In this document: one piece after another, positions 1 to 64,000 of the stretch
Position numbering within the stretch: position 1 is the first letter of the stretch
Layout: every line of letters begins with the position of its first letter
Origin: Prauserella aidingensis
Lineage (GTDB): Bacteria > Actinomycetota > Actinomycetes > Mycobacteriales > Pseudonocardiaceae
DNA: 64,000 nt
Direction: 5' to 3'
Assembly (NCBI RefSeq): GCF_024171865.1
Contig: NZ_JAMTCN010000002.1
Span: 186,001 to 250,000, forward strand
Notes under the pieces: model-generated
Database searches by the model: none
Told to the model about the DNA's origin: nothing
What the model saw: only the letters and a program-made list of their open reading frames with translations
Program-made: the position numbers and the translations under genes

Positions 1-1
1 G

Positions 2-631
2 TGGGGAATGACAGAGTGCTCGCCCGTCGGTCTCATCGCCAACCCGCCCGCGGACGGAAGCACCGCCGTGACCGAGGAGACGAAGTCCAGCCAGGGCAGG
101 CCGATGCCGGGCCTGGAGCTACGTGCCGTCGAGGGAGACATGCCGGCTCCGTGGGACGGCACGTCGATCGGCGAACTGCAGATCAGCGGCCCGTACGTCG
201 TCGCCGACTACTACGGCGCCGAATCCGGCTCCACGGCCGACAAGTTCGCTGATTCCGAGGAGAGGCGCTGGCTTCGCACCGGTGACGTGGTGACCGTCGA
301 CCGGCGGGGGTACGTCCGGCTCGTCGACCGCACCAAGGATCTGGTGAAATCCGGCGGCGAATGGATCTCCTCTGTGACACTGGAGAACCACCTGCTGGCG
401 CACCCCGCGGTACGCGAGGTCGCCGTCATCGCCGTGCCCGACCCGACGTGGGACGAACGGCCGTTGGCGATCGTGGCGGCGCGTGGCGTCGATGCGGCGC
501 GGTTGCGCGATTTCCTCGCGGACCGCGTACCCCGCTGGCAGGTGCCGGACCGGTTCGAGTTCGTCGCGGAGGTTCCCAAGACCAGCGTCGGCAAACTGGA
601 CAAGAAGCGACTGCGCACCGAGTACGCCTGA
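2..631 (+). CDS. Fatty-acid--CoA ligase (ANL superfamily), C-terminal fragment
   Basis: The 5' end lies outside the window. The visible 209 residues hold the second half of an adenylate-forming (ANL) acyl-CoA synthetase, which activates a fatty acid as acyl-AMP and transfers it to CoA. The reading frame opens with WGMTE, the family's adenine-binding motif. Next come RTGDVV (ATP ribose-binding Asp) and RTKDLVKSGGEWIS (hinge and A8 loop), and near the end KTSVGKLDKKRLR, carrying the catalytic C-terminal Lys. Spacing between these motifs is normal, so nothing is missing after the truncation. The neighbouring IclR regulator may control it, a common arrangement in fatty-acid or aromatic catabolism, but that link is inferred. 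The exact chain-length preference cannot be read. Confidence 0.9.
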   Translation, partial: WGMTECSPVGLIANPPADGSTAVTEETKSSQGRPMPGLELRAVEGDMPAPWDGTSIGELQISGPYVVADYYGAESGSTADKFADSEERRWLRTGDVVTVDRRGYVRLVDRTKDLVKSGGEWISSVTLENHLLAHPAVREVAVIAVPDPTWDERPLAIVAARGVDAARLRDFLADRVPRWQVPDRFEFVAEVPKTSVGKLDKKRLRTEYA

Positions 632-717
632 ACACGCCGACGTATCGTGCCGGCGGGCACCGCCTCCACGCAGGCGTTCGCGCCAGGGAGTGCCCACGGC
701 AGAAAGAAAGTGAACGG

Positions 718-1533
718 ATGCCACCGAAAGACCACGACGGCCACGACGACGCGAAGACCGAGGACGCGAAGAACATGGTGAACTCCGTGGTCCGCGCCGG
801 CCAGTTGCTGGACGCCTTCGACAGCGGAAAGCCCGTTCTCGGGCTCACGGAGCTGTGCGCGGCCACCGGTCTGAACAAGACCACGACTCATCGCCTGCTC
901 AACACGCTCGTTCGGATGGGCTGGCTGACGAGGACGCCCGACGGTGACTACAAGATCGGCATGAAACTGTTCAGCCTCGGGTCGGTGGCTCTCGCCGACT
1001 TCAACCTCCGCGACGAGGCCAGGCCCTCGCTGCTGTCGCTCGCCGAGCGGTTCGGCGACACGGCATACCTCATGATCCCCGGCGACGGCGGGGCGGTGGT
1101 CATCGACCGCTATGAAGGGTCGAGCCCACTGTCGGTGAAACACATCGGCATCGGGACCGTGCTGCCCTACCACGCCGCCGCGGGTCCGATGACCATGCTC
1201 GCGTACGTCCCCGAACTGCGGGAGCGTTGGCTCGCCGAGCCGCTGAAGGCGTTCACTCGGCATACGGTGCACGACCGCGCCGACCTCGAATCACAGCTCG
1301 ACCGGATCCGCGACGAGGGCTACACCATCAGCGACGAGGACTACCTCAACGGCGTCGGTGCGGTCGCCGCCCCGGTGTTCGACCGGACGGGAAAGTTGGA
1401 GGCCACCATCAGTCTCGGCGGACCGGCCGGCGACTTCAGGGGCAGTCAGCTCGTCAGCATCATCAGCGCTGTCAGGGACGCCGCCGCCACCATCTCCGCT
1501 CGACTCGGGTCGCCGTTGGACGAGGCGGGCTGA
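718..1533 (+). CDS. IclR-family transcriptional regulator
   Basis: A 271-residue regulator. Residues about 19-75 form the IclR winged helix-turn-helix (LTELCAATGLNKTTTHRLLNTL), and the rest is the effector-binding domain ending in the typical SLGGPAGDF...SAVRDAAATIS region. The ATG is chosen because it is preceded by a purine-rich AGAAAGAAAG stretch and gives the usual family length. The frame stays open upstream but without homology. The first 17 residues are charged (DHDGHDDAKTEDAK) and probably flexible. IclR proteins usually regulate a neighbouring catabolic operon in response to a small acid. The acyl-CoA ligase just upstream is the likeliest target by position only. Confidence 0.9.
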   Translation: MPPKDHDGHDDAKTEDAKNMVNSVVRAGQLLDAFDSGKPVLGLTELCAATGLNKTTTHRLLNTLVRMGWLTRTPDGDYKIGMKLFSLGSVALADFNLRDEARPSLLSLAERFGDTAYLMIPGDGGAVVIDRYEGSSPLSVKHIGIGTVLPYHAAAGPMTMLAYVPELRERWLAEPLKAFTRHTVHDRADLESQLDRIRDEGYTISDEDYLNGVGAVAAPVFDRTGKLEATISLGGPAGDFRGSQLVSIISAVRDAAATISARLGSPLDEAG

Positions 1534-1597
1534 CAAGGCGGACGAACCCGGCGGCGGGTGTGGCGCACGTCTAGTCCTCGGGGCGGGCGGCGCCACC

Positions 1598-1603
1598 TAC
1601 CCT
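1598..1603 (+). promoter_or_regulatory. -10 hexamer TACCCT of a leaderless promoter
   Basis: TACCCT lies 7 nt before the ATG of the gamma-carbonic anhydrase gene, and there is no Shine-Dalgarno sequence. This fits transcription starting at the start codon. Confidence 0.6.
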
Positions 1604-1610
1604 GTGGCTC

Positions 1611-2150
1611 ATGCCGATGTTCGCGTTCGAAGGTAAGCGCCCCTCCGTCCATCCCGAGGCGTGGATCGCGCCGACGGCCACGCTCGTCGGCGACGTCGTC
1701 GTCGAGAAGGGCGCGTCGATCTGGTACGGCGTCGTCGTCCGCGCGGACTTCGGCCGCATCGTGATCCGCGAGGGTGCGAACGTGCAGGACAACTCGGTGC
1801 TGCACGTCAACGACGGGGTGTGCGAGGTCGGCGCGAACGCCACCGTCGGGCACTCGTGCATCGTGCACGACTGCACCGTCGGGGAGCAGGCACTCATCGG
1901 CAACGCCGCCACGATCCTCGACAAGGCCACCGTCGGAGCACGCACCCTCGTCGCCGCGGGTGCCACCGTCACCCCCGGTACCGAGGTGCCCTCCGAGGTC
2001 GTCGCGATGGGCAGCCCGGCGAAGAAGTTCGTCCCGCTGACCGACTCCGCCCGCGGCTGGGTCGACCACAACGCCGCGATCTACCAGGAGCTGGCCCGCA
2101 GGCACGCCGAGGGCGTCGAGGAGATCGCCGAACCCGACCGCCCGGAGTGA
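1611..2150 (+). CDS. Gamma-class carbonic anhydrase family protein (left-handed beta-helix)
   Basis: A 179-residue hexapeptide-repeat protein of the gamma-carbonic anhydrase/PaaY/YrdA type. The metal ligands expected for the family are visible as His65 (VLHVND), His81 and His86 (VGHSCIVHD), and the Arg44-Asp46 pair (VRAD) that holds the trimer together is present. Hexapeptide repeats with small hydrophobic residues run from about residue 20 to 135, followed by a C-terminal helix. The likely role is reversible CO2 hydration or a metal-dependent accessory function; many family members lack measurable activity, so function is uncertain. It is transcribed alone from a leaderless promoter. Confidence 0.85.
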   Translation: MPMFAFEGKRPSVHPEAWIAPTATLVGDVVVEKGASIWYGVVVRADFGRIVIREGANVQDNSVLHVNDGVCEVGANATVGHSCIVHDCTVGEQALIGNAATILDKATVGARTLVAAGATVTPGTEVPSEVVAMGSPAKKFVPLTDSARGWVDHNAAIYQELARRHAEGVEEIAEPDRPE

Positions 2151-2197
2151 CCGCGTCACGTCGCGCGCCGTTCACCTCCGGCAGGTAGACCGGGTAC

Positions 2198-2875
2198 GTG
2201 CATCCGAACGCGGCGGACTGGACCGCCTACGTCGACGGCTACTGCGAACGACTCGCCCCCGGACTCCTCGGCGAACCGCTCAACACGATCAGCAACGTCG
2301 GGTTCCTGCTCGCCGCTCTCGCGATATGGCGGCAGGCCCGTGGTCACGTCGGACCCCGGCTGCTCGCCGCGGGCCTGGCGCTCGTCTTCGTCGCGAGCAC
2401 CGCCTTCCACATGCTCGCCACACGCTGGGCGGGTGCGGCCGACTCCGCGGCGATCGCACTGTTCGTGCTCGCCTACGCGGTCGTGTTCGCGCGCGTGTTC
2501 CTGCGCGTGCCCTGGCGCTGGGCGTGGCTGGCCGTCCCGGCGTTCCTCGCGCTCGGGGTCCCGGTCGTGGCCGGGGCCGACGCGCTCGGCCTGCCCGGCT
2601 CGTCGTACGCCGCACCGCTCGTCGCGCTGTTCGTGCTCGCCGCGCTGACCGCCCGCGACGCCGCGTGGCCCGTGTTCCTCGCCGCGGGCGGGCTGTTCGG
2701 GGTCTCGCTCACGTTCCGCTCGGTCGACCACACCGTGTGCGGCTCGTTCCCACCCGGTACCCACTTCCTGTGGCACCTGCTCAACGCCGTCGTGCTGTAC
2801 CTCGTCACCCGGACCGCCGTCACCCGCTGGGTAGGATCACCCGAACGGGCGGACCCGCCGACGGCAGGCCGGTAG
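2198..2875 (+). CDS. Ceramidase-family (CREST) multi-pass membrane hydrolase
   Basis: A 225-residue membrane protein with about seven hydrophobic segments. It carries the alkaline-ceramidase family (PF05875) signatures: YCERL near the N terminus followed by EPLNTISNVGF, then S..FH (STAFHML), and near the end DH..CG and GTHFLWHLLNA with the zinc-binding histidines. Such proteins hydrolyse amide bonds of membrane lipids through a zinc site inside the bilayer. The substrate in an actinobacterium without obvious sphingolipids is unknown. It starts with GTG, with no clear Shine-Dalgarno; a TAGACC six nt upstream is a weak leaderless -10 candidate. Confidence 0.82.
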   Translation: MHPNAADWTAYVDGYCERLAPGLLGEPLNTISNVGFLLAALAIWRQARGHVGPRLLAAGLALVFVASTAFHMLATRWAGAADSAAIALFVLAYAVVFARVFLRVPWRWAWLAVPAFLALGVPVVAGADALGLPGSSYAAPLVALFVLAALTARDAAWPVFLAAGGLFGVSLTFRSVDHTVCGSFPPGTHFLWHLLNAVVLYLVTRTAVTRWVGSPERADPPTAGR

Positions 2876-2914
2876 CACGAACGAAGTGAGCGACAACAGC
2901 ATGAGCACCACCGC

Positions 2915-4096
2915 ATGACGGCGCCGAAAACCCTTGTGCACAGGGCGTTTCCGCCCACCGCCGTGGCCGCGGGCCTGATCTCGGTGCTCGTCGCCGTCAG
3001 CAGCACGGCCGCGATCGTCTTCTCCGCCGCACGGGCCGCGGGCGCGTCGCAGGCGGAAGTGACGTCCTGGATGCTCGCCGTGTGCGTCGCCATGGGGGTC
3101 ACCTCCATCGGCCTGTCACTGCGCTACCGCGCCCCGATCGTGACCGCCTGGTCCACACCGGGCGCCGCACTGCTGGCCGCGAGCCTGCACGGCGTGCCCA
3201 TGCCACAGGCGATCGGCGCGTTCGTCGTCTCGGCCGCACTCATCACGCTGACCGGCGTCACCGGCTGGTTCGAACGCGTCATGAACCGCATCCCGGTCGC
3301 ACTCGCCTCCGGGCTGCTGGGTGGGGTCCTCGTCCACTTCGGCATCGACCTGTTCGGCGAACTCGAGACGAGTTTCGCCGTCGTGTTCCCGATGCTGCTC
3401 GCCTACCTCGTGGCACGCCGGTGGCTGCCCCGCTACGCCGTGCTCGTGGCGCTGGCCGTCGGCGTCGCGGCGACGGCCGTCACCGGGACGCTGCAGCTCG
3501 ACCGCGTCGACCTCGCGTTCGGCGCCCCGGTGTTCACCATGCCGGAGTTCGACTGGCAGGTGATCATCAGCATCGGCCTGCCGCTGTACATCGTGACGAT
3601 GGCGTCGCAGAACCTGCCGGGTGTAGCCGTGCTGCGCGGCGACGGCTACACCGACGTGCCGCTCTCGCCGGTCATCGGCACCACGGGCGCGGCGAACCTG
3701 CTGCTCGCACCGTTCGGCTGCTTCGGCCTCAACCTCGCCGCCATCACCGCGGCGATCTGCACCGGGCCACAGGCGCTGGAGGACCGCTCCCGCCGCTATC
3801 TCGCCGCGGTGTGGGCGGGAGTGTTCTACCTGGTCATCGGCGTGTTCGCGGGGACCGTCGGCTCGCTGCTCGGCGCGCTTCCCGAGGCGCTGATCGTCGG
3901 CATCAGCGGGCTCGGCCTGCTCGCCACGATCACGGGGTCGCTCACCGCGGCGCTCGGCGACGAGCGGTGGCGCGAACCCGCCGTCGTGACGTTCCTGGCC
4001 ACCGCCTCCGGCGTGACACTCCTCGGCATCGGCTCGGCGTTCTGGGGACTCCTCGCAGGCGTCCTCACAGCCCTCATCACCCGCCGCCGTTCCTGA
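2915..4096 (+). CDS. BenE-type benzoate/H+ symporter family transporter
   Basis: A 393-residue inner-membrane protein with about 11-12 hydrophobic helices and short loops, matching the BenE family. The N-terminal segment contains the family-typical YRAPIVTAWSTPGAALLA, and the middle has QNLPGVAVLRGDGY followed by a glycine-rich re-entrant region (GTTGAANLLLAPFGCFGLNLAA). BenE imports benzoate with a proton in aromatic degraders. No aromatic catabolism genes are adjacent here, so the natural substrate may differ. It follows the ceramidase gene by 39 bp and may be co-transcribed with it. A hairpin after the stop ends the unit. Confidence 0.88.
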   Translation: MTAPKTLVHRAFPPTAVAAGLISVLVAVSSTAAIVFSAARAAGASQAEVTSWMLAVCVAMGVTSIGLSLRYRAPIVTAWSTPGAALLAASLHGVPMPQAIGAFVVSAALITLTGVTGWFERVMNRIPVALASGLLGGVLVHFGIDLFGELETSFAVVFPMLLAYLVARRWLPRYAVLVALAVGVAATAVTGTLQLDRVDLAFGAPVFTMPEFDWQVIISIGLPLYIVTMASQNLPGVAVLRGDGYTDVPLSPVIGTTGAANLLLAPFGCFGLNLAAITAAICTGPQALEDRSRRYLAAVWAGVFYLVIGVFAGTVGSLLGALPEALIVGISGLGLLATITGSLTAALGDERWREPAVVTFLATASGVTLLGIGSAFWGLLAGVLTALITRRRS

Positions 4097-4116
4097 GAAC
4101 TGACCGGGGCACGAAA

Positions 4117-4150
4117 AAGGGGACCCGGGCCGCGTGGCCGGGGTCCCCTT
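4117..4150. terminator. Bidirectional hairpin terminator between the benE-like gene and ppa
   Basis: Arms AAGGGGACCC and GGGTCCCCTT pair perfectly (10 bp), with a second GGCC/GGCC pairing inside and a GCGT loop. It sits between two convergent genes and has A-rich sequence on the left, so it could stop transcription from both sides. Confidence 0.8.
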
Positions 4151-4187
4151 CTCCTGCGGTTACGGCTCAGTGCCGGTCCGCGTCCGC

Positions 4188-4703
4188 TCAGTGCTTGCCG
4201 GCGTCCGCGGCCTCCTTCTCGAGGCGCTCCCGCTCACGTTCCAGCGAACGCTCGATCTCGGCCTCGGCCTCCATCCGGCCGACCCAGGAGGACCCCTCGA
4301 CGCTCTTGGCGGGCTCGAGGTCCTTGTAGACCTGGAAGAAGTGCTCGATCTCCAGCTTGTGGAACTCGTTCAGGTGGTGAATGTCCCGCAGGTGGTCGTT
4401 ACGCGGGTCGCCGGTCGGCACGGCCAGCACCTTGTCGTCCGGGCCCTTCTCGTCGCGCATGCGGAACATGCCGACGGCGCGGCACTTGACCAGGCAGCCG
4501 GGGAACGTCGGCTGCTGCACGAGGACGAGCACGTCGAGCGGGTCGCCGTCCTGGCCGAGCGTGTTGTCGATGAAGCCGTAGTCGGCCGGGTACTGCGTGG
4601 CCGTGAAGAGCGTCCGGTCGAGCTTGATCCGACCCGTCTCGTGGTCCACCTCGTACTTGTTGCGCTCCCCGCGGGGGATCTCGATCGTGACGTCGAAGTC
4701 CAC
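4188..4703 (-). CDS. ppa: Inorganic pyrophosphatase
   Basis: Soluble family-I pyrophosphatase of 171 residues. It hydrolyses the pyrophosphate released by nucleic acid, lipid and amino-acid activation reactions. The sequence opens with [20 protein letters not shown] and contains the active-site stretch [21 protein letters not shown], whose aspartates bind the catalytic magnesium ions. The GTG start is preferred over an upstream ATG because GAGG lies seven nt before it and the product then matches the family N terminus and length (about 160-170 residues). The C terminus is a charged helix ([20 protein letters not shown]). It is divergent from dacB, as is usual in related actinobacteria. Confidence 0.95.
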
Positions 4704-4883
4704 GGCGTCCTCGCTTGATCTCGTCGGCGCCGCGTCGCTCGCGGCTGAAAATGTCATGTCCTTACCCGACCAGTGTGGCCCACCGCTCGGTCCGGTAGCA
4801 CGAAGGATGGCAGTAGTGTGATGTCTGCCCCGTTCGAGTGGCGGAACGCATTAGCACACAGCGGGCATTTACTGGAGGGGTAC

Positions 4884-7433
4884 GTGTCACAAGGCGACAC
4901 CGGCGCGGGCGGAGACACCGGTGCGGGCGGCGACGTCGAGGGGGTTGCCGGCGGGGGACCGGCGTGGCCCTCGGACGATGTCGACTCGGCGGCCGAACAT
5001 TCGGCCCCCGGGAATTCGTCAGCCGGAAATTCGGCGTCGGAATCGGCGGAATCGAGGGAATCGTCGGAATCGGTGACGTCCGGTCCCTCGGACAGCGACT
5101 CGGCGGGGCCGACGGCGTCCCAGTCTCCGCCGCAGCCACCGCAGCAGTCGCCGCCGCAGCCACCGCAGTCGCCGTCGCAGCAGCGTACGGAGCCCCAGTG
5201 GCAGGCCGACACCCGGCGGGCGCACGAGCCCCGGCCCGGGCAAGCGCCCCAGGGGCAACCTCAGCCGCAATCACACCAGCCGCAATCGCACCAGCCTCGA
5301 ACACAGCAGCCGCAGGACGGCCGACAGCAGGGCGCTCGGCAGCAGCCGGTGCAGCAGTGGCAGCCGTCCGGGCCACCGAATCCGGCGGCGCAGGGCCAGT
5401 CGTCCCAGGGACAGCCGGCGCATCCGGCACCCCGGTCGCCGCAGGCCGACTCGGCTCAGCCCGACCCGCGGCACGCTCAGTCCGACCCGGGGCGACATTC
5501 GCAGCCGCCCGCTCGGCAGCCCGCCCGGCCGCAGCCGAACGGTCCGCACGCGAACTCGCACCCCAACGGTCCGCACGCCAACTCGCAGCAGCCGAACCCG
5601 GAGCAGCCAGGCCCCTCGCGGCCGGGTGCTGCACAGCCGCCACAACCGCACCGGCCCGTGTTACCGCAGCAGCGCCCCGCGCATCCGCCGATCTCCACCA
5701 CCCCGGTGCCGCCCGCGGGTACGTCCGCCCGGCCGATGCGCATAGAACCGGGGTCACACGCACACCCGGACGAGCACGCCCGTGACGATTCCGGCGACCC
5801 CGATGCCACCACGCCCGACGCTCCCGGCGCGGAGGTCACGGCCGGCTCGGAGGGCAGGACCGGCGCGGCCGAGGGAGCAGGCACTCCCACGGAGGCCGCC
5901 CCCGCCGCAGGCCACGGCTCGGACGGCGGCTCCGGCGGCCCGCCGGAAGACCCTTCGGACGGGGAGGCCGACCCCGGTCTCGCACCGAAACGCCGCCGAC
6001 GGGGGCGCGCCCTGGCGCTCAGCGGGTTGGCGCTGGTGCTCGTCGTCGCGGTCGGCATCACGCTGGCGTTGCCCGCCGTGTCGAACCGCCTCGGCCTGCC
6101 GTGGGCGCCGAACCTGCCGCGGGGTGACGAGCCCGAGCCCATCGCCGTCACCCGGCAGTTGCAGCCCCTCGGCGGCCAGGGCGACGCGCCGACGGCGAGC
6201 GGCGTGCAGCAGGCACTCGCGGGCCTCGCGAACTCCGGGGCACTGGGCACGCTGAGCGGCACGGTCGTCGACGCGGCCAGCGGCGAGACGCTGTGGTCGC
6301 AGGGTGAGAACAAGGCCGTGACGCCCGCGTCGGCGACGAAGATCCTCACCGCGGCGGCCGCACTGCTCGAACTCGGACCCGAGAAGCGGTTCTCGACCAA
6401 GGCGTACGAGTTGGGGGGCGTGGACGGGTCCAGTCCGGGTGGCGTCGTCGTGGAGGCGGGCGGCGACGTGACGCTGTCGTCCCTGCCGGAGGGTGAGGAG
6501 TCGCTCTACCGAGGTGCGGCCCATCTGGACGAGTTCGCGAAGCAGATCGACGAGGCCACCGACGGCAATGTCGAGGCGATCGCCCTCCTGCAGACCGCGT
6601 TCACCGCCAACGAGACCGGGCAGGGCTGGGCCGACGAGGACGCCCCGTCGACGTACGCCGCGCCGCTCGCCCCGATCATGCTCGACGGTGGGCGGAAGGA
6701 TCCGCTCGACGACACGTCCGAACGGTTCGCCGATCCGGCGAAACGGATGATGGAGCAGCTGGCCGGCAAGTTCGCCGCGGCGGACATCGTTCCCGACCTG
6801 GCGGCCGGCGTCCGGATGCGGGAGCCCGACCTGTCGAACCCCATCGCCGAGGTGAAGTCGGCGCCGATGGAACGGCTCGTCCAGCAGATGCTGCAGCTCT
6901 CGGACAACACCCTCGCCGAGGCGATCCAGCACCAGATCGCGATCTCCAAGGGCCGGGAGCCTTCATTCGAGGGCGGGGCGAAGGCGACCCTCGAGGTGCT
7001 GGCGGAACACGGTTTCGACGTCAGCGGTGTGACGCTCCACGACGGCAGTGGCCTGTCGGTCGACAACCGCATCACGCCGAAGCTGCTGTCGGAGATCATC
7101 GCTGTCGCGGCGGCCCCGGAAGGCGGAGGGAACGCCGATGCGCGCACGTCGACGTTGCGGCCGCTGCTGGCGGGCCTGCCCGTCGCGGGCGGCACGGGAA
7201 CGCTCGCCGAGCGCTACGCCGACGGTGCGCAGGTGCAGGGCAAGGGCTGGGTGCGCGCCAAGACCGGCACGATCTCGTCCACCGGCACCAACGCGCTGAC
7301 CGGCCAGGTCGTCACCGCCGGCGGCCGGGTCCTGGCGTTCTCGCTCATCACCTCGAAGGCGGGCAACACCGAGGCGGCGCGCAACGCCCTCGACGACATC
7401 ACCGCGAGGCTCCGGAAGTGCGGCTGCGGTTAG
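4884..7433 (+). CDS. dacB: D-alanyl-D-alanine carboxypeptidase/endopeptidase (PBP4-type) with a very long disordered N-terminal domain
   Basis: An 849-residue class C penicillin-binding protein that trims D-Ala from peptidoglycan stem peptides. Residues 1 to about 370 are low complexity, rich in Gln, Pro, His, Ser and Asn, with QPQSHQPQSHQP and HANSHPNGPHANS repeats, and lie in the cytoplasm. A single membrane anchor at about 376-396 follows RRRRGRA. The extracytoplasmic S13 domain has the nucleophile Ser483-x-x-Lys486 (SATK), Ser673-Asp-Asn (SDN) and Lys793-Thr-Gly (KTG), so all catalytic motifs are intact. The GTG start is chosen because GGAGGGG lies just before it; two earlier in-frame starts lack this. 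The cytoplasmic extension is far longer than usual for the family and may bind cell-division or cell-wall partners (inference). Confidence 0.92.
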   Translation: MSQGDTGAGGDTGAGGDVEGVAGGGPAWPSDDVDSAAEHSAPGNSSAGNSASESAESRESSESVTSGPSDSDSAGPTASQSPPQPPQQSPPQPPQSPSQQRTEPQWQADTRRAHEPRPGQAPQGQPQPQSHQPQSHQPRTQQPQDGRQQGARQQPVQQWQPSGPPNPAAQGQSSQGQPAHPAPRSPQADSAQPDPRHAQSDPGRHSQPPARQPARPQPNGPHANSHPNGPHANSQQPNPEQPGPSRPGAAQPPQPHRPVLPQQRPAHPPISTTPVPPAGTSARPMRIEPGSHAHPDEHARDDSGDPDATTPDAPGAEVTAGSEGRTGAAEGAGTPTEAAPAAGHGSDGGSGGPPEDPSDGEADPGLAPKRRRRGRALALSGLALVLVVAVGITLALPAVSNRLGLPWAPNLPRGDEPEPIAVTRQLQPLGGQGDAPTASGVQQALAGLANSGALGTLSGTVVDAASGETLWSQGENKAVTPASATKILTAAAALLELGPEKRFSTKAYELGGVDGSSPGGVVVEAGGDVTLSSLPEGEESLYRGAAHLDEFAKQIDEATDGNVEAIALLQTAFTANETGQGWADEDAPSTYAAPLAPIMLDGGRKDPLDDTSERFADPAKRMMEQLAGKFAAADIVPDLAAGVRMREPDLSNPIAEVKSAPMERLVQQMLQLSDNTLAEAIQHQIAISKGREPSFEGGAKATLEVLAEHGFDVSGVTLHDGSGLSVDNRITPKLLSEIIAVAAAPEGGGNADARTSTLRPLLAGLPVAGGTGTLAERYADGAQVQGKGWVRAKTGTISSTGTNALTGQVVTAGGRVLAFSLITSKAGNTEAARNALDDITARLRKCGCG

Positions 7434-7479
7434 CGGCCTGGCTGGCCGCCGCCCGGTGGGACGCCGCCGCTCGAACCGG

Positions 7480-7485
7480 TAGCGT
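7480..7485 (+). promoter_or_regulatory. -10 hexamer TAGCGT of a leaderless promoter
   Basis: TAGCGT ends 8 nt before the GTG start of the zinc metalloprotease gene; no ribosome binding site is present. Confidence 0.5.
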
Positions 7486-7493
7486 CGGCTGGT

Positions 7494-8555
7494 GTGAACG
7501 CCGAGACGAAGGTAGCGCCCGCGAACCCGCTGGTCGACTGGTCACTGGCGGCGTCGACGGGAGCCATGCTGGCACGCGGCGGACCGTCGGTGTCCCGCGA
7601 GGAGGCGGACCGCGCGGTCGCCGACCTGCGCGATCTGACCGTCGACGCGGAGCGCTACGTCCGCGCGCTGACCGGCCTCGGTGAGGGGCTGTCGATACCG
7701 CCCGCCACCGTGGTCGACCGGCCCGGCTGGGTGCGTTCGGCGGCCGCGGGGCTCGGGGAGCTGACGAGCCGTGCCGTGCCGCCGGAACGCGGGTCGACAC
7801 TGTCGTCGCTGGTCGCAGGTGGTGCGGGCGTGCAGACGGGTGTCGTGCTGGCGTTCCTCGGCTCGCGTGTGCTGGGCCAGTACGACCCGTTCGGAGGGCC
7901 GGACACCGAGGGTGAACTGGTGCTCGTGGCCCCGAACGTCGTCACGGCACAGCAGGCGATGAACGTGTCGGGCCGCGACTTCCGGCTGTGGGTCTGCCTG
8001 CACGAGTGCACGCACCGGTTGCAGTTCACCGCCGTCGACTGGTTGCGCGACTACTTCGCAGGCGAGGTCGGCAAGCTCGTCGGCGGTTTCGCGGGGTCGG
8101 ACGAGACGGTGGCCGCGACGCTGCAGCGCCTGCCGGAGAACCTGCGCTCGCTGCGCGAATCGGGGTCCCGCGACGTGATGGGTCTCGCCGAGCTGGTGCA
8201 GTCGCCCGGTCAACGCGAGGTGTTCGACCGGCTCATCGCTTTGTCGACACTCCTCGAGGGGCACGCGGACTACGTGATGGATGCTGTCGGCCCGGACGTC
8301 GTGCCGAGCGTGGCGACGATCCGCAACCGGTTCACGGAGCGTCGCAAGGGCGGCGGTCTGCTCGACCGGCTGCTGCGCGCGCTGCTCGGCGTCGACGCCA
8401 AGGTCCGCCAGTACGAACAGGGCGCGGCGTTCACCAAGCACGTCGTCTCCACCGTGGGCATGGCCGGGTTCAACGCCGTGTGGACCTCGCCGGAGACGCT
8501 GCCGACCCGCGCCGAGATCAAGGACCCGCAGGCATGGGTGCGGCGGGTTCACTGA
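7494..8555 (+). CDS. Zinc-dependent metalloprotease (Zincin_2/DUF2342 family)
   Basis: A 353-residue cytoplasmic protein of a family confined to actinobacteria (the H37Rv counterpart is Rv3626c). The zinc site HECTH at residues 170-174 is complete, and LVAPNVVTAQQAMNVSGRDFRLWVC just before it is the conserved run-in. A second conserved block, LEGHADYVMDAVG, lies about 80 residues later and probably supplies the third ligand. The protein is sometimes annotated as F420-biosynthesis associated, but no role is established. It stands between dacB and tilS, the same order as in mycobacteria, and its end overlaps tilS by 22 bp. Confidence 0.88.
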   Translation: MNAETKVAPANPLVDWSLAASTGAMLARGGPSVSREEADRAVADLRDLTVDAERYVRALTGLGEGLSIPPATVVDRPGWVRSAAAGLGELTSRAVPPERGSTLSSLVAGGAGVQTGVVLAFLGSRVLGQYDPFGGPDTEGELVLVAPNVVTAQQAMNVSGRDFRLWVCLHECTHRLQFTAVDWLRDYFAGEVGKLVGGFAGSDETVAATLQRLPENLRSLRESGSRDVMGLAELVQSPGQREVFDRLIALSTLLEGHADYVMDAVGPDVVPSVATIRNRFTERRKGGGLLDRLLRALLGVDAKVRQYEQGAAFTKHVVSTVGMAGFNAVWTSPETLPTRAEIKDPQAWVRRVH

Positions 8556-9586
8556 CCACGGCTGGCGTGAGCGGGTTCCACGCCGTCGCGGCGGTGCGCA
8601 AGGCCGTCCGGGACTTCCTGCGCACGGCTCCGCAGGCGCCGGAATCGCTGTGCGTCGCCGTCTCGGGCGGTGCCGATTCGCTCGCCCTCGCCGAGGCGAC
8701 CGCCTACACGTGCCGCGACCTGCCGGTGACGGCGCTGGTCGTCGATCACGGGCTGCAGGACGGTTCCGACGCGGTCGCGGACAAGGCGGCGGCCACGGCG
8801 CGCGAACTCGGCGTCCGCGACGCCCACGTGCTGCCGGTGTCGGTGTCGGGCCCCGGCGGTCCGGAGGCCGCGGCGCGCAGGGCCAGGTACGCCGCGCTGC
8901 GGGAGGCCTCGGCGGGTGCGCCGGTGCTGCTCGGCCACACCCGTGACGACCAGGCCGAGACGGTCCTGCTGGGACTCGGTCGCGGCTCGGGGCCGCGATC
9001 GATCGCGGGCATGCGCCCGCACGACCCGCCGTGGGGAAGGCCACTGCTCGGCCTGTCGCGGACGACGACGAGGGCGGCGTGTGACGAACTCGGCATCACG
9101 CCGTGGCAGGACCCGCACAACGTCGACAGCCGTTACCGGCGCGTGCGGATCCGCGACGAGGCCCTGCCGATGCTGGAAGACGTCCTCGGCGGCGGTGTCG
9201 CCGGAGCACTGGCGCGCACGGCGGCGCAACTGCGCGAGGACGTCGACGTGCTCGACGACCTGGGCGAGGAGCTGCTCGCCGCCGCGCTCGCGGAGACACC
9301 CGACGGGGCGGAGGCGTCGTCGGACGGCGCTTCGGAACCGGCTGTGCCGGTGCTCGCCGCGGCACCCGCGGCCCTGCGCAGGCGGGCCCTGCGCAGCTGG
9401 CTGCTCGGCGCCGGAGTGCGTGAACTCACGGACGCCCACCTGCGGGCCGTGGACGCGCTGATCGCCGACTGGCGGGGTCAGGGCGGCGTATGGCTCCCGG
9501 GGGATTTTGAGGCGCGCCGGGCACGTGGAAAGCTCAGGGTCGAACCGGCAGCGGCCGGGAGCATCACGACGTCGGACCACCGCTAG
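8534..9586 (+). CDS. tilS: tRNA(Ile)-lysidine synthetase
   Basis: TilS attaches lysine to C34 of the CAU-anticodon tRNA(Ile), so that it reads AUA instead of AUG. The ATP-pyrophosphatase P-loop SGGADS is at residues 44-49, followed by [11 protein letters not shown] and [20 protein letters not shown], all standard for the family. The 350-residue length matches the short actinobacterial form, which has a reduced C-terminal domain. The ATG chosen overlaps the end of the metalloprotease gene and has AAGGA ten nt upstream. A GTG 33 nt later, just before [12 protein letters not shown], is an alternative. It is probably co-transcribed with hpt. Confidence 0.93.
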
Positions 9587-9600
9587 AGGGGACACCTGCC

Positions 9601-10173
9601 GTGTACGAAGGCGACATCGCCTCCGTCCTCATCACCGAGCAAGAGATCAAGGACAAGATCGCCGAGCTGGCCGAGAAGGTCGCCGCGGACCACACCGCAG
9701 GCGACGGTCCGGCGGGCGAGTCGAGCGGCACCGACCTCGTGCTGGTCGGCGTGCTCAAGGGCGCCGTCATGTTCATGACCGATTTCGCGCGAGCACTACC
9801 TCTGCCCGCGCAGCTGGAGTTCATGGCCGTGTCGTCGTACGGCTCGTCGACGACGTCGTCCGGGGTGGTGCGGATCCTCAAGGACCTGGACCGCGACATC
9901 GCGGGCCGGGACGTGCTCGTCGTCGAGGACATCGTCGACTCGGGCCTGACGTTGTCATGGTTGATGAAGAACCTGACGGCGCGCCACCCACGGTCGCTGA
10001 ACGTCGTGTCACTGCTGCGTAAACACGAGGCGGTGCAGGTCGACGTGCCGGTGAAGTACATCGGCTTCGATATTCCGAACGAGTTCGTCGTCGGCTATGG
10101 TCTGGACTACGCGGAGCGTTATCGTGACCTGCCCTACATCGGGACGCTCGACCCGAAGGTGTACTCCACGTAA
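9601..10173 (+). CDS. hpt: Hypoxanthine-guanine phosphoribosyltransferase
   Basis: Purine-salvage enzyme converting hypoxanthine or guanine plus PRPP to IMP or GMP. The PRPP loop [15 protein letters not shown] is intact, and [19 protein letters not shown] and [14 protein letters not shown] are family hallmarks. The 190-residue length is normal, with a GTG start behind a GAGGGG ribosome binding site 15 bp after tilS. A short acidic insertion ([15 protein letters not shown]) near residue 35 is not seen in most family members and probably forms a loop. The tilS-hpt pairing next to ftsH is widely conserved. Confidence 0.95.
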
Positions 10174-10357
10174 GGCGATCCGCTACTCGAGGTGAGCGCA
10201 TCGCGGCTGGTTCGGTCCACGCGGGTGATGACGGAACCGCGGTTCCTTCGATCGCGTCATACCGAACGCGTTGATGCGTTAACCTAAGCGAAGATTGCAG
10301 GTCGGCTGCCGAAAGGCCTGCCGTCGACTCTGAGGGGACGTAGGGAGAGTCTGGAAC

Positions 10358-10726
10358 ATGGGGAACAGCAGTCACGCGGACGCGGCGGCGTTCCGCCAGG
10401 CGGCGGTCGACGGCCAGGTCGGCATCGACCCGGACCACGCCGAGACGGTGCTGAACAAGCTCCGCACCGGTAAGGACGCGGTCGAGGCGTTGATCCAGAA
10501 GTCCGAGGAGCTGGCCACCCCGCCGCAGATCGGCGCGAACCCGGTCGGCAACGCGATGGCCGCCAAGTTCTCCGAACGCGCAGGCGGGCGTGGCGAGTCC
10601 TACGCCGACGCGCTCCGGAACCTCTACAACCAGTACGACGAGGCCGAGCAGGCGATCACCACGGCGATGCGCCGCTACCGCGACATCGACGCGGACAACG
10701 CCCAGCCGTTCACCGGGCAGCTCTGA
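10358..10726 (+). CDS. PE-like type VII secretion-associated small helical protein
   Basis: A 122-residue, Ala/Asp/Glu-rich, probably all-helical protein that begins the type VII secretion-associated module. It has no signal peptide and no membrane segment. A central segment (LNKLRTGKDAVEALIQKSEELA) and a C-terminal one (YADALRNLYNQYDEAEQAITTAMRRYRDIDAD) look like the two helices of a PE/WXG100-type hairpin. The YxxxD/E-type tail motif of exported partners is present only loosely (YNQYDEAE). By position immediately before a PPE-like gene it is the likely PE-side partner. That assignment rests on context and fold guess, not on a clear family signature. Confidence 0.65.
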   Translation: MGNSSHADAAAFRQAAVDGQVGIDPDHAETVLNKLRTGKDAVEALIQKSEELATPPQIGANPVGNAMAAKFSERAGGRGESYADALRNLYNQYDEAEQAITTAMRRYRDIDADNAQPFTGQL

Positions 10727-10744
10727 CACAGGGGGAAGTGAGCA

Positions 10745-12265
10745 GTGAACATCGACAACGATTCCGGTCTGATCGGTTCCGGCCCGTCCGGTGACGGCGG
10801 CGCCGGAGACACGTCGCTGGAAGCGGGTCCCGCCCCGGTCGAGTCGGGGTTCGAGGCCGGTCCGGCCCCGGTGAACTCCGGGCTGACGGGTGGCCCGGCA
10901 CCGATGACCGGTGCCGGTGCCGGTGACGCGGTGCGGCTCGGCGAGGCCGGCGAGGTCGCCGACATCGTCAACCGTGCCCGTAACCGGCAGGACGGCTTCT
11001 CCTACGACGGTGAGCGGGCGATCGCCGACCGGCCCAACTGGGAGGCGCACGAGAGCAAGCAGCTCTACGCCTTCGCGACGGTCAACAACGCGCCGGGCAG
11101 TGCCGAGGAGATCGGTAGCTCGTGGGGGCGGCACGGGACGACGCTGCAGCAGGTCTCCGAGGACCTGTACGCCACGATCAGCGAACTCGGCACGGGGTGG
11201 GTCGGCCAGGCCTCGGGTGCCGCGCAGGGCGCGCTCGTGGGCATCGCCAACTCCAGCTCGCAGGCGGCGGAGGCCGCCAGGGCGATGGGCAACCGGCTCT
11301 CGCAGCAGGCCGCGGCCGCCGCGGAGCTGAAGAAGATGCCGCGGCCGGAGGAGTTCGACCCGGCGTCCGAGACCGCGAACATGCTGGCCATGGGGCCCGC
11401 CGCGATGGTCAAGGACATGAAGGAGAAGTTCGACCAGGCGCGTGCGGTCAGGGCGCAGCAGGTGCAGTACCTGAACACCTACACCGCCGCGATGTCCGAG
11501 GTCGACAACTCCACGCCGAGCTTCGGCCCCGAGTCGCTGGGCCTGAAGTCGTCGACGAACTCGGGCGGTACGCACCTCTCGTCGGTCGGCGGGCCCGGCC
11601 CGGTCGGTTCGGTCGGTTCGGGCGGTGGCGTCGGCCCGGTGGGCGGCGGCCGCGCCGACGGGTTCGCCCTCCACGGCGGCCCCGCGGCGCAGCAGCAGGC
11701 GCCGAACGCGCCGCAGGCGCCCCAGCAGCCCGCACCGCAGGCCCCCCAGTCGCCCGCAGCGCAGGCTCCGGCTCAGGGCGCATCCGCGGCGGCCGGGCAG
11801 GCGGCCGCTCCGGCGAGCTCCGCGGCGAGCGGCCTCGGTGCGGTCGCGGGTGGTGCGGCTCTCGCCGGTGGTGGCGCCGCCCTCGCGGGCCGCGCGCTGT
11901 CCAAGGGCAGCAAGACGAGCGCCTCCGAGAAGGAGCAGGACGCCGAGGGCGCGACGACGGCCCAGGCGCAGCAGGCGGCACAGCCCGCCGCGTCGGTGCA
12001 GCAGCCGCAGAACACGGGCATGCCGGGCGCCGGTGGCGTCATCGGTGGCCGCGAGGCCGCCGCGATGAGCCCGGCCGCCACTCCGATGGGTGGAGGTATG
12101 GGCGGTATGGGTGCCGCGGGCGCCGCTGCGGGTAATGGTCAGGGAGAAGAGGAGCACACGCACGCGTCGTTCCTCATCGAGGCCGACCCGGACGACGTGT
12201 TCGGAGCGAACCAGGCGACGGCGCCGCCGGTGCTCGGCGCCTGGGGCCCGGACGACGAGGAGTGA
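10745..12265 (+). CDS. PPE-like type VII secretion substrate with Ala/Gly/Pro-rich tail
   Basis: A 506-residue protein in three parts. Residues 1-70 are low complexity with three GPAPV/M repeats. Residues about 90-260 form a helical PPE-like domain (RPNWEAHESKQLYAFATVNNA, WGRHGTTLQQVSEDLYATI, GTGWVGQASGAAQGALVG). From about 260 on the protein is disordered, with runs of Gly, Gln, Pro and Ala. The last 40 residues are acidic and conserved-looking (EEEHTHASFLIEADPDDVFG). The start is GTG, 18 bp after the PE-like gene. In mycobacteria PE and PPE proteins pair, are held soluble by EspG, and are exported by an ESX machine; the two EspG-like genes downstream support the same here. Confidence 0.75.
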   Translation: MNIDNDSGLIGSGPSGDGGAGDTSLEAGPAPVESGFEAGPAPVNSGLTGGPAPMTGAGAGDAVRLGEAGEVADIVNRARNRQDGFSYDGERAIADRPNWEAHESKQLYAFATVNNAPGSAEEIGSSWGRHGTTLQQVSEDLYATISELGTGWVGQASGAAQGALVGIANSSSQAAEAARAMGNRLSQQAAAAAELKKMPRPEEFDPASETANMLAMGPAAMVKDMKEKFDQARAVRAQQVQYLNTYTAAMSEVDNSTPSFGPESLGLKSSTNSGGTHLSSVGGPGPVGSVGSGGGVGPVGGGRADGFALHGGPAAQQQAPNAPQAPQQPAPQAPQSPAAQAPAQGASAAAGQAAAPASSAASGLGAVAGGAALAGGGAALAGRALSKGSKTSASEKEQDAEGATTAQAQQAAQPAASVQQPQNTGMPGAGGVIGGREAAAMSPAATPMGGGMGGMGAAGAAAGNGQGEEEHTHASFLIEADPDDVFGANQATAPPVLGAWGPDDEE

Positions 12266-12271
12266 TGACCG

Positions 12272-13066
12272 TTGGCGGAGCGGCTCACGCCACTGGAGTT
12301 CGATTTCCTGTGGGAGTCGTTCGGCGCCGGTGAGCTGCCCTATCCGCTCGAGGTCCGATCGCACGGCGAGACGCTGGAGCAGCGAGCGGCACTGCGGGCG
12401 CAGACCCTCGCGCAGCTGGCTGCCCGGGGACTCGTGGACGAGTCCGGCAGGCCCTCGCCGTTGATCGAGGACTGGTTCGGGTGTCTCGCGACGGCCCAGG
12501 TGAGCCTGGACTCCGTGCAGGTCGACGCTCCGGACGACGAGCCGCACCTGGCGGTGGCGGCCGCGCTGGGGCCGCAGGGCGTGCTGCTGATCTCCGACTC
12601 CGGCGGTTACGTGCTCGACAGGGTTCCGCCGGACGGCCTGGCCAGTGCCGTCGTGGGGCTGCTGCCTGCGGAGCGCCGCGGCGAGGAGAAGTCGATCACG
12701 GTGCCGCTCGAACAGCTGCTGTCCGGTTCCGGGGTGGACTTCCTGCAGCGGCGCGGCCCTGCCGGTCCCGACGGCAAGGGCGAGCCGGACGACGACCGGA
12801 AGGCCCTCGCACGACTCAACGCGCAGCCGCGGCTGCGGGGAGGTCAGATCGGCGCCAATGCCCGCAACGCGTCGGGCGGCAGGACCCGGATGCCGGTGCT
12901 GAGCTGGTTCGACACCGAGTCGGGCCGCTACTTCACGCAGGCCAGCCGCGGCCGGGACGGCCGGGACTGGATCACCATCGCCCCCGCGGACGCCCCCACG
13001 TTGCGGCACCGCCTGTCGGAGATGCTCGCCGGTGCGGCCGGCGCCGCGACGACGGCGTCGCTGTGA
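12272..13066 (+). CDS. EspG-family ESX secretion chaperone, copy 1
   Basis: A 264-residue EspG-like cytosolic chaperone. EspG binds the tip of the PPE helical bundle of a PE-PPE pair and keeps the substrate soluble until export. The family N terminus (PLEFDFLWESFGAGELPYPLEVRSHGET) and C-terminal sandwich (RMPVLSWFDTESGRYFTQ, DWITIAPADAPTLRHRLSEML) are both visible. The start is a TTG, because the nearer ATG is out of frame; GAGGAG lies ten nt upstream inside the PPE-like gene's end. It is paralogous to the next gene along its whole length, with an inserted acidic loop (GPDGKGEPDDDRK) in between. Confidence 0.85.
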   Translation: MAERLTPLEFDFLWESFGAGELPYPLEVRSHGETLEQRAALRAQTLAQLAARGLVDESGRPSPLIEDWFGCLATAQVSLDSVQVDAPDDEPHLAVAAALGPQGVLLISDSGGYVLDRVPPDGLASAVVGLLPAERRGEEKSITVPLEQLLSGSGVDFLQRRGPAGPDGKGEPDDDRKALARLNAQPRLRGGQIGANARNASGGRTRMPVLSWFDTESGRYFTQASRGRDGRDWITIAPADAPTLRHRLSEMLAGAAGAATTASL

Positions 13067-13156
13067 CGACGGACACGCCAGAAGCGCTGACGAGGTCGGT
13101 TCATGTTCACGCACCAGACGAGCACCATCACCGGTTCGGGATTGGTCGGGAGGATC

Positions 13157-13945
13157 GTGCCCACCCAGGAGTTCTTCAGCCCCGTCACGTTCGACTTCCT
13201 GTGGGAGCGGATGGGCGCGGGTGAGTTGCCGTACCCGCTGAAGGTCGTCTCGCACGGCGAGACGGAGAGTCAGCGGCGCATTCTGCGCGACCGCGCCGAA
13301 CAGGAGATCGAGGCCCGTGGCGTCGAGGGCTCGCCGGTCGAGGGCTGGCTCGACCTGCTGGGAAGGGCGTCGATGGCGGTCGACGCGCTGTTCATCCCCG
13401 AGTTCCAGCACCCGCCGGTGGGTGCGATCGCCGCGTCCGACGGCAAGCAGGCCGTGCTCGCGATCCAGGACCAGCAGGGTGTGCGGTTGAGCGGCGCCTA
13501 CCCCGACGGCTTGGCCTCGGCGGTGGTCGACCTGCTCCCGCAGGCGCAGCGCGGCACGGAAGCGTCGATCACGCTGCCGCTCGACGAGGCGTTGCGGGCA
13601 CGTCCGGACCGGACCGGTGCCCTGGCGGGCAGGGCGGGCGGCGACGCCGACGGCGGCCGCAAGCGCGGCGGCTTCTCCGAGGCTGCGCGGGACCCGCGGG
13701 AGGCGTACTCCCAGTTGATCGCCCAGCCGCGGTTGCGGGGCGGTCAGCTCGCAGCGAACAGCAGGGACGAGCTGGGCTACAAACAGCGGTCGGCCGTCCT
13801 GGCGTGGTTCGACACGGCGACGGGCCGGTACCTGAGCACCTCCGCTTCCGGTGGCGACGGCAGCGAGTGGGTGACCGTCGCGCCCGCGGACGCGAAAACC
13901 CTGCGCAGCCGGCTGGGAGAGCTGCTCGCGGGGGTCTGCCGCTGA
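13157..13945 (+). CDS. EspG-family ESX secretion chaperone, copy 2
   Basis: A 262-residue paralogue of the preceding gene (shared blocks FDFLWE..GAGELPYPL, YPDGLASAVVDLLP, QPRLRGGQ, WVTVAPADAKTLRSRL). The GTG start is preferred to an ATG 54 nt upstream, because GGGAGGA lies 3-9 nt before it and the product then aligns with the N terminus of copy 1. Two EspG copies serving one PE/PPE pair suggests a duplication in which the copies may recognise different substrates, or form a heterodimer (inference). A Gly/Asp/Arg-rich linker (AGRAGGDADGGRKRGG) separates the two halves. Confidence 0.85.
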   Translation: MPTQEFFSPVTFDFLWERMGAGELPYPLKVVSHGETESQRRILRDRAEQEIEARGVEGSPVEGWLDLLGRASMAVDALFIPEFQHPPVGAIAASDGKQAVLAIQDQQGVRLSGAYPDGLASAVVDLLPQAQRGTEASITLPLDEALRARPDRTGALAGRAGGDADGGRKRGGFSEAARDPREAYSQLIAQPRLRGGQLAANSRDELGYKQRSAVLAWFDTATGRYLSTSASGGDGSEWVTVAPADAKTLRSRLGELLAGVCR

Positions 13946-14261
13946 GCGCCGTGGCCGCCGTCTCCCGCTTCGCTCGCCCCGGTGGGGAGCGGATCAGGTG
14001 ACGACGGGCACGCAGCGGGAACATGTGCCGGGCGGTGTCCGTTGACCTATCGATGACGGCTGCGGACGTGGCCGGAGCCGATGCACGGATTTTCCACGAG
14101 GATGCCCCGATGGCCCCGTTAACCGGGCGGTACCCTGATAGAACGGCATTCGCCGCGGGAGCGGGAAACCGTGCACCAGCGGGAGTTGACAAGACCGTGA
14201 CGGCGGAAGTCACCACCCACCGCCTAACCAGGGAGGGTCGAGGCCTCAACGGCCGGATCTA
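13946..14261. other. Non-coding gap ahead of ftsH
   Basis: No convincing gene is present. A TACCCT hexamer at 14131-14136 within the ...GGCGGTACCCTGATAGAAC... stretch is a plausible -10 element about 125 bp before ftsH. The rest shows no clear structure. Confidence 0.4.
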
Positions 14262-16763
14262 ATGGACCGCAAGCGCCTGCTCAAGAACCCACTGCTGTGG
14301 ATAGTCGCGGTTCTGCTGCTCTATTTCGCGTTCAGCATGCTTTTCGACAGCGACCGTGGTTACACGGCGGTGCCGACCTCGCAGGCCGTGCAGCAGATCG
14401 AATCCGGCAACGTCACGGAAGCGAATCTCGAGGACAAGGAACAGCAGCTCAAGCTGCACCTGTCCGAGGGCATCAACGTCGACGGCGAGAACGCCAAGCA
14501 GATCATCACGAAGTTCCCGGCCGGGGCTTCGGGGCAGCTGTACAACGTGCTGCTCGACGCCCGCACCGGCGGCGGTGGTGACGGTGGCCAGAGCATCAAG
14601 TTCGACACCACGGTCACTCAGGACTCGTTCTTCACCCAGATGCTCATCTACATGATCCCGCTCGGGATCCTGTTGCTGCTGCTGATGTGGATGATGAACA
14701 ACGCCCAGGGCGGCGGGAACAAGGTCCTCAACTTCGGCAAGTCCAAGGCCAAGCAGCTCAACAAGGACATGCCGACCACGATGTTCCACGACGTGGCGGG
14801 TGCCGACGAGGCCGTCGAGGAACTGCACGAGATCAAGGACTTCCTGAGCAGCCCGGGCCGCTACCAGCAGCTCGGCGCGAAGATCCCGAAGGGCGTGCTG
14901 CTCTACGGGCCGCCCGGTACCGGTAAGACGCTGCTCGCGCGGGCCGTCGCCGGCGAGGCGGGCGTGCCGTTCTACACGATCTCCGGTTCGGACTTCGTCG
15001 AGATGTTCGTCGGTGTCGGTGCCTCCCGGGTGCGTGACCTGTTCGAGCAGGCGAAGCAGAACGCGCCGTGCATCATCTTCGTCGACGAGATCGACGCGGT
15101 CGGCAGGCAGCGCGGCGCAGGCATGGGCGGCGGCCACGACGAGCGTGAGCAGACCCTGAACCAGCTGCTCGTCGAGATGGACGGGTTCGACTCGCGCGGG
15201 GGCATCATCCTCATCGCCGCGACGAACCGTCCCGACATCCTCGACCCGGCGCTGCTGCGTCCGGGCCGGTTCGACCGGCAGATCCCGGTCGCGGCGCCCG
15301 ACCTGCGGGGCCGCGAGGCGATCCTCCACGTGCACTCGGCGGGCAAGCCGATGGCCGAGGACGTCGACATGAACGCCCTGGCGAAGCGCACGGTCGGCAT
15401 GTCCGGTGCCGACCTGGCGAACGTCATCAACGAGGCGGCGCTGCTCACGGCCCGGCAGCACGGCACGGTGATCACGGATACGTACCTGGAGGAGTCCGTC
15501 GACCGCGTGGTCGGCGGTCCGGCGCGCAAGAGCCGGATCATCTCCGAGCAGGAACGGAAGATCACCGCGTATCACGAGGGCGGGCACGCCCTGGCCGCGT
15601 GGGCGATGCCGGACATCGAGCCGGTGTACAAGCTGACGATCCTGCCGCGGGGCCGCACCGGCGGGCACGCCCTGATCGTGCCCGAGGACGACAAGGACTT
15701 GATGACCCGTTCGGAGATGATCGGCAGGCTGGTGTTCGCCATGGGCGGACGCACGGCCGAGGAGCTGGTCTTCCACGAGCCGACCACGGGCGCGTCCTCC
15801 GACATCGAGCAGGCCACGAAGATCGCCCGCGCGATGGTGACCGAGTACGGCATGAGTCCGCGGCTCGGTGCGGTCAAGTACGGCCAGGAACAGGGCGACC
15901 CGTTCGTGGGCCGTGCCGCGGGTCAGCAGGCGAACTACTCGCTCGAGGTCGCCCACGAGATCGACGAGGAAGTGCGCAAGCTGATCGAGACCGCGCACAC
16001 CGAGGCGTGGGAGGTGCTCAACACCTACCGCGACGTGCTCGACGAGCTCGTGGTCGAGGTCCTCGACAAGGAGACGCTGCAGCGCCGCGACCTCGAGCGG
16101 ATCTTCTCGGCCGTCGAGAAGCGGCCGCGGATCACGGTGTTCAACGAGTTCGGTGACCGGCTCCCGTCGGACAAGCCGCCGATCAAGACGCCGCGCGAGC
16201 TGGCCGCCGAGCGTGGCGAGCCGTGGCCCGAGCCCGAACCGCCGAGGCAGCCGGAGCCCGCGCCCGTCGCGGCGCCGGCACCCCAGTCGCCGGTGGCCGG
16301 CGAGGAACCACAGAGCGGCGAGCTGCCACAGGGTGGCCACCCGCAGGGCGGGGCGCCCCACGGCGCCGCTCCGCAGGGCGGTGCACCTCAGGGCGAGGTC
16401 CCTCAGGGGGGACCGCAGGAGCAGCCGAGCCCGGGGTCGTACAACCCCTACGCGCCTCCGTCGGGGTCGAACGGCACGCACGGTCAGAACGGTGGCCAGA
16501 ACGGCGGTCGGCAGTGGCCGGGACAGTCGCACGGCAACCAGCCCGGCCAGCCGTACGGCAACCAGCCCGCTCAGCCGTACGGCCAGTCCGGGTCGCGGCC
16601 CTCGGGCCCACCGAACTACGGTGCGCCTCCCGGGTGGACGCCGGCGACCTCGCCGAACCCGCGGCCGACGCGGCCGTGGGCCCAGCCGAACCCGAACCCC
16701 CAACCGCAACAGCGCCCGCAGGACGAGGGCGGCTCCGACGAGCAGGACGGTCACCATCGCTAG
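14262..16763 (+). CDS. ftsH: ATP-dependent zinc metalloprotease FtsH with a repetitive C-terminal tail
   Basis: An 833-residue membrane-bound AAA+ protease that extracts and degrades membrane and regulatory proteins. Two membrane helices (about 11-28 and 125-145) flank an extracytoplasmic domain. The AAA module has Walker A GPPGTGKT at 216-223, Walker B IIFVDEID and the pore loop [17 protein letters not shown]. The zinc site HEGGH is at 438-442. From about residue 640 the tail is disordered and built of short [16 protein letters not shown]-type repeats, longer than in most FtsH proteins. The position between the ESX-related genes and folE matches mycobacteria (Rv3610c). Confidence 0.97.
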
Positions 16764-16788
16764 CGAGATCTCCGGGAACGGGTACGCG

Positions 16789-17403
16789 GTGGTCGACGAG
16801 GACAGCGTCGACGCACCGCGTGCCACGGGCCGGTCGTTCGATCAGGCGCGCGCGGAGGCGGCCGTGCGGGAGCTGCTGCTCGCGTGCGGCGAGGATCCCG
16901 ACCGCGACGGGTTGAAGGAGACGCCCGCGCGGGTCGCGCGGGCGTACCGCGAGATGTTCGGCGGGCTGTACAACGACCCGGACCACGTGCTGGACCGGAC
17001 GTTCGACGAGAGCCACGAAGAGCTCGTACTGGTGACCGACATCCCGCTGTTCAGCCAGTGCGAACACCACCTGGTGCCGTTCCACGGGGTCGCACACGTC
17101 GGCTACATCCCGAACGCGCAGGGCAAGGTGACGGGGCTGTCGAAGCTGGCCCGGCTGGTCGACCTGTACGCGAAGCGGCCGCAGGTGCAGGAGCGGCTGA
17201 CGACCCAGGTCGCGGACGCACTGGACCGCAAGCTCAACCCCCGCGGCGTGATCGTGGTGATCGAGGCCGAGCATTTGTGCATGGCCATGCGGGGTATCCG
17301 CAAGCCGGGTGCACGCACCACGACGTCGGCGGTTCGCGGGATCATGGAACGTTCGGCGACCTCGCGTGCCGAAGCGTTGCAGTTGATCAAGGGGAACCGG
17401 TGA
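16789..17403 (+). CDS. folE: GTP cyclohydrolase I
   Basis: First enzyme of tetrahydrofolate synthesis, converting GTP to 7,8-dihydroneopterin triphosphate. The 204-residue product has the zinc-binding and catalytic residues in [12 protein letters not shown] and [11 protein letters not shown], plus [23 protein letters not shown]. The start is not obvious: no ATG is available, and the chosen GTG ([11 protein letters not shown]...) lies 25 bp after the ftsH stop and gives the usual actinobacterial length (about 200). It overlaps folP by 4 bp (GTGA), so the two are translationally coupled. Confidence 0.93.
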
Positions 17404-18239
17404 ACTCGCGCATTCCTACGGCGGACCGCTGTGTGGTGATGGGCGTCCTCAACGTGACGCCCAATTCGTTCTCCGACGGCGGCAAGTACCTCAGCCGCGA
17501 GGACGCGCTCGCCCATGCGCACGCCATGTGGCGGCGCGGTGCCGACATCATCGACGTCGGCGGTGAATCGACCCGGCCCGGTTCCGAGCGTGTGGACGCC
17601 GACACCGAACTGGCGCGGGTGGTGCCGGTGGTGCGGCAGCTCGCCGCCGACGGCATCCCGCTGTCGGTCGACACGACGCGTGCCACCGTCGCCGAGGCCG
17701 CCGTCGAGGCGGGCGCGCAGATCATCAACGACGTCTCGGGCGGTCTGGCCGACCCGGACATGACGAAGGTCGCGGCCCAGACGGGGGCCCCGTTCGTCGT
17801 CATGCACTGGCGCGGTCACAGCAAGGACATGAACGCCCTCGCCGAGTACACCGACGTGGTGGCCGAGGTGCGGGACGAGCTGCGTGCGCGAATCGACGAA
17901 GCCCTGGCGGCGGGCGTGCCGGCCGACTCGATCGTCCTCGACCCGGGGCTGGGATTCGCCAAGCGTGCCGAGCACGACTGGGCCTTGCTGCAGCGGCTCG
18001 ACGAGTTCATCGACATGGGCTTCCCCGTGCTTGTGGGCGCGTCGCGGAAACGGTTCCTCGGTGCGTTGCTGGCCGACGCCGAAGGCGAGCCGCGGCCCGC
18101 GTCGGGCAGGGAGGTCGCGACGGCGTCGATCTCGGCACTGTCCGCCGCGGCGGGCGCGTGGGGCGTGCGGGTGCACGACGTCGGCGCGTCGCTCGACGCC
18201 GTGACGGTCGCCGCCGCCTGGGCCCGGGGAGGACGCTGA
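17400..18239 (+). CDS. folP: Dihydropteroate synthase
   Basis: Joins p-aminobenzoate to dihydropterin pyrophosphate; this is the sulfonamide target. The 279-residue TIM barrel carries [15 protein letters not shown] (loop 1), [13 protein letters not shown] (loop 2), INDVSGG and [20 protein letters not shown], and ends with GASRKRFLG and VRVHDV. All pterin and pABA-binding residues look intact. The GTG start overlaps the folE stop as GTGA, and folB follows 3 bp after its stop, so folE-folP-folB form one tight operon. Confidence 0.96.
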
Positions 18240-18242
18240 ACC

Positions 18243-18716
18243 GTGCCGGACAGCCCCGCGTCGGACGACCCTGTGCCGTCGAGCCCTGCGCGGTCCAACA
18301 CTGCGCGGTCCAACACCGTGCAGTCCAACCCTGCGCCGTCGAGCCCTGCGCCGCAGGCCCGCGACCGCATCACGCTGACCGGCCTGCGCGTGTTCGGCAG
18401 GCACGGCGTGTTCGACCACGAGAAACGGGACGGCCAGGAGTTCGTCGTCGACATCACGGCGTGGCTGGACCTGACCGGTGCCGCGGCGTCGGACGAGCTG
18501 ACGGAGACGCTGCACTACGGTGAGCTGGCCCAGCTGGCCGCCGACATCGTGGGCGGCGAGCCCTACGACCTCATCGAGAGCGTCGCGGGCCGGATCGCCG
18601 ACGAGGTGATGACCGACGAACGGCTGTCGGCGGTCGAGGTGACCGTCCACAAACCCGCGGCGCCGATCCCGCTGACGTTCGCCGACGTCGCGGTGACCTT
18701 CGGAAGGACCCGTTGA
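18243..18716 (+). CDS. folB: Dihydroneopterin aldolase with a repeat-built N-terminal extension
   Basis: A 157-residue FolB that cleaves dihydroneopterin to hydroxymethyl-dihydropterin and glycolaldehyde. The catalytic domain starts near residue 42 (ITLTGLRVFGRHGVFDHEKRDGQEFVVD) and ends with the active-site Lys region VEVTVHKPAAPIPLTFADV. The first 40 residues are an unusual low-complexity extension of five pentapeptides (SSPAR, SNTAR, SNTVQ, SNPAP, SSPAP) encoded by a 15-bp tandem repeat. The GTG start lies just after the folP stop. A later start is possible, but no good candidate lies between the repeat and the domain, so the extension is probably translated. Confidence 0.92.
   Translation: MPDSPASDDPVPSSPARSNTARSNTVQSNPAPSSPAPQARDRITLTGLRVFGRHGVFDHEKRDGQEFVVDITAWLDLTGAAASDELTETLHYGELAQLAADIVGGEPYDLIESVAGRIADEVMTDERLSAVEVTVHKPAAPIPLTFADVAVTFGRTR
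18278..18352 (+). repeat. 15-bp tandem repeat (5 units) inside folB
   Basis: Five consecutive 15-bp units, variants of GTCCAACACTGCGCG and GTCGAGCCCTGCGCC, stay in frame and encode pentapeptides in the FolB N-terminal extension. Copy number could vary between strains without frameshift. Confidence 0.85.
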
Positions 18717-18726
18717 CCCCCGCCGT

Positions 18727-18779
18727 GCCCCCAAGGGCACTTTGGTTGCATTCAATGCAACCAAAGTGCCCTTGGGGGC
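18727..18779. repeat. Perfect 26-bp inverted repeat between folB and folK
   Basis: Two 26-nt arms are exact reverse complements, separated by a single C. The left arm begins GCCCCCAAGGGCACTTTG and the right arm ends CAAAGTGCCCTTGGGGGC. It would form a very stable hairpin or cruciform, starting 10 bp after folB's stop and ending 16 bp before folK's start, and leaves folK's own GGGAGG ribosome binding site outside. There is no U-run, so it is not a classic terminator. It looks like a dispersed palindromic element. Confidence 0.9.
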
Positions 18780-18795
18780 GTCCGGGAGGTGCGCG

Positions 18796-19287
18796 ATGAG
18801 CCGGGCCGTGTTGTCGCTGGGGTCGAACCTCGGCGACCGGTCGGCGTACCTCCGGCTGGCCGTCGACGGACTGCGTGACTCGCTCGTCGCGGTGTCGAGC
18901 GTGTACGAGACCGCGCCGTGGGGCGTGACCGACCAGCCGGACTTCCTCAACGCGGTGTGCATCGTGGACGACCCGGCGCGCGACCACTGGGCGTGGCTTC
19001 GCGCCGGGCAGGCCCTCGAACGCGAGGCCGAGCGCGTCCGCGAGCAGCGATGGGGGCCGCGCACGCTCGACGTCGACGTGGTGGCTGTCGACGACGTGCG
19101 CTCGGCGGATCCGGAACTGCTGCTCCCGCACCCTGGAACGGCCGAACGGGCCACGGTGCTGATCCCGTGGCTCGAGATCGACCCGGACGCCGACGTCCCG
19201 GGCGTGGGACGGGCCGATGCGCTGTTGGCGGCCCTGCCTGCGGCGGACAAGAACGACGTCCGCCGCAGACCGGACCTCTCCCTGTAA
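18796..19287 (+). CDS. folK: 2-amino-4-hydroxy-6-hydroxymethyldihydropteridine diphosphokinase
   Basis: Transfers pyrophosphate from ATP to hydroxymethyl-dihydropterin, supplying the FolP substrate. The 163-residue protein begins MSRAVLSLGSNLGDR, the family N terminus, and contains VYETAPWGVTDQPDFLNAV, RWGPRTLDVDVV (magnesium-binding aspartates) and LPHPGTAERATVLIPWLEID. The ATG is preferred to an upstream in-frame start within the palindrome, because GGGAGG lies seven nt before it. The large palindrome separates it from folB, so its level may differ from the rest of the fol operon. Confidence 0.95.
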   Translation: MSRAVLSLGSNLGDRSAYLRLAVDGLRDSLVAVSSVYETAPWGVTDQPDFLNAVCIVDDPARDHWAWLRAGQALEREAERVREQRWGPRTLDVDVVAVDDVRSADPELLLPHPGTAERATVLIPWLEIDPDADVPGVGRADALLAALPAADKNDVRRRPDLSL

Positions 19288-19290
19288 CCC

Positions 19291-19390
19291 GAGCCGTGTT
19301 TCCGGGGCCCGTGTTGCGGTTTCCGGGGCGTGTGTTGCGCCCTCGGGGGCGCGTGTTGCGGTTTCCGGAGGTCGTGTTGCAGCCGACCGC
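19291..19390 (+). repeat. 21-bp repeat array A (GTGTTGCG on + strand)
   Basis: Four to five tandem 21-bp units fill the gap between the convergent folK and MerR genes. Each unit starts with CGTGTTGCG or a close variant and ends in a CCGGGG-like stretch. The first unit is degenerate (CCGTGTTTCCGGGG). It begins 3-4 bp after the folK stop. Confidence 0.85.
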
Positions 19391-19410
19391 CGACCCCGCG
19401 GCCCAGCCGG

Positions 19411-20391
19411 TTACGCCGTGGCACGGACCGCGGCGACGATCCACTTCGTCGCCGCGACGCGGCTGGGGACGGGCGGCCAGCCGTTGATGATCGCCAACAG
19501 CTGCCAGTAGCGCTCGGCCCGAGCGTCTCCGCCCGCGTCGATCTGGCCCGCCAGCCACCTGCGGTACTCGGGGCTGTCGGTCGGTTCGGGAACGCCGTCA
19601 CCGACGAACCACGCCGACGTGTCGGCCTCGCCGAGCGAAGCCCGCACGATCTCGTCGGCCAGGCCCTTGCCCTCGGCCGAATCGGGCGACAAGCCGGAGT
19701 CGGCGAACCCCTGAGCCCTTGCATGCCAGTCTTCCCAACGTGCCTGCTGGCCCCGCGAGAACGCGTCGATGTCGTGACCCGCCTCGCGCCGCTGCGCCTG
19801 CTGCTCGCTCATGCCCCGGATCAGCGCCCGGAACTCGGCGTCGGACACAAGCTCGGCGAACTCGATCCATGCCTCCAGCTGTTCCGGAGCCGGATCGTCG
19901 GGCAGCTCGGGCTTGGCCGACCGCATCCACGCGTAGAACTCCGTGTCGACGTCCAGGCCCGCGGTGACCTCGTCCCAGAACTCGTCGACGAGCCGTTTCC
20001 GCTCCTCGTCCGACATCGATGCCAGCTTGTTCATCAGTTCCACCTCTTCCAACTCGGATTCACGGTTCGCGACCGCCCGCAGCACGGCCCTGCGGTGGCG
20101 CAGCTCGCGCAGCCGGTCGTCGAGCGCCGTCACGTGCGCCTTCGCCAGCTCCGCGACCGTCGACGCCCCCGCCAGCACCCGCTCGATGTCGGCCAGGGCG
20201 AGGCCGAGCTCGCGCAGCGTGCGCACGAGTTCGAGCCGCGCCAGGGCGGTGACGTCGTAGAGCCGGTAGCCGGCCGCGGTGCGGTCGCTGGGAGGCACGA
20301 GACCCTCGTCGGAGTAGAACCGGATCGTCTTCACCGGCAGGCCGGTCCGCCGTGCCAGTTCGCCGATCGTGAATCGTCCCGATGGGGTCAT
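19411..20391 (-). CDS. MerR-family transcriptional regulator with a large C-terminal domain
   Basis: A 326-residue regulator. Residues 7-75 form the MerR DNA-binding domain (FTIGELARRTGLPVKTIRFYSDEGLVPP, GYRLYD), followed by a coiled coil (ALDDRLRELRHRRAVLRAVANRESELEEVELMN). The last 200 residues are a helical, acidic and Trp-rich domain with no motif I recognise; there is no cysteine metal site, so a drug or small-molecule sensor is more likely than a metal sensor. GGAGG precedes the ATG. It interrupts an otherwise conserved folK-DUF3180 neighbourhood and is bracketed by two inward-facing 21-bp repeat arrays, which suggests later insertion. Confidence 0.85.
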   Translation of the reverse strand: MTPSGRFTIGELARRTGLPVKTIRFYSDEGLVPPSDRTAAGYRLYDVTALARLELVRTLRELGLALADIERVLAGASTVAELAKAHVTALDDRLRELRHRRAVLRAVANRESELEEVELMNKLASMSDEERKRLVDEFWDEVTAGLDVDTEFYAWMRSAKPELPDDPAPEQLEAWIEFAELVSDAEFRALIRGMSEQQAQRREAGHDIDAFSRGQQARWEDWHARAQGFADSGLSPDSAEGKGLADEIVRASLGEADTSAWFVGDGVPEPTDSPEYRRWLAGQIDAGGDARAERYWQLLAIINGWPPVPSRVAATKWIVAAVRATA

Positions 20392-20548
20392 GTCCGCCTC
20401 CACGAATCCGAGCCTCGAGGCTCCAGTCGGTGGAGAGTCAACACCGTATCCGTATCCCGTGCCGAGTTGCAGGAATGCAGAACACTCGCAGCCCGGTGCA
20501 GGAAGCGCGAGTCCGGTTGCAGGCCACGCGGGACTGGTTTCCCGGGAT

Positions 20549-20735
20549 CCCGCAACACCGTCCCTTGAATCCGCAACACGGGCCCCGGAAACACAGTCGC
20601 GCGGCAGCGCGTCGACGAGGGGCGGCGGTCGGGCGACGGGCGGGAGCAACACGGGCCCCGTGGGAACGCAACACGGCCACCGGAACCTGCAACACGGGCC
20701 CGTGGGAACGCAACACGGGCACCTGGGAACACAGG
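20549..20735 (-). repeat. 21-bp repeat array B (GTGTTGCG on - strand), interrupted
   Basis: Six units, read as CGCAACACGG on the + strand, lie in the divergent gap between the MerR gene and the DUF3180 gene. Two units are followed by about 45 bp of unrelated GC-rich sequence, then four more at 21-22 bp spacing. It ends a few bases before the DUF3180 promoter. Confidence 0.85.
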
Positions 20736-20742
20736 GGGCCAG

Positions 20743-20748
20743 TACGGT
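20743..20748 (+). promoter_or_regulatory. -10 hexamer TACGGT of a leaderless promoter
   Basis: TACGGT lies 6 nt before the ATG of the DUF3180 gene, directly after repeat array B; no ribosome binding site is present. Confidence 0.6.
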
Positions 20749-20754
20749 GGGGCC

Positions 20755-21198
20755 ATGCACTTCACGCGCCCTCGCGAGCTGGTCGTCGCCGGGCTGGTCG
20801 GGCTCGTCGCGGTGTATCTGCTCTTCGAGTTGGCGTACGGGCAGTTGCCGAGCCTGCCGACTCTCGCGGGCGCGACGTTGCTCGTGCTGGCCGCGATCGA
20901 GACGGTTCTGGCGTTCGTGGTGCGGTCCCGAATCCGCGAGGGACGGGTGATCACGGGACTCGGGATCGCCCGTGCCGTCGCGCTGGCGAAGGCGTCCTCG
21001 CTTCTCGGGGCGCTCATGCTCGGCGCGTGGCTCGCGGGTGTGGCCTTCCTCGCGCCGCAGGCGAGCGACATCACGGCAGCTGCCGACGATCTGCCCGCCG
21101 CGGTGATCGGAACGGCGTGCGCTGCGCTGTTGATCGGCGCGGCCCTGTGGCTCGAACACTGTTGTCGCGCACCGGATACCGGCGACCGCGACGAGTGA
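20755..21198 (+). CDS. DUF3180 family membrane protein
   Basis: A 147-residue protein with four hydrophobic segments (about 11-26, 36-55, 82-99 and 115-135) and short charged loops, matching the DUF3180 family found next to folK across actinobacteria (Rv3605c in H37Rv). The segment RIREGRVITGLGIARAVALAKASSLLGALMLG is the conserved core. No enzymatic motif is visible and no function is known. The conserved link with folate genes is broken here by the MerR gene and repeat arrays. Confidence 0.85.
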   Translation: MHFTRPRELVVAGLVGLVAVYLLFELAYGQLPSLPTLAGATLLVLAAIETVLAFVVRSRIREGRVITGLGIARAVALAKASSLLGALMLGAWLAGVAFLAPQASDITAAADDLPAAVIGTACAALLIGAALWLEHCCRAPDTGDRDE

Positions 21199-21272
21199 TC
21201 ACCAGCGACCGGTCAGCGATCAGAACCTGCCGCTCGAAGTACCGACGAGGTCACGATCAGGCAACCGGAAGG

Positions 21273-21278
21273 TACGGT
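21273..21278 (+). promoter_or_regulatory. -10 hexamer TACGGT of a leaderless promoter
   Basis: TACGGT lies 7 nt before the ATG of the DUF6779 gene; no ribosome binding site is present. Confidence 0.6.
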
Positions 21279-21285
21279 ATCCGGC

Positions 21286-23958
21286 ATGACTGGCGAGGGT
21301 GAGGACGAGCCCGGCCGCAGATCGGGCGGCCGACTGTGGCCGGCCGTGGGCGTGCTGCTCGCGCTCGGCGCCACCGTCGCACTGATCCTGGCAGAGGACA
21401 TGCGGCTGCTGCGATTGGGCATTCTGGCCGCGCTCTGGGCCGCACTCATCGGCACGTTCCTCGCGACGCGTTATCGCAAGAAGGCAGCGGAAACCGAGGT
21501 GGCCGCATCCAAGGCACAGGAGATCTACGAGCTCGAACTGGAGCGTGAGGTCGCCGCCCGGCACGAGTTCGAGCTCGAGGTGGAGGCCGACACCAGGGAG
21601 CGTGTCGAGGACGAGTCGCGCGCCGAACTCGAGGCGCTGCGCGCCGAGGTCTCCTCCCTCAGGGAGAGTCTCCAGTCTCTTTTCGGCGGTGAGGTGATGT
21701 GGGAGCGCATCGCACTCACCGCACAGTCGACGCGGATGCGCTCGTTCGGTGACGAGCACCCTGTCGTCACCGCCGGTGAGAGCCCGGAGAAGCCCCGGCT
21801 GACGGCGGGCCGCGCCGAGAATCCCACCGAGTTCATCGGCAGGGTCGTCGACGCCGACGGCGGCGACGCGGGTGCCATCGCCAGGGCCATCGGCACGGCG
21901 AGCGGCACGGCGAGCGGCAACGGCGACGTCGCCGACGCGTTCGGCGGCGGCAACGGCTCGTCGCGCGGCGCCGCGGCGAAGGCCACTGCCGCCCAGAACA
22001 CCGCGGCGCCCCAGAACACGGCGGCGCCCCAGAACACCGCCTTCCGCAACGGGTCGTCCTCGGGCAGCACGGCGTCGAACGACGCCGGGTCCGATGCCCC
22101 GGCCAGGAACGGCTCCTCCGGAGCCGCGGCCAACGGCGCTACCTCGAACGGCGCGGCCTCGAACGGGGCGGTGCCCCACGGCCGGCCGTCGCGCGGTTCG
22201 GCGGGCGGTGCGATGCGGAACGGTGCGGCCGCGAACGGCGCCGCACCGAACGGCGCCGCACCGAACGGCGCCGCACCGCACGGGCCTGCGGCGACCGGGC
22301 CTGCGGCGAACGGGGCGGACCCGCGGCAACGGTCCGGTCGCGGCGAGGAAGCGGCTGAGTCGACGGCATGGTTCGCACCACCCGTGGACACCGCCGACGC
22401 AGACACCGACGACACCGACGACACCGACGACGCCGAGTTCGACGAGTACGGCGGCCCCATCGACGAGTCCGACACCGACCGCGCACCGGCTCCCGCACCG
22501 TCGGCCGATCCGCGGGCCGCACCCCGCAAGGCGCGTGGTCCCCAGCGGCGTCCCCAGCAGGCCGGGTCTCCGCCGGTGCCGCCGCAGCAACGCCCCGCCG
22601 CCCCGCAGCAGCCACAGGACACGCGGGCCCGCGCCGCGCAGTCCCGATCTCCGCAAGCCCGGAACCCGCAGTCCCAGAACCCGCAGTCCCGGGATCCGCA
22701 GGCGGGTGGCCAGCAGCAGGGCAGCGGACAGCGTGCGGGTACACCCGGCACTCGGACGCAGGTCGCGCCGAGGATGTCGAGGGCGTTCGACGACGGTGAG
22801 GTCGACGACGAGCAGGCCGACGCCGACGGGCGTGCCGGCGGCCCGCCGGGCCCCGGCGGCAGCGGCGACGAGCGGGGTGCCGCACGGTCCGCCGCGGCAG
22901 GTGGGCCCGACGAGGATCCGACGCGCCGCGTGCGTGCCCGTGAAGCCGCGGCGGCGAAGGAACGTTTCCGTCCTGCTCAGCGGGCGGGAGCGTCGCAGAC
23001 ACCCGCGTCGTCGCAGACACCCGCAGCGTCGCAGACACCCGCAGCATCGCAGGCAACCGCGGCGGCGCAGCCAACAGCGCAGGCGCAGGCTGCGGCCCAG
23101 GCGCAGGCTGGCAGGCAGGGCGCGAAACCGTCCCAGCAGGAGGCCGGCCGTCCGGTCCCGCCGCGGGCGGCGGATTCGCGGCCCGCGCAGCAGCCCGCAG
23201 GCCCGCCGAACCAGCCGGGCGGAGACCGCGGTGGTCCCGACCAGCGTGGTTCCGACCAGCGGGGCGGCGATCCGGTCGCCGCCACGGCCCAGCAGCCTGT
23301 GCACCCCGCACGTCCCGGCTCGGCGGCGCAGGGCCGACCTGCCGGATCACCCTCACGGCCGAACGAATCCCGCGGCGAGGGTCAAAATCGACGTGACGTT
23401 GACCTCACTCGGGCGAGTGAAGCGAACGAGCGTGGGCGTTCTGCCTCGCAACCTGGGGCTTCGGCCGGTCAGGGCATGGACAGGACCGCATCACAGACCG
23501 CTTACGCTCAGACACCCGAGACAGACTCCGGAGCGCCTGCGCGTGATCCGCGCGCCGGCGCTCCGAAGGCCGCCGAGCCGGCACCCGAGGTGGCTCCGGC
23601 GGAACAACCGATCGTGAAGGGACCCCTTCCACCCATGTCTTACCCCGAGCAGCCCGCCGGCGCGGCCGACTCGACCGAGGCCTCCGGCGAGGATTCCGTC
23701 GTCAACCCGACGCTGCCGCCCGAGGTGCGCGATCTCGCGCGCAAGCCGGGTGGTCGCCGTCGGCGTGCCGAGCCGGACGAGGAGGAGCCGCAGGGCGAGC
23801 AGGCGGCCGAGTCCGGCGGAGGTCGTCGTCGTGCTCCGGACCCCGAGGACGGCGAGCCGACGGGTTCGCACTCCTCCGGCCGTTCGGTGAGCGAGCTCCT
23901 CGCCGCTTACGGAACGGGCGACGCGACTCCGCGCCGTCGCCGTCGCGCCGAGGAGTGA
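21286..23958 (+). CDS. DUF6779-type membrane protein with a very long disordered tail
   Basis: An 890-residue protein whose first 150 residues hold two membrane segments (about 16-34 and 40-58) and then a charged coiled coil (EVAASKAQEIYELELEREVAARHEFELEVE...). This matches the conserved part of the mycobacterial Rv3604c family (DUF6779). The remaining about 700 residues are low complexity, with repeats such as AAPQNTAAPQNTA, NGAAPNGAAPNGA and QTPAASQTPAASQ. A short acidic-basic block at the C terminus (RSVSELLAAYGTGDATPRRRRRAEE) looks conserved. The function is unknown; the topology and length suggest a cytoplasmic scaffold at the membrane (inference). Confidence 0.8.
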   Translation: MTGEGEDEPGRRSGGRLWPAVGVLLALGATVALILAEDMRLLRLGILAALWAALIGTFLATRYRKKAAETEVAASKAQEIYELELEREVAARHEFELEVEADTRERVEDESRAELEALRAEVSSLRESLQSLFGGEVMWERIALTAQSTRMRSFGDEHPVVTAGESPEKPRLTAGRAENPTEFIGRVVDADGGDAGAIARAIGTASGTASGNGDVADAFGGGNGSSRGAAAKATAAQNTAAPQNTAAPQNTAFRNGSSSGSTASNDAGSDAPARNGSSGAAANGATSNGAASNGAVPHGRPSRGSAGGAMRNGAAANGAAPNGAAPNGAAPHGPAATGPAANGADPRQRSGRGEEAAESTAWFAPPVDTADADTDDTDDTDDAEFDEYGGPIDESDTDRAPAPAPSADPRAAPRKARGPQRRPQQAGSPPVPPQQRPAAPQQPQDTRARAAQSRSPQARNPQSQNPQSRDPQAGGQQQGSGQRAGTPGTRTQVAPRMSRAFDDGEVDDEQADADGRAGGPPGPGGSGDERGAARSAAAGGPDEDPTRRVRAREAAAAKERFRPAQRAGASQTPASSQTPAASQTPAASQATAAAQPTAQAQAAAQAQAGRQGAKPSQQEAGRPVPPRAADSRPAQQPAGPPNQPGGDRGGPDQRGSDQRGGDPVAATAQQPVHPARPGSAAQGRPAGSPSRPNESRGEGQNRRDVDLTRASEANERGRSASQPGASAGQGMDRTASQTAYAQTPETDSGAPARDPRAGAPKAAEPAPEVAPAEQPIVKGPLPPMSYPEQPAGAADSTEASGEDSVVNPTLPPEVRDLARKPGGRRRRAEPDEEEPQGEQAAESGGGRRRAPDPEDGEPTGSHSSGRSVSELLAAYGTGDATPRRRRRAEE

Positions 23959-24139
23959 ACCTCCCGCATTCCGCGTCCTCCGAGGTTCCGTGGCCGCCGT
24001 TCGAGGCGTGACAGGCGTCGAGGCGTGACAGAGGAGCCCCGGAGGGCGTCGTCTTCCTGGCAACCCGGGCATTCGTGACATTCCGCGCATAAGGCTTGCG
24101 CCGATCCGTGTCCCTCGCCCGGGTGTCGGGGTCGGCTAC

Positions 24140-24145
24140 TACCCT
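24140..24145 (+). promoter_or_regulatory. -10 hexamer TACCCT of a leaderless promoter
   Basis: TACCCT is followed by exactly 7 nt and the GTG start of the PrsW-type gene, the same geometry as at 1598-1603. Confidence 0.65.
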
Positions 24146-24152
24146 GCGCGGC

Positions 24153-25313
24153 GTGAACGGAGCGGCGACCGTCGTGCGGCACGCCCGGCGGAACATGACA
24201 CGTCTGGTCACCGTGCTGGTGCCGGTGACCGGCATGGTCGCGGTCGCGATCTGCGGCCTGATCGTGTTCGGCCTGGTCACCGTCCGGGCGGGAGCGCTTC
24301 CCGTGATCGTGGGCGTGATCGCAGCCGTGGTGCCGGTCTCGATCGTCACGGCCGCGCTGCTGTGGGTGGACCGGTGGGAGCCCGAGCCCGCCAAGTACCT
24401 GCTGTTGACCTTCCTGTGGGGCGCGTGCGTGGCGACGCTGCTGGCGCTGTTGGTCAACGACACCGCCAAGAGCGTCGGCGACTATCTCCTCGGCTTCGAG
24501 GGCGGCAACAGGATCGCCACCGTCATCTCCGCGCCCCTCGTGGAGGAGGCGATCAAGGCGGTGCCGCTCGTGGCCGTGCTGTGGCATCGGCGGAGCGAGT
24601 TCAACGGCGTCGTCGACGGCATCGTCTACGCGGGGTTCAGCGCTGCGGGGTTCGCGTTCACCGAGAACGTCTACTACTTCGCGAGCGCGTTCAACGAGGC
24701 CGGCTTCGGCGACGGCATGTCCTCGGGTGTCCTCGCGGCGTTCACGCTGCGCGGCGTGATGTCACCGTTCGCGCATCCGCTGTTCTCCGTGGTCATCGGC
24801 ATCGGCGTGGCGCTGACGGTGCAGAAGCGCTACTACGGCGCAGCCCGGTTCATACTGCCGGTGGTCTCCTACATCGGGGCCGTGTGCCTGCACGCGCTGT
24901 GGAACGCCGCGGCGACCCTCGGCGGGGCGCACACGTTCCTCAACGTCTACTTCCTGATCATGGCGCCGCTGTTCATCGGGGTCGGCCTGATCGTGGTGTG
25001 GCAGCGGCGCCGGGAGCAGCGCGTCGTCGCCGGGGCACTGCCCGCGATGGCCCGCCGCGGCTGGATCGCACAGTCGGAGATCGACCTGCTGGCGGACCTG
25101 GCCGCGCGGCGGCGTTGGCGCAAGCAGGCGCGCCGCGAGTCGGGTTCCGAGGCCGCGAGAGCCGTGGGCGACTACCAGGCCGCCGTGACCGAGTTGGCGT
25201 TCCTGCGCCGCAGGGGAGTCACGACGGACGACGAACGCGCACGTCACGACGACCTGCTGGCCGAGGCCAGGCAGACGAGAGCCGACGCCGTGAGCCTCGC
25301 GCGCACCGGGTGA
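24153..25313 (+). CDS. PrsW-family intramembrane metalloprotease
   Basis: A 386-residue membrane protein of the CPBP/PrsW type. Key motifs are PLVEEAIKAVPL (Glu131-Glu132 and Lys135), AGFAFTENVYYF, MSPFAHPLFSVVIG and CLHALWNA, which together supply the glutamates and histidines of the intramembrane zinc site. About nine hydrophobic helices are followed by a basic cytoplasmic tail of about 100 residues. PrsW-type enzymes cleave membrane proteins such as anti-sigma factors; the substrate here is unknown. The GTG start is favoured over an earlier in-frame start, because a leaderless -10 sits 7 nt before it. Confidence 0.88.
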   Translation: MNGAATVVRHARRNMTRLVTVLVPVTGMVAVAICGLIVFGLVTVRAGALPVIVGVIAAVVPVSIVTAALLWVDRWEPEPAKYLLLTFLWGACVATLLALLVNDTAKSVGDYLLGFEGGNRIATVISAPLVEEAIKAVPLVAVLWHRRSEFNGVVDGIVYAGFSAAGFAFTENVYYFASAFNEAGFGDGMSSGVLAAFTLRGVMSPFAHPLFSVVIGIGVALTVQKRYYGAARFILPVVSYIGAVCLHALWNAAATLGGAHTFLNVYFLIMAPLFIGVGLIVVWQRRREQRVVAGALPAMARRGWIAQSEIDLLADLAARRRWRKQARRESGSEAARAVGDYQAAVTELAFLRRRGVTTDDERARHDDLLAEARQTRADAVSLARTG

Positions 25314-25446
25314 AGCGTGTCACCCGAGCGCGTGACGGAATGCGGATTGCCGCTACGCTCGCGGTGTCGTCTGGTACCCGCGACGAGGTCGGGACTGGAA
25401 CGAGTTTGGGGAGTTTTGCGGCCATGAGCCTCCGAAGGGGCGCGCG

Positions 25447-26334
25447 ATGACGCGGCCCGCCCGCCTCTCGGTGGGCGTCGTGTCGGCGGGACGTGTCGGC
25501 AGTGTTCTCGGTGCGGCACTGACTCGCGCCGGACACGCCGTGACCGCGGTCAGTGCGGTGTCGGACGCCTCCGTCCGCCGCGCCGAACAGCTGCTGCCGG
25601 ACGCCGAGATCCTGCCGCCCGACGAGGTCGCCCGCCGCGCCGACCTGGTGTTGCTGGCGCTGCCGGACGACGTCCTCGAACCCATGACCACAGGTCTGGC
25701 CGGTGCGGACGCGCTGCGTCCCGGCCAGATCGTCGTGCACACGTCCGGCGCCCACGGGGTAGGCGTGCTCCGTGCCGCCGCCGACGCGGGTGCCCTGCCG
25801 TTGGCGCTGCATCCGGTCATGACCTTCACGGGCCGCGCCGAGGACGTGGAGCGGCTGACCACGGCCAGTATCGGCATCACCGCGGCGTCCGGTGACGACG
25901 CGGCCTGGCACGTCGGCGAGGCACTGACGGTCGAGATGGGTGCCGAGCCGGTGCGGGTTCCCGAGGCCGCCCGCCCGATCTACCACGCGGCGTTGGCTCA
26001 CGGCGCGAATCACCTGGCCACGATCGTCGCCGACAGTGTCGACCTGCTCGCCGACGCAGGCGTCGACCACCCGGACCGGGTCGTGGCGCCGTTGCTGTCG
26101 GCCTCGCTCGACAACTCCCTCCGCCACGGCGGCCGCGCGCTCACCGGGCCGGTGGCGCGCGGCGACACCGGAACCGTGACCGAGCACCTGCGGGTGCTGG
26201 CGGAACGGGCCCCCGACGTCGCACCCACCTACGCGGCGCTGGCTCGCCGCACGGTGGCGCGGGCGAAGCTCGCGGGGCTGCTCGGCGACGACGCGGCAGC
26301 CGAACTGGAAAACCTCCTCGACAACCGATCGTGA
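25447..26334 (+). CDS. Rossmann-fold DUF2520 protein upstream of panC
   Basis: A 295-residue protein with an N-terminal NAD(P)-binding Rossmann fold (GVVSAGRVGSVLGAALTRAGH) and the C-terminal helical DUF2520 domain (ALAHGANHLATIVADSVDLLADAGV, RALTGPVARGD). It resembles 6-phosphogluconate dehydrogenase/ketopantoate reductase-like enzymes and sits immediately upstream of panC, as in mycobacteria (Rv3603c). A pantoate-related oxidoreductase role is therefore tempting. The classical GxGxxG is altered to SAGRVGS, which argues for caution. It ends 15 bp before panC and is likely co-transcribed with panC-panD-coaX. Confidence 0.85.
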   Translation: MTRPARLSVGVVSAGRVGSVLGAALTRAGHAVTAVSAVSDASVRRAEQLLPDAEILPPDEVARRADLVLLALPDDVLEPMTTGLAGADALRPGQIVVHTSGAHGVGVLRAAADAGALPLALHPVMTFTGRAEDVERLTTASIGITAASGDDAAWHVGEALTVEMGAEPVRVPEAARPIYHAALAHGANHLATIVADSVDLLADAGVDHPDRVVAPLLSASLDNSLRHGGRALTGPVARGDTGTVTEHLRVLAERAPDVAPTYAALARRTVARAKLAGLLGDDAAAELENLLDNRS

Positions 26335-26349
26335 CAGGCAGCGAACCCC

Positions 26350-27345
26350 ATGACTTTCCCGAAGAACACGCCGAAGTTCACCCGAGGCGAGCTGAACGTC
26401 TACCGCAGGCCCACCGAGGTGTCGCAGGTGACGGCAGCGCTGCGCGGAGTGGGCCGCAACGTCGCGCTGGTGCCCACGATGGGTGCGCTGCACGACGGGC
26501 ATCGTGAGCTGATCCGCAGGGCCAAGCGGTTGCCGAACACGGTCGTCGCCGTGTCGATCTTCGTGAACCCGTTGCAGTTCGGCGAGGGTGAGGACTTCGA
26601 CGCCTACCCGCGCAGCCTCGACCAGGACCTCGACACGCTGCGGGAACTCGGCGTCGAGCTCGTGTTCGTCCCCGAGGTCGAGGACCTGTACGGCGAGTCG
26701 GGCGTCGCAGTGACGCTCGACCCCGGCCCGCTCGGCGCCGAGCTCGAAGGCGAGATGCGGCCGGGGCACTTCGGCGGCATGCTCACCGTGGTGGCCAAGT
26801 TGCTGAACATCGCACGCCCGCACTACGCCTTCTTCGGGGAGAAGGACTATCAGCAGCTGGTCCTGGTCAAGCGCATGGTCGCGGACCTGAACATGGAGAC
26901 GCGCATCGTCGGGGTGCCGACGGTGCGGGAGGACGACGGGCTGGCCCTGTCGTCGCGGAACGCATATCTGTCCGAAGAGGATCGACGCAGTGCCGCCGTC
27001 CTGTCGACCGCCTTGGGGATGGGCGTGAACGCGGGAGCCGACGGTGCGGAGGCGGTGCTCGAGGCCGCGCGCAGGGAACTGGCGGCGCATCCGGAAATCG
27101 AGATCGAATACTTGGAGTTGAGGGGAACCGATCTGGGGCCCGCACCCGTCGATGGTGAGGCGAGGTTGTTGATCGCGGCCAGGCTCGGCCGGACCAGGCT
27201 GATCGACAACACGCCGGTACCGCTCGGTGCCGCCGCCGCAGGACTGGGCGACGACCAGGACGAGGCGGAACACGACGACGTGGCAGGCGACGACGGCCGC
27301 AACGCCGCCCCAGCGGGAACAACTCCGTCTCAGCAGGGGTACTAA
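26350..27345 (+). CDS. panC: Pantothenate synthetase (pantoate--beta-alanine ligase)
   Basis: Condenses pantoate and beta-alanine with ATP in the last step of pantothenate synthesis. The nucleotide-binding [11 protein letters not shown] at residues 41-51 is intact, as are [28 protein letters not shown] and the LSSRN loop that plays the KMSKS role. The protein has 331 residues, with a non-conserved acidic tail after about residue 285 ([21 protein letters not shown]). The next gene panD supplies beta-alanine, so substrate supply and use are coupled in one operon. Confidence 0.96.
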
Positions 27346-27356
27346 GGGAGTCGAAG

Positions 27357-27872
27357 ATGTACCGCACCATGCTCAAGTCGAAGATCCACAGAGCCACGGT
27401 GACGCAGGCCGATCTGCACTACGTGGGCTCGGTGACGGTGGACGAGACCTTGATGGAGGCCGCCGACCTGCTGCCGGGCGAGCTCGTGGCCATTGTGGAC
27501 GTCACGAACGGAGCGCGGCTCGAGACGTACGTCATCCCGGGCGAGCGTGACAGCGGGGTGCTGGGCATCAACGGCGCTGCGGCGCACCTGGTGCACCCGG
27601 GCGACATCGTCATCCTCATCGCCTACGGCCAGATGGACGACGCCGAGGCCAGGACGTTCCGGCCGCGCGTGATCTTCGTCGACGCCGACAACCGCATCGC
27701 CGACCGCGGCGCCGACGCGGGCCACGCCCCGGAGGGCTCCGGCCTCGTCTCCGGGGCCCTGCCGATCGACGACACCGGGCACGCCTTCATCGAGGGCGAG
27801 CTGCCCGCGTTCCCGGTCGCCGAGACCGCCGATGCCGCCCGCCTCGACGCCCTGCTGTACGCGGAGAGCTGA
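27357..27872 (+). CDS. panD: Aspartate 1-decarboxylase
   Basis: Makes beta-alanine from aspartate using a pyruvoyl group. The precursor self-cleaves between Gly24 and Ser25 ([10 protein letters not shown]), and this site is intact. [29 protein letters not shown] and [13 protein letters not shown]-type sequence follow as expected (here [21 protein letters not shown]). The protein has 171 residues, about 30 more than the typical PanD, because of a C-terminal extension ending [14 protein letters not shown]. It lies 11 bp after panC, with AAGGGAG before the ATG. Confidence 0.96.
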
Positions 27873-27879
27873 GACTCGC

Positions 27880-28686
27880 GTGCTGCTCACCATCGACGTC
27901 GGGAACACCAACATCTCGCTCGGTCTGTATCCCGAGGAGGGTTCCCGCGTCGAACTGGTGCGCGACTGGCGCATGCGCACCGACGCACAGATCACCGCCG
28001 ACGAGCTGGCGTTGACCATGCGCGGCCTGCTCGGCGAGCACGCCGACCGGGTCACGGCGATCAGCGCGTTGTCGACCGTGCCCGCCGTGCTCCGCGAGCT
28101 ACGGGTGATGCTCGGCCGCTACTACGCCGACGTGCCCACAGTGGTCGTCGAGCCGGGCGTGCGCACCGGCGTCCCGCTGCACGTCGACAACCCGAAGGAG
28201 GTCGGGGCGGACCGGCTGGTCAACACGCTGGCCGCCTACCACCTGTGCGGCTCCGCCTGTGTGGTCGTCGACTTCGGCACGTCCACGAACGTCGACGCCA
28301 TCTCGGCGAAGGGTGAATTCCTCGGCGGTGCGTTCGCCCCGGGGATCGAGATCTCGGTCGACGCGCTCGCGGCGCGCGCCGCGGCGCTGCGGAAGGTCGA
28401 ATTGACCCCGCCCCGTTCGGTGATCGGGAAGACCACCGTCGAATGTCTTCAGTCCGGCATTCTGTTCGGTTTCGCGGGTCAGGTCGACGGCCTCGTCCGA
28501 CGGATCTCGAAAGAGCTGGGCGACGGCCCCGTCGAGGTGATCGCCACGGGTGGTCTCGCACCGCTCGTGCTGGGCGAGTCCGAGACCATCACCGAGCACC
28601 GGCCCGACCTGACGCTGCTGGGTCTCAAGCTCGTCCACGAACGGAATGCCGAACGCGGAACCGGCCGCTGTTCAGGACGGAAATAG
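27880..28686 (+). CDS. coaX: Type III pantothenate kinase
   Basis: Phosphorylates pantothenate, the committed step of CoA synthesis; the type III enzyme is insensitive to CoA feedback. The 268-residue ASKHA fold has MLLTIDVGNTNISLGLY (phosphate 1 loop), HVDNPKEVGADRLVN and VVVDFGTSTNVDAI, plus VIATGGLAPLV near the end. The GTG start is 7 bp after the panD stop, with GGAGAG further upstream. It completes a panC-panD-coaX set that takes aspartate and pantoate to phosphopantothenate. Confidence 0.95.
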   Translation: MLLTIDVGNTNISLGLYPEEGSRVELVRDWRMRTDAQITADELALTMRGLLGEHADRVTAISALSTVPAVLRELRVMLGRYYADVPTVVVEPGVRTGVPLHVDNPKEVGADRLVNTLAAYHLCGSACVVVDFGTSTNVDAISAKGEFLGGAFAPGIEISVDALAARAAALRKVELTPPRSVIGKTTVECLQSGILFGFAGQVDGLVRRISKELGDGPVEVIATGGLAPLVLGESETITEHRPDLTLLGLKLVHERNAERGTGRCSGRK

Positions 28687-28746
28687 CAGTCCGCATCCGC
28701 TCGGCGGATGACAGGAGCCGGTTCACGACCTCGCACGGGCCATTCG

Positions 28747-28752
28747 TACGCT
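28747..28752 (+). promoter_or_regulatory. -10 hexamer TACGCT of a leaderless lysS promoter
   Basis: TACGCT ends 7 nt before the ATG chosen for lysS. This placement argues for that ATG rather than the GTG two codons earlier. Confidence 0.6.
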
Positions 28753-28759
28753 GGTGCGC

Positions 28760-30265
28760 ATGAGCGATATCCCGGAACACTCCCAGAGCGACGACGACCT
28801 GCCGGAGCAGCTGCGGGTGCGCCGGGACAAGCGTGATCGCCTGCTCGCCGGCGGCACCGAGCCGTACCCCGTCGAGGTGCCGCGTACGCACACGCTCGCG
28901 CAGGTGCGCGCGGCCCACCCCGACCTGCCCGCGGACACGCAGACAGGCGACATCGTGGGCGTGACCGGCCGTGTCATGTTCATGCGCAACACCGGCAAGC
29001 TGTGCTTCGCCACGCTGCGTGAGGGCGACGGCACGGAACTGCAGGCGATGCTGAGCCTGGCCAACGTCGGCGAGGAGTCGCTGTCGGCGTGGAAATCGGA
29101 CGTCGACCTCGGCGACCACGTGTTCGTCCACGGCGAGGTGATCACCTCCAAGCGTGGCGAACTGTCGGTCATGGTCGATGCGTGGCAGCTCACCTCGAAG
29201 GCGATGCGCCCGCTGCCCGTCGCGCACAAGGAGATGTCGGAGGAGTCGCGGGTCCGGCAGCGTTACGCCGACCTGATCGTGCGCCCGCGGGCCCGTGAGG
29301 TGGTGCGCACGCGCGCGAACGTGTTGCGCGCGCTGCGTGATTCCTTCCACGGCCGCGGATTCACCGAGGTCGAGACGCCGATGCTGCAGACGCTGCACGG
29401 CGGGGCCTCGGCCAGGCCGTTCACGACCCATTCCAACGCCTTCGACATGGACCTCTACCTCCGCATCGCCCCGGAGCTGTATCTGAAGCGGTGTGTGGTC
29501 GGCGGTATCGAGAAGGTCTTCGAGATCAACCGCAACTTCCGGAATGAGGGCAGCGACTCGTCCCATTCCCCCGAGTTCGCGATGCTCGAATACTACGAGG
29601 CGTATGCGACGTACGACACAATCGCGGACCTGACGAAACAGCTCGTCCAGGAAGCCGCCGAGGCCGCATTCGGTTCACAGATCGTCACGCTCCACGACGG
29701 AACGGAGTACGACCTCTCGGGCGAGTGGGCGTCGATCACAATGTACGAGTCGCTCTCCGAAGCGCTCGGTGAGGAAGTCACGCCGGAAACGACGGCCGAG
29801 AAACTGCACGCCGTCGCCGAGGCGCGCGGCATCGAGGTCGATCCGAAGCTCACCCACGGCAAGCTGGTGGAAGAACTGTGGGAGGAGCTGGTCGGCGACC
29901 ATCTGTACGCGCCGACATTCGTGCGCGACTTCCCCGAGGAAACCTCGCCGCTGACTCGTGCGCACCGGACCAAGCCCGGGATCGCGGAAAAGTGGGACCT
30001 GTACGTGCGGGGATTCGAGCTGGCCACCGGCTACTCGGAACTGGTCGATCCGGTCATCGAGAGGGAGCGGCTGACCGCCCAGTCCACGCTGGCGGCGGGC
30101 GGCGACGAAGAGGCCATGCAGCTCGACGAGGATTTCCTTCGGGCGCTCGAGTACGGAATGCCGCCCACCGGTGGTGCCGGAATGGGAGTGGACCGGCTGC
30201 TCATGGCCCTCACCGGCCTCGGTATCCGGGAAACCATCCTGTTTCCGCTGGTCCGGCCCGAATAG
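28760..30265 (+). CDS. lysS: Lysyl-tRNA synthetase, class II
   Basis: A 501-residue class II synthetase. The N-terminal OB fold ([25 protein letters not shown]) binds the anticodon. The catalytic domain has motif 1 around [21 protein letters not shown], motif 2 [11 protein letters not shown] and motif 3 [15 protein letters not shown]. All lysine and ATP contacts look normal. The gene is monocistronic, follows coaX and precedes lsr2, the same order as in mycobacteria (Rv3598c). Confidence 0.96.
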
Positions 30266-30282
30266 TTTCGATCCGCAGGTGG

Positions 30283-30315
30283 GGATGGGAGGCGAGGTGA
30301 AGTCGTCTCCCATCC
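30283..30315 (+). terminator. Possible weak hairpin after lysS
   Basis: GGATGGGAG pairs with CTCCCATCC across a 15-nt loop, 17 nt after the lysS stop. A second small hairpin (TCGGG aaa CCCGA) follows. There is no U-run, so termination strength is uncertain. Confidence 0.4.
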
Positions 30316-30529
30316 ATCGGGAAACCCGACAAAACTCGGGCGTCTGATTTGCTTTTATGAGTTCGCGGGGGTATTACTGTCAGCAGTTCCCCGACTTTGC
30401 CTCATGGGGACCGCTCGCCCGGCCGGATCGACAAGCCGGTTCGGTTGTACGGTTCGATGAGGTTTCCGGCACCGATGGGGATCGGCGGTCCCATCGGTCT
30501 ATCGCAGGTTTCACAGGAGGAAAGCAAGG

Positions 30530-30880
30530 ATGGCGCAGAAAGTTCTCGTCTCCCTCGTCGACGACCTTGACGGGTCGGAGGCGGAAGAGACCGTCGAGTT
30601 CGGTCTGGACGGTGTGACGTACGAGATCGACCTCTCGGCGGAAAACGCCGAGGAATTGCGTGACGCGCTCGCGCAGTACGTCGAACACGCCCGTCGGGCC
30701 GGTGGTCGCAAGCGCACGACCCGTGCCACCGCATCGAAGCCGCAGGCGGGCCGCAGTGCCGCGGTCGACCGTGAGCAGAACCAGGCCATTCGCGCCTGGG
30801 CTCGCAAGAACGGTTACGACGTTTCCGACCGCGGTCGTATCCCGTCCGAGGTCGTCGACGCCTACCACCGCAAGAACTGA
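30530..30880 (+). CDS. lsr2: Lsr2 nucleoid-associated protein (xenogeneic silencer)
   Basis: A 116-residue Lsr2, the actinobacterial H-NS analogue that bridges AT-rich DNA and silences foreign genes. The N-terminal dimerisation domain ([28 protein letters not shown]) and the C-terminal DNA-binding domain ([30 protein letters not shown]) with its RGR minor-groove hook are complete. A strong AGGAGG precedes the ATG, unlike the leaderless genes around it. The middle linker is basic. A strong intrinsic terminator follows. Confidence 0.97.
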
Positions 30881-30929
30881 GTGGGCATTCCCGGACGCCG
30901 CGCAGCAGCTCCGCGTTCGAACGAGCCTT

Positions 30930-30967
30930 CGAAGGGCCTCCCGGTGTCGCAACCGGGAGGCCCTTCG
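30930..30967 (+). terminator. Intrinsic terminator after lsr2
   Basis: The 16-bp perfect stem CGAAGGGCCTCCCGGT / ACCGGGAGGCCCTTCG has a 6-nt loop and is followed by TATTTGTG. It lies 50 bp after the lsr2 stop. Confidence 0.9.
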
Positions 30968-31066
30968 TATTTGTGACGACGGTTACCCGCGGCCGCGCCC
31001 GTTCGGGTGATTCACCCTTCGTGATCGGTGGTGGCGCCGACGGCCGTGCTGCGGTTCGATGGCCGC

Positions 31067-31615
31067 ATGACCGACAACGACACAGTCGCCGGTGCCCTCC
31101 CGGTCGCCGCGCGTGAACTGGTCGACGTGCTCGCCGGAATCTCCGACGCCGAGACGTCCCGTCCCACGCCGTGTGCCGATTTCACGGTCGCCGACCTGCT
31201 CGAACACCTGCGGTACTGGGGTCCCGGCCTGCTCGCGGCCTCTCCCGCGGGTGCGGCGCCCGCCGACGACACGGACCTCGCCGCGCTCACGGAACGGTTG
31301 GGCGAGGCGTGGGGTGACCCGGCCTCGTGGGAGGGGACGGCTTCGATCGCCGGATCCGAGCTGCCGCGGTCGATGGTCGGCCGGATGGTGCTGGCCGAGT
31401 TCGTGGTGCACGGCTGGGACCTCGCGACGGCGGCGAATCCCGGTGGCGGGTGGGCCTCGTCCGTCGCGGGCGAGGCCGTCGACGTGCTGAGCGGGATGGC
31501 CGAGCAGGGCAGGCGGATGGGCGCGTTCGGCCCGGAGGTCGAGGTCCCCGCGTCGGCACCGGCGATGGACAGGGCCCTGGGGCTGGCGGGCCGGGATCCG
31601 GCTTGGCGGCCCTGA
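31067..31615 (+). CDS. TIGR03086/maleylpyruvate isomerase N-terminal family metal-binding protein
   Basis: A 182-residue DinB-like four-helix protein. The family run RPTPCADFTVADLLEHLRYWG and the later FVVHGWDLATA provide the histidines of the metal site (His in LLEHL and VVHGWD). Many relatives act as mycothiol-dependent enzymes; whether this one does is unknown. The start is the ATG before TDNDTVAGALPVAAREL; a longer in-frame start adds no homology. It is convergent with the iron-regulated gene downstream. Confidence 0.8.
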   Translation: MTDNDTVAGALPVAARELVDVLAGISDAETSRPTPCADFTVADLLEHLRYWGPGLLAASPAGAAPADDTDLAALTERLGEAWGDPASWEGTASIAGSELPRSMVGRMVLAEFVVHGWDLATAANPGGGWASSVAGEAVDVLSGMAEQGRRMGAFGPEVEVPASAPAMDRALGLAGRDPAWRP

Positions 31616-31685
31616 CCGGGTGGACCGGCCGAACCGGTTCGTGGGCGTGGCCGCTGCGGGTGAGTCGTGCGGGCCCGCGCCCGCT

Positions 31686-32508
31686 CTAGTTGTCGTGGTT
31701 CTGATCCCCGTGGTGGCGGTCGCTGCTGCAGTGCCGGTGTCGACGGCGCCGTCAGCGGTGCGAACGCGGCGTCGAGCACCAGCGTGGCGTCGGCGACGCC
31801 GCCGCCCTCATCGCCGCAGTCACGGCCGGCCCACCAGAGGCAGTCGTCGAGCGCGTCGGTGGCGGCCGACCACAGGGTGCGCGTGCCGAGCGGGCTCACG
31901 CCGCGGTAGGTGCGGACGAAGCGGGCGGCGTGGGCGGTGTAGCGGCCACGCAGTACCGCCGCGAGCTCCCGTTCGTCGGAGGCGACGGAGGTCTGCGGGT
32001 CGGCGCACGCCGGGTCGAACGGCAGGCAGGCGAAGCCCTTGCCGAGGACGGCGATGGCCTCGGGACTCGGCCGTCCGCGGTCGGGGAGGCGCACGGCCAG
32101 GTCTGCGGGCCGGAGCGAGGGCACGCGGCGTTCGTGGAACAGCAGTGCCGCGCCCGCGTACGCGGGGATGCGCAGGTACCAGGACATGACGTAGGCGAAT
32201 GCGGTGCGGCCCGGCGCGTCGCCGTAGGTCTCGTGAAGCCACGTGGCGGTGCGGGTCCACCAGGAGGCGAATCGCTGCGGGTCGTCGAGCAGGTCGGAGC
32301 AGCGGATCCAGCCGGGACCGGAGGCCGAGTCGGTGAGCGTGAACCGGTCCTGGGCCGCGTCGACCCGGGCCAGCGATGTGGCGAGCGTGGTGCCTGCGGA
32401 GCCGTCACCGATCCGGCGACTCCCCGTGGGGGCGCCGACACCCGCGTCGCCGACGGTGTTGTGTGCAGCGTCACGCACGGATCGGTCGACGGTCACGGCT
32501 TGCTCCAA
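31686..32508 (-). CDS. FhuF-like siderophore/ferric-iron reductase family protein, C-terminal end uncertain (possible frameshift)
   Basis: The N-terminal about 260 residues resemble actinobacterial (2Fe-2S) siderophore reductase-like proteins: WWTRTATWLHETYGDAP, YVMSWYLRIPAYAGAALLFHERRVP, FACLPFDPACADPQTSVASDERELAA and TRTLWSAATDALDDCLWWAG. The expected C-terminal cluster ligands (CC...C..C) are absent from this frame, which stays open for about 670 further bases antisense to the TIGR03086 gene. Another frame stops at the position given, so a frameshift near 31690-31760 or a degenerate C terminus is likely. The start is a TTG; a GTG four codons later is an alternative. An iron box 46 bp upstream supports a role in iron acquisition under DtxR/IdeR control. 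Confidence 0.6.
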
Positions 32509-32553
32509 CGGTGTGACGACACGATGGCGGGCGCCACCGGTGTCGAGTGCCTA

Positions 32554-32572
32554 TAAGGGGAGCCTAACCTAA
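32554..32572 (-). promoter_or_regulatory. DtxR/IdeR-type iron box
   Basis: Read on the minus strand the 19-mer is TTAGGTTAGGCTCCCCTTA, matching the IdeR/DtxR consensus TTAGGTTAGGCTAACCTAA at 15 of 19 positions, with a perfect left half. It overlaps a TTATAG -10-like element just upstream of the FhuF-like gene, so iron-loaded repressor would block its promoter. Confidence 0.88.
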
Positions 32573-32924
32573 ACCTGCGTCGTGCGCTGCGCCGGTCGAG
32601 TGACACGATGGGGAAAGAGTGGGAGCCCGAACCGGCTGGACACGGCGCGTGACGCACGGTCCGGGGCGTGTTCGCCGGAAGCGGACACGCCCGGCGACGG
32701 GGAATCGTGGTCGCCGCGTACTCGTTGGACCCAGCGGAAACAGCGCCGTAGCCAGCGACAACCCTGGAATGGCACCATCCGGCGAGCCCGACGGCGGACC
32801 CGCCGGATTCGTGTGAGTGGTAGGCCACCGGACACGCATGGCTACTAGAGTGGTCTCACGGTGCCGAACCCATCACGAGGAACCGATGGGTCGGGCCGCC
32901 GGCGCAGCAGTCGAGGGAGTGGGA
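32573..32924. other. Non-coding gap before clpC
   Basis: No gene is supported on either strand. The right end holds TACTAG within GGCTACTAGAGTGG (about 32840) as a plausible clpC -10, giving a leader of roughly 75 nt. Nothing else stands out. Confidence 0.4.
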
Positions 32925-35486
<2,562 letters not shown>

Positions 35487-35492
35487 CGAACG

Positions 35493-35586
35493 CCGAGTAG
35501 GCAGACCGGAAAACCGAGTAGGCAGACCGGAACAACTGGCTAGGCAAACGGCCGAGTAGACAGAAACGGCCGACTAGGCAAACGGC
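35493..35586 (+). repeat. Degenerate tandem repeat (CCGAGTAGGCAGACCGG) after clpC
   Basis: Five imperfect copies of CCGAGTAGGCAGACCGG or CCGACTAGGCAAACGG, spaced 16-21 bp, start 7 bp after the clpC stop and run into the terminator stem. Confidence 0.75.
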
Positions 35587-35615
35587 GGGCACCGCGTAGG
35601 CGGTGCCCGCCGTTT
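35580..35615 (+). terminator. Intrinsic terminator after clpC
   Basis: The 16-bp perfect stem AAACGGCGGGCACCGC / GCGGTGCCCGCCGTTT has a GTAG tetraloop. It lies about 95 bp after the clpC stop. Confidence 0.88.
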
Positions 35616-35624
35616 CCGTATCCG

Positions 35625-35748
35625 CGTGTCCTGCACTCAGACCCGCGTGTTGCGCTTTCCGGGGACCGTGTTGTGTTCTCCGGCGGCCGTGTTCCGCTTT
35701 TCAGGGACCGTGTTGCGGATTCCAGGGGCCGTGTTGCGCCCAGTCGCC
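35625..35748 (+). repeat. 21-bp repeat array C (GTGTTGCG on + strand)
   Basis: A leader unit containing TGTCCTGCACTC is followed by five tandem 21-bp units starting CGTGTTGCG, CGTGTTGTG, CGTGTTCCG, CGTGTTGCG and CGTGTTGCG. It lies between convergent clpC and the dienelactone hydrolase gene. Confidence 0.85.
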
Positions 35749-35793
35749 CGGCTGCCAACCCTCACGATTAACGACGGTGCGCCGCTCGTCATG

Positions 35794-35828
35794 GGCTCGT
35801 GTCGCGTCCCCGGGACGCAACACGAGCC
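35794..35828. terminator. Hairpin made of two opposed GTGTTGCG units
   Basis: Arms GGCTCGTGTCGCGTCCC and GGGACGCAACACGAGCC pair over 17 bp with one mismatch and a one-base centre. Each arm contains the core of the 21-bp repeat family in opposite orientation. It lies 32 bp past the hydrolase stop and could terminate that gene. Confidence 0.6.
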
Positions 35829-35860
35829 ACGGTGACCGAAGACCCCGTGTGGTCGCTGCG

Positions 35861-36595
35861 TCAGCTCTCGGCAAAGCCGTGCTCCAGCAGGGGCAGTAGC
35901 CGGTCCCAGTGGCGCTCGAACCCGGCGGAACTGAACGCTTCGGTGTCGGACATGGTGAAGCCGTGGGCCGTGCCCGGGTAGATCTCCGAGGTGTGGTTGA
36001 CACCTGCGTCATCCAGGAGCTGATTGAGCTCCCCGAGTTCGGCTGCGGTCAAGTCGCCCTCGGCGTGGCCGAAGTGGACGGTGGACGCGAGGGCGGAAAG
36101 CACCTCATGCCCGGCGGCGCCCACCGGTGCGTGAAATGCGGCGACGGCGGCGACTCGCTCAGGGTGAGCGGCTGCGGTGTGCACCGCGTGGAGCCCGCCG
36201 ATGCAGTAACCGGTCACGGCGACGGCTCCGGGAGCGACCTCGGGCCGGCCCGCGAGGAAATCGAGATAGGCGTCGGCGTCCGTCAGGACACGTTCAGTGG
36301 AGTGAGCCTGGATCAGGGGCATCAACTGAGCCATGAGCTGGTGACGGACGTCGTCTCCGATGTATTCGGGAAGGTCGATCACCGGCGACGGGCCATGCCG
36401 GTAGAAGGTGTTCGGCACGAGTACGAAATACCCGTGCTCGGCCAGTTCGCCGGCCATTGTCCGCAGCGTGGGGCGGATGCCGAAGCCGTCCGGATACATC
36501 AGCACCCCGGGATGCCGTTCGCCGTGGCCGGGCATGACGGCGAATGCGTCGGCCCTGCCGTCCGGGGTCGAAATCTGCAGAGTCTCGATGGGCAT
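35861..36595 (-). CDS. Dienelactone hydrolase family protein
   Basis: A 244-residue alpha/beta hydrolase. The nucleophile elbow is VTGYCIGGLHAVH (Cys in GYCIGG), the acid is expected around EGDLTAAEL, and the histidine is in YPGTAHGFTMSD, so the Cys-Asp-His triad of the DLH family is complete. Substrates of such enzymes range from dienelactones to ester prodrugs; none can be assigned. A GGAGGATTT ribosome binding site just before the ATG fixes the start. A likely operator lies upstream. Confidence 0.87.
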   Translation of the reverse strand: MPIETLQISTPDGRADAFAVMPGHGERHPGVLMYPDGFGIRPTLRTMAGELAEHGYFVLVPNTFYRHGPSPVIDLPEYIGDDVRHQLMAQLMPLIQAHSTERVLTDADAYLDFLAGRPEVAPGAVAVTGYCIGGLHAVHTAAAHPERVAAVAAFHAPVGAAGHEVLSALASTVHFGHAEGDLTAAELGELNQLLDDAGVNHTSEIYPGTAHGFTMSDTEAFSSAGFERHWDRLLPLLEHGFAES

Positions 36596-36611
36596 AAATC
36601 CTCCGGTCGTA

Positions 36612-36637
36612 GTTGATCGATTGAATCTGTGATCAAC
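36612..36637. promoter_or_regulatory. Inverted repeat operator candidate GTTGATC-N12-GATCAAC
   Basis: Perfect 7-bp arms lie 17-42 bp upstream of the dienelactone hydrolase start, where its promoter must be. The size and position suit a TetR- or MarR-type repressor, but no regulator gene is adjacent. Confidence 0.5.
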
Positions 36638-36825
36638 ACTTCGGAGGCGGAGCTCGCGCACCGACGCCGGTCTCGCGGCCGAGGGGTGCCCGATGCGGGC
36701 CGCGGGCGCTCAGTGGAGCACCGGGTCACCGATCCGTGTGTGGCGCGTGGCCGTCCCGGTAGTCACGCCGGCGAACGTAGCAGGTTTTCCTTCGCAGGCG
36801 CGGAGGGCGCCTGCCGGCGCCGGGG

Positions 36826-37629
36826 TCAGCGGAAGGCGTCGGCGTTGGCGTGGGCCCAGCCAGCGAACGTCGTGGCCGGCGTGCCCGTGGCAGCCTCGAC
36901 CGTGGTGTTGGCCGGGACCGGCTCGGTGTTGAGCAGCGGCAGAACGTTGTCGACGTAGAACTCGGCGTTCTCGCCCATCGAAGGTCGTAGGTGAGTGAGG
37001 GTGTCCTCGCGGGACGACGTGACGAACCGGATGTCGTTGCCCGTCGCCGCGGCGAGGTGGGCGACCAGCTCGGTCCGGGTCAGCGTCTCGGGACCGGTGA
37101 GCAGATGCGACGTGCCCGGCGTGGGATCGAGCAGTGCGGTGGCGGCGACGGCGGCGATGTCGTCCATGGCGATCGGAGCGCTCGCGGCGTTCGGGTACGG
37201 CTCGTGCACGGCGCCGGTCCGGCGGATCTGGTCGGCCCATAGCGTCGAGTTCTCCATGAAATCCCCTGGCCACAGGTGCGTCCACGGGATGCCGGAGTCC
37301 TCGACCGCGCGCGTGACGGTGCCCCACCAGGATTCGTGCTCGCCGGAGAGATCCACGATGTAGCCGACCCCTGCCTCGCGGGCGAGTTCCAGCACGTCGA
37401 CGACCGTGTCGGGGGTCGGCGCCAGATACATGCGGGTGACGTCCTCGAAGGCCTCGGGGAGGCTGTGGAGCCTGCGCAGGTAGCCGTCCGCGACCTCGAC
37501 GTGGTCGGGCAGGTCGGCTTTCGTGGGGTTGTTGGTGAGGGCGCGGACGTTCGTGGCGCCGCGTTCGAGCAGGTGGTCGACGGTCTTGCGGCCGATGTTG
37601 GCGGTGGCTCCGGTTACCAGGATGGTCAT
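36826..37629 (-). CDS. NmrA-like NAD(P)-binding protein (atypical SDR)
   Basis: A 267-residue atypical short-chain dehydrogenase. The nucleotide-binding loop is TGATANIGRKTVDHLLERGATNVRAL, followed by the NmrA-type GYIVDLSGEHESWWGTVTRAVEDSGIPWTHLWPGDFMEN. The catalytic Tyr-x-x-x-Lys of classical SDRs is not seen, as is usual for NmrA/azoreductase-type members that act as sensors or quinone/azo reductases. GGGAGCCCCCACC lies before the ATG. Confidence 0.87.
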   Translation of the reverse strand: MTILVTGATANIGRKTVDHLLERGATNVRALTNNPTKADLPDHVEVADGYLRRLHSLPEAFEDVTRMYLAPTPDTVVDVLELAREAGVGYIVDLSGEHESWWGTVTRAVEDSGIPWTHLWPGDFMENSTLWADQIRRTGAVHEPYPNAASAPIAMDDIAAVAATALLDPTPGTSHLLTGPETLTRTELVAHLAAATGNDIRFVTSSREDTLTHLRPSMGENAEFYVDNVLPLLNTEPVPANTTVEAATGTPATTFAGWAHANADAFR

Positions 37630-37668
37630 GGTGGGGGCTCCCTGGGATCGGCGCGGACGGGGTGGGTG

Positions 37669-38505
37669 TCAGCCGTTCAACCGTGCATCGATGGCCGTCA
37701 GCGCGTCCAATGCGCCGATGGGGAGGGATATGCCGCGGCCGTGGCGGACCTCGGGTTCGCGCGGGTTGATGCGGATCAACCCGCCGTCGGCGGCGCTGGC
37801 CAGCTCGGCGTGCCTGCGTACGGTCGGCACCGCCGTGCCGGCGCCGAGTTCGACGACGGCGAGGCCGTCGGTGCGGCGCCGCCACGTCTGGAGCTCGTCG
37901 AGCTGCGGCTGGGAACGCTCACCGAGCCAGTCGGCGTCACCGAACATGAGGATGTTCGGCCGGGCGACGGCACCGCAGCCCGGACACGACGGAAGCGGTT
38001 CCACGGCGCGCATGGTCGTGTCGTCGACGGTGACGGTCACCTCGTCGGCAGGCCAGATGCCGGCGGAACAACCGGTCAGGCACTGCAGGTGATGGATCGA
38101 ACCGTGCACCTCGGCGACACCGGCGAAGCCGGCCTTCTGGAACTGGCCATCCACATTGGACGTGAAGACGTGGGCGCCGCCGGGTTTGCGCTCGGCCCAG
38201 CGGCGGAGGATGTCGAACCCGGGGTGGGGCGTCGTGCGGCGGTACAGTTCGAGGCGGTGGCCGTAGAAGCCCCAGGCGAGTTCGGGGTCCGCGGCGAAGT
38301 GCACCGGGTCGGCGACCTCGACGAAGCTGAGCCCGAGCCGGGCGTACGGCGGGTAGGCGCGCCAGAACCCCTCGTCCCCGCGAAAATCGGGCAGCCCCGA
38401 GTCGACGCCCATGCCCGCACCGGCGCAGACGAGCAGCGCGTCGGCGGAGCCGATCAGCTCCGCCGCGCGCTCGAGCTCGCCGGCATGGTCGAGCGGGTCG
38501 TTCAC
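37669..38505 (-). CDS. Sir2-family NAD-dependent protein deacylase
   Basis: A 278-residue sirtuin. NAD-binding motifs GAGMGVDSGLPDFRG and TSNVDGQFQKAGF, the catalytic HGSIHHLQC and a zinc site with CLTGC and CPGC pairs are all present; PNILMFGD is a further family motif. It would remove acyl groups from lysines at the expense of NAD. The GTG start overlaps the mhuD stop by 4 bp (GTGA), so translation is coupled to the heme-degrading enzyme. The C terminus has a conserved-looking RINPREPEVRHGRGISLPIGALDAL. Confidence 0.88.
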   Translation of the reverse strand: MNDPLDHAGELERAAELIGSADALLVCAGAGMGVDSGLPDFRGDEGFWRAYPPYARLGLSFVEVADPVHFAADPELAWGFYGHRLELYRRTTPHPGFDILRRWAERKPGGAHVFTSNVDGQFQKAGFAGVAEVHGSIHHLQCLTGCSAGIWPADEVTVTVDDTTMRAVEPLPSCPGCGAVARPNILMFGDADWLGERSQPQLDELQTWRRRTDGLAVVELGAGTAVPTVRRHAELASAADGGLIRINPREPEVRHGRGISLPIGALDALTAIDARLNG

Positions 38506-38819
38506 TCGTCCGAGGAGTCGGGCGACGAGCCGAGGACGACCTCGAACTCCAGCAGGTTGGCCCCACTGGAGACCGGCTTCTGCTGCTCGCCCGCGTGGGC
38601 TTCCTTCGCGCCGCCCTGCGCCCAGGCCTGGTAGTCCTCTTCCGTCTCCCACTTGGTGTAGACGAAGTAGCGGTTCTCGCCGGAGACCGGGCGCAGCAGT
38701 TCGAAACCGAGGAATCCGGGAGCGTTGTCGACCGATCCCTTCCGCGCGGCGAACCGCTTCTCCAGTTCGGGCCCCGCGCCCTCGGGAACCTCGATCGCGT
38801 TGATCTTCACAACAGCCAT
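38502..38819 (-). CDS. mhuD: Heme-degrading monooxygenase (MhuD type)
   Basis: A 105-residue ABM-domain protein almost superimposable on mycobacterial MhuD (Rv3592): MAVVKINAIEVPEGAGPELE at the start and PVSSGANLLEFEVVLGS near the end. The residues needed for heme binding and oxygenation are conserved at the same positions: Asn7, Trp66 and His75. MhuD opens heme to release iron without carbon monoxide, forming mycobilin. It is followed directly by the sirtuin gene, suggesting co-expression. The short acidic tail (SSPDSSDE) differs from the mycobacterial protein. Confidence 0.92.
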   Translation of the reverse strand: MAVVKINAIEVPEGAGPELEKRFAARKGSVDNAPGFLGFELLRPVSGENRYFVYTKWETEEDYQAWAQGGAKEAHAGEQQKPVSSGANLLEFEVVLGSSPDSSDE

Positions 38820-39031
38820 GACGCCGAGGGTACTGGCGAGTGGGGTGGCGTCGCAGCAACGCCCGCCCGGCCGGTTGTCCACGCCGTGCCGACGTCCTCC
38901 GCAGCCGCCCCGGATCTCCGCGAGCCTTCGACACGCCCGGACGGGAATCGGGACGGGCGGCGACCGCGAAGTCGTCCGCATCGCGACACATTCCGACATC
39001 CGGAAAGTCCGATGTGGACCGCATTGGCGAC

Positions 39032-40504
39032 TCAGTTCGACAGCGTTCCCGGATACAGCTGCTGCTCCCCGGGGCGGCCGCTCTGACGGAACCATGCGGC
39101 GAAGAACCCGTCGAGGTTCCTGCCGGAGACCCGTTCGGTGAACCGTTCGAACTCCGGCCACGACGCATTGCCCTCCGCGTGCTCACGGGGCCAGGAACGC
39201 ATCACACGCCAGAACGTCTTCTCCCCGAGCTGCCTGCGCAACGCGTGCATCGCGAGGATTCCCTTGTCGTACACGCCCGAGAACTCGTTGCCCGCGCCCA
39301 TGTCGTAGAGCTGCGGCTCCCAGAAGTCCCGCGGCACGGAGTCGACGGCGTCGTGGTACCGGGCGTCGAGGTCGTCGCCCTCCTTGCCCTCGGCCCACAG
39401 CCACTGCGCATAGCTTGCGAAGCACTCGTTGAGACAGATGTCGGCCCACGACGACACGGACACCTCGTTGCCGTACCACTGGTGCGCCAGTTCGTGCACG
39501 ATCGTCGACAGGTTCGCGGTGGCGTCGTAGGTGGGCCGTCCCTGTGTCTCGAGCGCGTAGCCGGTGTCGGCGCCGAGGTAGATGCCGCCCGCGGTGGTTG
39601 CGGGATACGGGCCGAATCGCGACTCGAGGAACCGCACGATCTCGCCGGTGCGCCGCGCCTCGGCCCGCAGGTCCTCCGACCCCGGCGCAAAGGCGTTCAA
39701 CACGGGCGTGCCGTCGTCGAGTTCACGCCGGACCACGTCGAACCGGTCGACCGCCACGGTCGTCAGGTAACCGGCCACGGGTTCCGGTTCGACCCACCGT
39801 GACGTCGTCCAGCCGTCGCGGGTCGACCTGCCCTCCTCGCGGCCGACCGACACCGCCTGCCACCCTTCCGGCACTCGCGCGGTGAGGCGGAACGTGGCCT
39901 TGTCTCGCGGATGGTCGTTCGCCGGGTACCAGAACGACGCCGACGGCGGCTCTCCCATCACGAACGCGCCGCCGGACGGCGTCCGGTGCCAGCCGTTGCT
40001 GCCGAGGCCGCTCTCGGTCCGGCCGGGTGTGCCGTGGTAACGCACCCGCACCCGGAAACGCTCGTCGGCCGGCGTCGGCTGCGCCGGGGTGATCACCAAC
40101 TCGTGAGCGCCCCGACGGGCGAACCGCGCGGGGGCACCGTCGACGTGCACCGATTCGACCGTCATCCCGCGCAGGTCCAGATTGAAGCTGCTGAGCGGCT
40201 CGGTCGCGCGGGCCGTCATCGTGGAGTCGCCGTGGAGCACTCCGGAGCCCGGGTCGTACCGCACCGACACGTCGTAACCCTGCGCGTCGTAGCCGCCGTT
40301 GCCCGCGTCGGGGTAGTACGGGTCGCCGATCCCCGGCGCACCCGGCTCCGCGGGTCGTTGTTGCACCGCGCCGGGCCGCTCGCCCGTCGACGCGGTCGAC
40401 GGGCGTTGCGAGCTGTCTGCCTGCGGCTCGTCCCCGCCGGGGGTGCACGCCGCTAGGGTGCACACGAGAGCGAGCACGCAGGATCCGGCCCGGCGAATGG
40501 CCAT
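39032..40504 (-). CDS. M1-family zinc metallopeptidase lipoprotein
   Basis: A 490-residue secreted aminopeptidase-like protein. It begins with a lipoprotein signal (VLALVCTLAAC, lipidated Cys20) and a Thr/Gln/Pro-rich linker. The gluzincin site is HELAH at 337-341 with Glu360 18 residues further on (NECFASYAQWLW), the complete zinc set. The usual GxMEN exopeptidase loop is replaced by YALETQGRP, so the substrate preference differs from classical aminopeptidase N. It ends with a short helical domain. It is transcribed divergently from the alpha/beta hydrolase with only 13 bp between start codons. Confidence 0.9.
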   Translation of the reverse strand: MAIRRAGSCVLALVCTLAACTPGGDEPQADSSQRPSTASTGERPGAVQQRPAEPGAPGIGDPYYPDAGNGGYDAQGYDVSVRYDPGSGVLHGDSTMTARATEPLSSFNLDLRGMTVESVHVDGAPARFARRGAHELVITPAQPTPADERFRVRVRYHGTPGRTESGLGSNGWHRTPSGGAFVMGEPPSASFWYPANDHPRDKATFRLTARVPEGWQAVSVGREEGRSTRDGWTTSRWVEPEPVAGYLTTVAVDRFDVVRRELDDGTPVLNAFAPGSEDLRAEARRTGEIVRFLESRFGPYPATTAGGIYLGADTGYALETQGRPTYDATANLSTIVHELAHQWYGNEVSVSSWADICLNECFASYAQWLWAEGKEGDDLDARYHDAVDSVPRDFWEPQLYDMGAGNEFSGVYDKGILAMHALRRQLGEKTFWRVMRSWPREHAEGNASWPEFERFTERVSGRNLDGFFAAWFRQSGRPGEQQLYPGTLSN

Positions 40505-40510
40505 AGGGAG

Positions 40511-40516
40511 AGCGTA
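40511..40516 (-). promoter_or_regulatory. -10 hexamer TACGCT of a leaderless promoter
   Basis: On the minus strand TACGCT precedes the M1 peptidase ATG by 6 nt. It almost touches the start codon of the divergent hydrolase gene. Confidence 0.55.
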
Positions 40517-40517
40517 G

Positions 40518-41279
40518 ATGCGGTTGGGCGACGGCGCCGTGCGGTTCGGCGGCGCGGGACAGCCGATCGTGCTGTTGCACGGGCTGATGGGCAGGGCGAC
40601 GACGTGGTGGCGGGTGGCGCGGTGGCTGGAGCCCTACGGCGACGTCGTGGGCCTCGACGCGCGCGGGCACGGCCGCAACCCCCGCCCGCTACCCGCCACC
40701 ACGGAGGACTTCGCCGGCGACGTCGCCGAGTTCGTCGAACGGCTCGATGCGGGACCCGCCGTGGTGATCGGACATTCGATGGGCGGGCTGCACGCACTCA
40801 CGCTCGCCGCGACCCGGCCGGAACTGGTACACGCGGTCGTGATCGAGGACTTCGCTCCGGACCTGCGTGGCCGGACCGTCGAGACGTGGCGAGGCCACTT
40901 CGAGTCGTGGCCGCAGCCCTTCGCATCACTGGCCCACGTCCGTGAGTTCTTCGGCGACACCGGTGAGTACTTCGTGGAATGCTTCGAGGAACGCGCGGAC
41001 GGCTACCACCTCATCGCCGAGCTCGACGACCTGTACACGATCGCCGCCGAGTGGGGACGCCGTGACTACTGGGCCTATGTGGACAAGGTCGGATGTCCGC
41101 TGCTCGTCGTCGAGGCCGGCGACACGGTCATGCCGGCGGGTCAGCAGGCCGAACTGGCCCGCCGGGCGGGCGGACGGCACGTCGTCGTCGAAGGCGCCGG
41201 ACACGTGGTGCACGACAGCGCACCGGACGAGTACCGCGGCGCCGTCGAGGCCTTTCTGTCCGGCGTGCTGAGCCGCTGA
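40518..41279 (+). CDS. Alpha/beta hydrolase
   Basis: A 253-residue alpha/beta-hydrolase fold protein. The oxyanion segment is VLLHGLMG, the nucleophile elbow GHSMGGLHAL, the acid VVEAGDTVMP and the histidine GAGHVVHD, so the Ser-Asp-His triad is complete. A lid domain with WRGHFESWPQPF lies in between. It corresponds in position to the hydrolase Rv3591c of H37Rv, whose substrate is unknown. It has no Shine-Dalgarno sequence. Confidence 0.88.
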   Translation: MRLGDGAVRFGGAGQPIVLLHGLMGRATTWWRVARWLEPYGDVVGLDARGHGRNPRPLPATTEDFAGDVAEFVERLDAGPAVVIGHSMGGLHALTLAATRPELVHAVVIEDFAPDLRGRTVETWRGHFESWPQPFASLAHVREFFGDTGEYFVECFEERADGYHLIAELDDLYTIAAEWGRRDYWAYVDKVGCPLLVVEAGDTVMPAGQQAELARRAGGRHVVVEGAGHVVHDSAPDEYRGAVEAFLSGVLSR

Positions 41280-41285
41280 GCACGA

Positions 41286-41397
41286 CAGCCTCCCGAATCC
41301 GCAACACGGCCTCCTGGGGCCGCAACACGGCGCCCGGAAACCGCAACACGGTCTCCGGAATCCGCAACACGGTCCCCGGGATCCGCAACACGGCGGG
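41286..41397 (-). repeat. 21-bp repeat array D (GTGTTGCG on - strand)
   Basis: Five units, CCGCAACACGG on the + strand, repeat with an exact 21-bp period. They fill the whole space between the convergent hydrolase and amidase genes, reaching to within 5 bp of the amidase stop. Confidence 0.9.
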
Positions 41398-42390
41398 TTA
41401 CTGCGCCAGGCGGGTTCGCAGCTCCTCGCGCTCGGCGCCCGTCGCCGCGAGCAGGGGCCACACGTCGGCGCCGAGGTAGCCGCTCTCGTCAGCGCTGCGG
41501 TGCACCGACGCGCCGCACGTCAGCTGCTCGACGCCGTTCGCGCGCTTGAACTTCGCCACCTCGCGGGCCATGGCGGCGGTGAACACGCCGTCGGTGGGGA
41601 CGTTCGCGCCGCGCTCGCGCAGCAACGTCTGCGCCGTGCGCACCTGCGGGCCCGCGTCGCCCGGCGTCAGCAGCGGCCAGGACGTCGGGTGCGCCGCGCG
41701 CGTGCCGAGCTGCGCCGCCACGGCCTTCCGCAGTTCCGGCAGCCTGCCGTAGAGAACGTCACCCGGGCACTGGGTGGAGTTGAAGTCGCGATGCCCCGTG
41801 ATCAGGTCCGTGGTGACGCCGTACTGCGAGGCCATCCACGCGACCAGCTGCACGAGCGAGTCCCACAGCGCCTGCGTGACGTCCACGTCGACGTAGATGC
41901 CCTCGTTCTCGATGCCGATACAGGTCGAGTTGTTGCCCCCGACGTGCGCGCCCTGCACGTGCCGCGTGCCGCCCTGGACGACTTCGAGCGAGTGGTGCCT
42001 GCCCTCGGTGATGTGGCCGCCGCGGCTGTTGGTGAACTGCTGGCCCGAATCGCCCCAGCCGTTGTCGATGTGCAGCTGCTGGATGTCCCGCGAGACCTGG
42101 AAGGCGTGCTCGACCGAGTAGTCCTCGCTGTTCGCGCCGGCGGTGTGGTGGACGACGATGTAGGTCGGCGGGTGGTCGAGGATGATCGGGTCCTGGGTCG
42201 GCGCCTGCGCGCCCCAGTCGACCGTGGTGTAGATGAGGGGCTGGTCGGCCCTCGGGGTCACACCCCGCGGTGCGGCCGCGGGCGCCGCACCCGCATGCGC
42301 GGTGCCGAGGGCGGTGAGGGCGCCTGCGGCGGTGACGGCCAGTCCGCCTTGCAGCAGGGTGCGACGGTGGAATTCGGGCTGGTCGGACAT
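41398..42390 (-). CDS. Tat-exported N-acetylmuramoyl-L-alanine amidase (PGRP/Amidase_2 type)
   Basis: A 330-residue cell-wall hydrolase. The N terminus carries a twin-arginine signal (FHRRTLLQGGLAVTAAGALTA) ending near AHAGAAPA. The amidase domain has the zinc histidines in YIVVHHTAG and in GHRDFNSTQCPGD, plus IGIENEGIY. A C-terminal segment from about residue 240 looks like a peptidoglycan-binding domain (GDAGPQVRTAQTLLRERG). It cuts between MurNAc and the stem peptide. GGAGGGAG lies before the ATG. Its counterpart in H37Rv is Rv3594. Confidence 0.9.
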   Translation of the reverse strand: MSDQPEFHRRTLLQGGLAVTAAGALTALGTAHAGAAPAAAPRGVTPRADQPLIYTTVDWGAQAPTQDPIILDHPPTYIVVHHTAGANSEDYSVEHAFQVSRDIQQLHIDNGWGDSGQQFTNSRGGHITEGRHHSLEVVQGGTRHVQGAHVGGNNSTCIGIENEGIYVDVDVTQALWDSLVQLVAWMASQYGVTTDLITGHRDFNSTQCPGDVLYGRLPELRKAVAAQLGTRAAHPTSWPLLTPGDAGPQVRTAQTLLRERGANVPTDGVFTAAMAREVAKFKRANGVEQLTCGASVHRSADESGYLGADVWPLLAATGAEREELRTRLAQ

Positions 42391-42652
42391 GTCGTTCGAG
42401 CTCCCTCCACTGGATGTCGCTGCGTGGGGACATCGGAGCACGAAACATCAATGGTCGCGAATAATCACCGACGAATTGCGGGTCACCACCGTGAAAACTT
42501 TTCGTCCCTGGGTGAGGGCGCGACCTGCGGAAACCGCTGCCGTAGTGGACATAACGCACACTTCGGTTTCACCTGAACGGGCCAGCGACCGGGCCGGTGA
42601 ACGGGCCGACGAGCCGTCGCGCGGTCGTCGCCGGAGGCCCCGTGCTCACCGG

Positions 42653-43540
42653 TCAGTACTCCCCGGGCAGTGCGAACCTGCCGTCGGCGGTCTGCTCGAC
42701 GAGGCCGTCCGTGAGCAGCGAGTCGAGGCAGCGGTCGCGCTGGCCTGCCCGGTCCCACACGACGTCGAGCCGCGTCTTGGGCACGGGTTCGTCGGTTCCG
42801 CGCAGCACGTCGAGCAGCAGACCGCGCACCTGCCGATCCGTCCCGGCGAACTTCTGCACCGGCTTGGCGGGACCGTCGTAGGCGGGTTTGCCCGCGCGGA
42901 CCCAGGCGCAGTCGTCGACGATCGGGCAGTCCGCGCACTGCGGCGCACGTGCGGTGCAGACGAGCGCGCCCAGCTCCATCAGAGCCGCCGACATCGTCGC
43001 CGCACGGCGTTCGTCGGCGGGGAGCAGCGCCTCGACGTCGGCCATGTCCTTCGTGTTCGACGCGGGACCGGCATCGCCCGCGCCGTGCACCGCACGTGCC
43101 ACGACCCGGCGGACGTTCGTGTCGACGACGGGCGTGCGCTTGCCGTAGGCGAACGCCGCGACGGCCCGTGCCGTGTACGCCCCGATGCCGGGCAGCGCGA
43201 GCAGGGTGTCGACGTCGTCGGGCACGACGTCGCCGTGTTCACGGGCGATCACGTCGGCGGCCGTGTGCAGTCGCAGCGCCCGGCGCGGGTAGCCCAGCTT
43301 GCCCCACGCGCGCAGCACCTCGGCCTGCGTCGCCGCCGCCAGCGCGGACGGCTTCGGCCACCGTTCCAGCCACTCGTGCCAGATCGGCTCCACCCGCGCG
43401 ACGGGCGTCTGCTGGAGCATGATTTCGCTGATCAGTACACCCCAGCCGTCGCAGTCGGGCCTGCGCCACGGCAGGTCGCGCGCGGTGTCGGAGAACCAGT
43501 CGAGCAGCGTTTCGGAGGCGATATCGGCGGTCAGGGACAC
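42653..43540 (-). CDS. mutY: A/G-specific adenine glycosylase
   Basis: Removes adenine mispaired with 8-oxoguanine, limiting G:C to T:A mutation. The 295-residue protein has the catalytic Glu in LISEIMLQQTPVARV, a helix-hairpin-helix LPGIGAYTARAVAAFAYG with the catalytic Asp in TPVVDTNVRRVV, and the 4Fe-4S ligands C-x6-C-x2-C-x5-C (CTARAPQCADCPIVDDC). The C-terminal recognition domain is short, as in actinobacteria. The start is GTG; TTTAAT six nt upstream is a weak leaderless -10. Confidence 0.95.
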   Translation of the reverse strand: MSLTADIASETLLDWFSDTARDLPWRRPDCDGWGVLISEIMLQQTPVARVEPIWHEWLERWPKPSALAAATQAEVLRAWGKLGYPRRALRLHTAADVIAREHGDVVPDDVDTLLALPGIGAYTARAVAAFAYGKRTPVVDTNVRRVVARAVHGAGDAGPASNTKDMADVEALLPADERRAATMSAALMELGALVCTARAPQCADCPIVDDCAWVRAGKPAYDGPAKPVQKFAGTDRQVRGLLLDVLRGTDEPVPKTRLDVVWDRAGQRDRCLDSLLTDGLVEQTADGRFALPGEY

Positions 43541-43580
43541 CGGGGCATTAAAACACTCCCCACCCCGACCGCCGAGCAGG

Positions 43581-44084
43581 TCACTCCGCCGCCTGCGGCA
43601 CCTCGGACAACCGGCCCGTGTGGACGTCGTAGACGAAACCGCGCACCAGATCGCGGTGCGGCAGGAACGGGCTCTGCTGCACCCGCCTGCAGGACGTGCG
43701 CACGCTGGCCTCGACGTCGCGGAAGGCCTCGACGGCCCATGTCGGGCGCAGTCCCGTGTCGGCTTCGAGTTCGTCCTTGAAACCGTCGTCGGTCACCGAG
43801 TTCAGCCCGCAGTCGGTGTGTTGGATGACCATGACCTCGCGGGTACCGAGCTTGCGCTGGCTCAGCGAGAGCGACCGGATCGTGTCGTCGGTGACGACGC
43901 CACCTGCGTTCCGCAGGATGTGCGACTCACCTTCGATCAGGCCGAGCAGCTGGAACACGCGGATGCGGGCGTCCATGCACGTCAGGATCGCGACGTGCTG
44001 GGAGGGCCGGGGGGACGAGCGGTCGCCGGTGACGGCGTCACCGAGTTCGGCGTTGCGCTTGAGGAGCAGGTCGATCGCGGTCAT
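43581..44084 (-). CDS. Beta-class carbonic anhydrase
   Basis: A 167-residue beta-carbonic anhydrase interconverting CO2 and bicarbonate. The zinc ligands are Cys36 (LTCMDARI, with the Asp38-Arg40 dyad), His89 and Cys92 (VIQHTDCG). Length and motifs match the short actinobacterial type (Rv3588c in H37Rv). The start is the ATG before TAIDLLLKRN; residues before it in the open frame are not conserved. Together with the gamma-class protein at 1.6 kb the window carries two carbonic anhydrase families. Confidence 0.92.
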   Translation of the reverse strand: MTAIDLLLKRNAELGDAVTGDRSSPRPSQHVAILTCMDARIRVFQLLGLIEGESHILRNAGGVVTDDTIRSLSLSQRKLGTREVMVIQHTDCGLNSVTDDGFKDELEADTGLRPTWAVEAFRDVEASVRTSCRRVQQSPFLPHRDLVRGFVYDVHTGRLSEVPQAAE

Positions 44085-44153
44085 GACGCCTATCTGACTC
44101 GCCTCGCGTCGCCGACACAAGTCCGGTTGGCGTTCATCACCGTGGCGGTCGGT

Positions 44154-45254
44154 TCACGGGCCGAACCAGTGCTGCTCCGCGGTCCTTGGCGGGGCCGACG
44201 TGGTGCCCACCCGCAGCTCGGTCGGCAGGGTGATGACCTTCGACGCGACGCGGTCGCCCGCGCCGAGGAGCAGCTTGCCCGCCGCCTTGCCCTTCTCCAG
44301 CACCGGCTGGTGGACGGTCGTCAGGCCGGCGCGCGTCGCCTCGCCGATGCCGTCGAAGCCGGTGATCGTCAGGTCGGCGGGTACGCGCAGGCCGCGACGG
44401 CCCGCCTCCGCGAGCGCGCCGAGGGCGAGGATGTCGGACGTGCAGATCAGGGCCGTCACGCGCGGGTGCTTGTCGAGCAGCTGGCGAGCGGCCGATGCGC
44501 CGTCGTCCACGTGGTGGTCGAAGCGCTCGACCACGGGAACCGAGTCCCACGGCACGCCCGCGGCCTCGAACGTGCGCTGCAACGCCGCGAGCCGCGCCCG
44601 CTGCACGTGGTAGTGGGCGTCCTGCTGGCGGTAGAGCGACGCGAAGTCGTCGTTGCGGTCGCTCGACAGGCGCATGCACAGCACGCCGACCTGCCGGTGG
44701 CCCAGGCCGACGACGTGGTTGGCGAGCTCGACGGTCGCGGCCTCGTCGTCAGGGCCGACGCGATCCAACCCGTCGAGCTGCGGCTGGTCGACGATGACGG
44801 TCGGCACGGGCCGCTGCAGCGCGGCCTCCAGGTGCGGGTCGTCGTCGGGTACGGAGTAGACGACGAAGCCGTCGACGCCCGCGCGCTGCACGGCGGCGAC
44901 GTCCTCGTTGCCGGGGCTGCCGGGCACGAGCGTGAGGCCGACGCCCGCGTCCTCGCACGCGAGCGCGAGGCCTTCGAGCACGCCGGTGGCCGCGGGGTCG
45001 CGGAAGGCGTAGGAGAGGTTCTCCGTGAGCAGCAGGCCGACGGCGCCTGCCTTTCGGGTGCGCAGCGAGCGGGCGACCGGGTCGGGTCCGGCGTAGCCGA
45101 GGCGCTTCGCGGTCTCGAGGACGCGTTTGCGCAGCTCGGGCGACAGTTGGTCCGGCCGGTTGTAGGCATTGGACACGGTCGTACGCGAGACGCCCAGTTC
45201 GGCGGCGAGGGACGCCAGTGTGGCCTGCCGCCTCGATCGCATCGGCCGGTTCAT
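44154..45254 (-). CDS. LacI-family transcriptional regulator
   Basis: A 366-residue repressor. The N-terminal DNA-binding domain (ATLASLAAELGVSRTTVSNAYNRPDQLSPELRKRVLETAKRLGY) has the hinge helix after residue 50, and the periplasmic-binding-like sugar-sensing domain follows (SRDILALGALAEAGRRGLRVP-type end: SDILALGALAEAG, ITGFDGIGEA). The ligand is unknown; no sugar catabolic gene is adjacent. It is divergent from the zinc transporter operon, and a 15-bp palindrome in between could be its operator. The ATG is preceded by a leaderless TACGGT. Confidence 0.9.
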   Translation of the reverse strand: MNRPMRSRRQATLASLAAELGVSRTTVSNAYNRPDQLSPELRKRVLETAKRLGYAGPDPVARSLRTRKAGAVGLLLTENLSYAFRDPAATGVLEGLALACEDAGVGLTLVPGSPGNEDVAAVQRAGVDGFVVYSVPDDDPHLEAALQRPVPTVIVDQPQLDGLDRVGPDDEAATVELANHVVGLGHRQVGVLCMRLSSDRNDDFASLYRQQDAHYHVQRARLAALQRTFEAAGVPWDSVPVVERFDHHVDDGASAARQLLDKHPRVTALICTSDILALGALAEAGRRGLRVPADLTITGFDGIGEATRAGLTTVHQPVLEKGKAAGKLLLGAGDRVASKVITLPTELRVGTTSAPPRTAEQHWFGP

Positions 45255-45260
45255 GAACAA

Positions 45261-45266
45261 ACCGTA
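45261..45266 (-). promoter_or_regulatory. -10 hexamer TACGGT of a leaderless promoter
   Basis: On the minus strand TACGGT stands 6 nt before the LacI-family ATG. Confidence 0.6.
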
Positions 45267-45471
45267 ACGGTTCAGAACACGGTGCAGAACCTGAGGCCCG
45301 CGTCGATCACATTTGCCTGCCGCCTGCGCGGTCACGGGCGGTATCCCGCGCAGGCCACGCTCCGGTCGGTGGGCGCCGAGGTGATCACCGCCGATGCAAC
45401 GTCGGTGACGCAACGTCGACCGGCCCGTCGCTCCGTCGGGGTTTCGTCACCGATTTCAGTGGCCGCCCAGT

Positions 45472-45486
45472 TGGGAACGGTTCCCA
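45472..45486. promoter_or_regulatory. Operator palindrome TGGGAACGGTTCCCA
   Basis: A perfect 7-1-7 palindrome that overlaps the -35/spacer region of the znuA promoter. The dimensions fit an actinobacterial Zur box (TGAAAA...TTTTCA type, AACGGTT core shared), and the TGGGA half-sites also resemble LacI-family operators. Either Zur or the divergent LacI protein could bind. Confidence 0.65.
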
Positions 45487-45491
45487 TTATC

Positions 45492-45497
45492 TATACT
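45492..45497 (+). promoter_or_regulatory. -10 element TATACT of the zinc transporter operon
   Basis: TATACT follows the palindrome by 5 bp and precedes znuA by 57 bp; it is the best -10 match in the intergenic region. Confidence 0.65.
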
Positions 45498-45554
45498 GAC
45501 CGTGACAGGCGGCGCTCCCGGAGCGGATTCCGGGCACAGGCAGGGTGGTGGACG

Positions 45555-46748
45555 ATGAACAAGGCGCGGGTATTCACGGCGGTGCCCATGACGGCGGCGC
45601 TCGTGGCGGCGACGGCGTGCAGCGGCTCCGACAGCGGTTCCGGTGACGACTCCGGGATCACGGTCGTGGCCTCCACCAACGTCTGGGGCTCGGTGGTCGA
45701 GGCCGTCGGCGGCGACCGCGTGGAGGTCAACTCCCTCATCGACGACCCGTCCTCGGACCCGCACTCCTACGAGGCCACCGCCGAGGACGCCGCCGACGTC
45801 CAGGACGGCGACCTGCTCGTCTACAACGGCGGCGGTTACGACGACTTCTTCACCCAGCTCGTGGAGCAGACCACGAGCAAGCGCTTCGTCGTGGCCGTCC
45901 CGGACGACGGCGGCGGCCACTCCCACGACCACGGTGGCGGCAGCGGCGGCAGCGGCGGCAGCGGCGAGACCGGCGCACCGGGCGTCGACCACGACGAGAG
46001 CGGCGAGAGCGGCGACGAGCACGAGGGTCACGACCACGGCAACGAGGGCCTGCGTGCCCAGCAGGACGACGGTCACGACGATCACGCCACGGAGGACGGC
46101 CACGGCGAAGAGGGCCAGGCCGGCGACGAGGGCCACGGCGACGAGGGGCACGGCAACGAGGGCCACGGCAACGAGGGGCACGGCAACGAGGGGCACGGCG
46201 ACGAGGGGCACGAAGGCCACAGCCACGCCGACGGCGACAACGAACACGTCTGGTACGACCCCGAGGTCGTGGGCGAGGTGGCCGACAAGGTCGCGGCCGA
46301 GCTGGCGAAGATCGCGCCGGAGCAGAAGCAGGCCTTCACCGACAACGCGGCCGAGTTCAAGAAGCGCCTCGACGGGATCGAGCAGAAGATCGCCGACGTC
46401 CCCGACGGCCGGGTGCTGGCGACCGCGCCGGTCGCGCACTACCTGCTCGCCGACGCGGGCCTCGAGGACGTCACGCCGAAGGACTACACGCGGGCCATCG
46501 AGAACCAGACCGACGTGCCGGTGGCCGCGCAGCAGCGGGTGACGAAACTGGTCGACGGCGGCGACATCGACGCGGTGATCAACAACCCGCAGACGGTCAC
46601 GGCCGTCACCGAGAAGCTCACGGGCGCGGCCGGAAACGCGAACGTGCCGGTGGTCGACATGACCGAGACGCTGCCGGAAGGCCAGGACGACTACATTGCA
46701 TGGATGACCGGCCAGGTCGAGAAGTTGGCGGGAGCATTGGGTCAGTGA
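45555..46748 (+). CDS. znuA: Zinc ABC transporter substrate-binding lipoprotein
   Basis: A 397-residue cluster A-I solute-binding protein. A lipoprotein signal ends in LVAATAC (Cys22). The N-lobe starts ITVVASTNVWGSVVEAVGGDRVEV with SSDPHSYEATAEDAADV providing a metal histidine, and the C-lobe has PVAHYLLADAGLEDV and DAVINNPQTV. Between them, residues about 121-224 form an extreme His/Asp/Glu/Gly loop with GHGNE pentapeptides and a GGGSGGSGGSG linker. Such loops load zinc at low concentration. The ATG is preceded by GGTGGACG. It overlaps znuC by 4 bp. Confidence 0.93.
   Translation: MNKARVFTAVPMTAALVAATACSGSDSGSGDDSGITVVASTNVWGSVVEAVGGDRVEVNSLIDDPSSDPHSYEATAEDAADVQDGDLLVYNGGGYDDFFTQLVEQTTSKRFVVAVPDDGGGHSHDHGGGSGGSGGSGETGAPGVDHDESGESGDEHEGHDHGNEGLRAQQDDGHDDHATEDGHGEEGQAGDEGHGDEGHGNEGHGNEGHGNEGHGDEGHEGHSHADGDNEHVWYDPEVVGEVADKVAAELAKIAPEQKQAFTDNAAEFKKRLDGIEQKIADVPDGRVLATAPVAHYLLADAGLEDVTPKDYTRAIENQTDVPVAAQQRVTKLVDGGDIDAVINNPQTVTAVTEKLTGAAGNANVPVVDMTETLPEGQDDYIAWMTGQVEKLAGALGQ
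46131..46205 (+). repeat. 15-bp in-frame tandem repeat in the znuA His loop
   Basis: Five units of GGNCACGGCRACGAG encode repeated GHGDE/GHGNE pentapeptides. Length changes would alter the number of metal-binding histidines without frameshift. Confidence 0.9.
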
Positions 46749-47599
46749 GCACCACGGGCACGGGCGAAGCGGCGGCCGGAACCGGCGCCGTCGAGATCGA
46801 GGGCGCGGCGCTGGCGTTCGGTGACCGCACCCTGTGGTCCGGCCTCGACCTGCGCGTCGAGCCGGGGGAGTTCGTCGCCGTGCTCGGGCCCAACGGCTCC
46901 GGCAAGACGACCCTGCTCAAGGTCCTGCTCGGGCTGCAGGCGCTCAGCGCGGGCACGGTCCGCGTCGCGGGCACGGCGCCGGGGAAGGGAAATCACCGCG
47001 TCGGCTACGTCCCCCAGCAGCGGGCCATGGACCAGCAGCTGACACTGCGCGGCCGCGACCTGGTCGGCCTGGGGCTCGACGGCGACCGCTGGGGCACCGG
47101 CGTGCGCGGCATGCGTGCGCGCAGGCGCAAGGTCGACGAGGCGGTCGAATCGGTCGGCGCGACGTCGTACGCCTCGTCGCCGGTCGGTGTCCTCTCCGGT
47201 GGTGAACAACAGCGGCTCCGCGTGGCGCAGGCCCTGATCGGCGAACCCGACCTGCTGCTGTGCGACGAACCGCTGGCCTCGCTCGATCTGACGCACCAGC
47301 GCACCGTCACCGAGCTCATCGAACGGCGCAGGCGCGAGACCGGCACCGCGGTGCTGTTCGTGACCCACGAGATCAACCCCGTGCTGCCGCACGTCGACCG
47401 CGTGCTGTACCTGGTCGGCGGCCGCTTCCTCATCGGCACGCCTTCCGAGGTGATGACGTCGGAGACGCTCACCGAGCTGTACGGCGCCCCGGTGGAGGTG
47501 GTGCGGGTCGGCGGGCAGATCCACGTCGCCGGTGCGCAGAGCGCGCTGTGCGAGGACACCGTGCATCATCACGGACACGACCACACCGAGCCCGTGTGA
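46745..47599 (+). CDS. znuC: Zinc ABC transporter ATP-binding protein
   Basis: A 284-residue ABC ATPase energising zinc uptake. Walker A GPNGSGKT is at residues 48-55, then the Q-loop (YVPQQRAM), signature LSGGEQQRLRVAQ, Walker B LLLCDEP and the H-loop histidine in FVTHEINPVLPHVD. The GTG start overlaps the znuA stop (GTGA). The C terminus ends HHHGHDHTEPV, a further metal-binding tail not needed for ATP hydrolysis. Confidence 0.94.
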   Translation: MSTTGTGEAAAGTGAVEIEGAALAFGDRTLWSGLDLRVEPGEFVAVLGPNGSGKTTLLKVLLGLQALSAGTVRVAGTAPGKGNHRVGYVPQQRAMDQQLTLRGRDLVGLGLDGDRWGTGVRGMRARRRKVDEAVESVGATSYASSPVGVLSGGEQQRLRVAQALIGEPDLLLCDEPLASLDLTHQRTVTELIERRRRETGTAVLFVTHEINPVLPHVDRVLYLVGGRFLIGTPSEVMTSETLTELYGAPVEVVRVGGQIHVAGAQSALCEDTVHHHGHDHTEPV

Positions 47600-47653
47600 C
47601 CCGGCGATCCCCACTTCGCCCCGTACCGACGATCCCCGGATGAAGGCCCGCTG

Positions 47654-48544
47654 ATGGACAAGTTGTTCGACGTCGAGCTGACCGCGCGCCTGCTGCAGCT
47701 CGACTTCGTGCTGATGGCGCTCGGCGCTGCGGCGGTGCTCGGTCTGGTCGCGGGCGCACTCGGACCGCTGATCGTGATGCGCCGGATGTCGTTCGCCGTG
47801 CACGGCACCGCCGAGTTGGCGTTCACCGGCGCCGCGGCGGCGTTGCTGCTGGGGATCGGCGTCAGCTACGGGGCGCTGGCGGGGGCCGTCATCGCGGCTC
47901 TGTTGCTCGGCCTGCTCGGCGGACGGGAGTCCGAACGCGACTCGGTGATCGGCGTGATCCTCTCGTTCGGACTCGGTCTCGGCGTGCTGCTGCTCTGGTT
48001 CTACGACGGCCGTTCCAGCAACAAGTTCGGCATCCTCGTGGGGCAGATCGTCGCGATCGAGCAGCAGGATCTCGAACTGCTCGTCGGCTCGGCGGTCGTC
48101 GTGCTGATCGTGCTCGCCGTGATCTACCGCCCACTGCTGTTCGCCACGGTCGACCCCGCCGTGGCGGTGGCCCGCGGGGTGCCGGTGCGGTGGCTGTCGC
48201 CGTTGTTCGCGGTGCTCGTGGGCGTCGCCACCGCCCTGGGCGTGCAGATCGTCGGAGCACTGCTGGTCGTGGCGCTGATGGTCACGCCTGCCGCGGCGGC
48301 CGCCCGGGTGACGTCGAGTCCCTGGCGCGCGACCGTGCTGGCCGTCGTGTTCGCCGAGGCCGCGGCGCTGGGCGGCATCGTGCTGTCGCTCGCACCGGGC
48401 GCGCCCGTGAGCTTCTTCGTCACGGCGATCTCGTTCACGATCTACCTGGTGTGCCGGGTCGTCGCCCACCTACGCGGCAGGCAGCGTTCGCTTCGCGACC
48501 TCAGCGGATCGGATTCGCCGCGAGCCGCCGTTCGACCATCGTGA
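47654..48544 (+). CDS. znuB: Zinc ABC transporter permease
   Basis: A 296-residue ABC-3 family membrane subunit with about eight hydrophobic helices. GPLIVMRRMSFAVHGTAELAFTGAAAALLLG is the conserved N-terminal region, and GVQIVGALLVVALMVTPAAAAA is the signature near the ATPase coupling helix. It stands 54 bp after znuC. Its last 44 bp overlap the end of the convergent AlgX-like gene, so the basic tail (RGRQRSLRDLSGSDSPRAA) is encoded on DNA used on both strands. Confidence 0.92.
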   Translation: MDKLFDVELTARLLQLDFVLMALGAAAVLGLVAGALGPLIVMRRMSFAVHGTAELAFTGAAAALLLGIGVSYGALAGAVIAALLLGLLGGRESERDSVIGVILSFGLGLGVLLLWFYDGRSSNKFGILVGQIVAIEQQDLELLVGSAVVVLIVLAVIYRPLLFATVDPAVAVARGVPVRWLSPLFAVLVGVATALGVQIVGALLVVALMVTPAAAAARVTSSPWRATVLAVVFAEAAALGGIVLSLAPGAPVSFFVTAISFTIYLVCRVVAHLRGRQRSLRDLSGSDSPRAAVRPS

Positions 48545-49820
48545 CGAACCCCTCGTCGATCAGCGGCAGATCGCCTTCGGCCACGGACCGTTCGACGGTC
48601 TGCACCACGACGATCTCGGAGCGGACGAACGTGTCGATCGTTGCGTCCTTGTGTTTGCCGAGGTGCGGGTAGCTCAGCAGCGTGAGGTCCGCGAACGCGG
48701 CGGGCAGGTACCGCGACGAGGCGAACGTGAACGAGTCGCCGATCAGCGCCGTCGGCGCGCCGATCGTGCCCTCGATGTCCTTGCCCGCGTCGGCGTCGTA
48801 GCGCTCCGGGCCGTCGAACTTGCGCAGCGTGTCCTGCGTGCGGTCGGTCTCGCCGTCGGGCATCAGCTCGTAGCGCACCGACGTCTTCGGCTCGGTGCGG
48901 CCCAGCATCGACGCGAGGTCGCCGTTGGCCGTCGACCATCCCACGCCAGGGCTTCGCCACGTGTCGGTGACGCCGGGCTGGAGCTTCTCGGCGACGTCGC
49001 GGGTCAGCATCACGGCGCCGTCGTCGGTCCAGTGCGTGTCGTTGGCGAAGTACGGCGGGTGGCCCAGCTGGCGTTCGGCGGCCTCGAGTGAGGGGCGGAC
49101 GTCGAGGAAACTCCGCTGCTGCGCTGCCAGTTCCCAGAACCGCTCGGTCGCCTTCGTCGCACATTCCTTGCCCGCGTAGTTGTCGGGAAGGTGCTGCGGC
49201 ACCATCGTCGTCTTGTCCGGGGCGATGGTGAGCAGGAAGCGGCGCCCCGATGCCTCGACGGCGTGGCGGATCCGGTCGAGCCGCTCGAACGTCTCCGTGA
49301 GCGGGCGCTTGGGGAAGCACTTCCCCTTGACGTCGTCGCCGTAGTACAGCCAGCCGTCGGAGCCCTCGATGACCTCGGTGTAGCCGGCGCTCTGCACCTG
49401 TTCGTCCCGGGAACCGCCGTCCCCGCCGTTGCCGTTGCCTTCGGGTCCGTCCGGCACGCCGGGGATCGGACCGGAACCCTCGGCCGGTCCCATCGGCGCG
49501 GGCTCGCCGAAGAGCCCGTGGCTGATGCCGTCCGCGGCTTCGATGGCGCCTTCGCGGAAGACGAGGTGATCGGTCGCCCACTGCGGCATGCCCGTGAAGA
49601 AACCCCACCCGTCGGCCGGGCTGGGGAAGCTCGCGAGTTCACGGTTCTCGATCTCGCTCGGCCTGCCACCGAACACCCACCCCAGTGCGGGCGCGGCGAA
49701 GAACACGGCCGCGCACACGAGGGCTGTGACCTGCCTGCCGTGGCGTGGGCGGTACAGCGAGTGCTCACGCGGCAGCCACGCCTCGTGCACGGGCGGCAGC
49801 GTCCGGGACGTATCGGTCAC
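48501..49820 (-). CDS. AlgX/AlgJ-like SGNH O-acetyltransferase-family protein
   Basis: A 439-residue protein with one N-terminal membrane anchor (TALVCAAVFFAAPALGWVFG) and an extracytoplasmic SGNH-like domain. The triad seen in AlgX is present: Asp261-x-His263 in DTHWTDDG and Ser363 in IGDSFTF. A Gly/Asn-rich loop (PEGNGNGGDGGSRDEQ) follows the first strand. The family takes acetyl groups delivered by an AlgI-type MBOAT protein and attaches them to an exopolysaccharide; a matching MBOAT gene lies 7 kb away. The GTG start is chosen because TACCGT lies 6 nt before it; an in-frame GTG 21 nt upstream lacks this. Confidence 0.8.
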   Translation of the reverse strand: MTDTSRTLPPVHEAWLPREHSLYRPRHGRQVTALVCAAVFFAAPALGWVFGGRPSEIENRELASFPSPADGWGFFTGMPQWATDHLVFREGAIEAADGISHGLFGEPAPMGPAEGSGPIPGVPDGPEGNGNGGDGGSRDEQVQSAGYTEVIEGSDGWLYYGDDVKGKCFPKRPLTETFERLDRIRHAVEASGRRFLLTIAPDKTTMVPQHLPDNYAGKECATKATERFWELAAQQRSFLDVRPSLEAAERQLGHPPYFANDTHWTDDGAVMLTRDVAEKLQPGVTDTWRSPGVGWSTANGDLASMLGRTEPKTSVRYELMPDGETDRTQDTLRKFDGPERYDADAGKDIEGTIGAPTALIGDSFTFASSRYLPAAFADLTLLSYPHLGKHKDATIDTFVRSEIVVVQTVERSVAEGDLPLIDEGFVTMVERRLAANPIR

Positions 49821-49826
49821 CCGGAC

Positions 49827-49832
49827 ACGGTA
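49827..49832 (-). promoter_or_regulatory. -10 hexamer TACCGT of a leaderless promoter
   Basis: On the minus strand TACCGT precedes the chosen GTG of the AlgX-like gene by 6 nt. Confidence 0.55.
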
Positions 49833-49890
49833 TCGGCCCACGCCCCACCCGGTGGCCGATACCGGTCGACAGGGTGGCCGGTATCGGCGC

Positions 49891-51126
49891 TCAGTGCAGC
49901 ATGACCAGGACCTGGAGCTCGCCGACGACGCCGCCGATCAGGCCGCCGACGACGACGAGCTTCCATTCGTCCTGGCGGAAGGCAGGCCGCAGCAGCCCTT
50001 CGTACTCCACGGGCGTCAGCTTGTTCATCCGATCCTCGACGAGTCGTGCCACGGCCATCGCCTCGGTCAGGTACCCCTCGGCGTACTGCACCGTCTCGGG
50101 CACGCGTGCGATGGCCTTGTCGGCCGCCGAGCGCTTCATCTCCTCGAGCCGCTTCGGGCCGAGCGTGGCCGTCACCAGCGGCCGGGCGTTGCCCGCGTGT
50201 TCGTCGACCGCTTCGGCGACGACGCGGGAGATCATCGCCATCAGCCGGTCGGAACGCGGGCCGCGCAGGATGGAGTCCATCAGGTTCGGCACCGTCAGCA
50301 CGTCGCGGGCGATGATCTCGCCGTACTGCTGCGCGACCTCGGCCTTCCTGCGCTGGAACTTGCCCTGGAAGTACAGCCTGCGCGTCACGTGGACCGGCTC
50401 GCGCGGCACGAAGACCAGCTTGATCGCCAGCCAGTCGGTGAACAGGCCGACCGCGGCACCGAAGATCGGCATGACCAGCGGATTCTTCGTCACGGCCCAC
50501 ACGACGGCCTGCACGATGCCGAGTGCGAAACCGAAGTAGATACCCGAGCGGGCGATGAACGCCATCTCGGGGCGCGACGTCTCGCGGATCAGTTTCACCA
50601 ACAGCTTCCTGTCGTTGGTGAGCCGGCGGACCGTCATTTCCTTGACGTCGAGGAAGTCGTCGACGTTCTCGCGCATCTCCAGCATCAGCTGTCGCACGAG
50701 CTGCGGCGTCTGCGCCTGGATCTGCTTGATCACCAGGTCCTGCGCGACGGCCGGAAGCCGCTCCCACACCCGGGGATGGCTCTCGGCGAGCACCTCGCGC
50801 GCGACGTCGTCGACGGTGCGCAGCAGCGGTTGCTCGATCTCCTCGGTGATGCGGTCCGGGTCGATCTGCGCGAAGACGTCCTTGATGTCGAGGAGATTCT
50901 TCGTCAGCAGGTCGGTGGCGATCGCGGCCATCCGGCCGCCGTGCTGCGGGACGACGCCCTGCCAGCCGAGGAAGGTGCCCTTGATGCCCCTCCATTCGAT
51001 CGGACGGAACATCATTTCGATCGCCACGCGCTTGGTGACGTAGCCGATCAGTGCCGCGACGAAGGGGATGGCCGTGTACAACGGCCAGTTCTGCGAGATG
51101 TCGGCGACGATCGCGTCGATATCCAC
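49891..51126 (-). CDS. DUF445 family membrane protein
   Basis: A 411-residue protein with a hydrophobic segment at about 18-35, a long charged helical middle region, a pair of hydrophobic helices around residue 205-245 (MAFIARSGIYFGFALGIVQAVVWAVT, PLVMPIFGAAVGLFTDWLAIKLVF), and a final one (LVVVGGLIGGVVGELQVLVML). The motif YVTKRVAIEMMFRPIEWRGIKGTFLGWQGVVP and the repeat FTDWLAIKLVFVPREP identify DUF445, whose role is unknown. AAGGAG precedes the GTG start. Confidence 0.87.
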   Translation of the reverse strand: MDIDAIVADISQNWPLYTAIPFVAALIGYVTKRVAIEMMFRPIEWRGIKGTFLGWQGVVPQHGGRMAAIATDLLTKNLLDIKDVFAQIDPDRITEEIEQPLLRTVDDVAREVLAESHPRVWERLPAVAQDLVIKQIQAQTPQLVRQLMLEMRENVDDFLDVKEMTVRRLTNDRKLLVKLIRETSRPEMAFIARSGIYFGFALGIVQAVVWAVTKNPLVMPIFGAAVGLFTDWLAIKLVFVPREPVHVTRRLYFQGKFQRRKAEVAQQYGEIIARDVLTVPNLMDSILRGPRSDRLMAMISRVVAEAVDEHAGNARPLVTATLGPKRLEEMKRSAADKAIARVPETVQYAEGYLTEAMAVARLVEDRMNKLTPVEYEGLLRPAFRQDEWKLVVVGGLIGGVVGELQVLVMLH

Positions 51127-51219
51127 GTCGCGGTCTCCTTCCCCCTCAACCGGTCACGCCGCAGAACAGTATCGCGACGGGTTGTGACACGAGGTATGGG
51201 CATCGGGCTACCAACTCAT

Positions 51220-51225
51220 TAAAGT
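51220..51225 (+). promoter_or_regulatory. -10 hexamer TAAAGT of a leaderless promoter
   Basis: TAAAGT lies 6 nt before the ATG of the DivIVA-like gene, in a locally AT-rich spot; no ribosome binding site is seen. Confidence 0.6.
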
Positions 51226-51231
51226 TGCCGG

Positions 51232-52422
51232 ATGGCCGAAGCCGACGTCACCCCGAATTCCCCCAAATCCGGCGCCTTCACGACCGTGTTCCGCGGTTAC
51301 GACCAGGTGCAGGTCGACGACCACATCAAGAAGCTGAACTCCAAGCTGGAACAGACCTCGCGCAGTCGGGACGACGCCACGGCGTCGGTCGCGGACCTGA
51401 CCAAGGCGCTCGGGCACGCCCAGCAGGAGCTCGTCGAGACCAAGGCCGCGCTCACCCGGATGGCCGAGGAGCCCACCGGGCCCGCGGCCATGAGCGAGCG
51501 CGTCAAGACGATGATGACGCTCGCCGAGGAGGAGATCGACGAGCTGCGTACGAAGGCCGAGGAGGAGGCGGCCGCGACCAGGTCGGCCGCCGACTCGTAC
51601 GCGGAGAAGACCCGCGAGGAGGCGCGCGCGGAGGCGCAGCGTCTCGCCGAGGAGGCCGAGCGCGAACGCGGTCGCCTCGACGAACAGGCGGCGAAGCAGC
51701 GCAGCGATGCCGAGAAGGCCTCGCAGGACAAGATCGCCGCTGCGGAGAAGAAGTCGGACGACGAGATCGCCGCGGCGAAGGCGGCGGCGGAGAAGGCCGC
51801 CAAGGAGCTCACCGACGACGCGAAGAGCCGCGCCGACGCCATGATCGCCGAGGCCGAGGCCCGCCTCGCCGACGCGAAGGACAAGCACGCCCAGGCGCTG
51901 GAACTGCGCCGCACCGTCGCCGACCGCATGGCCGCGAGCAACGCCGCGCTCACCGATGCGCTCGACAAGCTCGGCCCGGCGCCGGAACCACTCGATTGGG
52001 CGACGTCCGGATCGGACGGTTCCGGCGCTGCCGCGTCCGCCGGCGCCGCATCCACCGGTGCCGCATCCGGCACGTCCGCCGGTTCCCGGGACGCCGGATC
52101 GACGGACTCCGGATCCAAGGATGCCGCGTCCACGGCTGCCGGTTCGACGGACTCCGGATCGGGGACCGCCGGCTCGAACGCCTCGCAGAAGACGTCGAAA
52201 CCGCAGGTCGGGGCCGCGGCGAAGGAGGAAGGGACGGCGGTCGCGTCCGGGAGTGCGGAATCGGGTGCCGGTTCGTCGAAGGCGGCCACGTCGCCGTCGA
52301 ACGACTCCGGTGGCGCGCAGTCGGCGCGCGGTTCCGGCGACGCGTCCGGGCCTGCGCAGCCGACCCCGAAGCCCGGCTCCGCGAAGGCCGACGGCCAGGG
52401 CAAAGAGGCGTCCTCGGCGTGA
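51232..52422 (+). CDS. DivIVA-domain-like coiled-coil protein
   Basis: A 396-residue protein. Residues 15-35 (FTTVFRGYDQVQVDDHIKKL) match the N-terminal DivIVA signature that targets curved membrane or poles. A long charged coiled coil extends to about residue 245 (EEEIDELRTKAEEEAAATR..., AAAEKAAKELTDDAKSRADAM). The last 150 residues are a Ser/Gly/Ala-rich disordered tail. By analogy with Wag31 and Scy/FilP, a role in polar growth or cytoskeletal scaffolding is likely but unproven. The gene is transcribed alone from a leaderless promoter. Confidence 0.78.
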   Translation: MAEADVTPNSPKSGAFTTVFRGYDQVQVDDHIKKLNSKLEQTSRSRDDATASVADLTKALGHAQQELVETKAALTRMAEEPTGPAAMSERVKTMMTLAEEEIDELRTKAEEEAAATRSAADSYAEKTREEARAEAQRLAEEAERERGRLDEQAAKQRSDAEKASQDKIAAAEKKSDDEIAAAKAAAEKAAKELTDDAKSRADAMIAEAEARLADAKDKHAQALELRRTVADRMAASNAALTDALDKLGPAPEPLDWATSGSDGSGAAASAGAASTGAASGTSAGSRDAGSTDSGSKDAASTAAGSTDSGSGTAGSNASQKTSKPQVGAAAKEEGTAVASGSAESGAGSSKAATSPSNDSGGAQSARGSGDASGPAQPTPKPGSAKADGQGKEASSA

Positions 52423-52561
52423 GGCGTGCGAGACTCACCCGTGACACCGGTGCGTGGCGGCTACAGCACGCCGGGTCGACCGGCCGTGGCCGGTCGTCAT
52501 GCACCGGCGAAGGTCACATCGGTGCTGTCAAAACGGACGGAACGGGTGCAAGATCCACGCC

Positions 52562-53665
52562 GTGAGTACGAGAACGCCTGACACGGTGCAGGCCGCCGCG
52601 GACGACGCGACGGCCGGTGCCGACCAGCACGCCGATCCGGAGGCGGCCGCCGAGGCGGTCGCGACCGGAGTAGGCGAGTCGTCGGCGGCCGACACCGTCC
52701 ACGACGGAGCAGCGTCAGCGGCCGTCGAACCGGCGGTGCCCGCCGACGTGGAGGTCGAGATCCCGACGTCGACCGCCGCGGCGTCCGACGTCTCCACCAC
52801 CGACGGTGCTGCCGTCGACGCGGTGGCCGGCGAGGGAGTGTCCGTGGACGTCGAGGTCGCGGCCGCTGCCGACGACGACGACGTCGCCGCCGACGGCCCC
52901 GGAGGACTCGACGGCGAGGTTCGGGAGCCTCGCCCGGTGCCGGTCGACTTTCCCGTGTACGGCCTGCACCCGCGGATTCCCGGTCCCCGTTGGGTCGACT
53001 TCTTCGAAGGCGGAAGCGGTGGTCCTGCCGCGCAGGATGACGACGCCGGTGTCGTCTCCGAACTCGGCGAGGCCGGCCAGGCGCCGTGGGCGTTGTGGCT
53101 CGGCCAGCGGCTGGCCGACACCGAACGAGGTCTGCGCATCGGCAGCATGCCGCGATCGCGGTACGAACGCGCCATGTGCCCCGGTGGCGGCGATCCTCTG
53201 GCCGAGGTGGCGTTCGGTGCCGCTTTCGGATTGGTCAACCTCACGTTGCCGGACAGCAGCGTGCCGCGGCCGGACGGGCTGATCGAATCGCTGCTCGCCC
53301 ACGCGGAACAGCACGCGCGGCGGTACGAGAAGTGGAAGCGCGTGACCTGGCGCGTGGACGGGATGTCGGTGCGTGCGCGGATCTGGGAGTTCGCGGGTGG
53401 CTGGACCGGCTTCACCGGCGACCTCGACGACAGCTACGTCGCGGTGATCGGCATCGGCGTCGCGGCCGAGGGGTTGAGCCTGGCGAGGGTGACCGATCCC
53501 AAGGCGTACGGCGTGGACTTCTCCACGCCCATCAGCCTGGCCGACCTGGGCAAACACCGCGCGACGCGCCCCGAGGCGTGGCTTCCGCCGCCGCGCCGCG
53601 ACGCCTTCCACCCGGAACAGCTCGCCCTTCTCCCGGACGATCACCCCGACGCGAATCCGGAGTAA
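52562..53665 (+). CDS. Conserved hypothetical protein with an acidic Ala-rich N terminus
   Basis: A 367-residue protein I do not recognise. Residues 1-120 are an Ala/Asp/Glu/Val-rich low-complexity stretch with no signal peptide. The folded part begins near VPVDFPVYGLHPRIPGPRWVDFFEG and contains WALWLGQRLADTERGL, LAEVAFGAAFGLVNLTLP, ARRYEKWKRVTWRVDGMSVRARIWEFAGGWTGF and DSYVAVIGIGVAAEGLSLA. Several Trp and Arg residues suggest a compact beta-rich domain. No catalytic motif is visible. The start is GTG; CAAGAT seven nt upstream is a weak leaderless -10. Confidence 0.7.
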   Translation: MSTRTPDTVQAAADDATAGADQHADPEAAAEAVATGVGESSAADTVHDGAASAAVEPAVPADVEVEIPTSTAAASDVSTTDGAAVDAVAGEGVSVDVEVAAAADDDDVAADGPGGLDGEVREPRPVPVDFPVYGLHPRIPGPRWVDFFEGGSGGPAAQDDDAGVVSELGEAGQAPWALWLGQRLADTERGLRIGSMPRSRYERAMCPGGGDPLAEVAFGAAFGLVNLTLPDSSVPRPDGLIESLLAHAEQHARRYEKWKRVTWRVDGMSVRARIWEFAGGWTGFTGDLDDSYVAVIGIGVAAEGLSLARVTDPKAYGVDFSTPISLADLGKHRATRPEAWLPPPRRDAFHPEQLALLPDDHPDANPE

Positions 53666-53680
53666 CCCCTGCCGCGGCGC

Positions 53681-53804
53681 ATGTCCTGCACTCCTGCAGC
53701 CGTGTTGCGCTTTCGGGGGCTCGTGTTGCGTTCTGGGGAGCCCGTGTTGCGTGCCCGGGGACCCGTGTTGCGTTCTCCGGGGCTCGTGTTGCGCCTTACC
53801 GTCG
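53681..53804 (+). repeat. 21-bp repeat array E (GTGTTGCG on + strand)
   Basis: A leader with TGTCCTGCACTC, shared with array C, is followed by five CGTGTTGCG units with an exact 21-bp period. It starts about 15 bp after the hypothetical protein's stop. The rest of the gap, to 54023, contains no gene I can support. Confidence 0.9.
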
Positions 53805-54023
53805 CGCGGACCACCACTCCCACCCGACGCGCCGGCACGCGACCGCGTTCGTGGGCAGTGGTGCGTCCTTCCGTCGCCCGGAATTCATACCTCGGCGCGC
53901 ACGTTCCGGTGGGTGACGGTTGACATGGGTGGTTAGCATGAAATGTCCGGTATGAGTCATCTCCCCACACGATCCTGTTGTGGCAGTGGCTCACCGGTGT
54001 GCCGACCGCCGAGAGGGTCGCGG

Positions 54024-55061
54024 ATGACGACCGGAGGAGACGGGGCGCCGGAACAAGACGCGGGCCCGGAGCGGATGGTGAGGCTGCTCGCGGGTTTCGA
54101 GGTGTCGCAGGCGTTGTACGCGGTCGCGCAGCTCGACATCGCGACGGTGATGAACGAGGGTGTGCGCGGCGTCGCCGAGATCGCGGCGAGAACGGGCACC
54201 GACGCTCTCGTCGTGAAGCGGGTCTTGCGGACGCTGGGCGACTTCGGCGTCGTGGACCAACGCGGTGACGCGGAGTTCGTCCTCACGGATTCGGGTGTGA
54301 CGCTGGCTGCGAACGTTCCCGGTTCGCTGCGCGATCTGGCGATCATGCTGATGGAAACGCATTACCTGCCGTTCGATCGGTTCGTCGAGACGGTCCGAAC
54401 AGGACGTCCGGCCGCAGAGATCTACTTCGGACAGACGTTCTTCGAGTGGCTGAACACGGAACCCGGACGAGCGGACCAGTTCAGTGCCGCCATGGCGTCG
54501 GTGACCGACGGTATGCAGGGTGACGTGTTCTCGGGCTACCGGTTGCCGGTGGGCGAGGTCGTGGCCGATCTCGGTGGCGCGGACGGGTCGGTGCTGCTTC
54601 GGCTGTTGCAGGAACATCCGGATCGCAGGGGAATCGTGCACGACCTTCCCGCGGTCGTCCCCGCGGCGCACACCCGCGTGGCAGATGCCGGGCTCGACAC
54701 CCGCGTCGATGTCGTCGGCGGCGACTTCTTCGACGACGTTCCGGTCGCCGACGTCTATCTACTGTCGACGGTGCTGCACGATTGGGACGACGAATCCTGT
54801 GCGGCCCTGTTGACGCGGATCGCGCGCACGGCGCGGGCGGGAGCGCGACTCGTCGTGGTCGAGATGATCATGCCAGAGACCGCTGAAGTGCACTCGAGCA
54901 AGCAGGTGGATCTGACGATGCTGGGAATGATCAGTGGCCGTGAGCGCACGTTGACCGAGTTCACGGACCTGCTCGCGAGCGCAGGTTTCCGACTGGATCG
55001 CGTCGTGCCGACCGCGGACACCAGCTCCTACGAGATCATCGAGGCCTCGCTCACCGGTTGA
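54024..55061 (+). CDS. SAM-dependent O-methyltransferase (polyketide/secondary-metabolite type)
   Basis: A 345-residue class I methyltransferase of the PF00891 type. An N-terminal winged-helix dimerisation domain (ALYAVAQLDIATVMNEGVRGVAEIAARTG, VKRVLRTLGDFGVVDQRGD) is followed by the SAM-binding motif VADLGGADGSVLLRLLQEHP, then HDLPAVVPAA, GDFFDDVPVADVYLLSTVLHDWDDE and the C-terminal substrate region. VLHDWDDE carries the expected catalytic His. It usually methylates hydroxyl groups of aromatic metabolites, but no biosynthetic cluster is visible nearby. The ATG is chosen for the GAGAGGG upstream. Confidence 0.88.
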   Translation: MTTGGDGAPEQDAGPERMVRLLAGFEVSQALYAVAQLDIATVMNEGVRGVAEIAARTGTDALVVKRVLRTLGDFGVVDQRGDAEFVLTDSGVTLAANVPGSLRDLAIMLMETHYLPFDRFVETVRTGRPAAEIYFGQTFFEWLNTEPGRADQFSAAMASVTDGMQGDVFSGYRLPVGEVVADLGGADGSVLLRLLQEHPDRRGIVHDLPAVVPAAHTRVADAGLDTRVDVVGGDFFDDVPVADVYLLSTVLHDWDDESCAALLTRIARTARAGARLVVVEMIMPETAEVHSSKQVDLTMLGMISGRERTLTEFTDLLASAGFRLDRVVPTADTSSYEIIEASLTG

Positions 55062-55146
55062 CCGCCCGTTGCGTTGTCCTCGGTGCCGAGCGTCCCGCGC
55101 TGAGGCAGGCATTTCTCGTTCGCGCGTGGATGTCGGGGGTTCGGCT

Positions 55147-55152
55147 TACGGT
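55147..55152 (+). promoter_or_regulatory. -10 hexamer TACGGT of a leaderless promoter
   Basis: TACGGT stands 6 nt before the GTG of the DUF1697 gene. Confidence 0.6.
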
Positions 55153-55158
55153 GGGTGT

Positions 55159-55710
55159 GTGACGTCGACCTGGTACTGCGCACTGCTGAGGGGAATCGGA
55201 CCCGGTAACCCGAACATGCGCAACGAGAAGTTGCGCGAGGTGTTCGAGAGTCTCGGATTCACCGGCGTCACGTCGGTGCTGTCGAGCGGGAACATCGTCT
55301 TCGCGACGGATTCCACGGACCCGAAGACACTCGAGGACCGGATCAGGTCCGGCCTCCGCGATGAACTGGGTATTGCCGGTGGAACCATCGTGCGCAGCCG
55401 CGCCGAGCTGCAGGACCTCATGGACACGGGATCGTTCGGCGACCTCGAGCACACCCGCGAGACGTATCTGACGGTGACGTTCCTGAAGGAGCCACCGGAT
55501 CCCGTCCCGGAATCGCTACCGGAAGTCGCCGACTCCACTGTCCGCATCGTCGGCTACGACGCCGCGGCACGCGCGGTGCTGACGGTGTCGGACAACACCG
55601 CGTCGCCTCCGTTCATGACCCTGCTGGAACGGCGATTCGGCACGGACATCACCACTCGAACCTGGCTGACCGTGCACCGCATCCTGAAACGGTTCCCGGA
55701 GCAGTCGTAG
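55159..55710 (+). CDS. DUF1697 family protein
   Basis: A 183-residue protein matching DUF1697: an N-terminal ferredoxin-like half (YCALLRGIGPGNPNMRNEKLREVFESLGFTGVTSVLSSGNIVF) and a C-terminal half (DNTASPPFMTLLERRFGTDITTRTWLTVHRILKRF). The typical GGKN of the family is replaced by GPGNPNM. The function is unknown. With the methyltransferase it forms the pair enclosed by repeat arrays E and F. Confidence 0.85.
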   Translation: MTSTWYCALLRGIGPGNPNMRNEKLREVFESLGFTGVTSVLSSGNIVFATDSTDPKTLEDRIRSGLRDELGIAGGTIVRSRAELQDLMDTGSFGDLEHTRETYLTVTFLKEPPDPVPESLPEVADSTVRIVGYDAAARAVLTVSDNTASPPFMTLLERRFGTDITTRTWLTVHRILKRFPEQS

Positions 55711-55770
55711 CCCGTGCACGGACGTGCGAGTCGCTCGTGACGAGTGTTCCCGAGCGCAGGAGTCGCGGTG

Positions 55771-55840
55771 CCTGAGCGCAGAACACGCGCCCCGGGAGCT
55801 GCAACACGCGCTCCGGGAACTGCAACACGGGTGTGTGGCG
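55771..55840 (-). repeat. 21-bp repeat array F (GTGTTGCG on - strand)
   Basis: About three units, GCAACACGSG on the + strand, lie between the convergent DUF1697 and MBOAT genes. The outer one is degenerate. The array reaches to within about 10 bp of the MBOAT stop. Confidence 0.75.
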
Positions 55841-55843
55841 GGC

Positions 55844-57280
55844 TCAGAACTGGTAGTACAGGAAAGGGCTGAAGGTGCCTGTGGCGACCAGGATCGTCGC
55901 GTAGGCGATGCCGACCGTCATGATGCCGACGCGCAGGGCGTTCGCGGGTTTCGTGCGTGCCGATTCGAGCAACGGACCCATCACTGGCGTCGCGGGCAGC
56001 ACGAACACCCCGGCGGCGAGCAGCAGCAACACGAGTCGCTGGTTCGTCAGCGCGGAGGCGGCGACGTCGGTCAGCCCGTCGAAGTCCGGCGTGAACATGT
56101 GCCCGATCATCGACAGTGCCTGTGCCAGGTCGGGCGCGCGGAAGAACACCCAGCCGATGATCACCAGTACGAGCGTCAGCGCCCGCCGCGCGATCCGCGG
56201 GCCGGTCGACTCGGGCGTGCCCGCCCGGCCCGTCGCGCGTTCCAGGACGAGCAGCGCGCCGTGGTACACGCCCCAGACCACGTACGTCCACGCCGCGCCG
56301 TGCCAGAACCCCGTCAGCACGAACACGATCCACAGGTTGCGGTACGTCTTGTGGCCGCCCGAACGGTTGCCGCCGAGCGGGATGTAGACGTAGTCGCGGA
56401 ACCAGCGCGACAGCGACATGTGCCAGCGCCGCCAGAACTCGGTGATCGTCACCGCGGAGTACGGGCGGGCGAAGTTCTCCGGAAGGCGGAAGCCGAGCAT
56501 CCGGCCCAGTCCGATGGCCATGTCGGAGTAGCCGGAGAAGTCGAAGAACAGCTGCAGCGTGAACGCGATGGCGCCGAGCCAGGCGATGGCGAACGTCATC
56601 TCGTCGGCAGGCGTGGAGAAGCACGCGGCGACGAACGGAGCCAGCGAGTCGGCGATGACGGCCTTCTTGCACAGGCCCAGCGCGAACCGCGGGAACCCGG
56701 CGGCGATGTCGTCGAGCCGGTGCTGACGGTGTTGCGGCAGCTGGTCGGCGATCTCGTGGTAGCGCACGATCGGCCCGGCCGCGAGCTGCGGGAACATCGC
56801 GATGTACGTGCCGAACGACACCGGGTTGCGCAGGGCGCGCCGCTCGCCCCGGTAGATGTCGACGACGTACGAGATGTGGTGGAACGTGAAGAACGAGATG
56901 CCGATCGGCAGGGCCAGCTCGGCGACGGGGAAGTCGCCGCCGAACAGTTGCGCGAACCACGCGATCTGCTCCGTGGCGAACCCGGCGTACTTCCACACCA
57001 GCAGGATCGACAGGTCGAACCCGATCACGCCGATCAGCAACCTGCGCCTGCGCGAGCTGCCGCCCAGCCCCCAGTCGTCCGGTTCGAGCGCGGGACCGGC
57101 GAGGAAGTTCACCACCATGCAGGCGATGAGCAGCAGCGTGAACGAACCTGCGCCGGTCGCGTAGAAGACGAGACTGCCGACGGCGATGATGCCGTTGCGC
57201 CACGCCCGCGGGCACACCAGCACCGCGACGAGCATCGCGGGCAGGAAGTACCACAGGAACAGTGGTGAAACGAACGACAT
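55844..57280 (-). CDS. MBOAT-family O-acyltransferase (AlgI-like)
   Basis: A 478-residue membrane-bound O-acyltransferase with about ten hydrophobic helices. PIGISFFTFHHISYVVDIYRGE, GYSDMAIGLGRMLGF and FWRRWHMSLSRWFRDYVYIPLGGNR are AlgI/DltB signatures, and the catalytic His327 is in FWHGAAWTYVVWG with a second His at 340 (VYHG). AlgI moves acetyl groups across the membrane for polysaccharide O-acetylation; the AlgX-like protein at 48.5 kb is its probable partner. It follows rlmB in the same direction with its own likely promoter. Confidence 0.9.
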   Translation of the reverse strand: MSFVSPLFLWYFLPAMLVAVLVCPRAWRNGIIAVGSLVFYATGAGSFTLLLIACMVVNFLAGPALEPDDWGLGGSSRRRRLLIGVIGFDLSILLVWKYAGFATEQIAWFAQLFGGDFPVAELALPIGISFFTFHHISYVVDIYRGERRALRNPVSFGTYIAMFPQLAAGPIVRYHEIADQLPQHRQHRLDDIAAGFPRFALGLCKKAVIADSLAPFVAACFSTPADEMTFAIAWLGAIAFTLQLFFDFSGYSDMAIGLGRMLGFRLPENFARPYSAVTITEFWRRWHMSLSRWFRDYVYIPLGGNRSGGHKTYRNLWIVFVLTGFWHGAAWTYVVWGVYHGALLVLERATGRAGTPESTGPRIARRALTLVLVIIGWVFFRAPDLAQALSMIGHMFTPDFDGLTDVAASALTNQRLVLLLLAAGVFVLPATPVMGPLLESARTKPANALRVGIMTVGIAYATILVATGTFSPFLYYQF

Positions 57281-57310
57281 CCGGCGGGCCCCCTCGGCTG
57301 ATCCGAAGTG

Positions 57311-57316
57311 ACCCTA
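57311..57316 (-). promoter_or_regulatory. -10 hexamer TAGGGT upstream of the MBOAT gene
   Basis: On the minus strand TAGGGT lies 30 nt before the MBOAT ATG, which has a G-rich ribosome binding site (GAGGGGG), so this transcript has a short leader. Confidence 0.5.
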
Positions 57317-57448
57317 GCTCAGCGGGGAGCCGGGCACGGCCGATACCGGCACGTTCCCGAGTCGTGCTTCACACCCACCGGCCGGCCACGAGGCACGCGC
57401 GCCGGGTGTCGGGCTGCGGCCGAGGCGGAGAGCGTCGCCTCGGGTCCG

Positions 57449-58417
57449 TCAGACGCGGCCCGCTGTCCGCCTGCGCCGGGCGACCTCGGCCATCAGGACG
57501 GCCGCGGCCACCGACGCGTTGAGCGATTCGACCTCGGGCGACATCGGGATCGACACGGTGACGTCGCAGTTCTCGCGGACCAGCCGGGACAGTCCACGTC
57601 CCTCGGAGCCGAGGACGATCACCAGCGGCTCGGTGGCGACGTCCAGACCGTCGATGTCGAGCGTGGCGTCCGCGTCGAGCCCGGCGATCATGACGCCTTC
57701 GGACGCCCACGCCTGCAGCTGCCGCGTCAGGTTCGTGGCCACCGCCACCGGAAGTTTGGCCGCGGTACCTGCGCTGGTCCGCCACGCCACGGCCGTCATG
57801 CCGGCGCTGCGCCGCTGCGGCAGCAGCACGCCGTGGGCACCGAACGCGGCGGCCGAGCGGATGACGGCGCCGAGGTTGCGCGGGTCGGTGACACCGTCGA
57901 GCGCGACGATCAGCGGCGGGTCACCCGCGTCGCGGGCGGCGGCGAGCAGGTCGTCGGGGTGCGCGTACTCGAACGGCGGCACCTGCAGGCCGACCCCCTG
58001 GTGCACGGCGCCGCCGGTCTTGCGGTCCAGCTCGTCGCGCGGCACCTCGAGGATCGAGATGCCCTTGTCGGCCGCGAGCTGCACGGCCTCCTTGACGCGG
58101 TCGTCGGCGTCGATGTTCAGCGCGACGTACAGCGCGGTCGCCGGAACGCCGGTGCGCAGCGATTCGACCACCGGATTGCGGCCCGCGATGATCTCCGGGC
58201 TGTCGGCGGCCTTCTTCTGCGCGCGCTGCCGGTTGTCCTCGCGCTTGGCCTGCTGAGCGGCCTTCTTCTGCTTCGGGTGCCCGGGGCGGTTCTCGCCCTT
58301 CGGCGTCGGGCCCTTGCCTTCGAGGCCCTTGCGGCGGTTGCCGCCGGAACCGACGACCGGGCCCTTCTTGGTGCCCTCTTTGCGGACCGCGCCGCGGCGA
58401 CGGGAGTTACCGGCCAT
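57449..58417 (-). CDS. rlmB: 23S rRNA (guanosine-2'-O-)-methyltransferase RlmB
   Basis: A 322-residue SPOUT methyltransferase. Residues 1-80 are a basic, Lys/Gln/Arg-rich extension ([20 protein letters not shown]) as in other actinobacterial members. A substrate-binding domain ([23 protein letters not shown]) follows, then the knotted catalytic domain with [30 protein letters not shown] and [20 protein letters not shown]. It 2'-O-methylates a guanosine in 23S rRNA. The ATG overlaps GAGGGAC, 5 bp downstream of cysS, so the two are co-transcribed. Confidence 0.92.
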
Positions 58418-58422
58418 GTCCC

Positions 58423-59799
58423 TCAATCCCTCACTGTCCACGACGGACCATTGGGGGTGTCCTCCACCGCGATGCCCGCGGCGGTCAGCTGATCACGGAT
58501 GGCGTCCGCACGCGTGAAGTCCTTCTCGGCCCTGGCCTGCATGCGTTCGGCGAGCAGCCCGTCCACGAGCGTACCCAGCGCACGGGCCTCACCGCTGTGA
58601 CTCGCCGCCTCCTGCCACTGCTCCGACAGCGGATCCAGGCCGAGCACGTGGACCATGGCCCGCACCGACTCGGCGAACTCGCGGGCCTTCGTCTCGTCGC
58701 CCGCGTCCAGCGCGGTGTTGCCGTCGCGCACGGTGTTGTGCAGTACCGCGAACGCCTGGGGTGTGCCGAGGTCGTCGTCGAGCGCCGCGCCGAACTCCGC
58801 CGGGACCTCGCCGAGGCGCACCTCGCCGCCGACGCGGCGCAGGAACTGTTCCACGCGCCGGTACCCCTGCGCGGCCTCGGCCAGCGCTTCGTCGGAGTAC
58901 TCGATCGTCGACCGGTAGTGCGGCTGGATCAGGTAGTAGCGCAGCTCGACGGGCCTGCACTTCCGCAGCATCTCGGGGATCGCCACGATGTTGCCGAGCG
59001 ACTTCGACATCTTCTCGCCCGAGAGCGTGACCCACGCGTTGTGCAGCCAGTACCGCGCGAAGCCGTCGCCGGCCGCGTGCGACTGGGCGCGCTCGTTCTC
59101 GTGGTGCGGGAACACGAGGTCGACGCCGCCGCCGTGGATGTCGAACTCCGAACCCAGGTACGTCGTCGCCATGGCGGAGCACTCGAGGTGCCACCCGGGC
59201 CTGCCGTCGCCCCACGGTGTCGGCCACGACGGCTCACCGGGTTTGGCGGCCTTCCACAGTGTGAAATCGCGCGGGTCACGCTTGCCGTCGGCGGCCGTCT
59301 CGCCCTGCTGCACCTCGTCGGGGCGCTGGCCGGACAGCATGCCGTAGTCGGGCAGGGCGGTCACCGAGAAGTAGACGTCGCCACCGGAGACATAGGCGGC
59401 GTCGCGGTCGATGAGCCGCTGGATGAGCTCGACCATCTGCGTGACGTGGCCGGTGGCGCGCGGCGAGATCGACGGTGGCAGGCAGCCCAGCACGGTGAAG
59501 GCGTCCTCGAAGGCGCGCTCGTGCGTCGCCGCCCACTCCCACCAGGGCCTGCCCGCGTCGGCGGCCTTGGTGAGGATCTTGTCGTCGATGTCGGTGACGT
59601 TGCGGACCAGCAGCACGTCCAGTCCGTTGTGGACGAGCCAGCGGCGCAGGACGTCGTAGTTCAGCGCGCCGCGGACGTGCCCGATGTGCGGGACGCCCTG
59701 CACGGTGGCCCCGCAGACGTACATGGACGCCGTTCCGCTACGTGCGGGATGGAACTCCCGTACGTCCCTGGTCGCGGTGTCGTAGAGATGAAGGGCCAC
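58423..59799 (-). CDS. cysS: Cysteinyl-tRNA synthetase
   Basis: A 458-residue class I synthetase charging tRNA(Cys). The zinc and substrate site is built by [16 protein letters not shown] (HIGH motif), [13 protein letters not shown] and [13 protein letters not shown], and the KMSKS loop is intact ([11 protein letters not shown]). The C-terminal anticodon-binding helical domain is normal. The GTG start giving [16 protein letters not shown] is chosen because TACCAT lies 7 nt upstream. It forms an operon with rlmB. Confidence 0.96.
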
Positions 59800-59806
59800 G
59801 CCCGAA

Positions 59807-59812
59807 ATGGTA
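59807..59812 (-). promoter_or_regulatory. -10 hexamer TACCAT of a leaderless cysS promoter
   Basis: On the minus strand TACCAT is followed by 7 nt and the cysS GTG. It lies between the stop of the HAD gene and cysS. Confidence 0.6.
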
Positions 59813-59816
59813 CGGG

Positions 59817-60503
59817 CTACAGCGCGCCGTGCTCGCGGAGGGCGGCGCGTAACCCGTCCGGGCGTTCGGCGGTGGGCAGCGGCTCGACCAGCGCGAACTC
59901 GCAGCCGATGTCCCGTGCGCCGCCGTCGGCGTCGGTGTGGTCGCCGATCATGAGGGTACGGTCGGCGGGCGCACCGAGGCGCTCGACCAGAATCCGGAAG
60001 ATCGCCGGGTCCGGTTTGACGTGGCCCACCTCGCAGGACAGCACGAACTCGTCGACGGAGGCGTCCAGGCCCCGCGCGGTGAACGCGGGCCGGATGTCGA
60101 ACGCGATGTTGCTCAGCACCCCGACCTTCACCCCCGAGGCCGCCAGCTGTTTCAGCACGTCGGCGGTGTCGGGATAGGGCGTCCACTCGGCGGGATCGAC
60201 GAGCCGTCGGTACAGCGCCTCGGCCTGCTCCGTGCCCGGGACGCCGCTCTGCCGGAGGATCTCCAGGTACGCCTTGTGGTGCAGCACCGGGTCGAGGTCG
60301 CGGCGCTCCCACGCGTCGCGGTGCTCCGCGTCGAGGTCGACCGTGAGCGTCACCGGCGCCGTCATGCGGCGCATCAGTTCGGCCTGCTCGTCGGCGTCGA
60401 GGGGGGTTCCGTCGTCGTCGACGAGGTCGGTGAACCACGACTGCCGGTGTTCGAGCCTGAACAGCGTCCCCGAGAAGTCGAACATCACCGCCTGAATCGC
60501 CAT
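59817..60503 (-). CDS. HAD-superfamily hydrolase with an altered motif I
   Basis: A 228-residue HAD protein (subfamily IA layout). Motif I is [10 protein letters not shown]: the nucleophile Asp is present, but the +2 general acid Asp is a Ser, unlike phosphatases (DxD). Motif II (VGVLSNI), motif III Lys ([10 protein letters not shown]) and motif IV ([16 protein letters not shown]) are intact. A helical cap lies between I and II. The change suggests a non-phosphatase activity or a slowed enzyme. The ATG is preceded by a leaderless TAGTGT. It lies between ispF and cysS, where mycobacteria have no such gene. Confidence 0.85.
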
Positions 60504-60510
60504 GTCGACG

Positions 60511-60516
60511 ACACTA
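60511..60516 (-). promoter_or_regulatory. -10 hexamer TAGTGT of a leaderless promoter
   Basis: On the minus strand TAGTGT is 7 nt before the HAD gene's ATG. Confidence 0.6.
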
Positions 60517-60586
60517 CCGGTGCGCACGTCCCGCGGTGATCACCGAGGCGACCGTGAGGCGGTCGTACTGCCGGAGGCCGACCGGG

Positions 60587-61054
60587 TCACCGGGGGAGGA
60601 GCAGTGCGGTGGCGATGGCGGCGACACCCTCGCCGCGTCCCGTCAGGCCGAGGCCGTCGCTGGTGGTGCCCGAGACGCTGACCGGGCCGCCGACGGCGTC
60701 CGAGAGCACCTGTTGCGCCTCGTCCCTGCGGATGCCGATCCGGGGACGGTTGCCGATGATCTGCACGACGGCGTTGCCGACACCGAAACCGGCGGTCTCG
60801 ACACGGCGGCGCACCTCTGCGAGCAGCTCCGCGCCGTGGGCGCCCGACCAGCGCGGATCGCCCGTGCCGAACACGGCACCCAGGTCGCCGAGGCCCGCGG
60901 CGGACAACAGCGCGTCGCACAGCGCGTGGGAGGCGACGTCGCCGTCGGAGTGGCCCGCGCAGCCGTCGTCGTCGGGCCACAGCAGCCCGGCCATCCAGCA
61001 CGGCCTGCCGGCTTCGATCGGATGGACGTCGACGCCTTGGCCGATCCGGGTCAT
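60587..61054 (-). CDS. ispF: 2-C-methyl-D-erythritol 2,4-cyclodiphosphate synthase
   Basis: A 155-residue IspF of the MEP isoprenoid pathway, cyclising CDP-methylerythritol phosphate. [14 protein letters not shown] and [20 protein letters not shown] supply the zinc ligands (Asp and His in DVH, His in GHSDGD), and [19 protein letters not shown] is the family end. The ATG overlaps the ispD stop by 4 bp (ATGA), so the two are translationally coupled as in related genomes. Confidence 0.95.
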
Positions 61055-61755
61055 GCGGTGTTCTCCGTACTGAGCAGTGCTTCGATGACGGCGACGTCGA
61101 ACGGGGTGCGCACACACATGCCGTGCGGGTCGCCGGGGACGGTGCGGGCCCGGCCGTCGAGCCGGGTGAGCAGCTCCACGACATCGGTGACGCCGGAGTC
61201 GTCGGTGAGCAGCTCGTCGAGGCCGCCGGCGCGGACCGCGACGGGTGTCTGCGCGTGGCGCAACAGCGACCGGTCGCGGGTGCCGTGGACGACCCCTTCC
61301 GCATCGACGACCTTGATCGTGTCGGCGACGGGTTCGACTGGCACGGCCGCCGGTGCGCCGTCGCGGACCGCGTCGACCACCGCCGCCACCACGGAGGCCG
61401 GGACGAAGGCACGCCTGGCGTCGTGGACCAGCGCGACGTCGTCCGGGCCGGGTGCCGCGGCCGTCCACGCCGCCCGTAGCGCGGTGCCGAACGCGTGCTG
61501 CGACACCTGCGCAGGTCCGGCCGCCTCACCGGGTGGATCCTGCTGCGACACGGTCCCCGGGCCGGTGGTCACCCCGTCGTCGGCGACGAACAGGACACGG
61601 TCGTCGTCGAAGGTCGGAAGGGGGCGAGCAGCACGATGCCGTGCCGATCCTGCCACGACGATCCGGTCCACGCATCCGGAGTCGAGCAGGCCGTGCACGG
61701 CATGTGACAACAACGGTTCCCCGTGAACGGGGAGCGACGCGCCGGAGCGCGCCAC
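61051..61755 (-). CDS. ispD: 2-C-methyl-D-erythritol 4-phosphate cytidylyltransferase, divergent
   Basis: A 234-residue IspD from the GTG, or 247 residues if a CTG at 61794 is used. The longer form adds [17 protein letters not shown], which aligns with the CTP-binding segment. That segment normally reads PAAGSGxR...PK; here it lacks both the Gly-rich AAG core and the Lys. Later parts are recognisable: [46 protein letters not shown] and [11 protein letters not shown]. The family's DASLVE-type loop is also altered ([11 protein letters not shown]). It presumably still supplies the neighbouring IspF, since no second ispD is visible, but its catalytic residues are atypical. Confidence 0.82.
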
Positions 61756-61823
61756 GTCCCCGTTCCCGAGCGGAACCAGTGCGATGACGTTCAGGGTCGT
61801 ACGACCTTGTGCAATCGCTGGAG

Positions 61824-62315
61824 CTAGACGACCGCGGTTTCGAGAACCTCGTCGAGCAGCACCTCGGCCTTGCCTTCGTCGGTACCTTCGGCGAGCGCCA
61901 GCTCGCTCACGAGGATCTGCCGCGCCTTGGCCAGCATCCGCTTCTCACCTGCGGACAAGCCGCGGTCCTTTTCCCGCCGCCAGAGGTCGCGCACCACTTC
62001 GGCCACCTTGTTCACATCGCCGGAGGCGAGTTTCTCGAGGTTGGCCTTGTACCGACGCGACCAGTTGGTCGGTTCGTCGGTGTGGGGAGCACGCAGCACG
62101 TCGAAAACGTGATTGAGGCCGTCTTCTCCCACGACGTCACGCACACCGACGATCTCGGCGTTGTCGGCGGGAACGCGAACGGTCAGATCACCCTGCGCGA
62201 CCCTGAGGACGAGGTACTGCTTCTCCTCGCCCTTGATCACGCGGGTCTCGATCGCTTCGATGAGTGCGGCACCGTGGTGCGGGTAGACGACGGTCTCTCC
62301 GACCTTAAAAACCAT
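61824..62315 (-). CDS. carD: CarD-family RNA polymerase-binding transcription regulator
   Basis: A 163-residue CarD that binds the RNA polymerase beta subunit and stabilises open complexes at rRNA and other promoters. The RNAP-interacting Tudor-like domain is [23 protein letters not shown]..., and the DNA-binding helical domain contains [28 protein letters not shown] with the key Trp85 that wedges into the minor groove. AGAGGACAC precedes the ATG. It heads the carD-ispD-ispF unit and lies divergent from the LpqE-like gene. Confidence 0.96.
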
Positions 62316-62677
62316 GTGTCCTCTGCCCCTTTCGCTGTAGCCAGCTTAGCACGTCCGACGTGTGCCCAACCAGGCGGCTGCCTTCGTCCTCGCAGGTCAG
62401 TGGGCTAATCGGACTGCCTTAGGGGCTTGACAACGACGGAATTCGCATACTCACGCAGGTGGGCCGGGATCCGTTTCCCGTCGATTTCAAATCCATTATG
62501 GACATTTTCGCCGTCCGGTTCGCGACGAAGTGCCCGGTCACGGGTGTCCACCCCTACGTGGTGTCGTACTCGCCACCACGTGATGTCCGCCCGCGGCGGC
62601 CGGGATAGTCTGCCTACCGGCCGCCTCTCCCGGGAGTGGGTGGTGACGCGTTGCAGGCGCAAGGAAGGACACGAGCA
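62316..62677. promoter_or_regulatory. Divergent regulatory region between carD and the LpqE-like gene
   Basis: On the carD side a TAAGCT -10 (62343-62348, minus strand) abuts a perfect 6-1-6 palindrome CACGTCCGACGTG (62350-62362), positioned as an operator over the promoter. On the other side TAGTCT (62606-62611) is a plausible -10 for the lipoprotein gene. No gene was found between them. Confidence 0.55.
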
Positions 62678-63223
62678 GTGAAACGTCGCATGATCGGTGC
62701 GGGCATCGCAGGTATCTCGCTCCTCGTCGCGGGATGCGGCGCAGGCCAGATCACGCAGACGGACACCCAGGTCGCGGGCGTCAACGGCGGTTCGGCCGAG
62801 GTCGGGACCATCGCCGTGCGCAACGCGGAGCTCGCCTATCCGGAGAACGTGAAGCCTGCGGCCTACCTCGAGGGCTCCGACGCCGACGTCGTCATGAGCA
62901 TCGTCAACTCCGGCGAGCAGGCCGACGAGCTGCAGTCGGTGACCACCGACGCCGCCGAGAACGTGGCGATCCAGGGTGAGACGGCCCTGCCCGCCGACAC
63001 CACGCTCGCCGTCGGCCCGGGCAAGCCGGACGCGGCCCAGCTGGACGGCGAGATGACGCTCCAGGGACTCACACGCGAGATCCGGCCCGGCCAGGACGTC
63101 ACCGCGACGCTCACGTTCCGCGACGCGGGCACGCTCGAGGTCAAGCTGCCCGTGAAGGTGTCGGACGAGCCGCGGCACGACGCGCCCTCCGAGGACGAGG
63201 GGCACGGCGGCGGAGGCCACTGA
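62678..63223 (+). CDS. LpqE-like lipoprotein
   Basis: A 181-residue lipoprotein with signal MKRRMIGAGIAGISLLVAGC (lipidated Cys20). The mature part is a beta-rich domain (EVGTIAVRNAELAYPENV, DVVMSIVNSGEQADELQSVTTDAAENVAIQG, GQDVTATLTFRDAGTLEVKLPV) typical of the LpqE family, which is distantly related to PCu(A)C copper chaperones. The His/Met copper motif of true PCu(A)C proteins is absent, but the tail DEGHGGGGH could bind metal. AAGGAAGGA precedes the GTG start. It is positioned between carD and radA as in H37Rv (Rv3584). Confidence 0.82.
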   Translation: MKRRMIGAGIAGISLLVAGCGAGQITQTDTQVAGVNGGSAEVGTIAVRNAELAYPENVKPAAYLEGSDADVVMSIVNSGEQADELQSVTTDAAENVAIQGETALPADTTLAVGPGKPDAAQLDGEMTLQGLTREIRPGQDVTATLTFRDAGTLEVKLPVKVSDEPRHDAPSEDEGHGGGGH

Positions 63224-63334
63224 GCCACTCCCGCCGGTGCCGGGGCCGCCGACGGTGCTGCGCCGGCAGTCCGCGCCGGGGCCGGTGACGCCTCGATGAC
63301 AGGACTGCGCCGCCGGACTGTCGGTGGTGGTCGA

Positions 63335-63340
63335 TACGGT
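63335..63340 (+). promoter_or_regulatory. -10 hexamer TACGGT of a leaderless radA promoter
   Basis: TACGGT is followed by 7 nt and the GTG start of radA; no ribosome binding site is seen. Confidence 0.6.
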
Positions 63341-63347
63341 CCCGGAC

Positions 63348-64000
63348 GTGGCCAAGAAGACGTCGAGTACCTACCGCTGCGCCGAGTGCGGCTACGAGGT
63401 CGCCAAGTGGGTCGGCCGGTGCCCGGAATGCCAGGCGTGGGGCACGATCGAGGAGCGCGGTGACGCGCGTCCACAGGTCGCCCGCGTGGCGGCGGGGGCG
63501 CCGAGTGCCCCCGCGCGCCCGATCGCGCAGGTCGACGTCGAGTCGTCGCGGGCGTCGCCGACCGGGGTGTCCGAACTCGACCGCGTACTGGGCGGCGGCC
63601 TCGTACCCGGCGTCGTGGTGCTGCTCGCCGGGGAGCCCGGCGTCGGCAAGTCGACCCTGTTGCTGGAGGTCGCGTATCGCTGGGCCGCGGAGAGCGGTAC
63701 GCCGGCGCTGTACGTCACGGGCGAGGAATCCGCGGGACAGGTGCGACTGCGCGCCGAGCGCACCGGCAACGTCGACGACTCCATGTTCCTCGCCGCCGAG
63801 AGCGACCTGTCCGCGCTGCTCGGCCACGTCGACGACGTCAAACCGGGCCTGCTGATCGTCGACTCGGTCCAGACGATGTCGTCGCCGCAGGTCGAGAGCT
63901 CGCCGGGCGGTGTCACGCAGGTCCGGGCCGTCACGTCGGCGCTCGTCGCGCTGGCCAAGGAGCGGGGGCTGCCCGTGGTCCTCGTCGGGCACGTCACGAA
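63348..64000 (+). CDS. radA: DNA repair protein RadA (Sms), N-terminal part
   Basis: The first 217 residues of RadA, a RecA-like branch-migration factor in recombinational repair; the gene runs off the window. The N-terminal zinc finger is C11-x2-C14...C25-x2-C28 ([19 protein letters not shown]). The ATPase core begins with [17 protein letters not shown] (Walker A 95-102) and continues with [15 protein letters not shown] and [20 protein letters not shown]. The GTG start matches the family N terminus. The LonC-like C-terminal domain is beyond the edge. Confidence 0.95.

Follow-up and report, generated by a model that had tools for sequence, protein, structure and literature searches.

The window, that is, the whole stretch of 64,000 bp of Prauserella aidingensis DNA analysed here, contains six arrays of 21-bp units (A1 to A6), all of them intergenic and all lying where the original prediction had put them, at coordinates equal or a few bases off. 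The exact core CGTGTTGCG was found 20 times, compared with a mean of 1.48 and a largest value of 4 in 100 dinucleotide shuffles of the window. The genome as a whole (G000) holds 305 exact neighbour pairs of this core, with none in the reversed control, and both excesses bear out that the repeated family is real. The arrays and the elements next to them are as follows.

19295..19393, plus strand: A1, heads at 19310, 19331 (TGTGTTGCG), 19352 and 19373 (CGTGTTGCA), with a truncated head ahead of them at 19295; convergent gap between an HPPK gene (plus) and a MerR-type gene (minus)
20549..20735, minus strand: A2, in which a companion element separates the profile units at 20560-20580 from those at 20655-20717; the sole array of the window in a divergent gap
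20590..20654 (ends approximate), minus strand: companion element, TTGCTCCCGCCCGTCGCCCGACC...GACGCGCTGCCGCGCGAC, after the A2 array and sharing its orientation
35625..35750, plus strand: A3, 3' of clpB; one type II unit at 35625 followed by five type I heads, of which two are degenerate
35804..35824, minus strand: single inverted unit in the A3 gap
41288..41392, minus strand: A4, five heads, each exactly 21 bp from the next; situated in the 118 bp that separate convergent genes for an alpha/beta hydrolase and an amidase
53680..53805, plus strand: A5, five type I heads after a first unit of degenerate type II (CATGTCCTGCACTC) at 53680; codirectional gap, 5' neighbour of an O-methyltransferase gene
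55767..55829, minus strand: A6, two type I units with a type II unit as the 3' end; convergent gap between a DUF1697 gene and an MBOAT gene

The second unit type (type II), likewise of 21 bp, begins with CGTGTYCTGCAYTC... and occurs at 35625 and within 55767-55829, with a degenerate version of it at 53680. The inverted unit at 35804..35824 forms, together with the sequence preceding it, a hairpin with nearly perfect arms and one mismatch, as judged by eye.

Period and sequence of the 21-bp unit

The 21-bp step is exact in G000 without any preselection and in the sister species G001 as retrieved with a tandem repeat finder, and the units of both species begin with CGTGT. Across 450 kb of the window's contig, 71 cores follow another on the same strand at a distance below 200 bp; 62 of these spacings were exactly 21 bp, as had been proposed, and the remaining nine were 42 bp (five), 63 bp (two), 22 bp and 95 bp (one each). 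A profile scan returned 140 sites at a score of at least 8 against 9 for the reversed profile. The consensus of 62 units is CGTGTTGCG[GC][AT]T[TC]C[CGA]GG[GA]G[CA][CT], with strong conservation at tail positions 12, 14, 16, 17 and 19; the 12-nt tail, at first described as variable, is so in part, being half conserved with a consensus of its own, and is not freely variable. When folded, the G000 consensus unit gave no more than two stems of 3 bp (-5.5 kcal/mol) and the commonest G001 first unit a single 4-bp stem (-1.9 kcal/mol); a unit of g16 did form a 6-bp stem (-7.2 kcal/mol).

CRISPR arrays consist of a constant repeat of about 23-47 bp and unrelated spacers of similar length. The present units combine a 9-bp core with a 12-bp tail that has its own consensus, and a Pfam scan of the 11 genes next to the six arrays of the window, ten of which gave matches, found no cas genes among them. 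Mycobacterial MIRU and cyanobacterial STRR/LTRR are intergenic tandem repeats varying in copy number, with other unit lengths and other sequences than the 21-bp arrays. Measured against these general descriptions, the distinction from CRISPR and MIRU drawn at the outset is justified.

REP/BIME elements, according to PMC3733652, consist of palindromes of 20-40 bp that fold into stem-loops and bear a GTAG or CGTC tag; the GTAG repeats are associated with RAYT transposases and the CGTC repeats are not. The word "Actinobacteria" is absent from the main text of that paper. The arrays resemble these elements in being short, dispersed and mostly extragenic, in a short conserved end tag with the rest lineage-specific, in clustering, in head-to-head dimers (some of which were seen in genomes G237 and G226) and in having some copies within genes. 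They differ in that Prauserella units are non-palindromic, run head to tail at 21 bp and carry the head CGTGT: neither the G000 consensus nor the commonest G001 first unit folded into a stem-loop palindrome, and units of both species start with CGTGT instead of GTAG or CGTC. G001 units often have CGTC near their 3' end, not as a free stem-loop tag.

Rfam 15 yielded no matches at the gathering score within the window. The original prediction knew of no described family, and a literature search, as far as the available texts extend, likewise found no description of a 21-bp repeat family; PMC3469384 and PMC4210621 held nothing relevant on repeats in their available text.

Genomic placement and transcript ends

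Genes were called with our own codon-model script and not with a published gene finder. In an 879-kb sample of G000, 49 of 53 arrays were situated between genes and four in frame inside genes, and in 450 kb of contig C3 all 28 arrays of at least two units were intergenic. This bears out an intergenic bias; the stricter claim that all arrays are intergenic stands for the window and the 450 kb, and falls with the four in-frame arrays of the 879 kb. An in-frame array of changing copy number lies in an acyltransferase gene in 5/5 genomes compared (G001 and G002 were not comparable here), and a further one with changing copy number lies in a cytochrome assembly gene. Rickettsia palindromic elements likewise insert both between genes and, in frame, within protein genes; they are palindromic and do not form tandem 21-bp arrays.

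The G000 arrays outside called ORFs, 48 in 45 distinct gaps (three gaps hold more than one array), were enriched in convergent gaps (20/48, p = 4e-4) and depleted in divergent ones (2/48, p = 3e-4), and G001 had 12 of 27 arrays in convergent gaps (p = 3e-4). This placement, together with the unit length, sets them apart from the TAACTGA heptamers of Beggiatoaceae, which are 7-bp pure direct repeats located for the most part directly before start codons in the genome concerned (PMC4679880, available text). Both are many short, genome-dispersed sets of intergenic direct repeats, patchy among relatives and of unknown cause; neither a 21-bp unit nor a swap between sister species is described in the available text of PMC4679880.

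A role as transcription terminators or RNA 3'-end elements, the first function proposed for the arrays, can be judged on the same data. In the 879 kb, 46 of 53 arrays are in convergent or codirectional gaps, which places them on the 3' side of one gene or more. A mild sense bias was seen in codirectional gaps, with 37 arrays in the same sense and 17 in the opposite one in the pooled data (p = 0.009, sites and gaps not being independent) and 17 against 9 in G000 alone (p = 0.17). Furthermore, sense folding reached z < -2 in 10 of 26 arrays versus 12 of 72 array-free codirectional gaps, and at the A1 site the array-free G005, and less clearly G004, has hairpin sequence instead. Against this, the mean folding z of the 26 arrays, -1.59 in sense and -0.58 in antisense, is weaker than that of 31 array-free convergent gaps (-2.87, with 17 of 31 at z < -2), the mean for array-free codirectional gaps being -0.89, so that the folding evidence is equivocal. 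The four in-frame arrays within genes and the absence from the unit consensus of the T run of an intrinsic terminator speak against termination, and a strong hairpin already precedes A3. The C:G ratio on the unit strand, counted by eye, flips from 6:9 in the G000 consensus to 10:5 in the commonest G001 first unit, so that no Rho-type composition is consistent between sister species. We thus disfavour transcript end formation and regard it as very improbable.

No consistent orientation relative to replication emerged. For G226, assembled as a single contig, a hand count among the first 100 of 119 pattern matches gave, for arrays of at least six heads, 12 minus against 3 plus in one half of the genome and 4 minus against 9 plus in the other half, with dnaA at 185 kb and the opposite pole assumed halfway. 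Contig C1 of G237 did not repeat this pattern (10 minus and 3 plus before dnaA, 24 minus and 9 plus after), and the signal was weak in G009.

Shared sites and exchanged bodies

In the region corresponding to the window, six sister species together have 25 arrays; 24 of them occupy the six G000 sites, all in the G000 orientation, and the sole new site belongs to G005. The A3 site has an array in 6/6 sister species with equal orientation, the A5 site has one of equal orientation in G001, and the A4 site has none in G001 and G002. At A1, eight units in G002 and CAG-type units in G001 keep the site and orientation of G000, and the array is absent in G003-G006. Array copy number, for which a comparison between strains had been suggested, was here compared among species and differs at given sites, up to the absence of A1 in those four.

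The bodies of the units are mutually exclusive between sister species. Pairs of CGTGTTGCG number from 54 to 305 in six genomes of the genus and 0 in G001, and pairs of CGTGTCAGC number 217 in G001 and 0 in the six other genomes. Nevertheless the places are held in common: of ten G001 arrays whose flanks are at most 3 kb apart in the G000 sample, nine have a G000 array between the flanks, and the seven of these with clear orientation (six distinct G000 arrays) agree 7/7. Period and head common to G000 and G001, lineage-specific bodies, and shared sites and orientation are thus observed side by side, as are array polarity in G001 and in-frame copies in genes.

The polarity in G001 is pronounced. 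With degenerate heads allowed, the first unit was of CAG type in 28/29 arrays, the penultimate in 16/20, and the last of TTG type in 24/29 (p = 8e-12); with strict heads, counted by hand, the values were 27/28 CAG for the first and 16/28 TTG for the last. The tail ACCCCACGTCGC was carried by 13 of 28 first units, as opposed to 4/89. G000 had the exact head in 38/49 first units against 26/49 last ones (p = 0.019), and no polarity was evident in G237 or G009. G000 units were homogenised within arrays (tail identity 0.644 vs 0.597, 0/2000 permutations), and units two apart were more alike than adjacent ones (3/500 shuffles), an alternation absent in G226, G237 and G009. Tail identity was 0.601 for the same site in different species, little above the 0.580 for other sites of the same species and the 0.542 for other sites of other species, as plain values without a test.

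Neutral tandem repeats, arising by local slippage and recombination where selection is absent and kept alike by ectopic gene conversion, would account for within-array homogenisation and copy number change; promoter avoidance could produce the convergent-gap bias, and vertical descent alone would explain common orientation at common sites. Slippage does not explain a head and period common to several genera or a swap mostly sparing the last unit, and adjacent G000 units are no more alike than units two apart. We consider this origin improbable.

Beyond the genus, four CGTGT heads at 21-bp spacing were found in 50 of 297 Pseudonocardiaceae genomes (G000 included) and 13 of 46 genera, with at least five matches in 33 of the 50 genomes, from eight genera; the reversed pattern matched in 15/297 genomes, three of them with at least five matches. 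The repeat is hence neither confined to the window, as the G000 core pairs had already indicated, nor to Prauserella, and occurs in other genera of the family. Outside the window's genus the constancy of CGTGT and 21 bp is partly built in, being imposed by the search; the bodies following the head are lineage-specific. Scattered matches outside Prauserella were present among the matches listed in one scan, and nine viral-contig stretches carry the pair pattern.

The arrays might, with a probability that we hold to be appreciable and yet short of even, be docking platforms binding one protein or dimer per 21-bp unit, two helical turns, with all copies on one face of the helix. A cooperative filament formed on them could insulate, anchor or block polymerase at gene ends, and a change in protein specificity would have forced the swap in G001. 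The exact step and common head in G000 and G001, the fixed sites and orientation, the distinct first and last units, and the convergent enrichment in both species with divergent depletion in G000 all agree with docking. It is at odds with the many orthologous sites lacking arrays (four species have no A1, and neither G001 nor G002 has A4), with arrays inside genes and with the 247 of 297 family genomes in which the pattern is missing at the threshold used; moreover, selection alone would need to rewrite some hundreds of units in step.

Possible propagation and rewriting in place

The explanation that we favour, tentatively and with protein docking as a close rival, is that the arrays are a propagating non-coding DNA repeat of Pseudonocardiaceae which is rewritten in place. 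Each unit would be made up of the CGTGT head followed by 16 bp of body sequence characteristic of the lineage. Arrays would settle at places of low harm, namely convergent gaps, 3' sides of genes and protein linkers, where 21 bp keeps the frame, and once settled would be inherited at fixed sites in fixed orientation and then rewritten in situ. A putative trans-acting machinery may recognise the CGTGT head and convert resident arrays to the prevailing unit type, probably starting on the array's 5' side and leaving the last unit untouched in most cases. Less often, arrays would be copied to new sites, by themselves or together with other elements, and the repeat would persist mainly through its own propagation.

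The parasitic replicating element suggested originally is mildly favoured by the genome-wide body replacement, by arrays coming and going at sites, and by ordered modules in G237, where nine of the 66 matches listed share one order of three unit variants, read by hand. These modules are weaker evidence for propagation because at least two of them, at 530016 and 594841, are flanked by a common dispersed element of about 500 bp with 95% identity, so that the array may be a passenger; parts of this element also occur near other arrays.

Several observations count against propagation. Since the sites are kept between species, any transfer to a new one is rare or old in Prauserella; neither a target-site duplication nor a clean boundary of insertion has been defined; and the codirectional sense bias and convergent enrichment could be functional.

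A more specific form, dedicated rewriting, would rely on a factor acting in trans that reads CGTGT at each 21-bp step and inserts or converts units 5' first, with the last unit as anchor; we consider it rather unlikely. If true, many dispersed loci would change their bodies together while keeping place and direction, the order of units in an array would in part record how one unit type succeeded another in time, and the G001 swap would reflect changed specificity of the factor.

New beyond the original prediction are the extension of the CGTGT family to other genera, the exchange of bodies, the array polarity and the companion element. Dispersed bacterial repeats are usually attributed to transposition of palindromes. 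Here, non-palindromic tandem arrays keep their sites between species, their sequence changes jointly, and a five-base head is common to several genera. Fixed sites and joint change make the concerted evolution of dispersed bacterial loci directly testable, and predict an enzyme or DNA-binding protein, as yet unknown, whose specificity has changed in a readable way between two close species.

The 21-bp repeat and its placement in the source genome

All six arrays of 21-bp units that the original prediction placed in the window, positions 186001-250000 of contig C3, were recovered there:

A1, 19295..19393
A2, 20549..20735
A3, 35625..35750
A4, 41288..41392
A5, 53680..53805
A6, 55767..55829

Each unit consists of a CGTGT head and a body (tail) typical of the lineage, and the exact core CGTGTTGCG was found in 20 copies in the window versus 1.48 expected. 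The predicted period was borne out, close same-strand cores being 21 bp apart in 62 of 71 cases across 450 kb of contig C3. The tail, previously described as variable, is so only in part; in the profile (consensus CGTGTTGCG[GC][AT]T[TC]C[CGA]GG[GA]G[CA][CT]) it is half conserved. The family extends beyond the window: 305 exact neighbouring CGTGTTGCG pairs (132 plus, 173 minus) were counted in the whole genome of Prauserella aidingensis (5.65 Mb, 80 contigs), versus none for the backwards-read control pattern. Arrays begin sharply at the head, with a tail-like stretch before it in 2/28 and a tail after the last head in 13/28; the exact head was present in 38/49 first units versus 26/49 last units (p 0.019).

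To assess placement, genes were called by a purpose-built finder on C6, 450 kb of C3 and 140 kb of C4. All 53 arrays of at least two units were retained, and 26 further single profile hits were excluded; the single hits on C3 numbered 14, of which 12 were inside genes and low-scoring. Array density was uneven (62, 76 and 21 per Mb on C3, C6 and C4, respectively), and some 100 kb of the otherwise dense C3 (about 104-205 kb) had no array of at least two units. Twenty arrays were located in convergent gaps, 26 in codirectional, 2 in divergent and 5 within called ORFs, one of these overlapping a 47-residue ORF judged spurious. Across this sample 49/53 arrays are thus intergenic, with sequence outside called genes amounting to 11 to 14%, and four are in genes; for the six window arrays the claim of intergenic placement stands. 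The 48 arrays outside called ORFs occupy 45 gaps, with enrichment of convergent (20/48, Fisher p 4e-4) and depletion of divergent ones (2/48, p 3e-4). Unit strand matched gene strand in 17 codirectional arrays and was opposite in 9 (p 0.17). The arrays inside genes were as follows:

Array in an acyltransferase gene
Array in a GNAT acetyltransferase gene
Array in a cytochrome c assembly protein gene
Array in a dimethylargininase-like protein gene (weak match, 25.7 bits against a cut-off of 23)

The array of the cytochrome c assembly gene sits in a linker, and its unit number varies among P. aidingensis and its relatives; the sister genome G001 carries units of its own type at that place. The acyltransferase gene contains four units in P. 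aidingensis, three in G006 and a degenerate remnant in G003; the arrays of G004 and G005 include the companion element described below. Across these five genomes (G001 and G002 are not alignable there) each repeat segment has a length divisible by three, and the reading frame is open in 5/5. A terminator at such positions would be expected to harm the gene.

Sites and bodies among sister species

The window-orthologous region of six sister species (G001-G006; the G001 piece spans A1 to A4 only) contained 25 arrays, 24 of them at the six P. aidingensis sites and 24/24 in the same orientation; the lone off-site array was a pair of the second unit type (type II) in G005. Occupancy is patchy: G003 to G006 have no array at A1, and at A4 there is none in G001 and G002 and a degenerate one in G003. 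Tail identity over five sites and six species was highest inside arrays (0.662), followed by the same site in other species (0.601), other sites in the same species (0.580) and other sites in other species (0.542); in P. aidingensis it was 0.644 within versus 0.597 between arrays (0/2000 permutations).

Pairs of CGTGTTGCG were present in five of six other genomes of the genus (54 to 244 each). In G001, which had none, tandem repeat finding revealed 21-bp arrays of CGTGTCAGC... at the A1 and A3 orthologues. The distribution of CGTGTCAGC pairs, 217 in G001 and 0 in six other genus genomes, is the mirror image of that of CGTGTTGCG. In 430 kb of G001, 12 of 28 arrays were in convergent gaps, 11 in codirectional (9 on the gene strand, 2 opposite), 4 in divergent and 1 in the cytochrome gene, so that convergent gaps were enriched here too (12/27, p 3e-4), with divergent ones less depleted than in P. 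aidingensis. For 10/28 arrays both flanks lay at most 3 kb apart in the P. aidingensis sample, and an array was met in 9/10, two of the nine at one same array and two in stretches of 2.5 to 2.9 kb holding several arrays of both strands. The clear set comprises seven G001 arrays at six P. aidingensis arrays (A3, A5 and A6 included), all in the same orientation. Array positions and directions were thus inherited in the two species, with the bodies altered.

Two unit classes are ordered within G001 arrays. With degenerate heads allowed, the CAG-type was seen in 28/29 first and 16/20 penultimate units, and the TTG-type in 24/29 last units (16/28 with strict heads); the tail ACCCCACGTCGC was found in 13/28 first units versus 4/89 others. 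A remnant origin of the TTG-type end unit is suggested, though not proved, by its similarity to the body found in the sister species. In G237 and G009, two other Pseudonocardiaceae genomes, no comparable order was apparent.

Occurrence in the family and neighbouring elements

No CGTGTTGCG pairs were detected in 53 other genomes of the family or 40 of the order. Among the matches listed, a contig scan for such pairs returned Prauserella isguenensis, salsuginis, alba, rugosa, halophila and scattered others. Seven pairs, mostly at 35-bp steps, on a viral contig (IMGVR_UViG_3300033145_000191, L222, 7204-8019) probably represent another kind of repeat.

The wider search used four CGTGT heads at 21-bp spacing, and the constancy of head and step outside the genus is thus partly built in. 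The pattern matched 50/297 family genomes (the source included) in 13/46 genera: 33 with at least five matches (8 genera) and 17 with one to four, the maximum being 246 in G226. Its reversed control matched 15/297, with at least five matches in three (G178 28, G200 15, G160 5). In a phylum-wide sample of 396 genomes three matched, namely the source and two with one match each. Bodies are lineage-specific, e.g. CGTGTTTGCCGCTCCGGGCGC, CGTGTCCTGCACTCCCGACGC and CGTGTCGTCCGTCCAATCACG. Six other family genomes were sampled in stretches picked for having matches, and 34 readings there corresponded to 32 arrays (two G059 arrays were read on both strands); none was in a divergent gap, three from G009 were in putative called ORFs and the rest were intergenic. 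In lineage g16 (G059, G326, G278), units such as CGTGTC...GACACG have ends complementary to the head, so that either strand can match the pattern and each array forms a series of palindromes.

Among the matches listed for G237, nine dispersed ones had three unit variants arranged in one common order, as follows:

C1:530016
C1:594841
C1:2773444
C1:3035779
C1:3081786
C1:3414135
C2:1003110
C2:1436448
C2:1517053

A first reading as whole-array copying was weakened by the flank of ~500 bp (95% identity) shared by loci 530016 and 594841. An inverted repeat lies within this flank, parts of which recur close to further arrays in G237 and G226. In the genus of G237 the arrays thus travel or stand together with a second dispersed element, and either may be copied. 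The non-coding element itself was seen in the extracted stretches L183 (9441-9990) and L184, with parts in L181, L182, L186 and L176 and a piece in G226. Head-to-head array pairs occur in G237 (L183, L184, L186) and G226 (L180), with gaps of 2, 2, 13 and 12 bp. A hand count among the matches listed for G226:C1 gave 12 minus/3 plus arrays on one side of dnaA versus 4 minus/9 plus on the other, a difference not repeated in G237.

Several P. aidingensis arrays are followed, in the same orientation, by a companion element of ~55 bp with a small hairpin (window 20590-20654; C3 50358, 270783, 309808, 441986), also found away from any array of at least two units. A different repeat, CCGAGTAGGCAGACCGGAAAA with relatives of 21-22 bp, lies directly 3' of clpB (window 35493-35586), and similar repeats occupy the same place in G003, G004 and G005.

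Possible function and relation to known repeats

Pooled over P. aidingensis, G001 and four others, the codirectional orientation bias was mild (37 same, 17 opposite, p 0.009, from sites and gaps that are not independent). Transcript end formation, an earlier candidate function, is disfavoured rather than refuted, given the in-gene copies and equivocal folding results; a DNA-level explanation fits the arrays better than termination.

No description of the repeat was found in the open-licence literature, and the family is apparently a new form among the dispersed bacterial repeats. REP/BIME elements and heptamer repeats are the nearest known kinds; the arrays are somewhat like the REP system in having a short tag, a lineage-specific remainder and clusters, but differ in lacking two REP-defining features. 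Our tentative preference is for a propagating repeat rewritten in place, a reading we would put a little short of an even chance; that the arrays serve as a docking platform for a protein is only slightly less probable. These two are not mutually exclusive, and the same arrays may be both.
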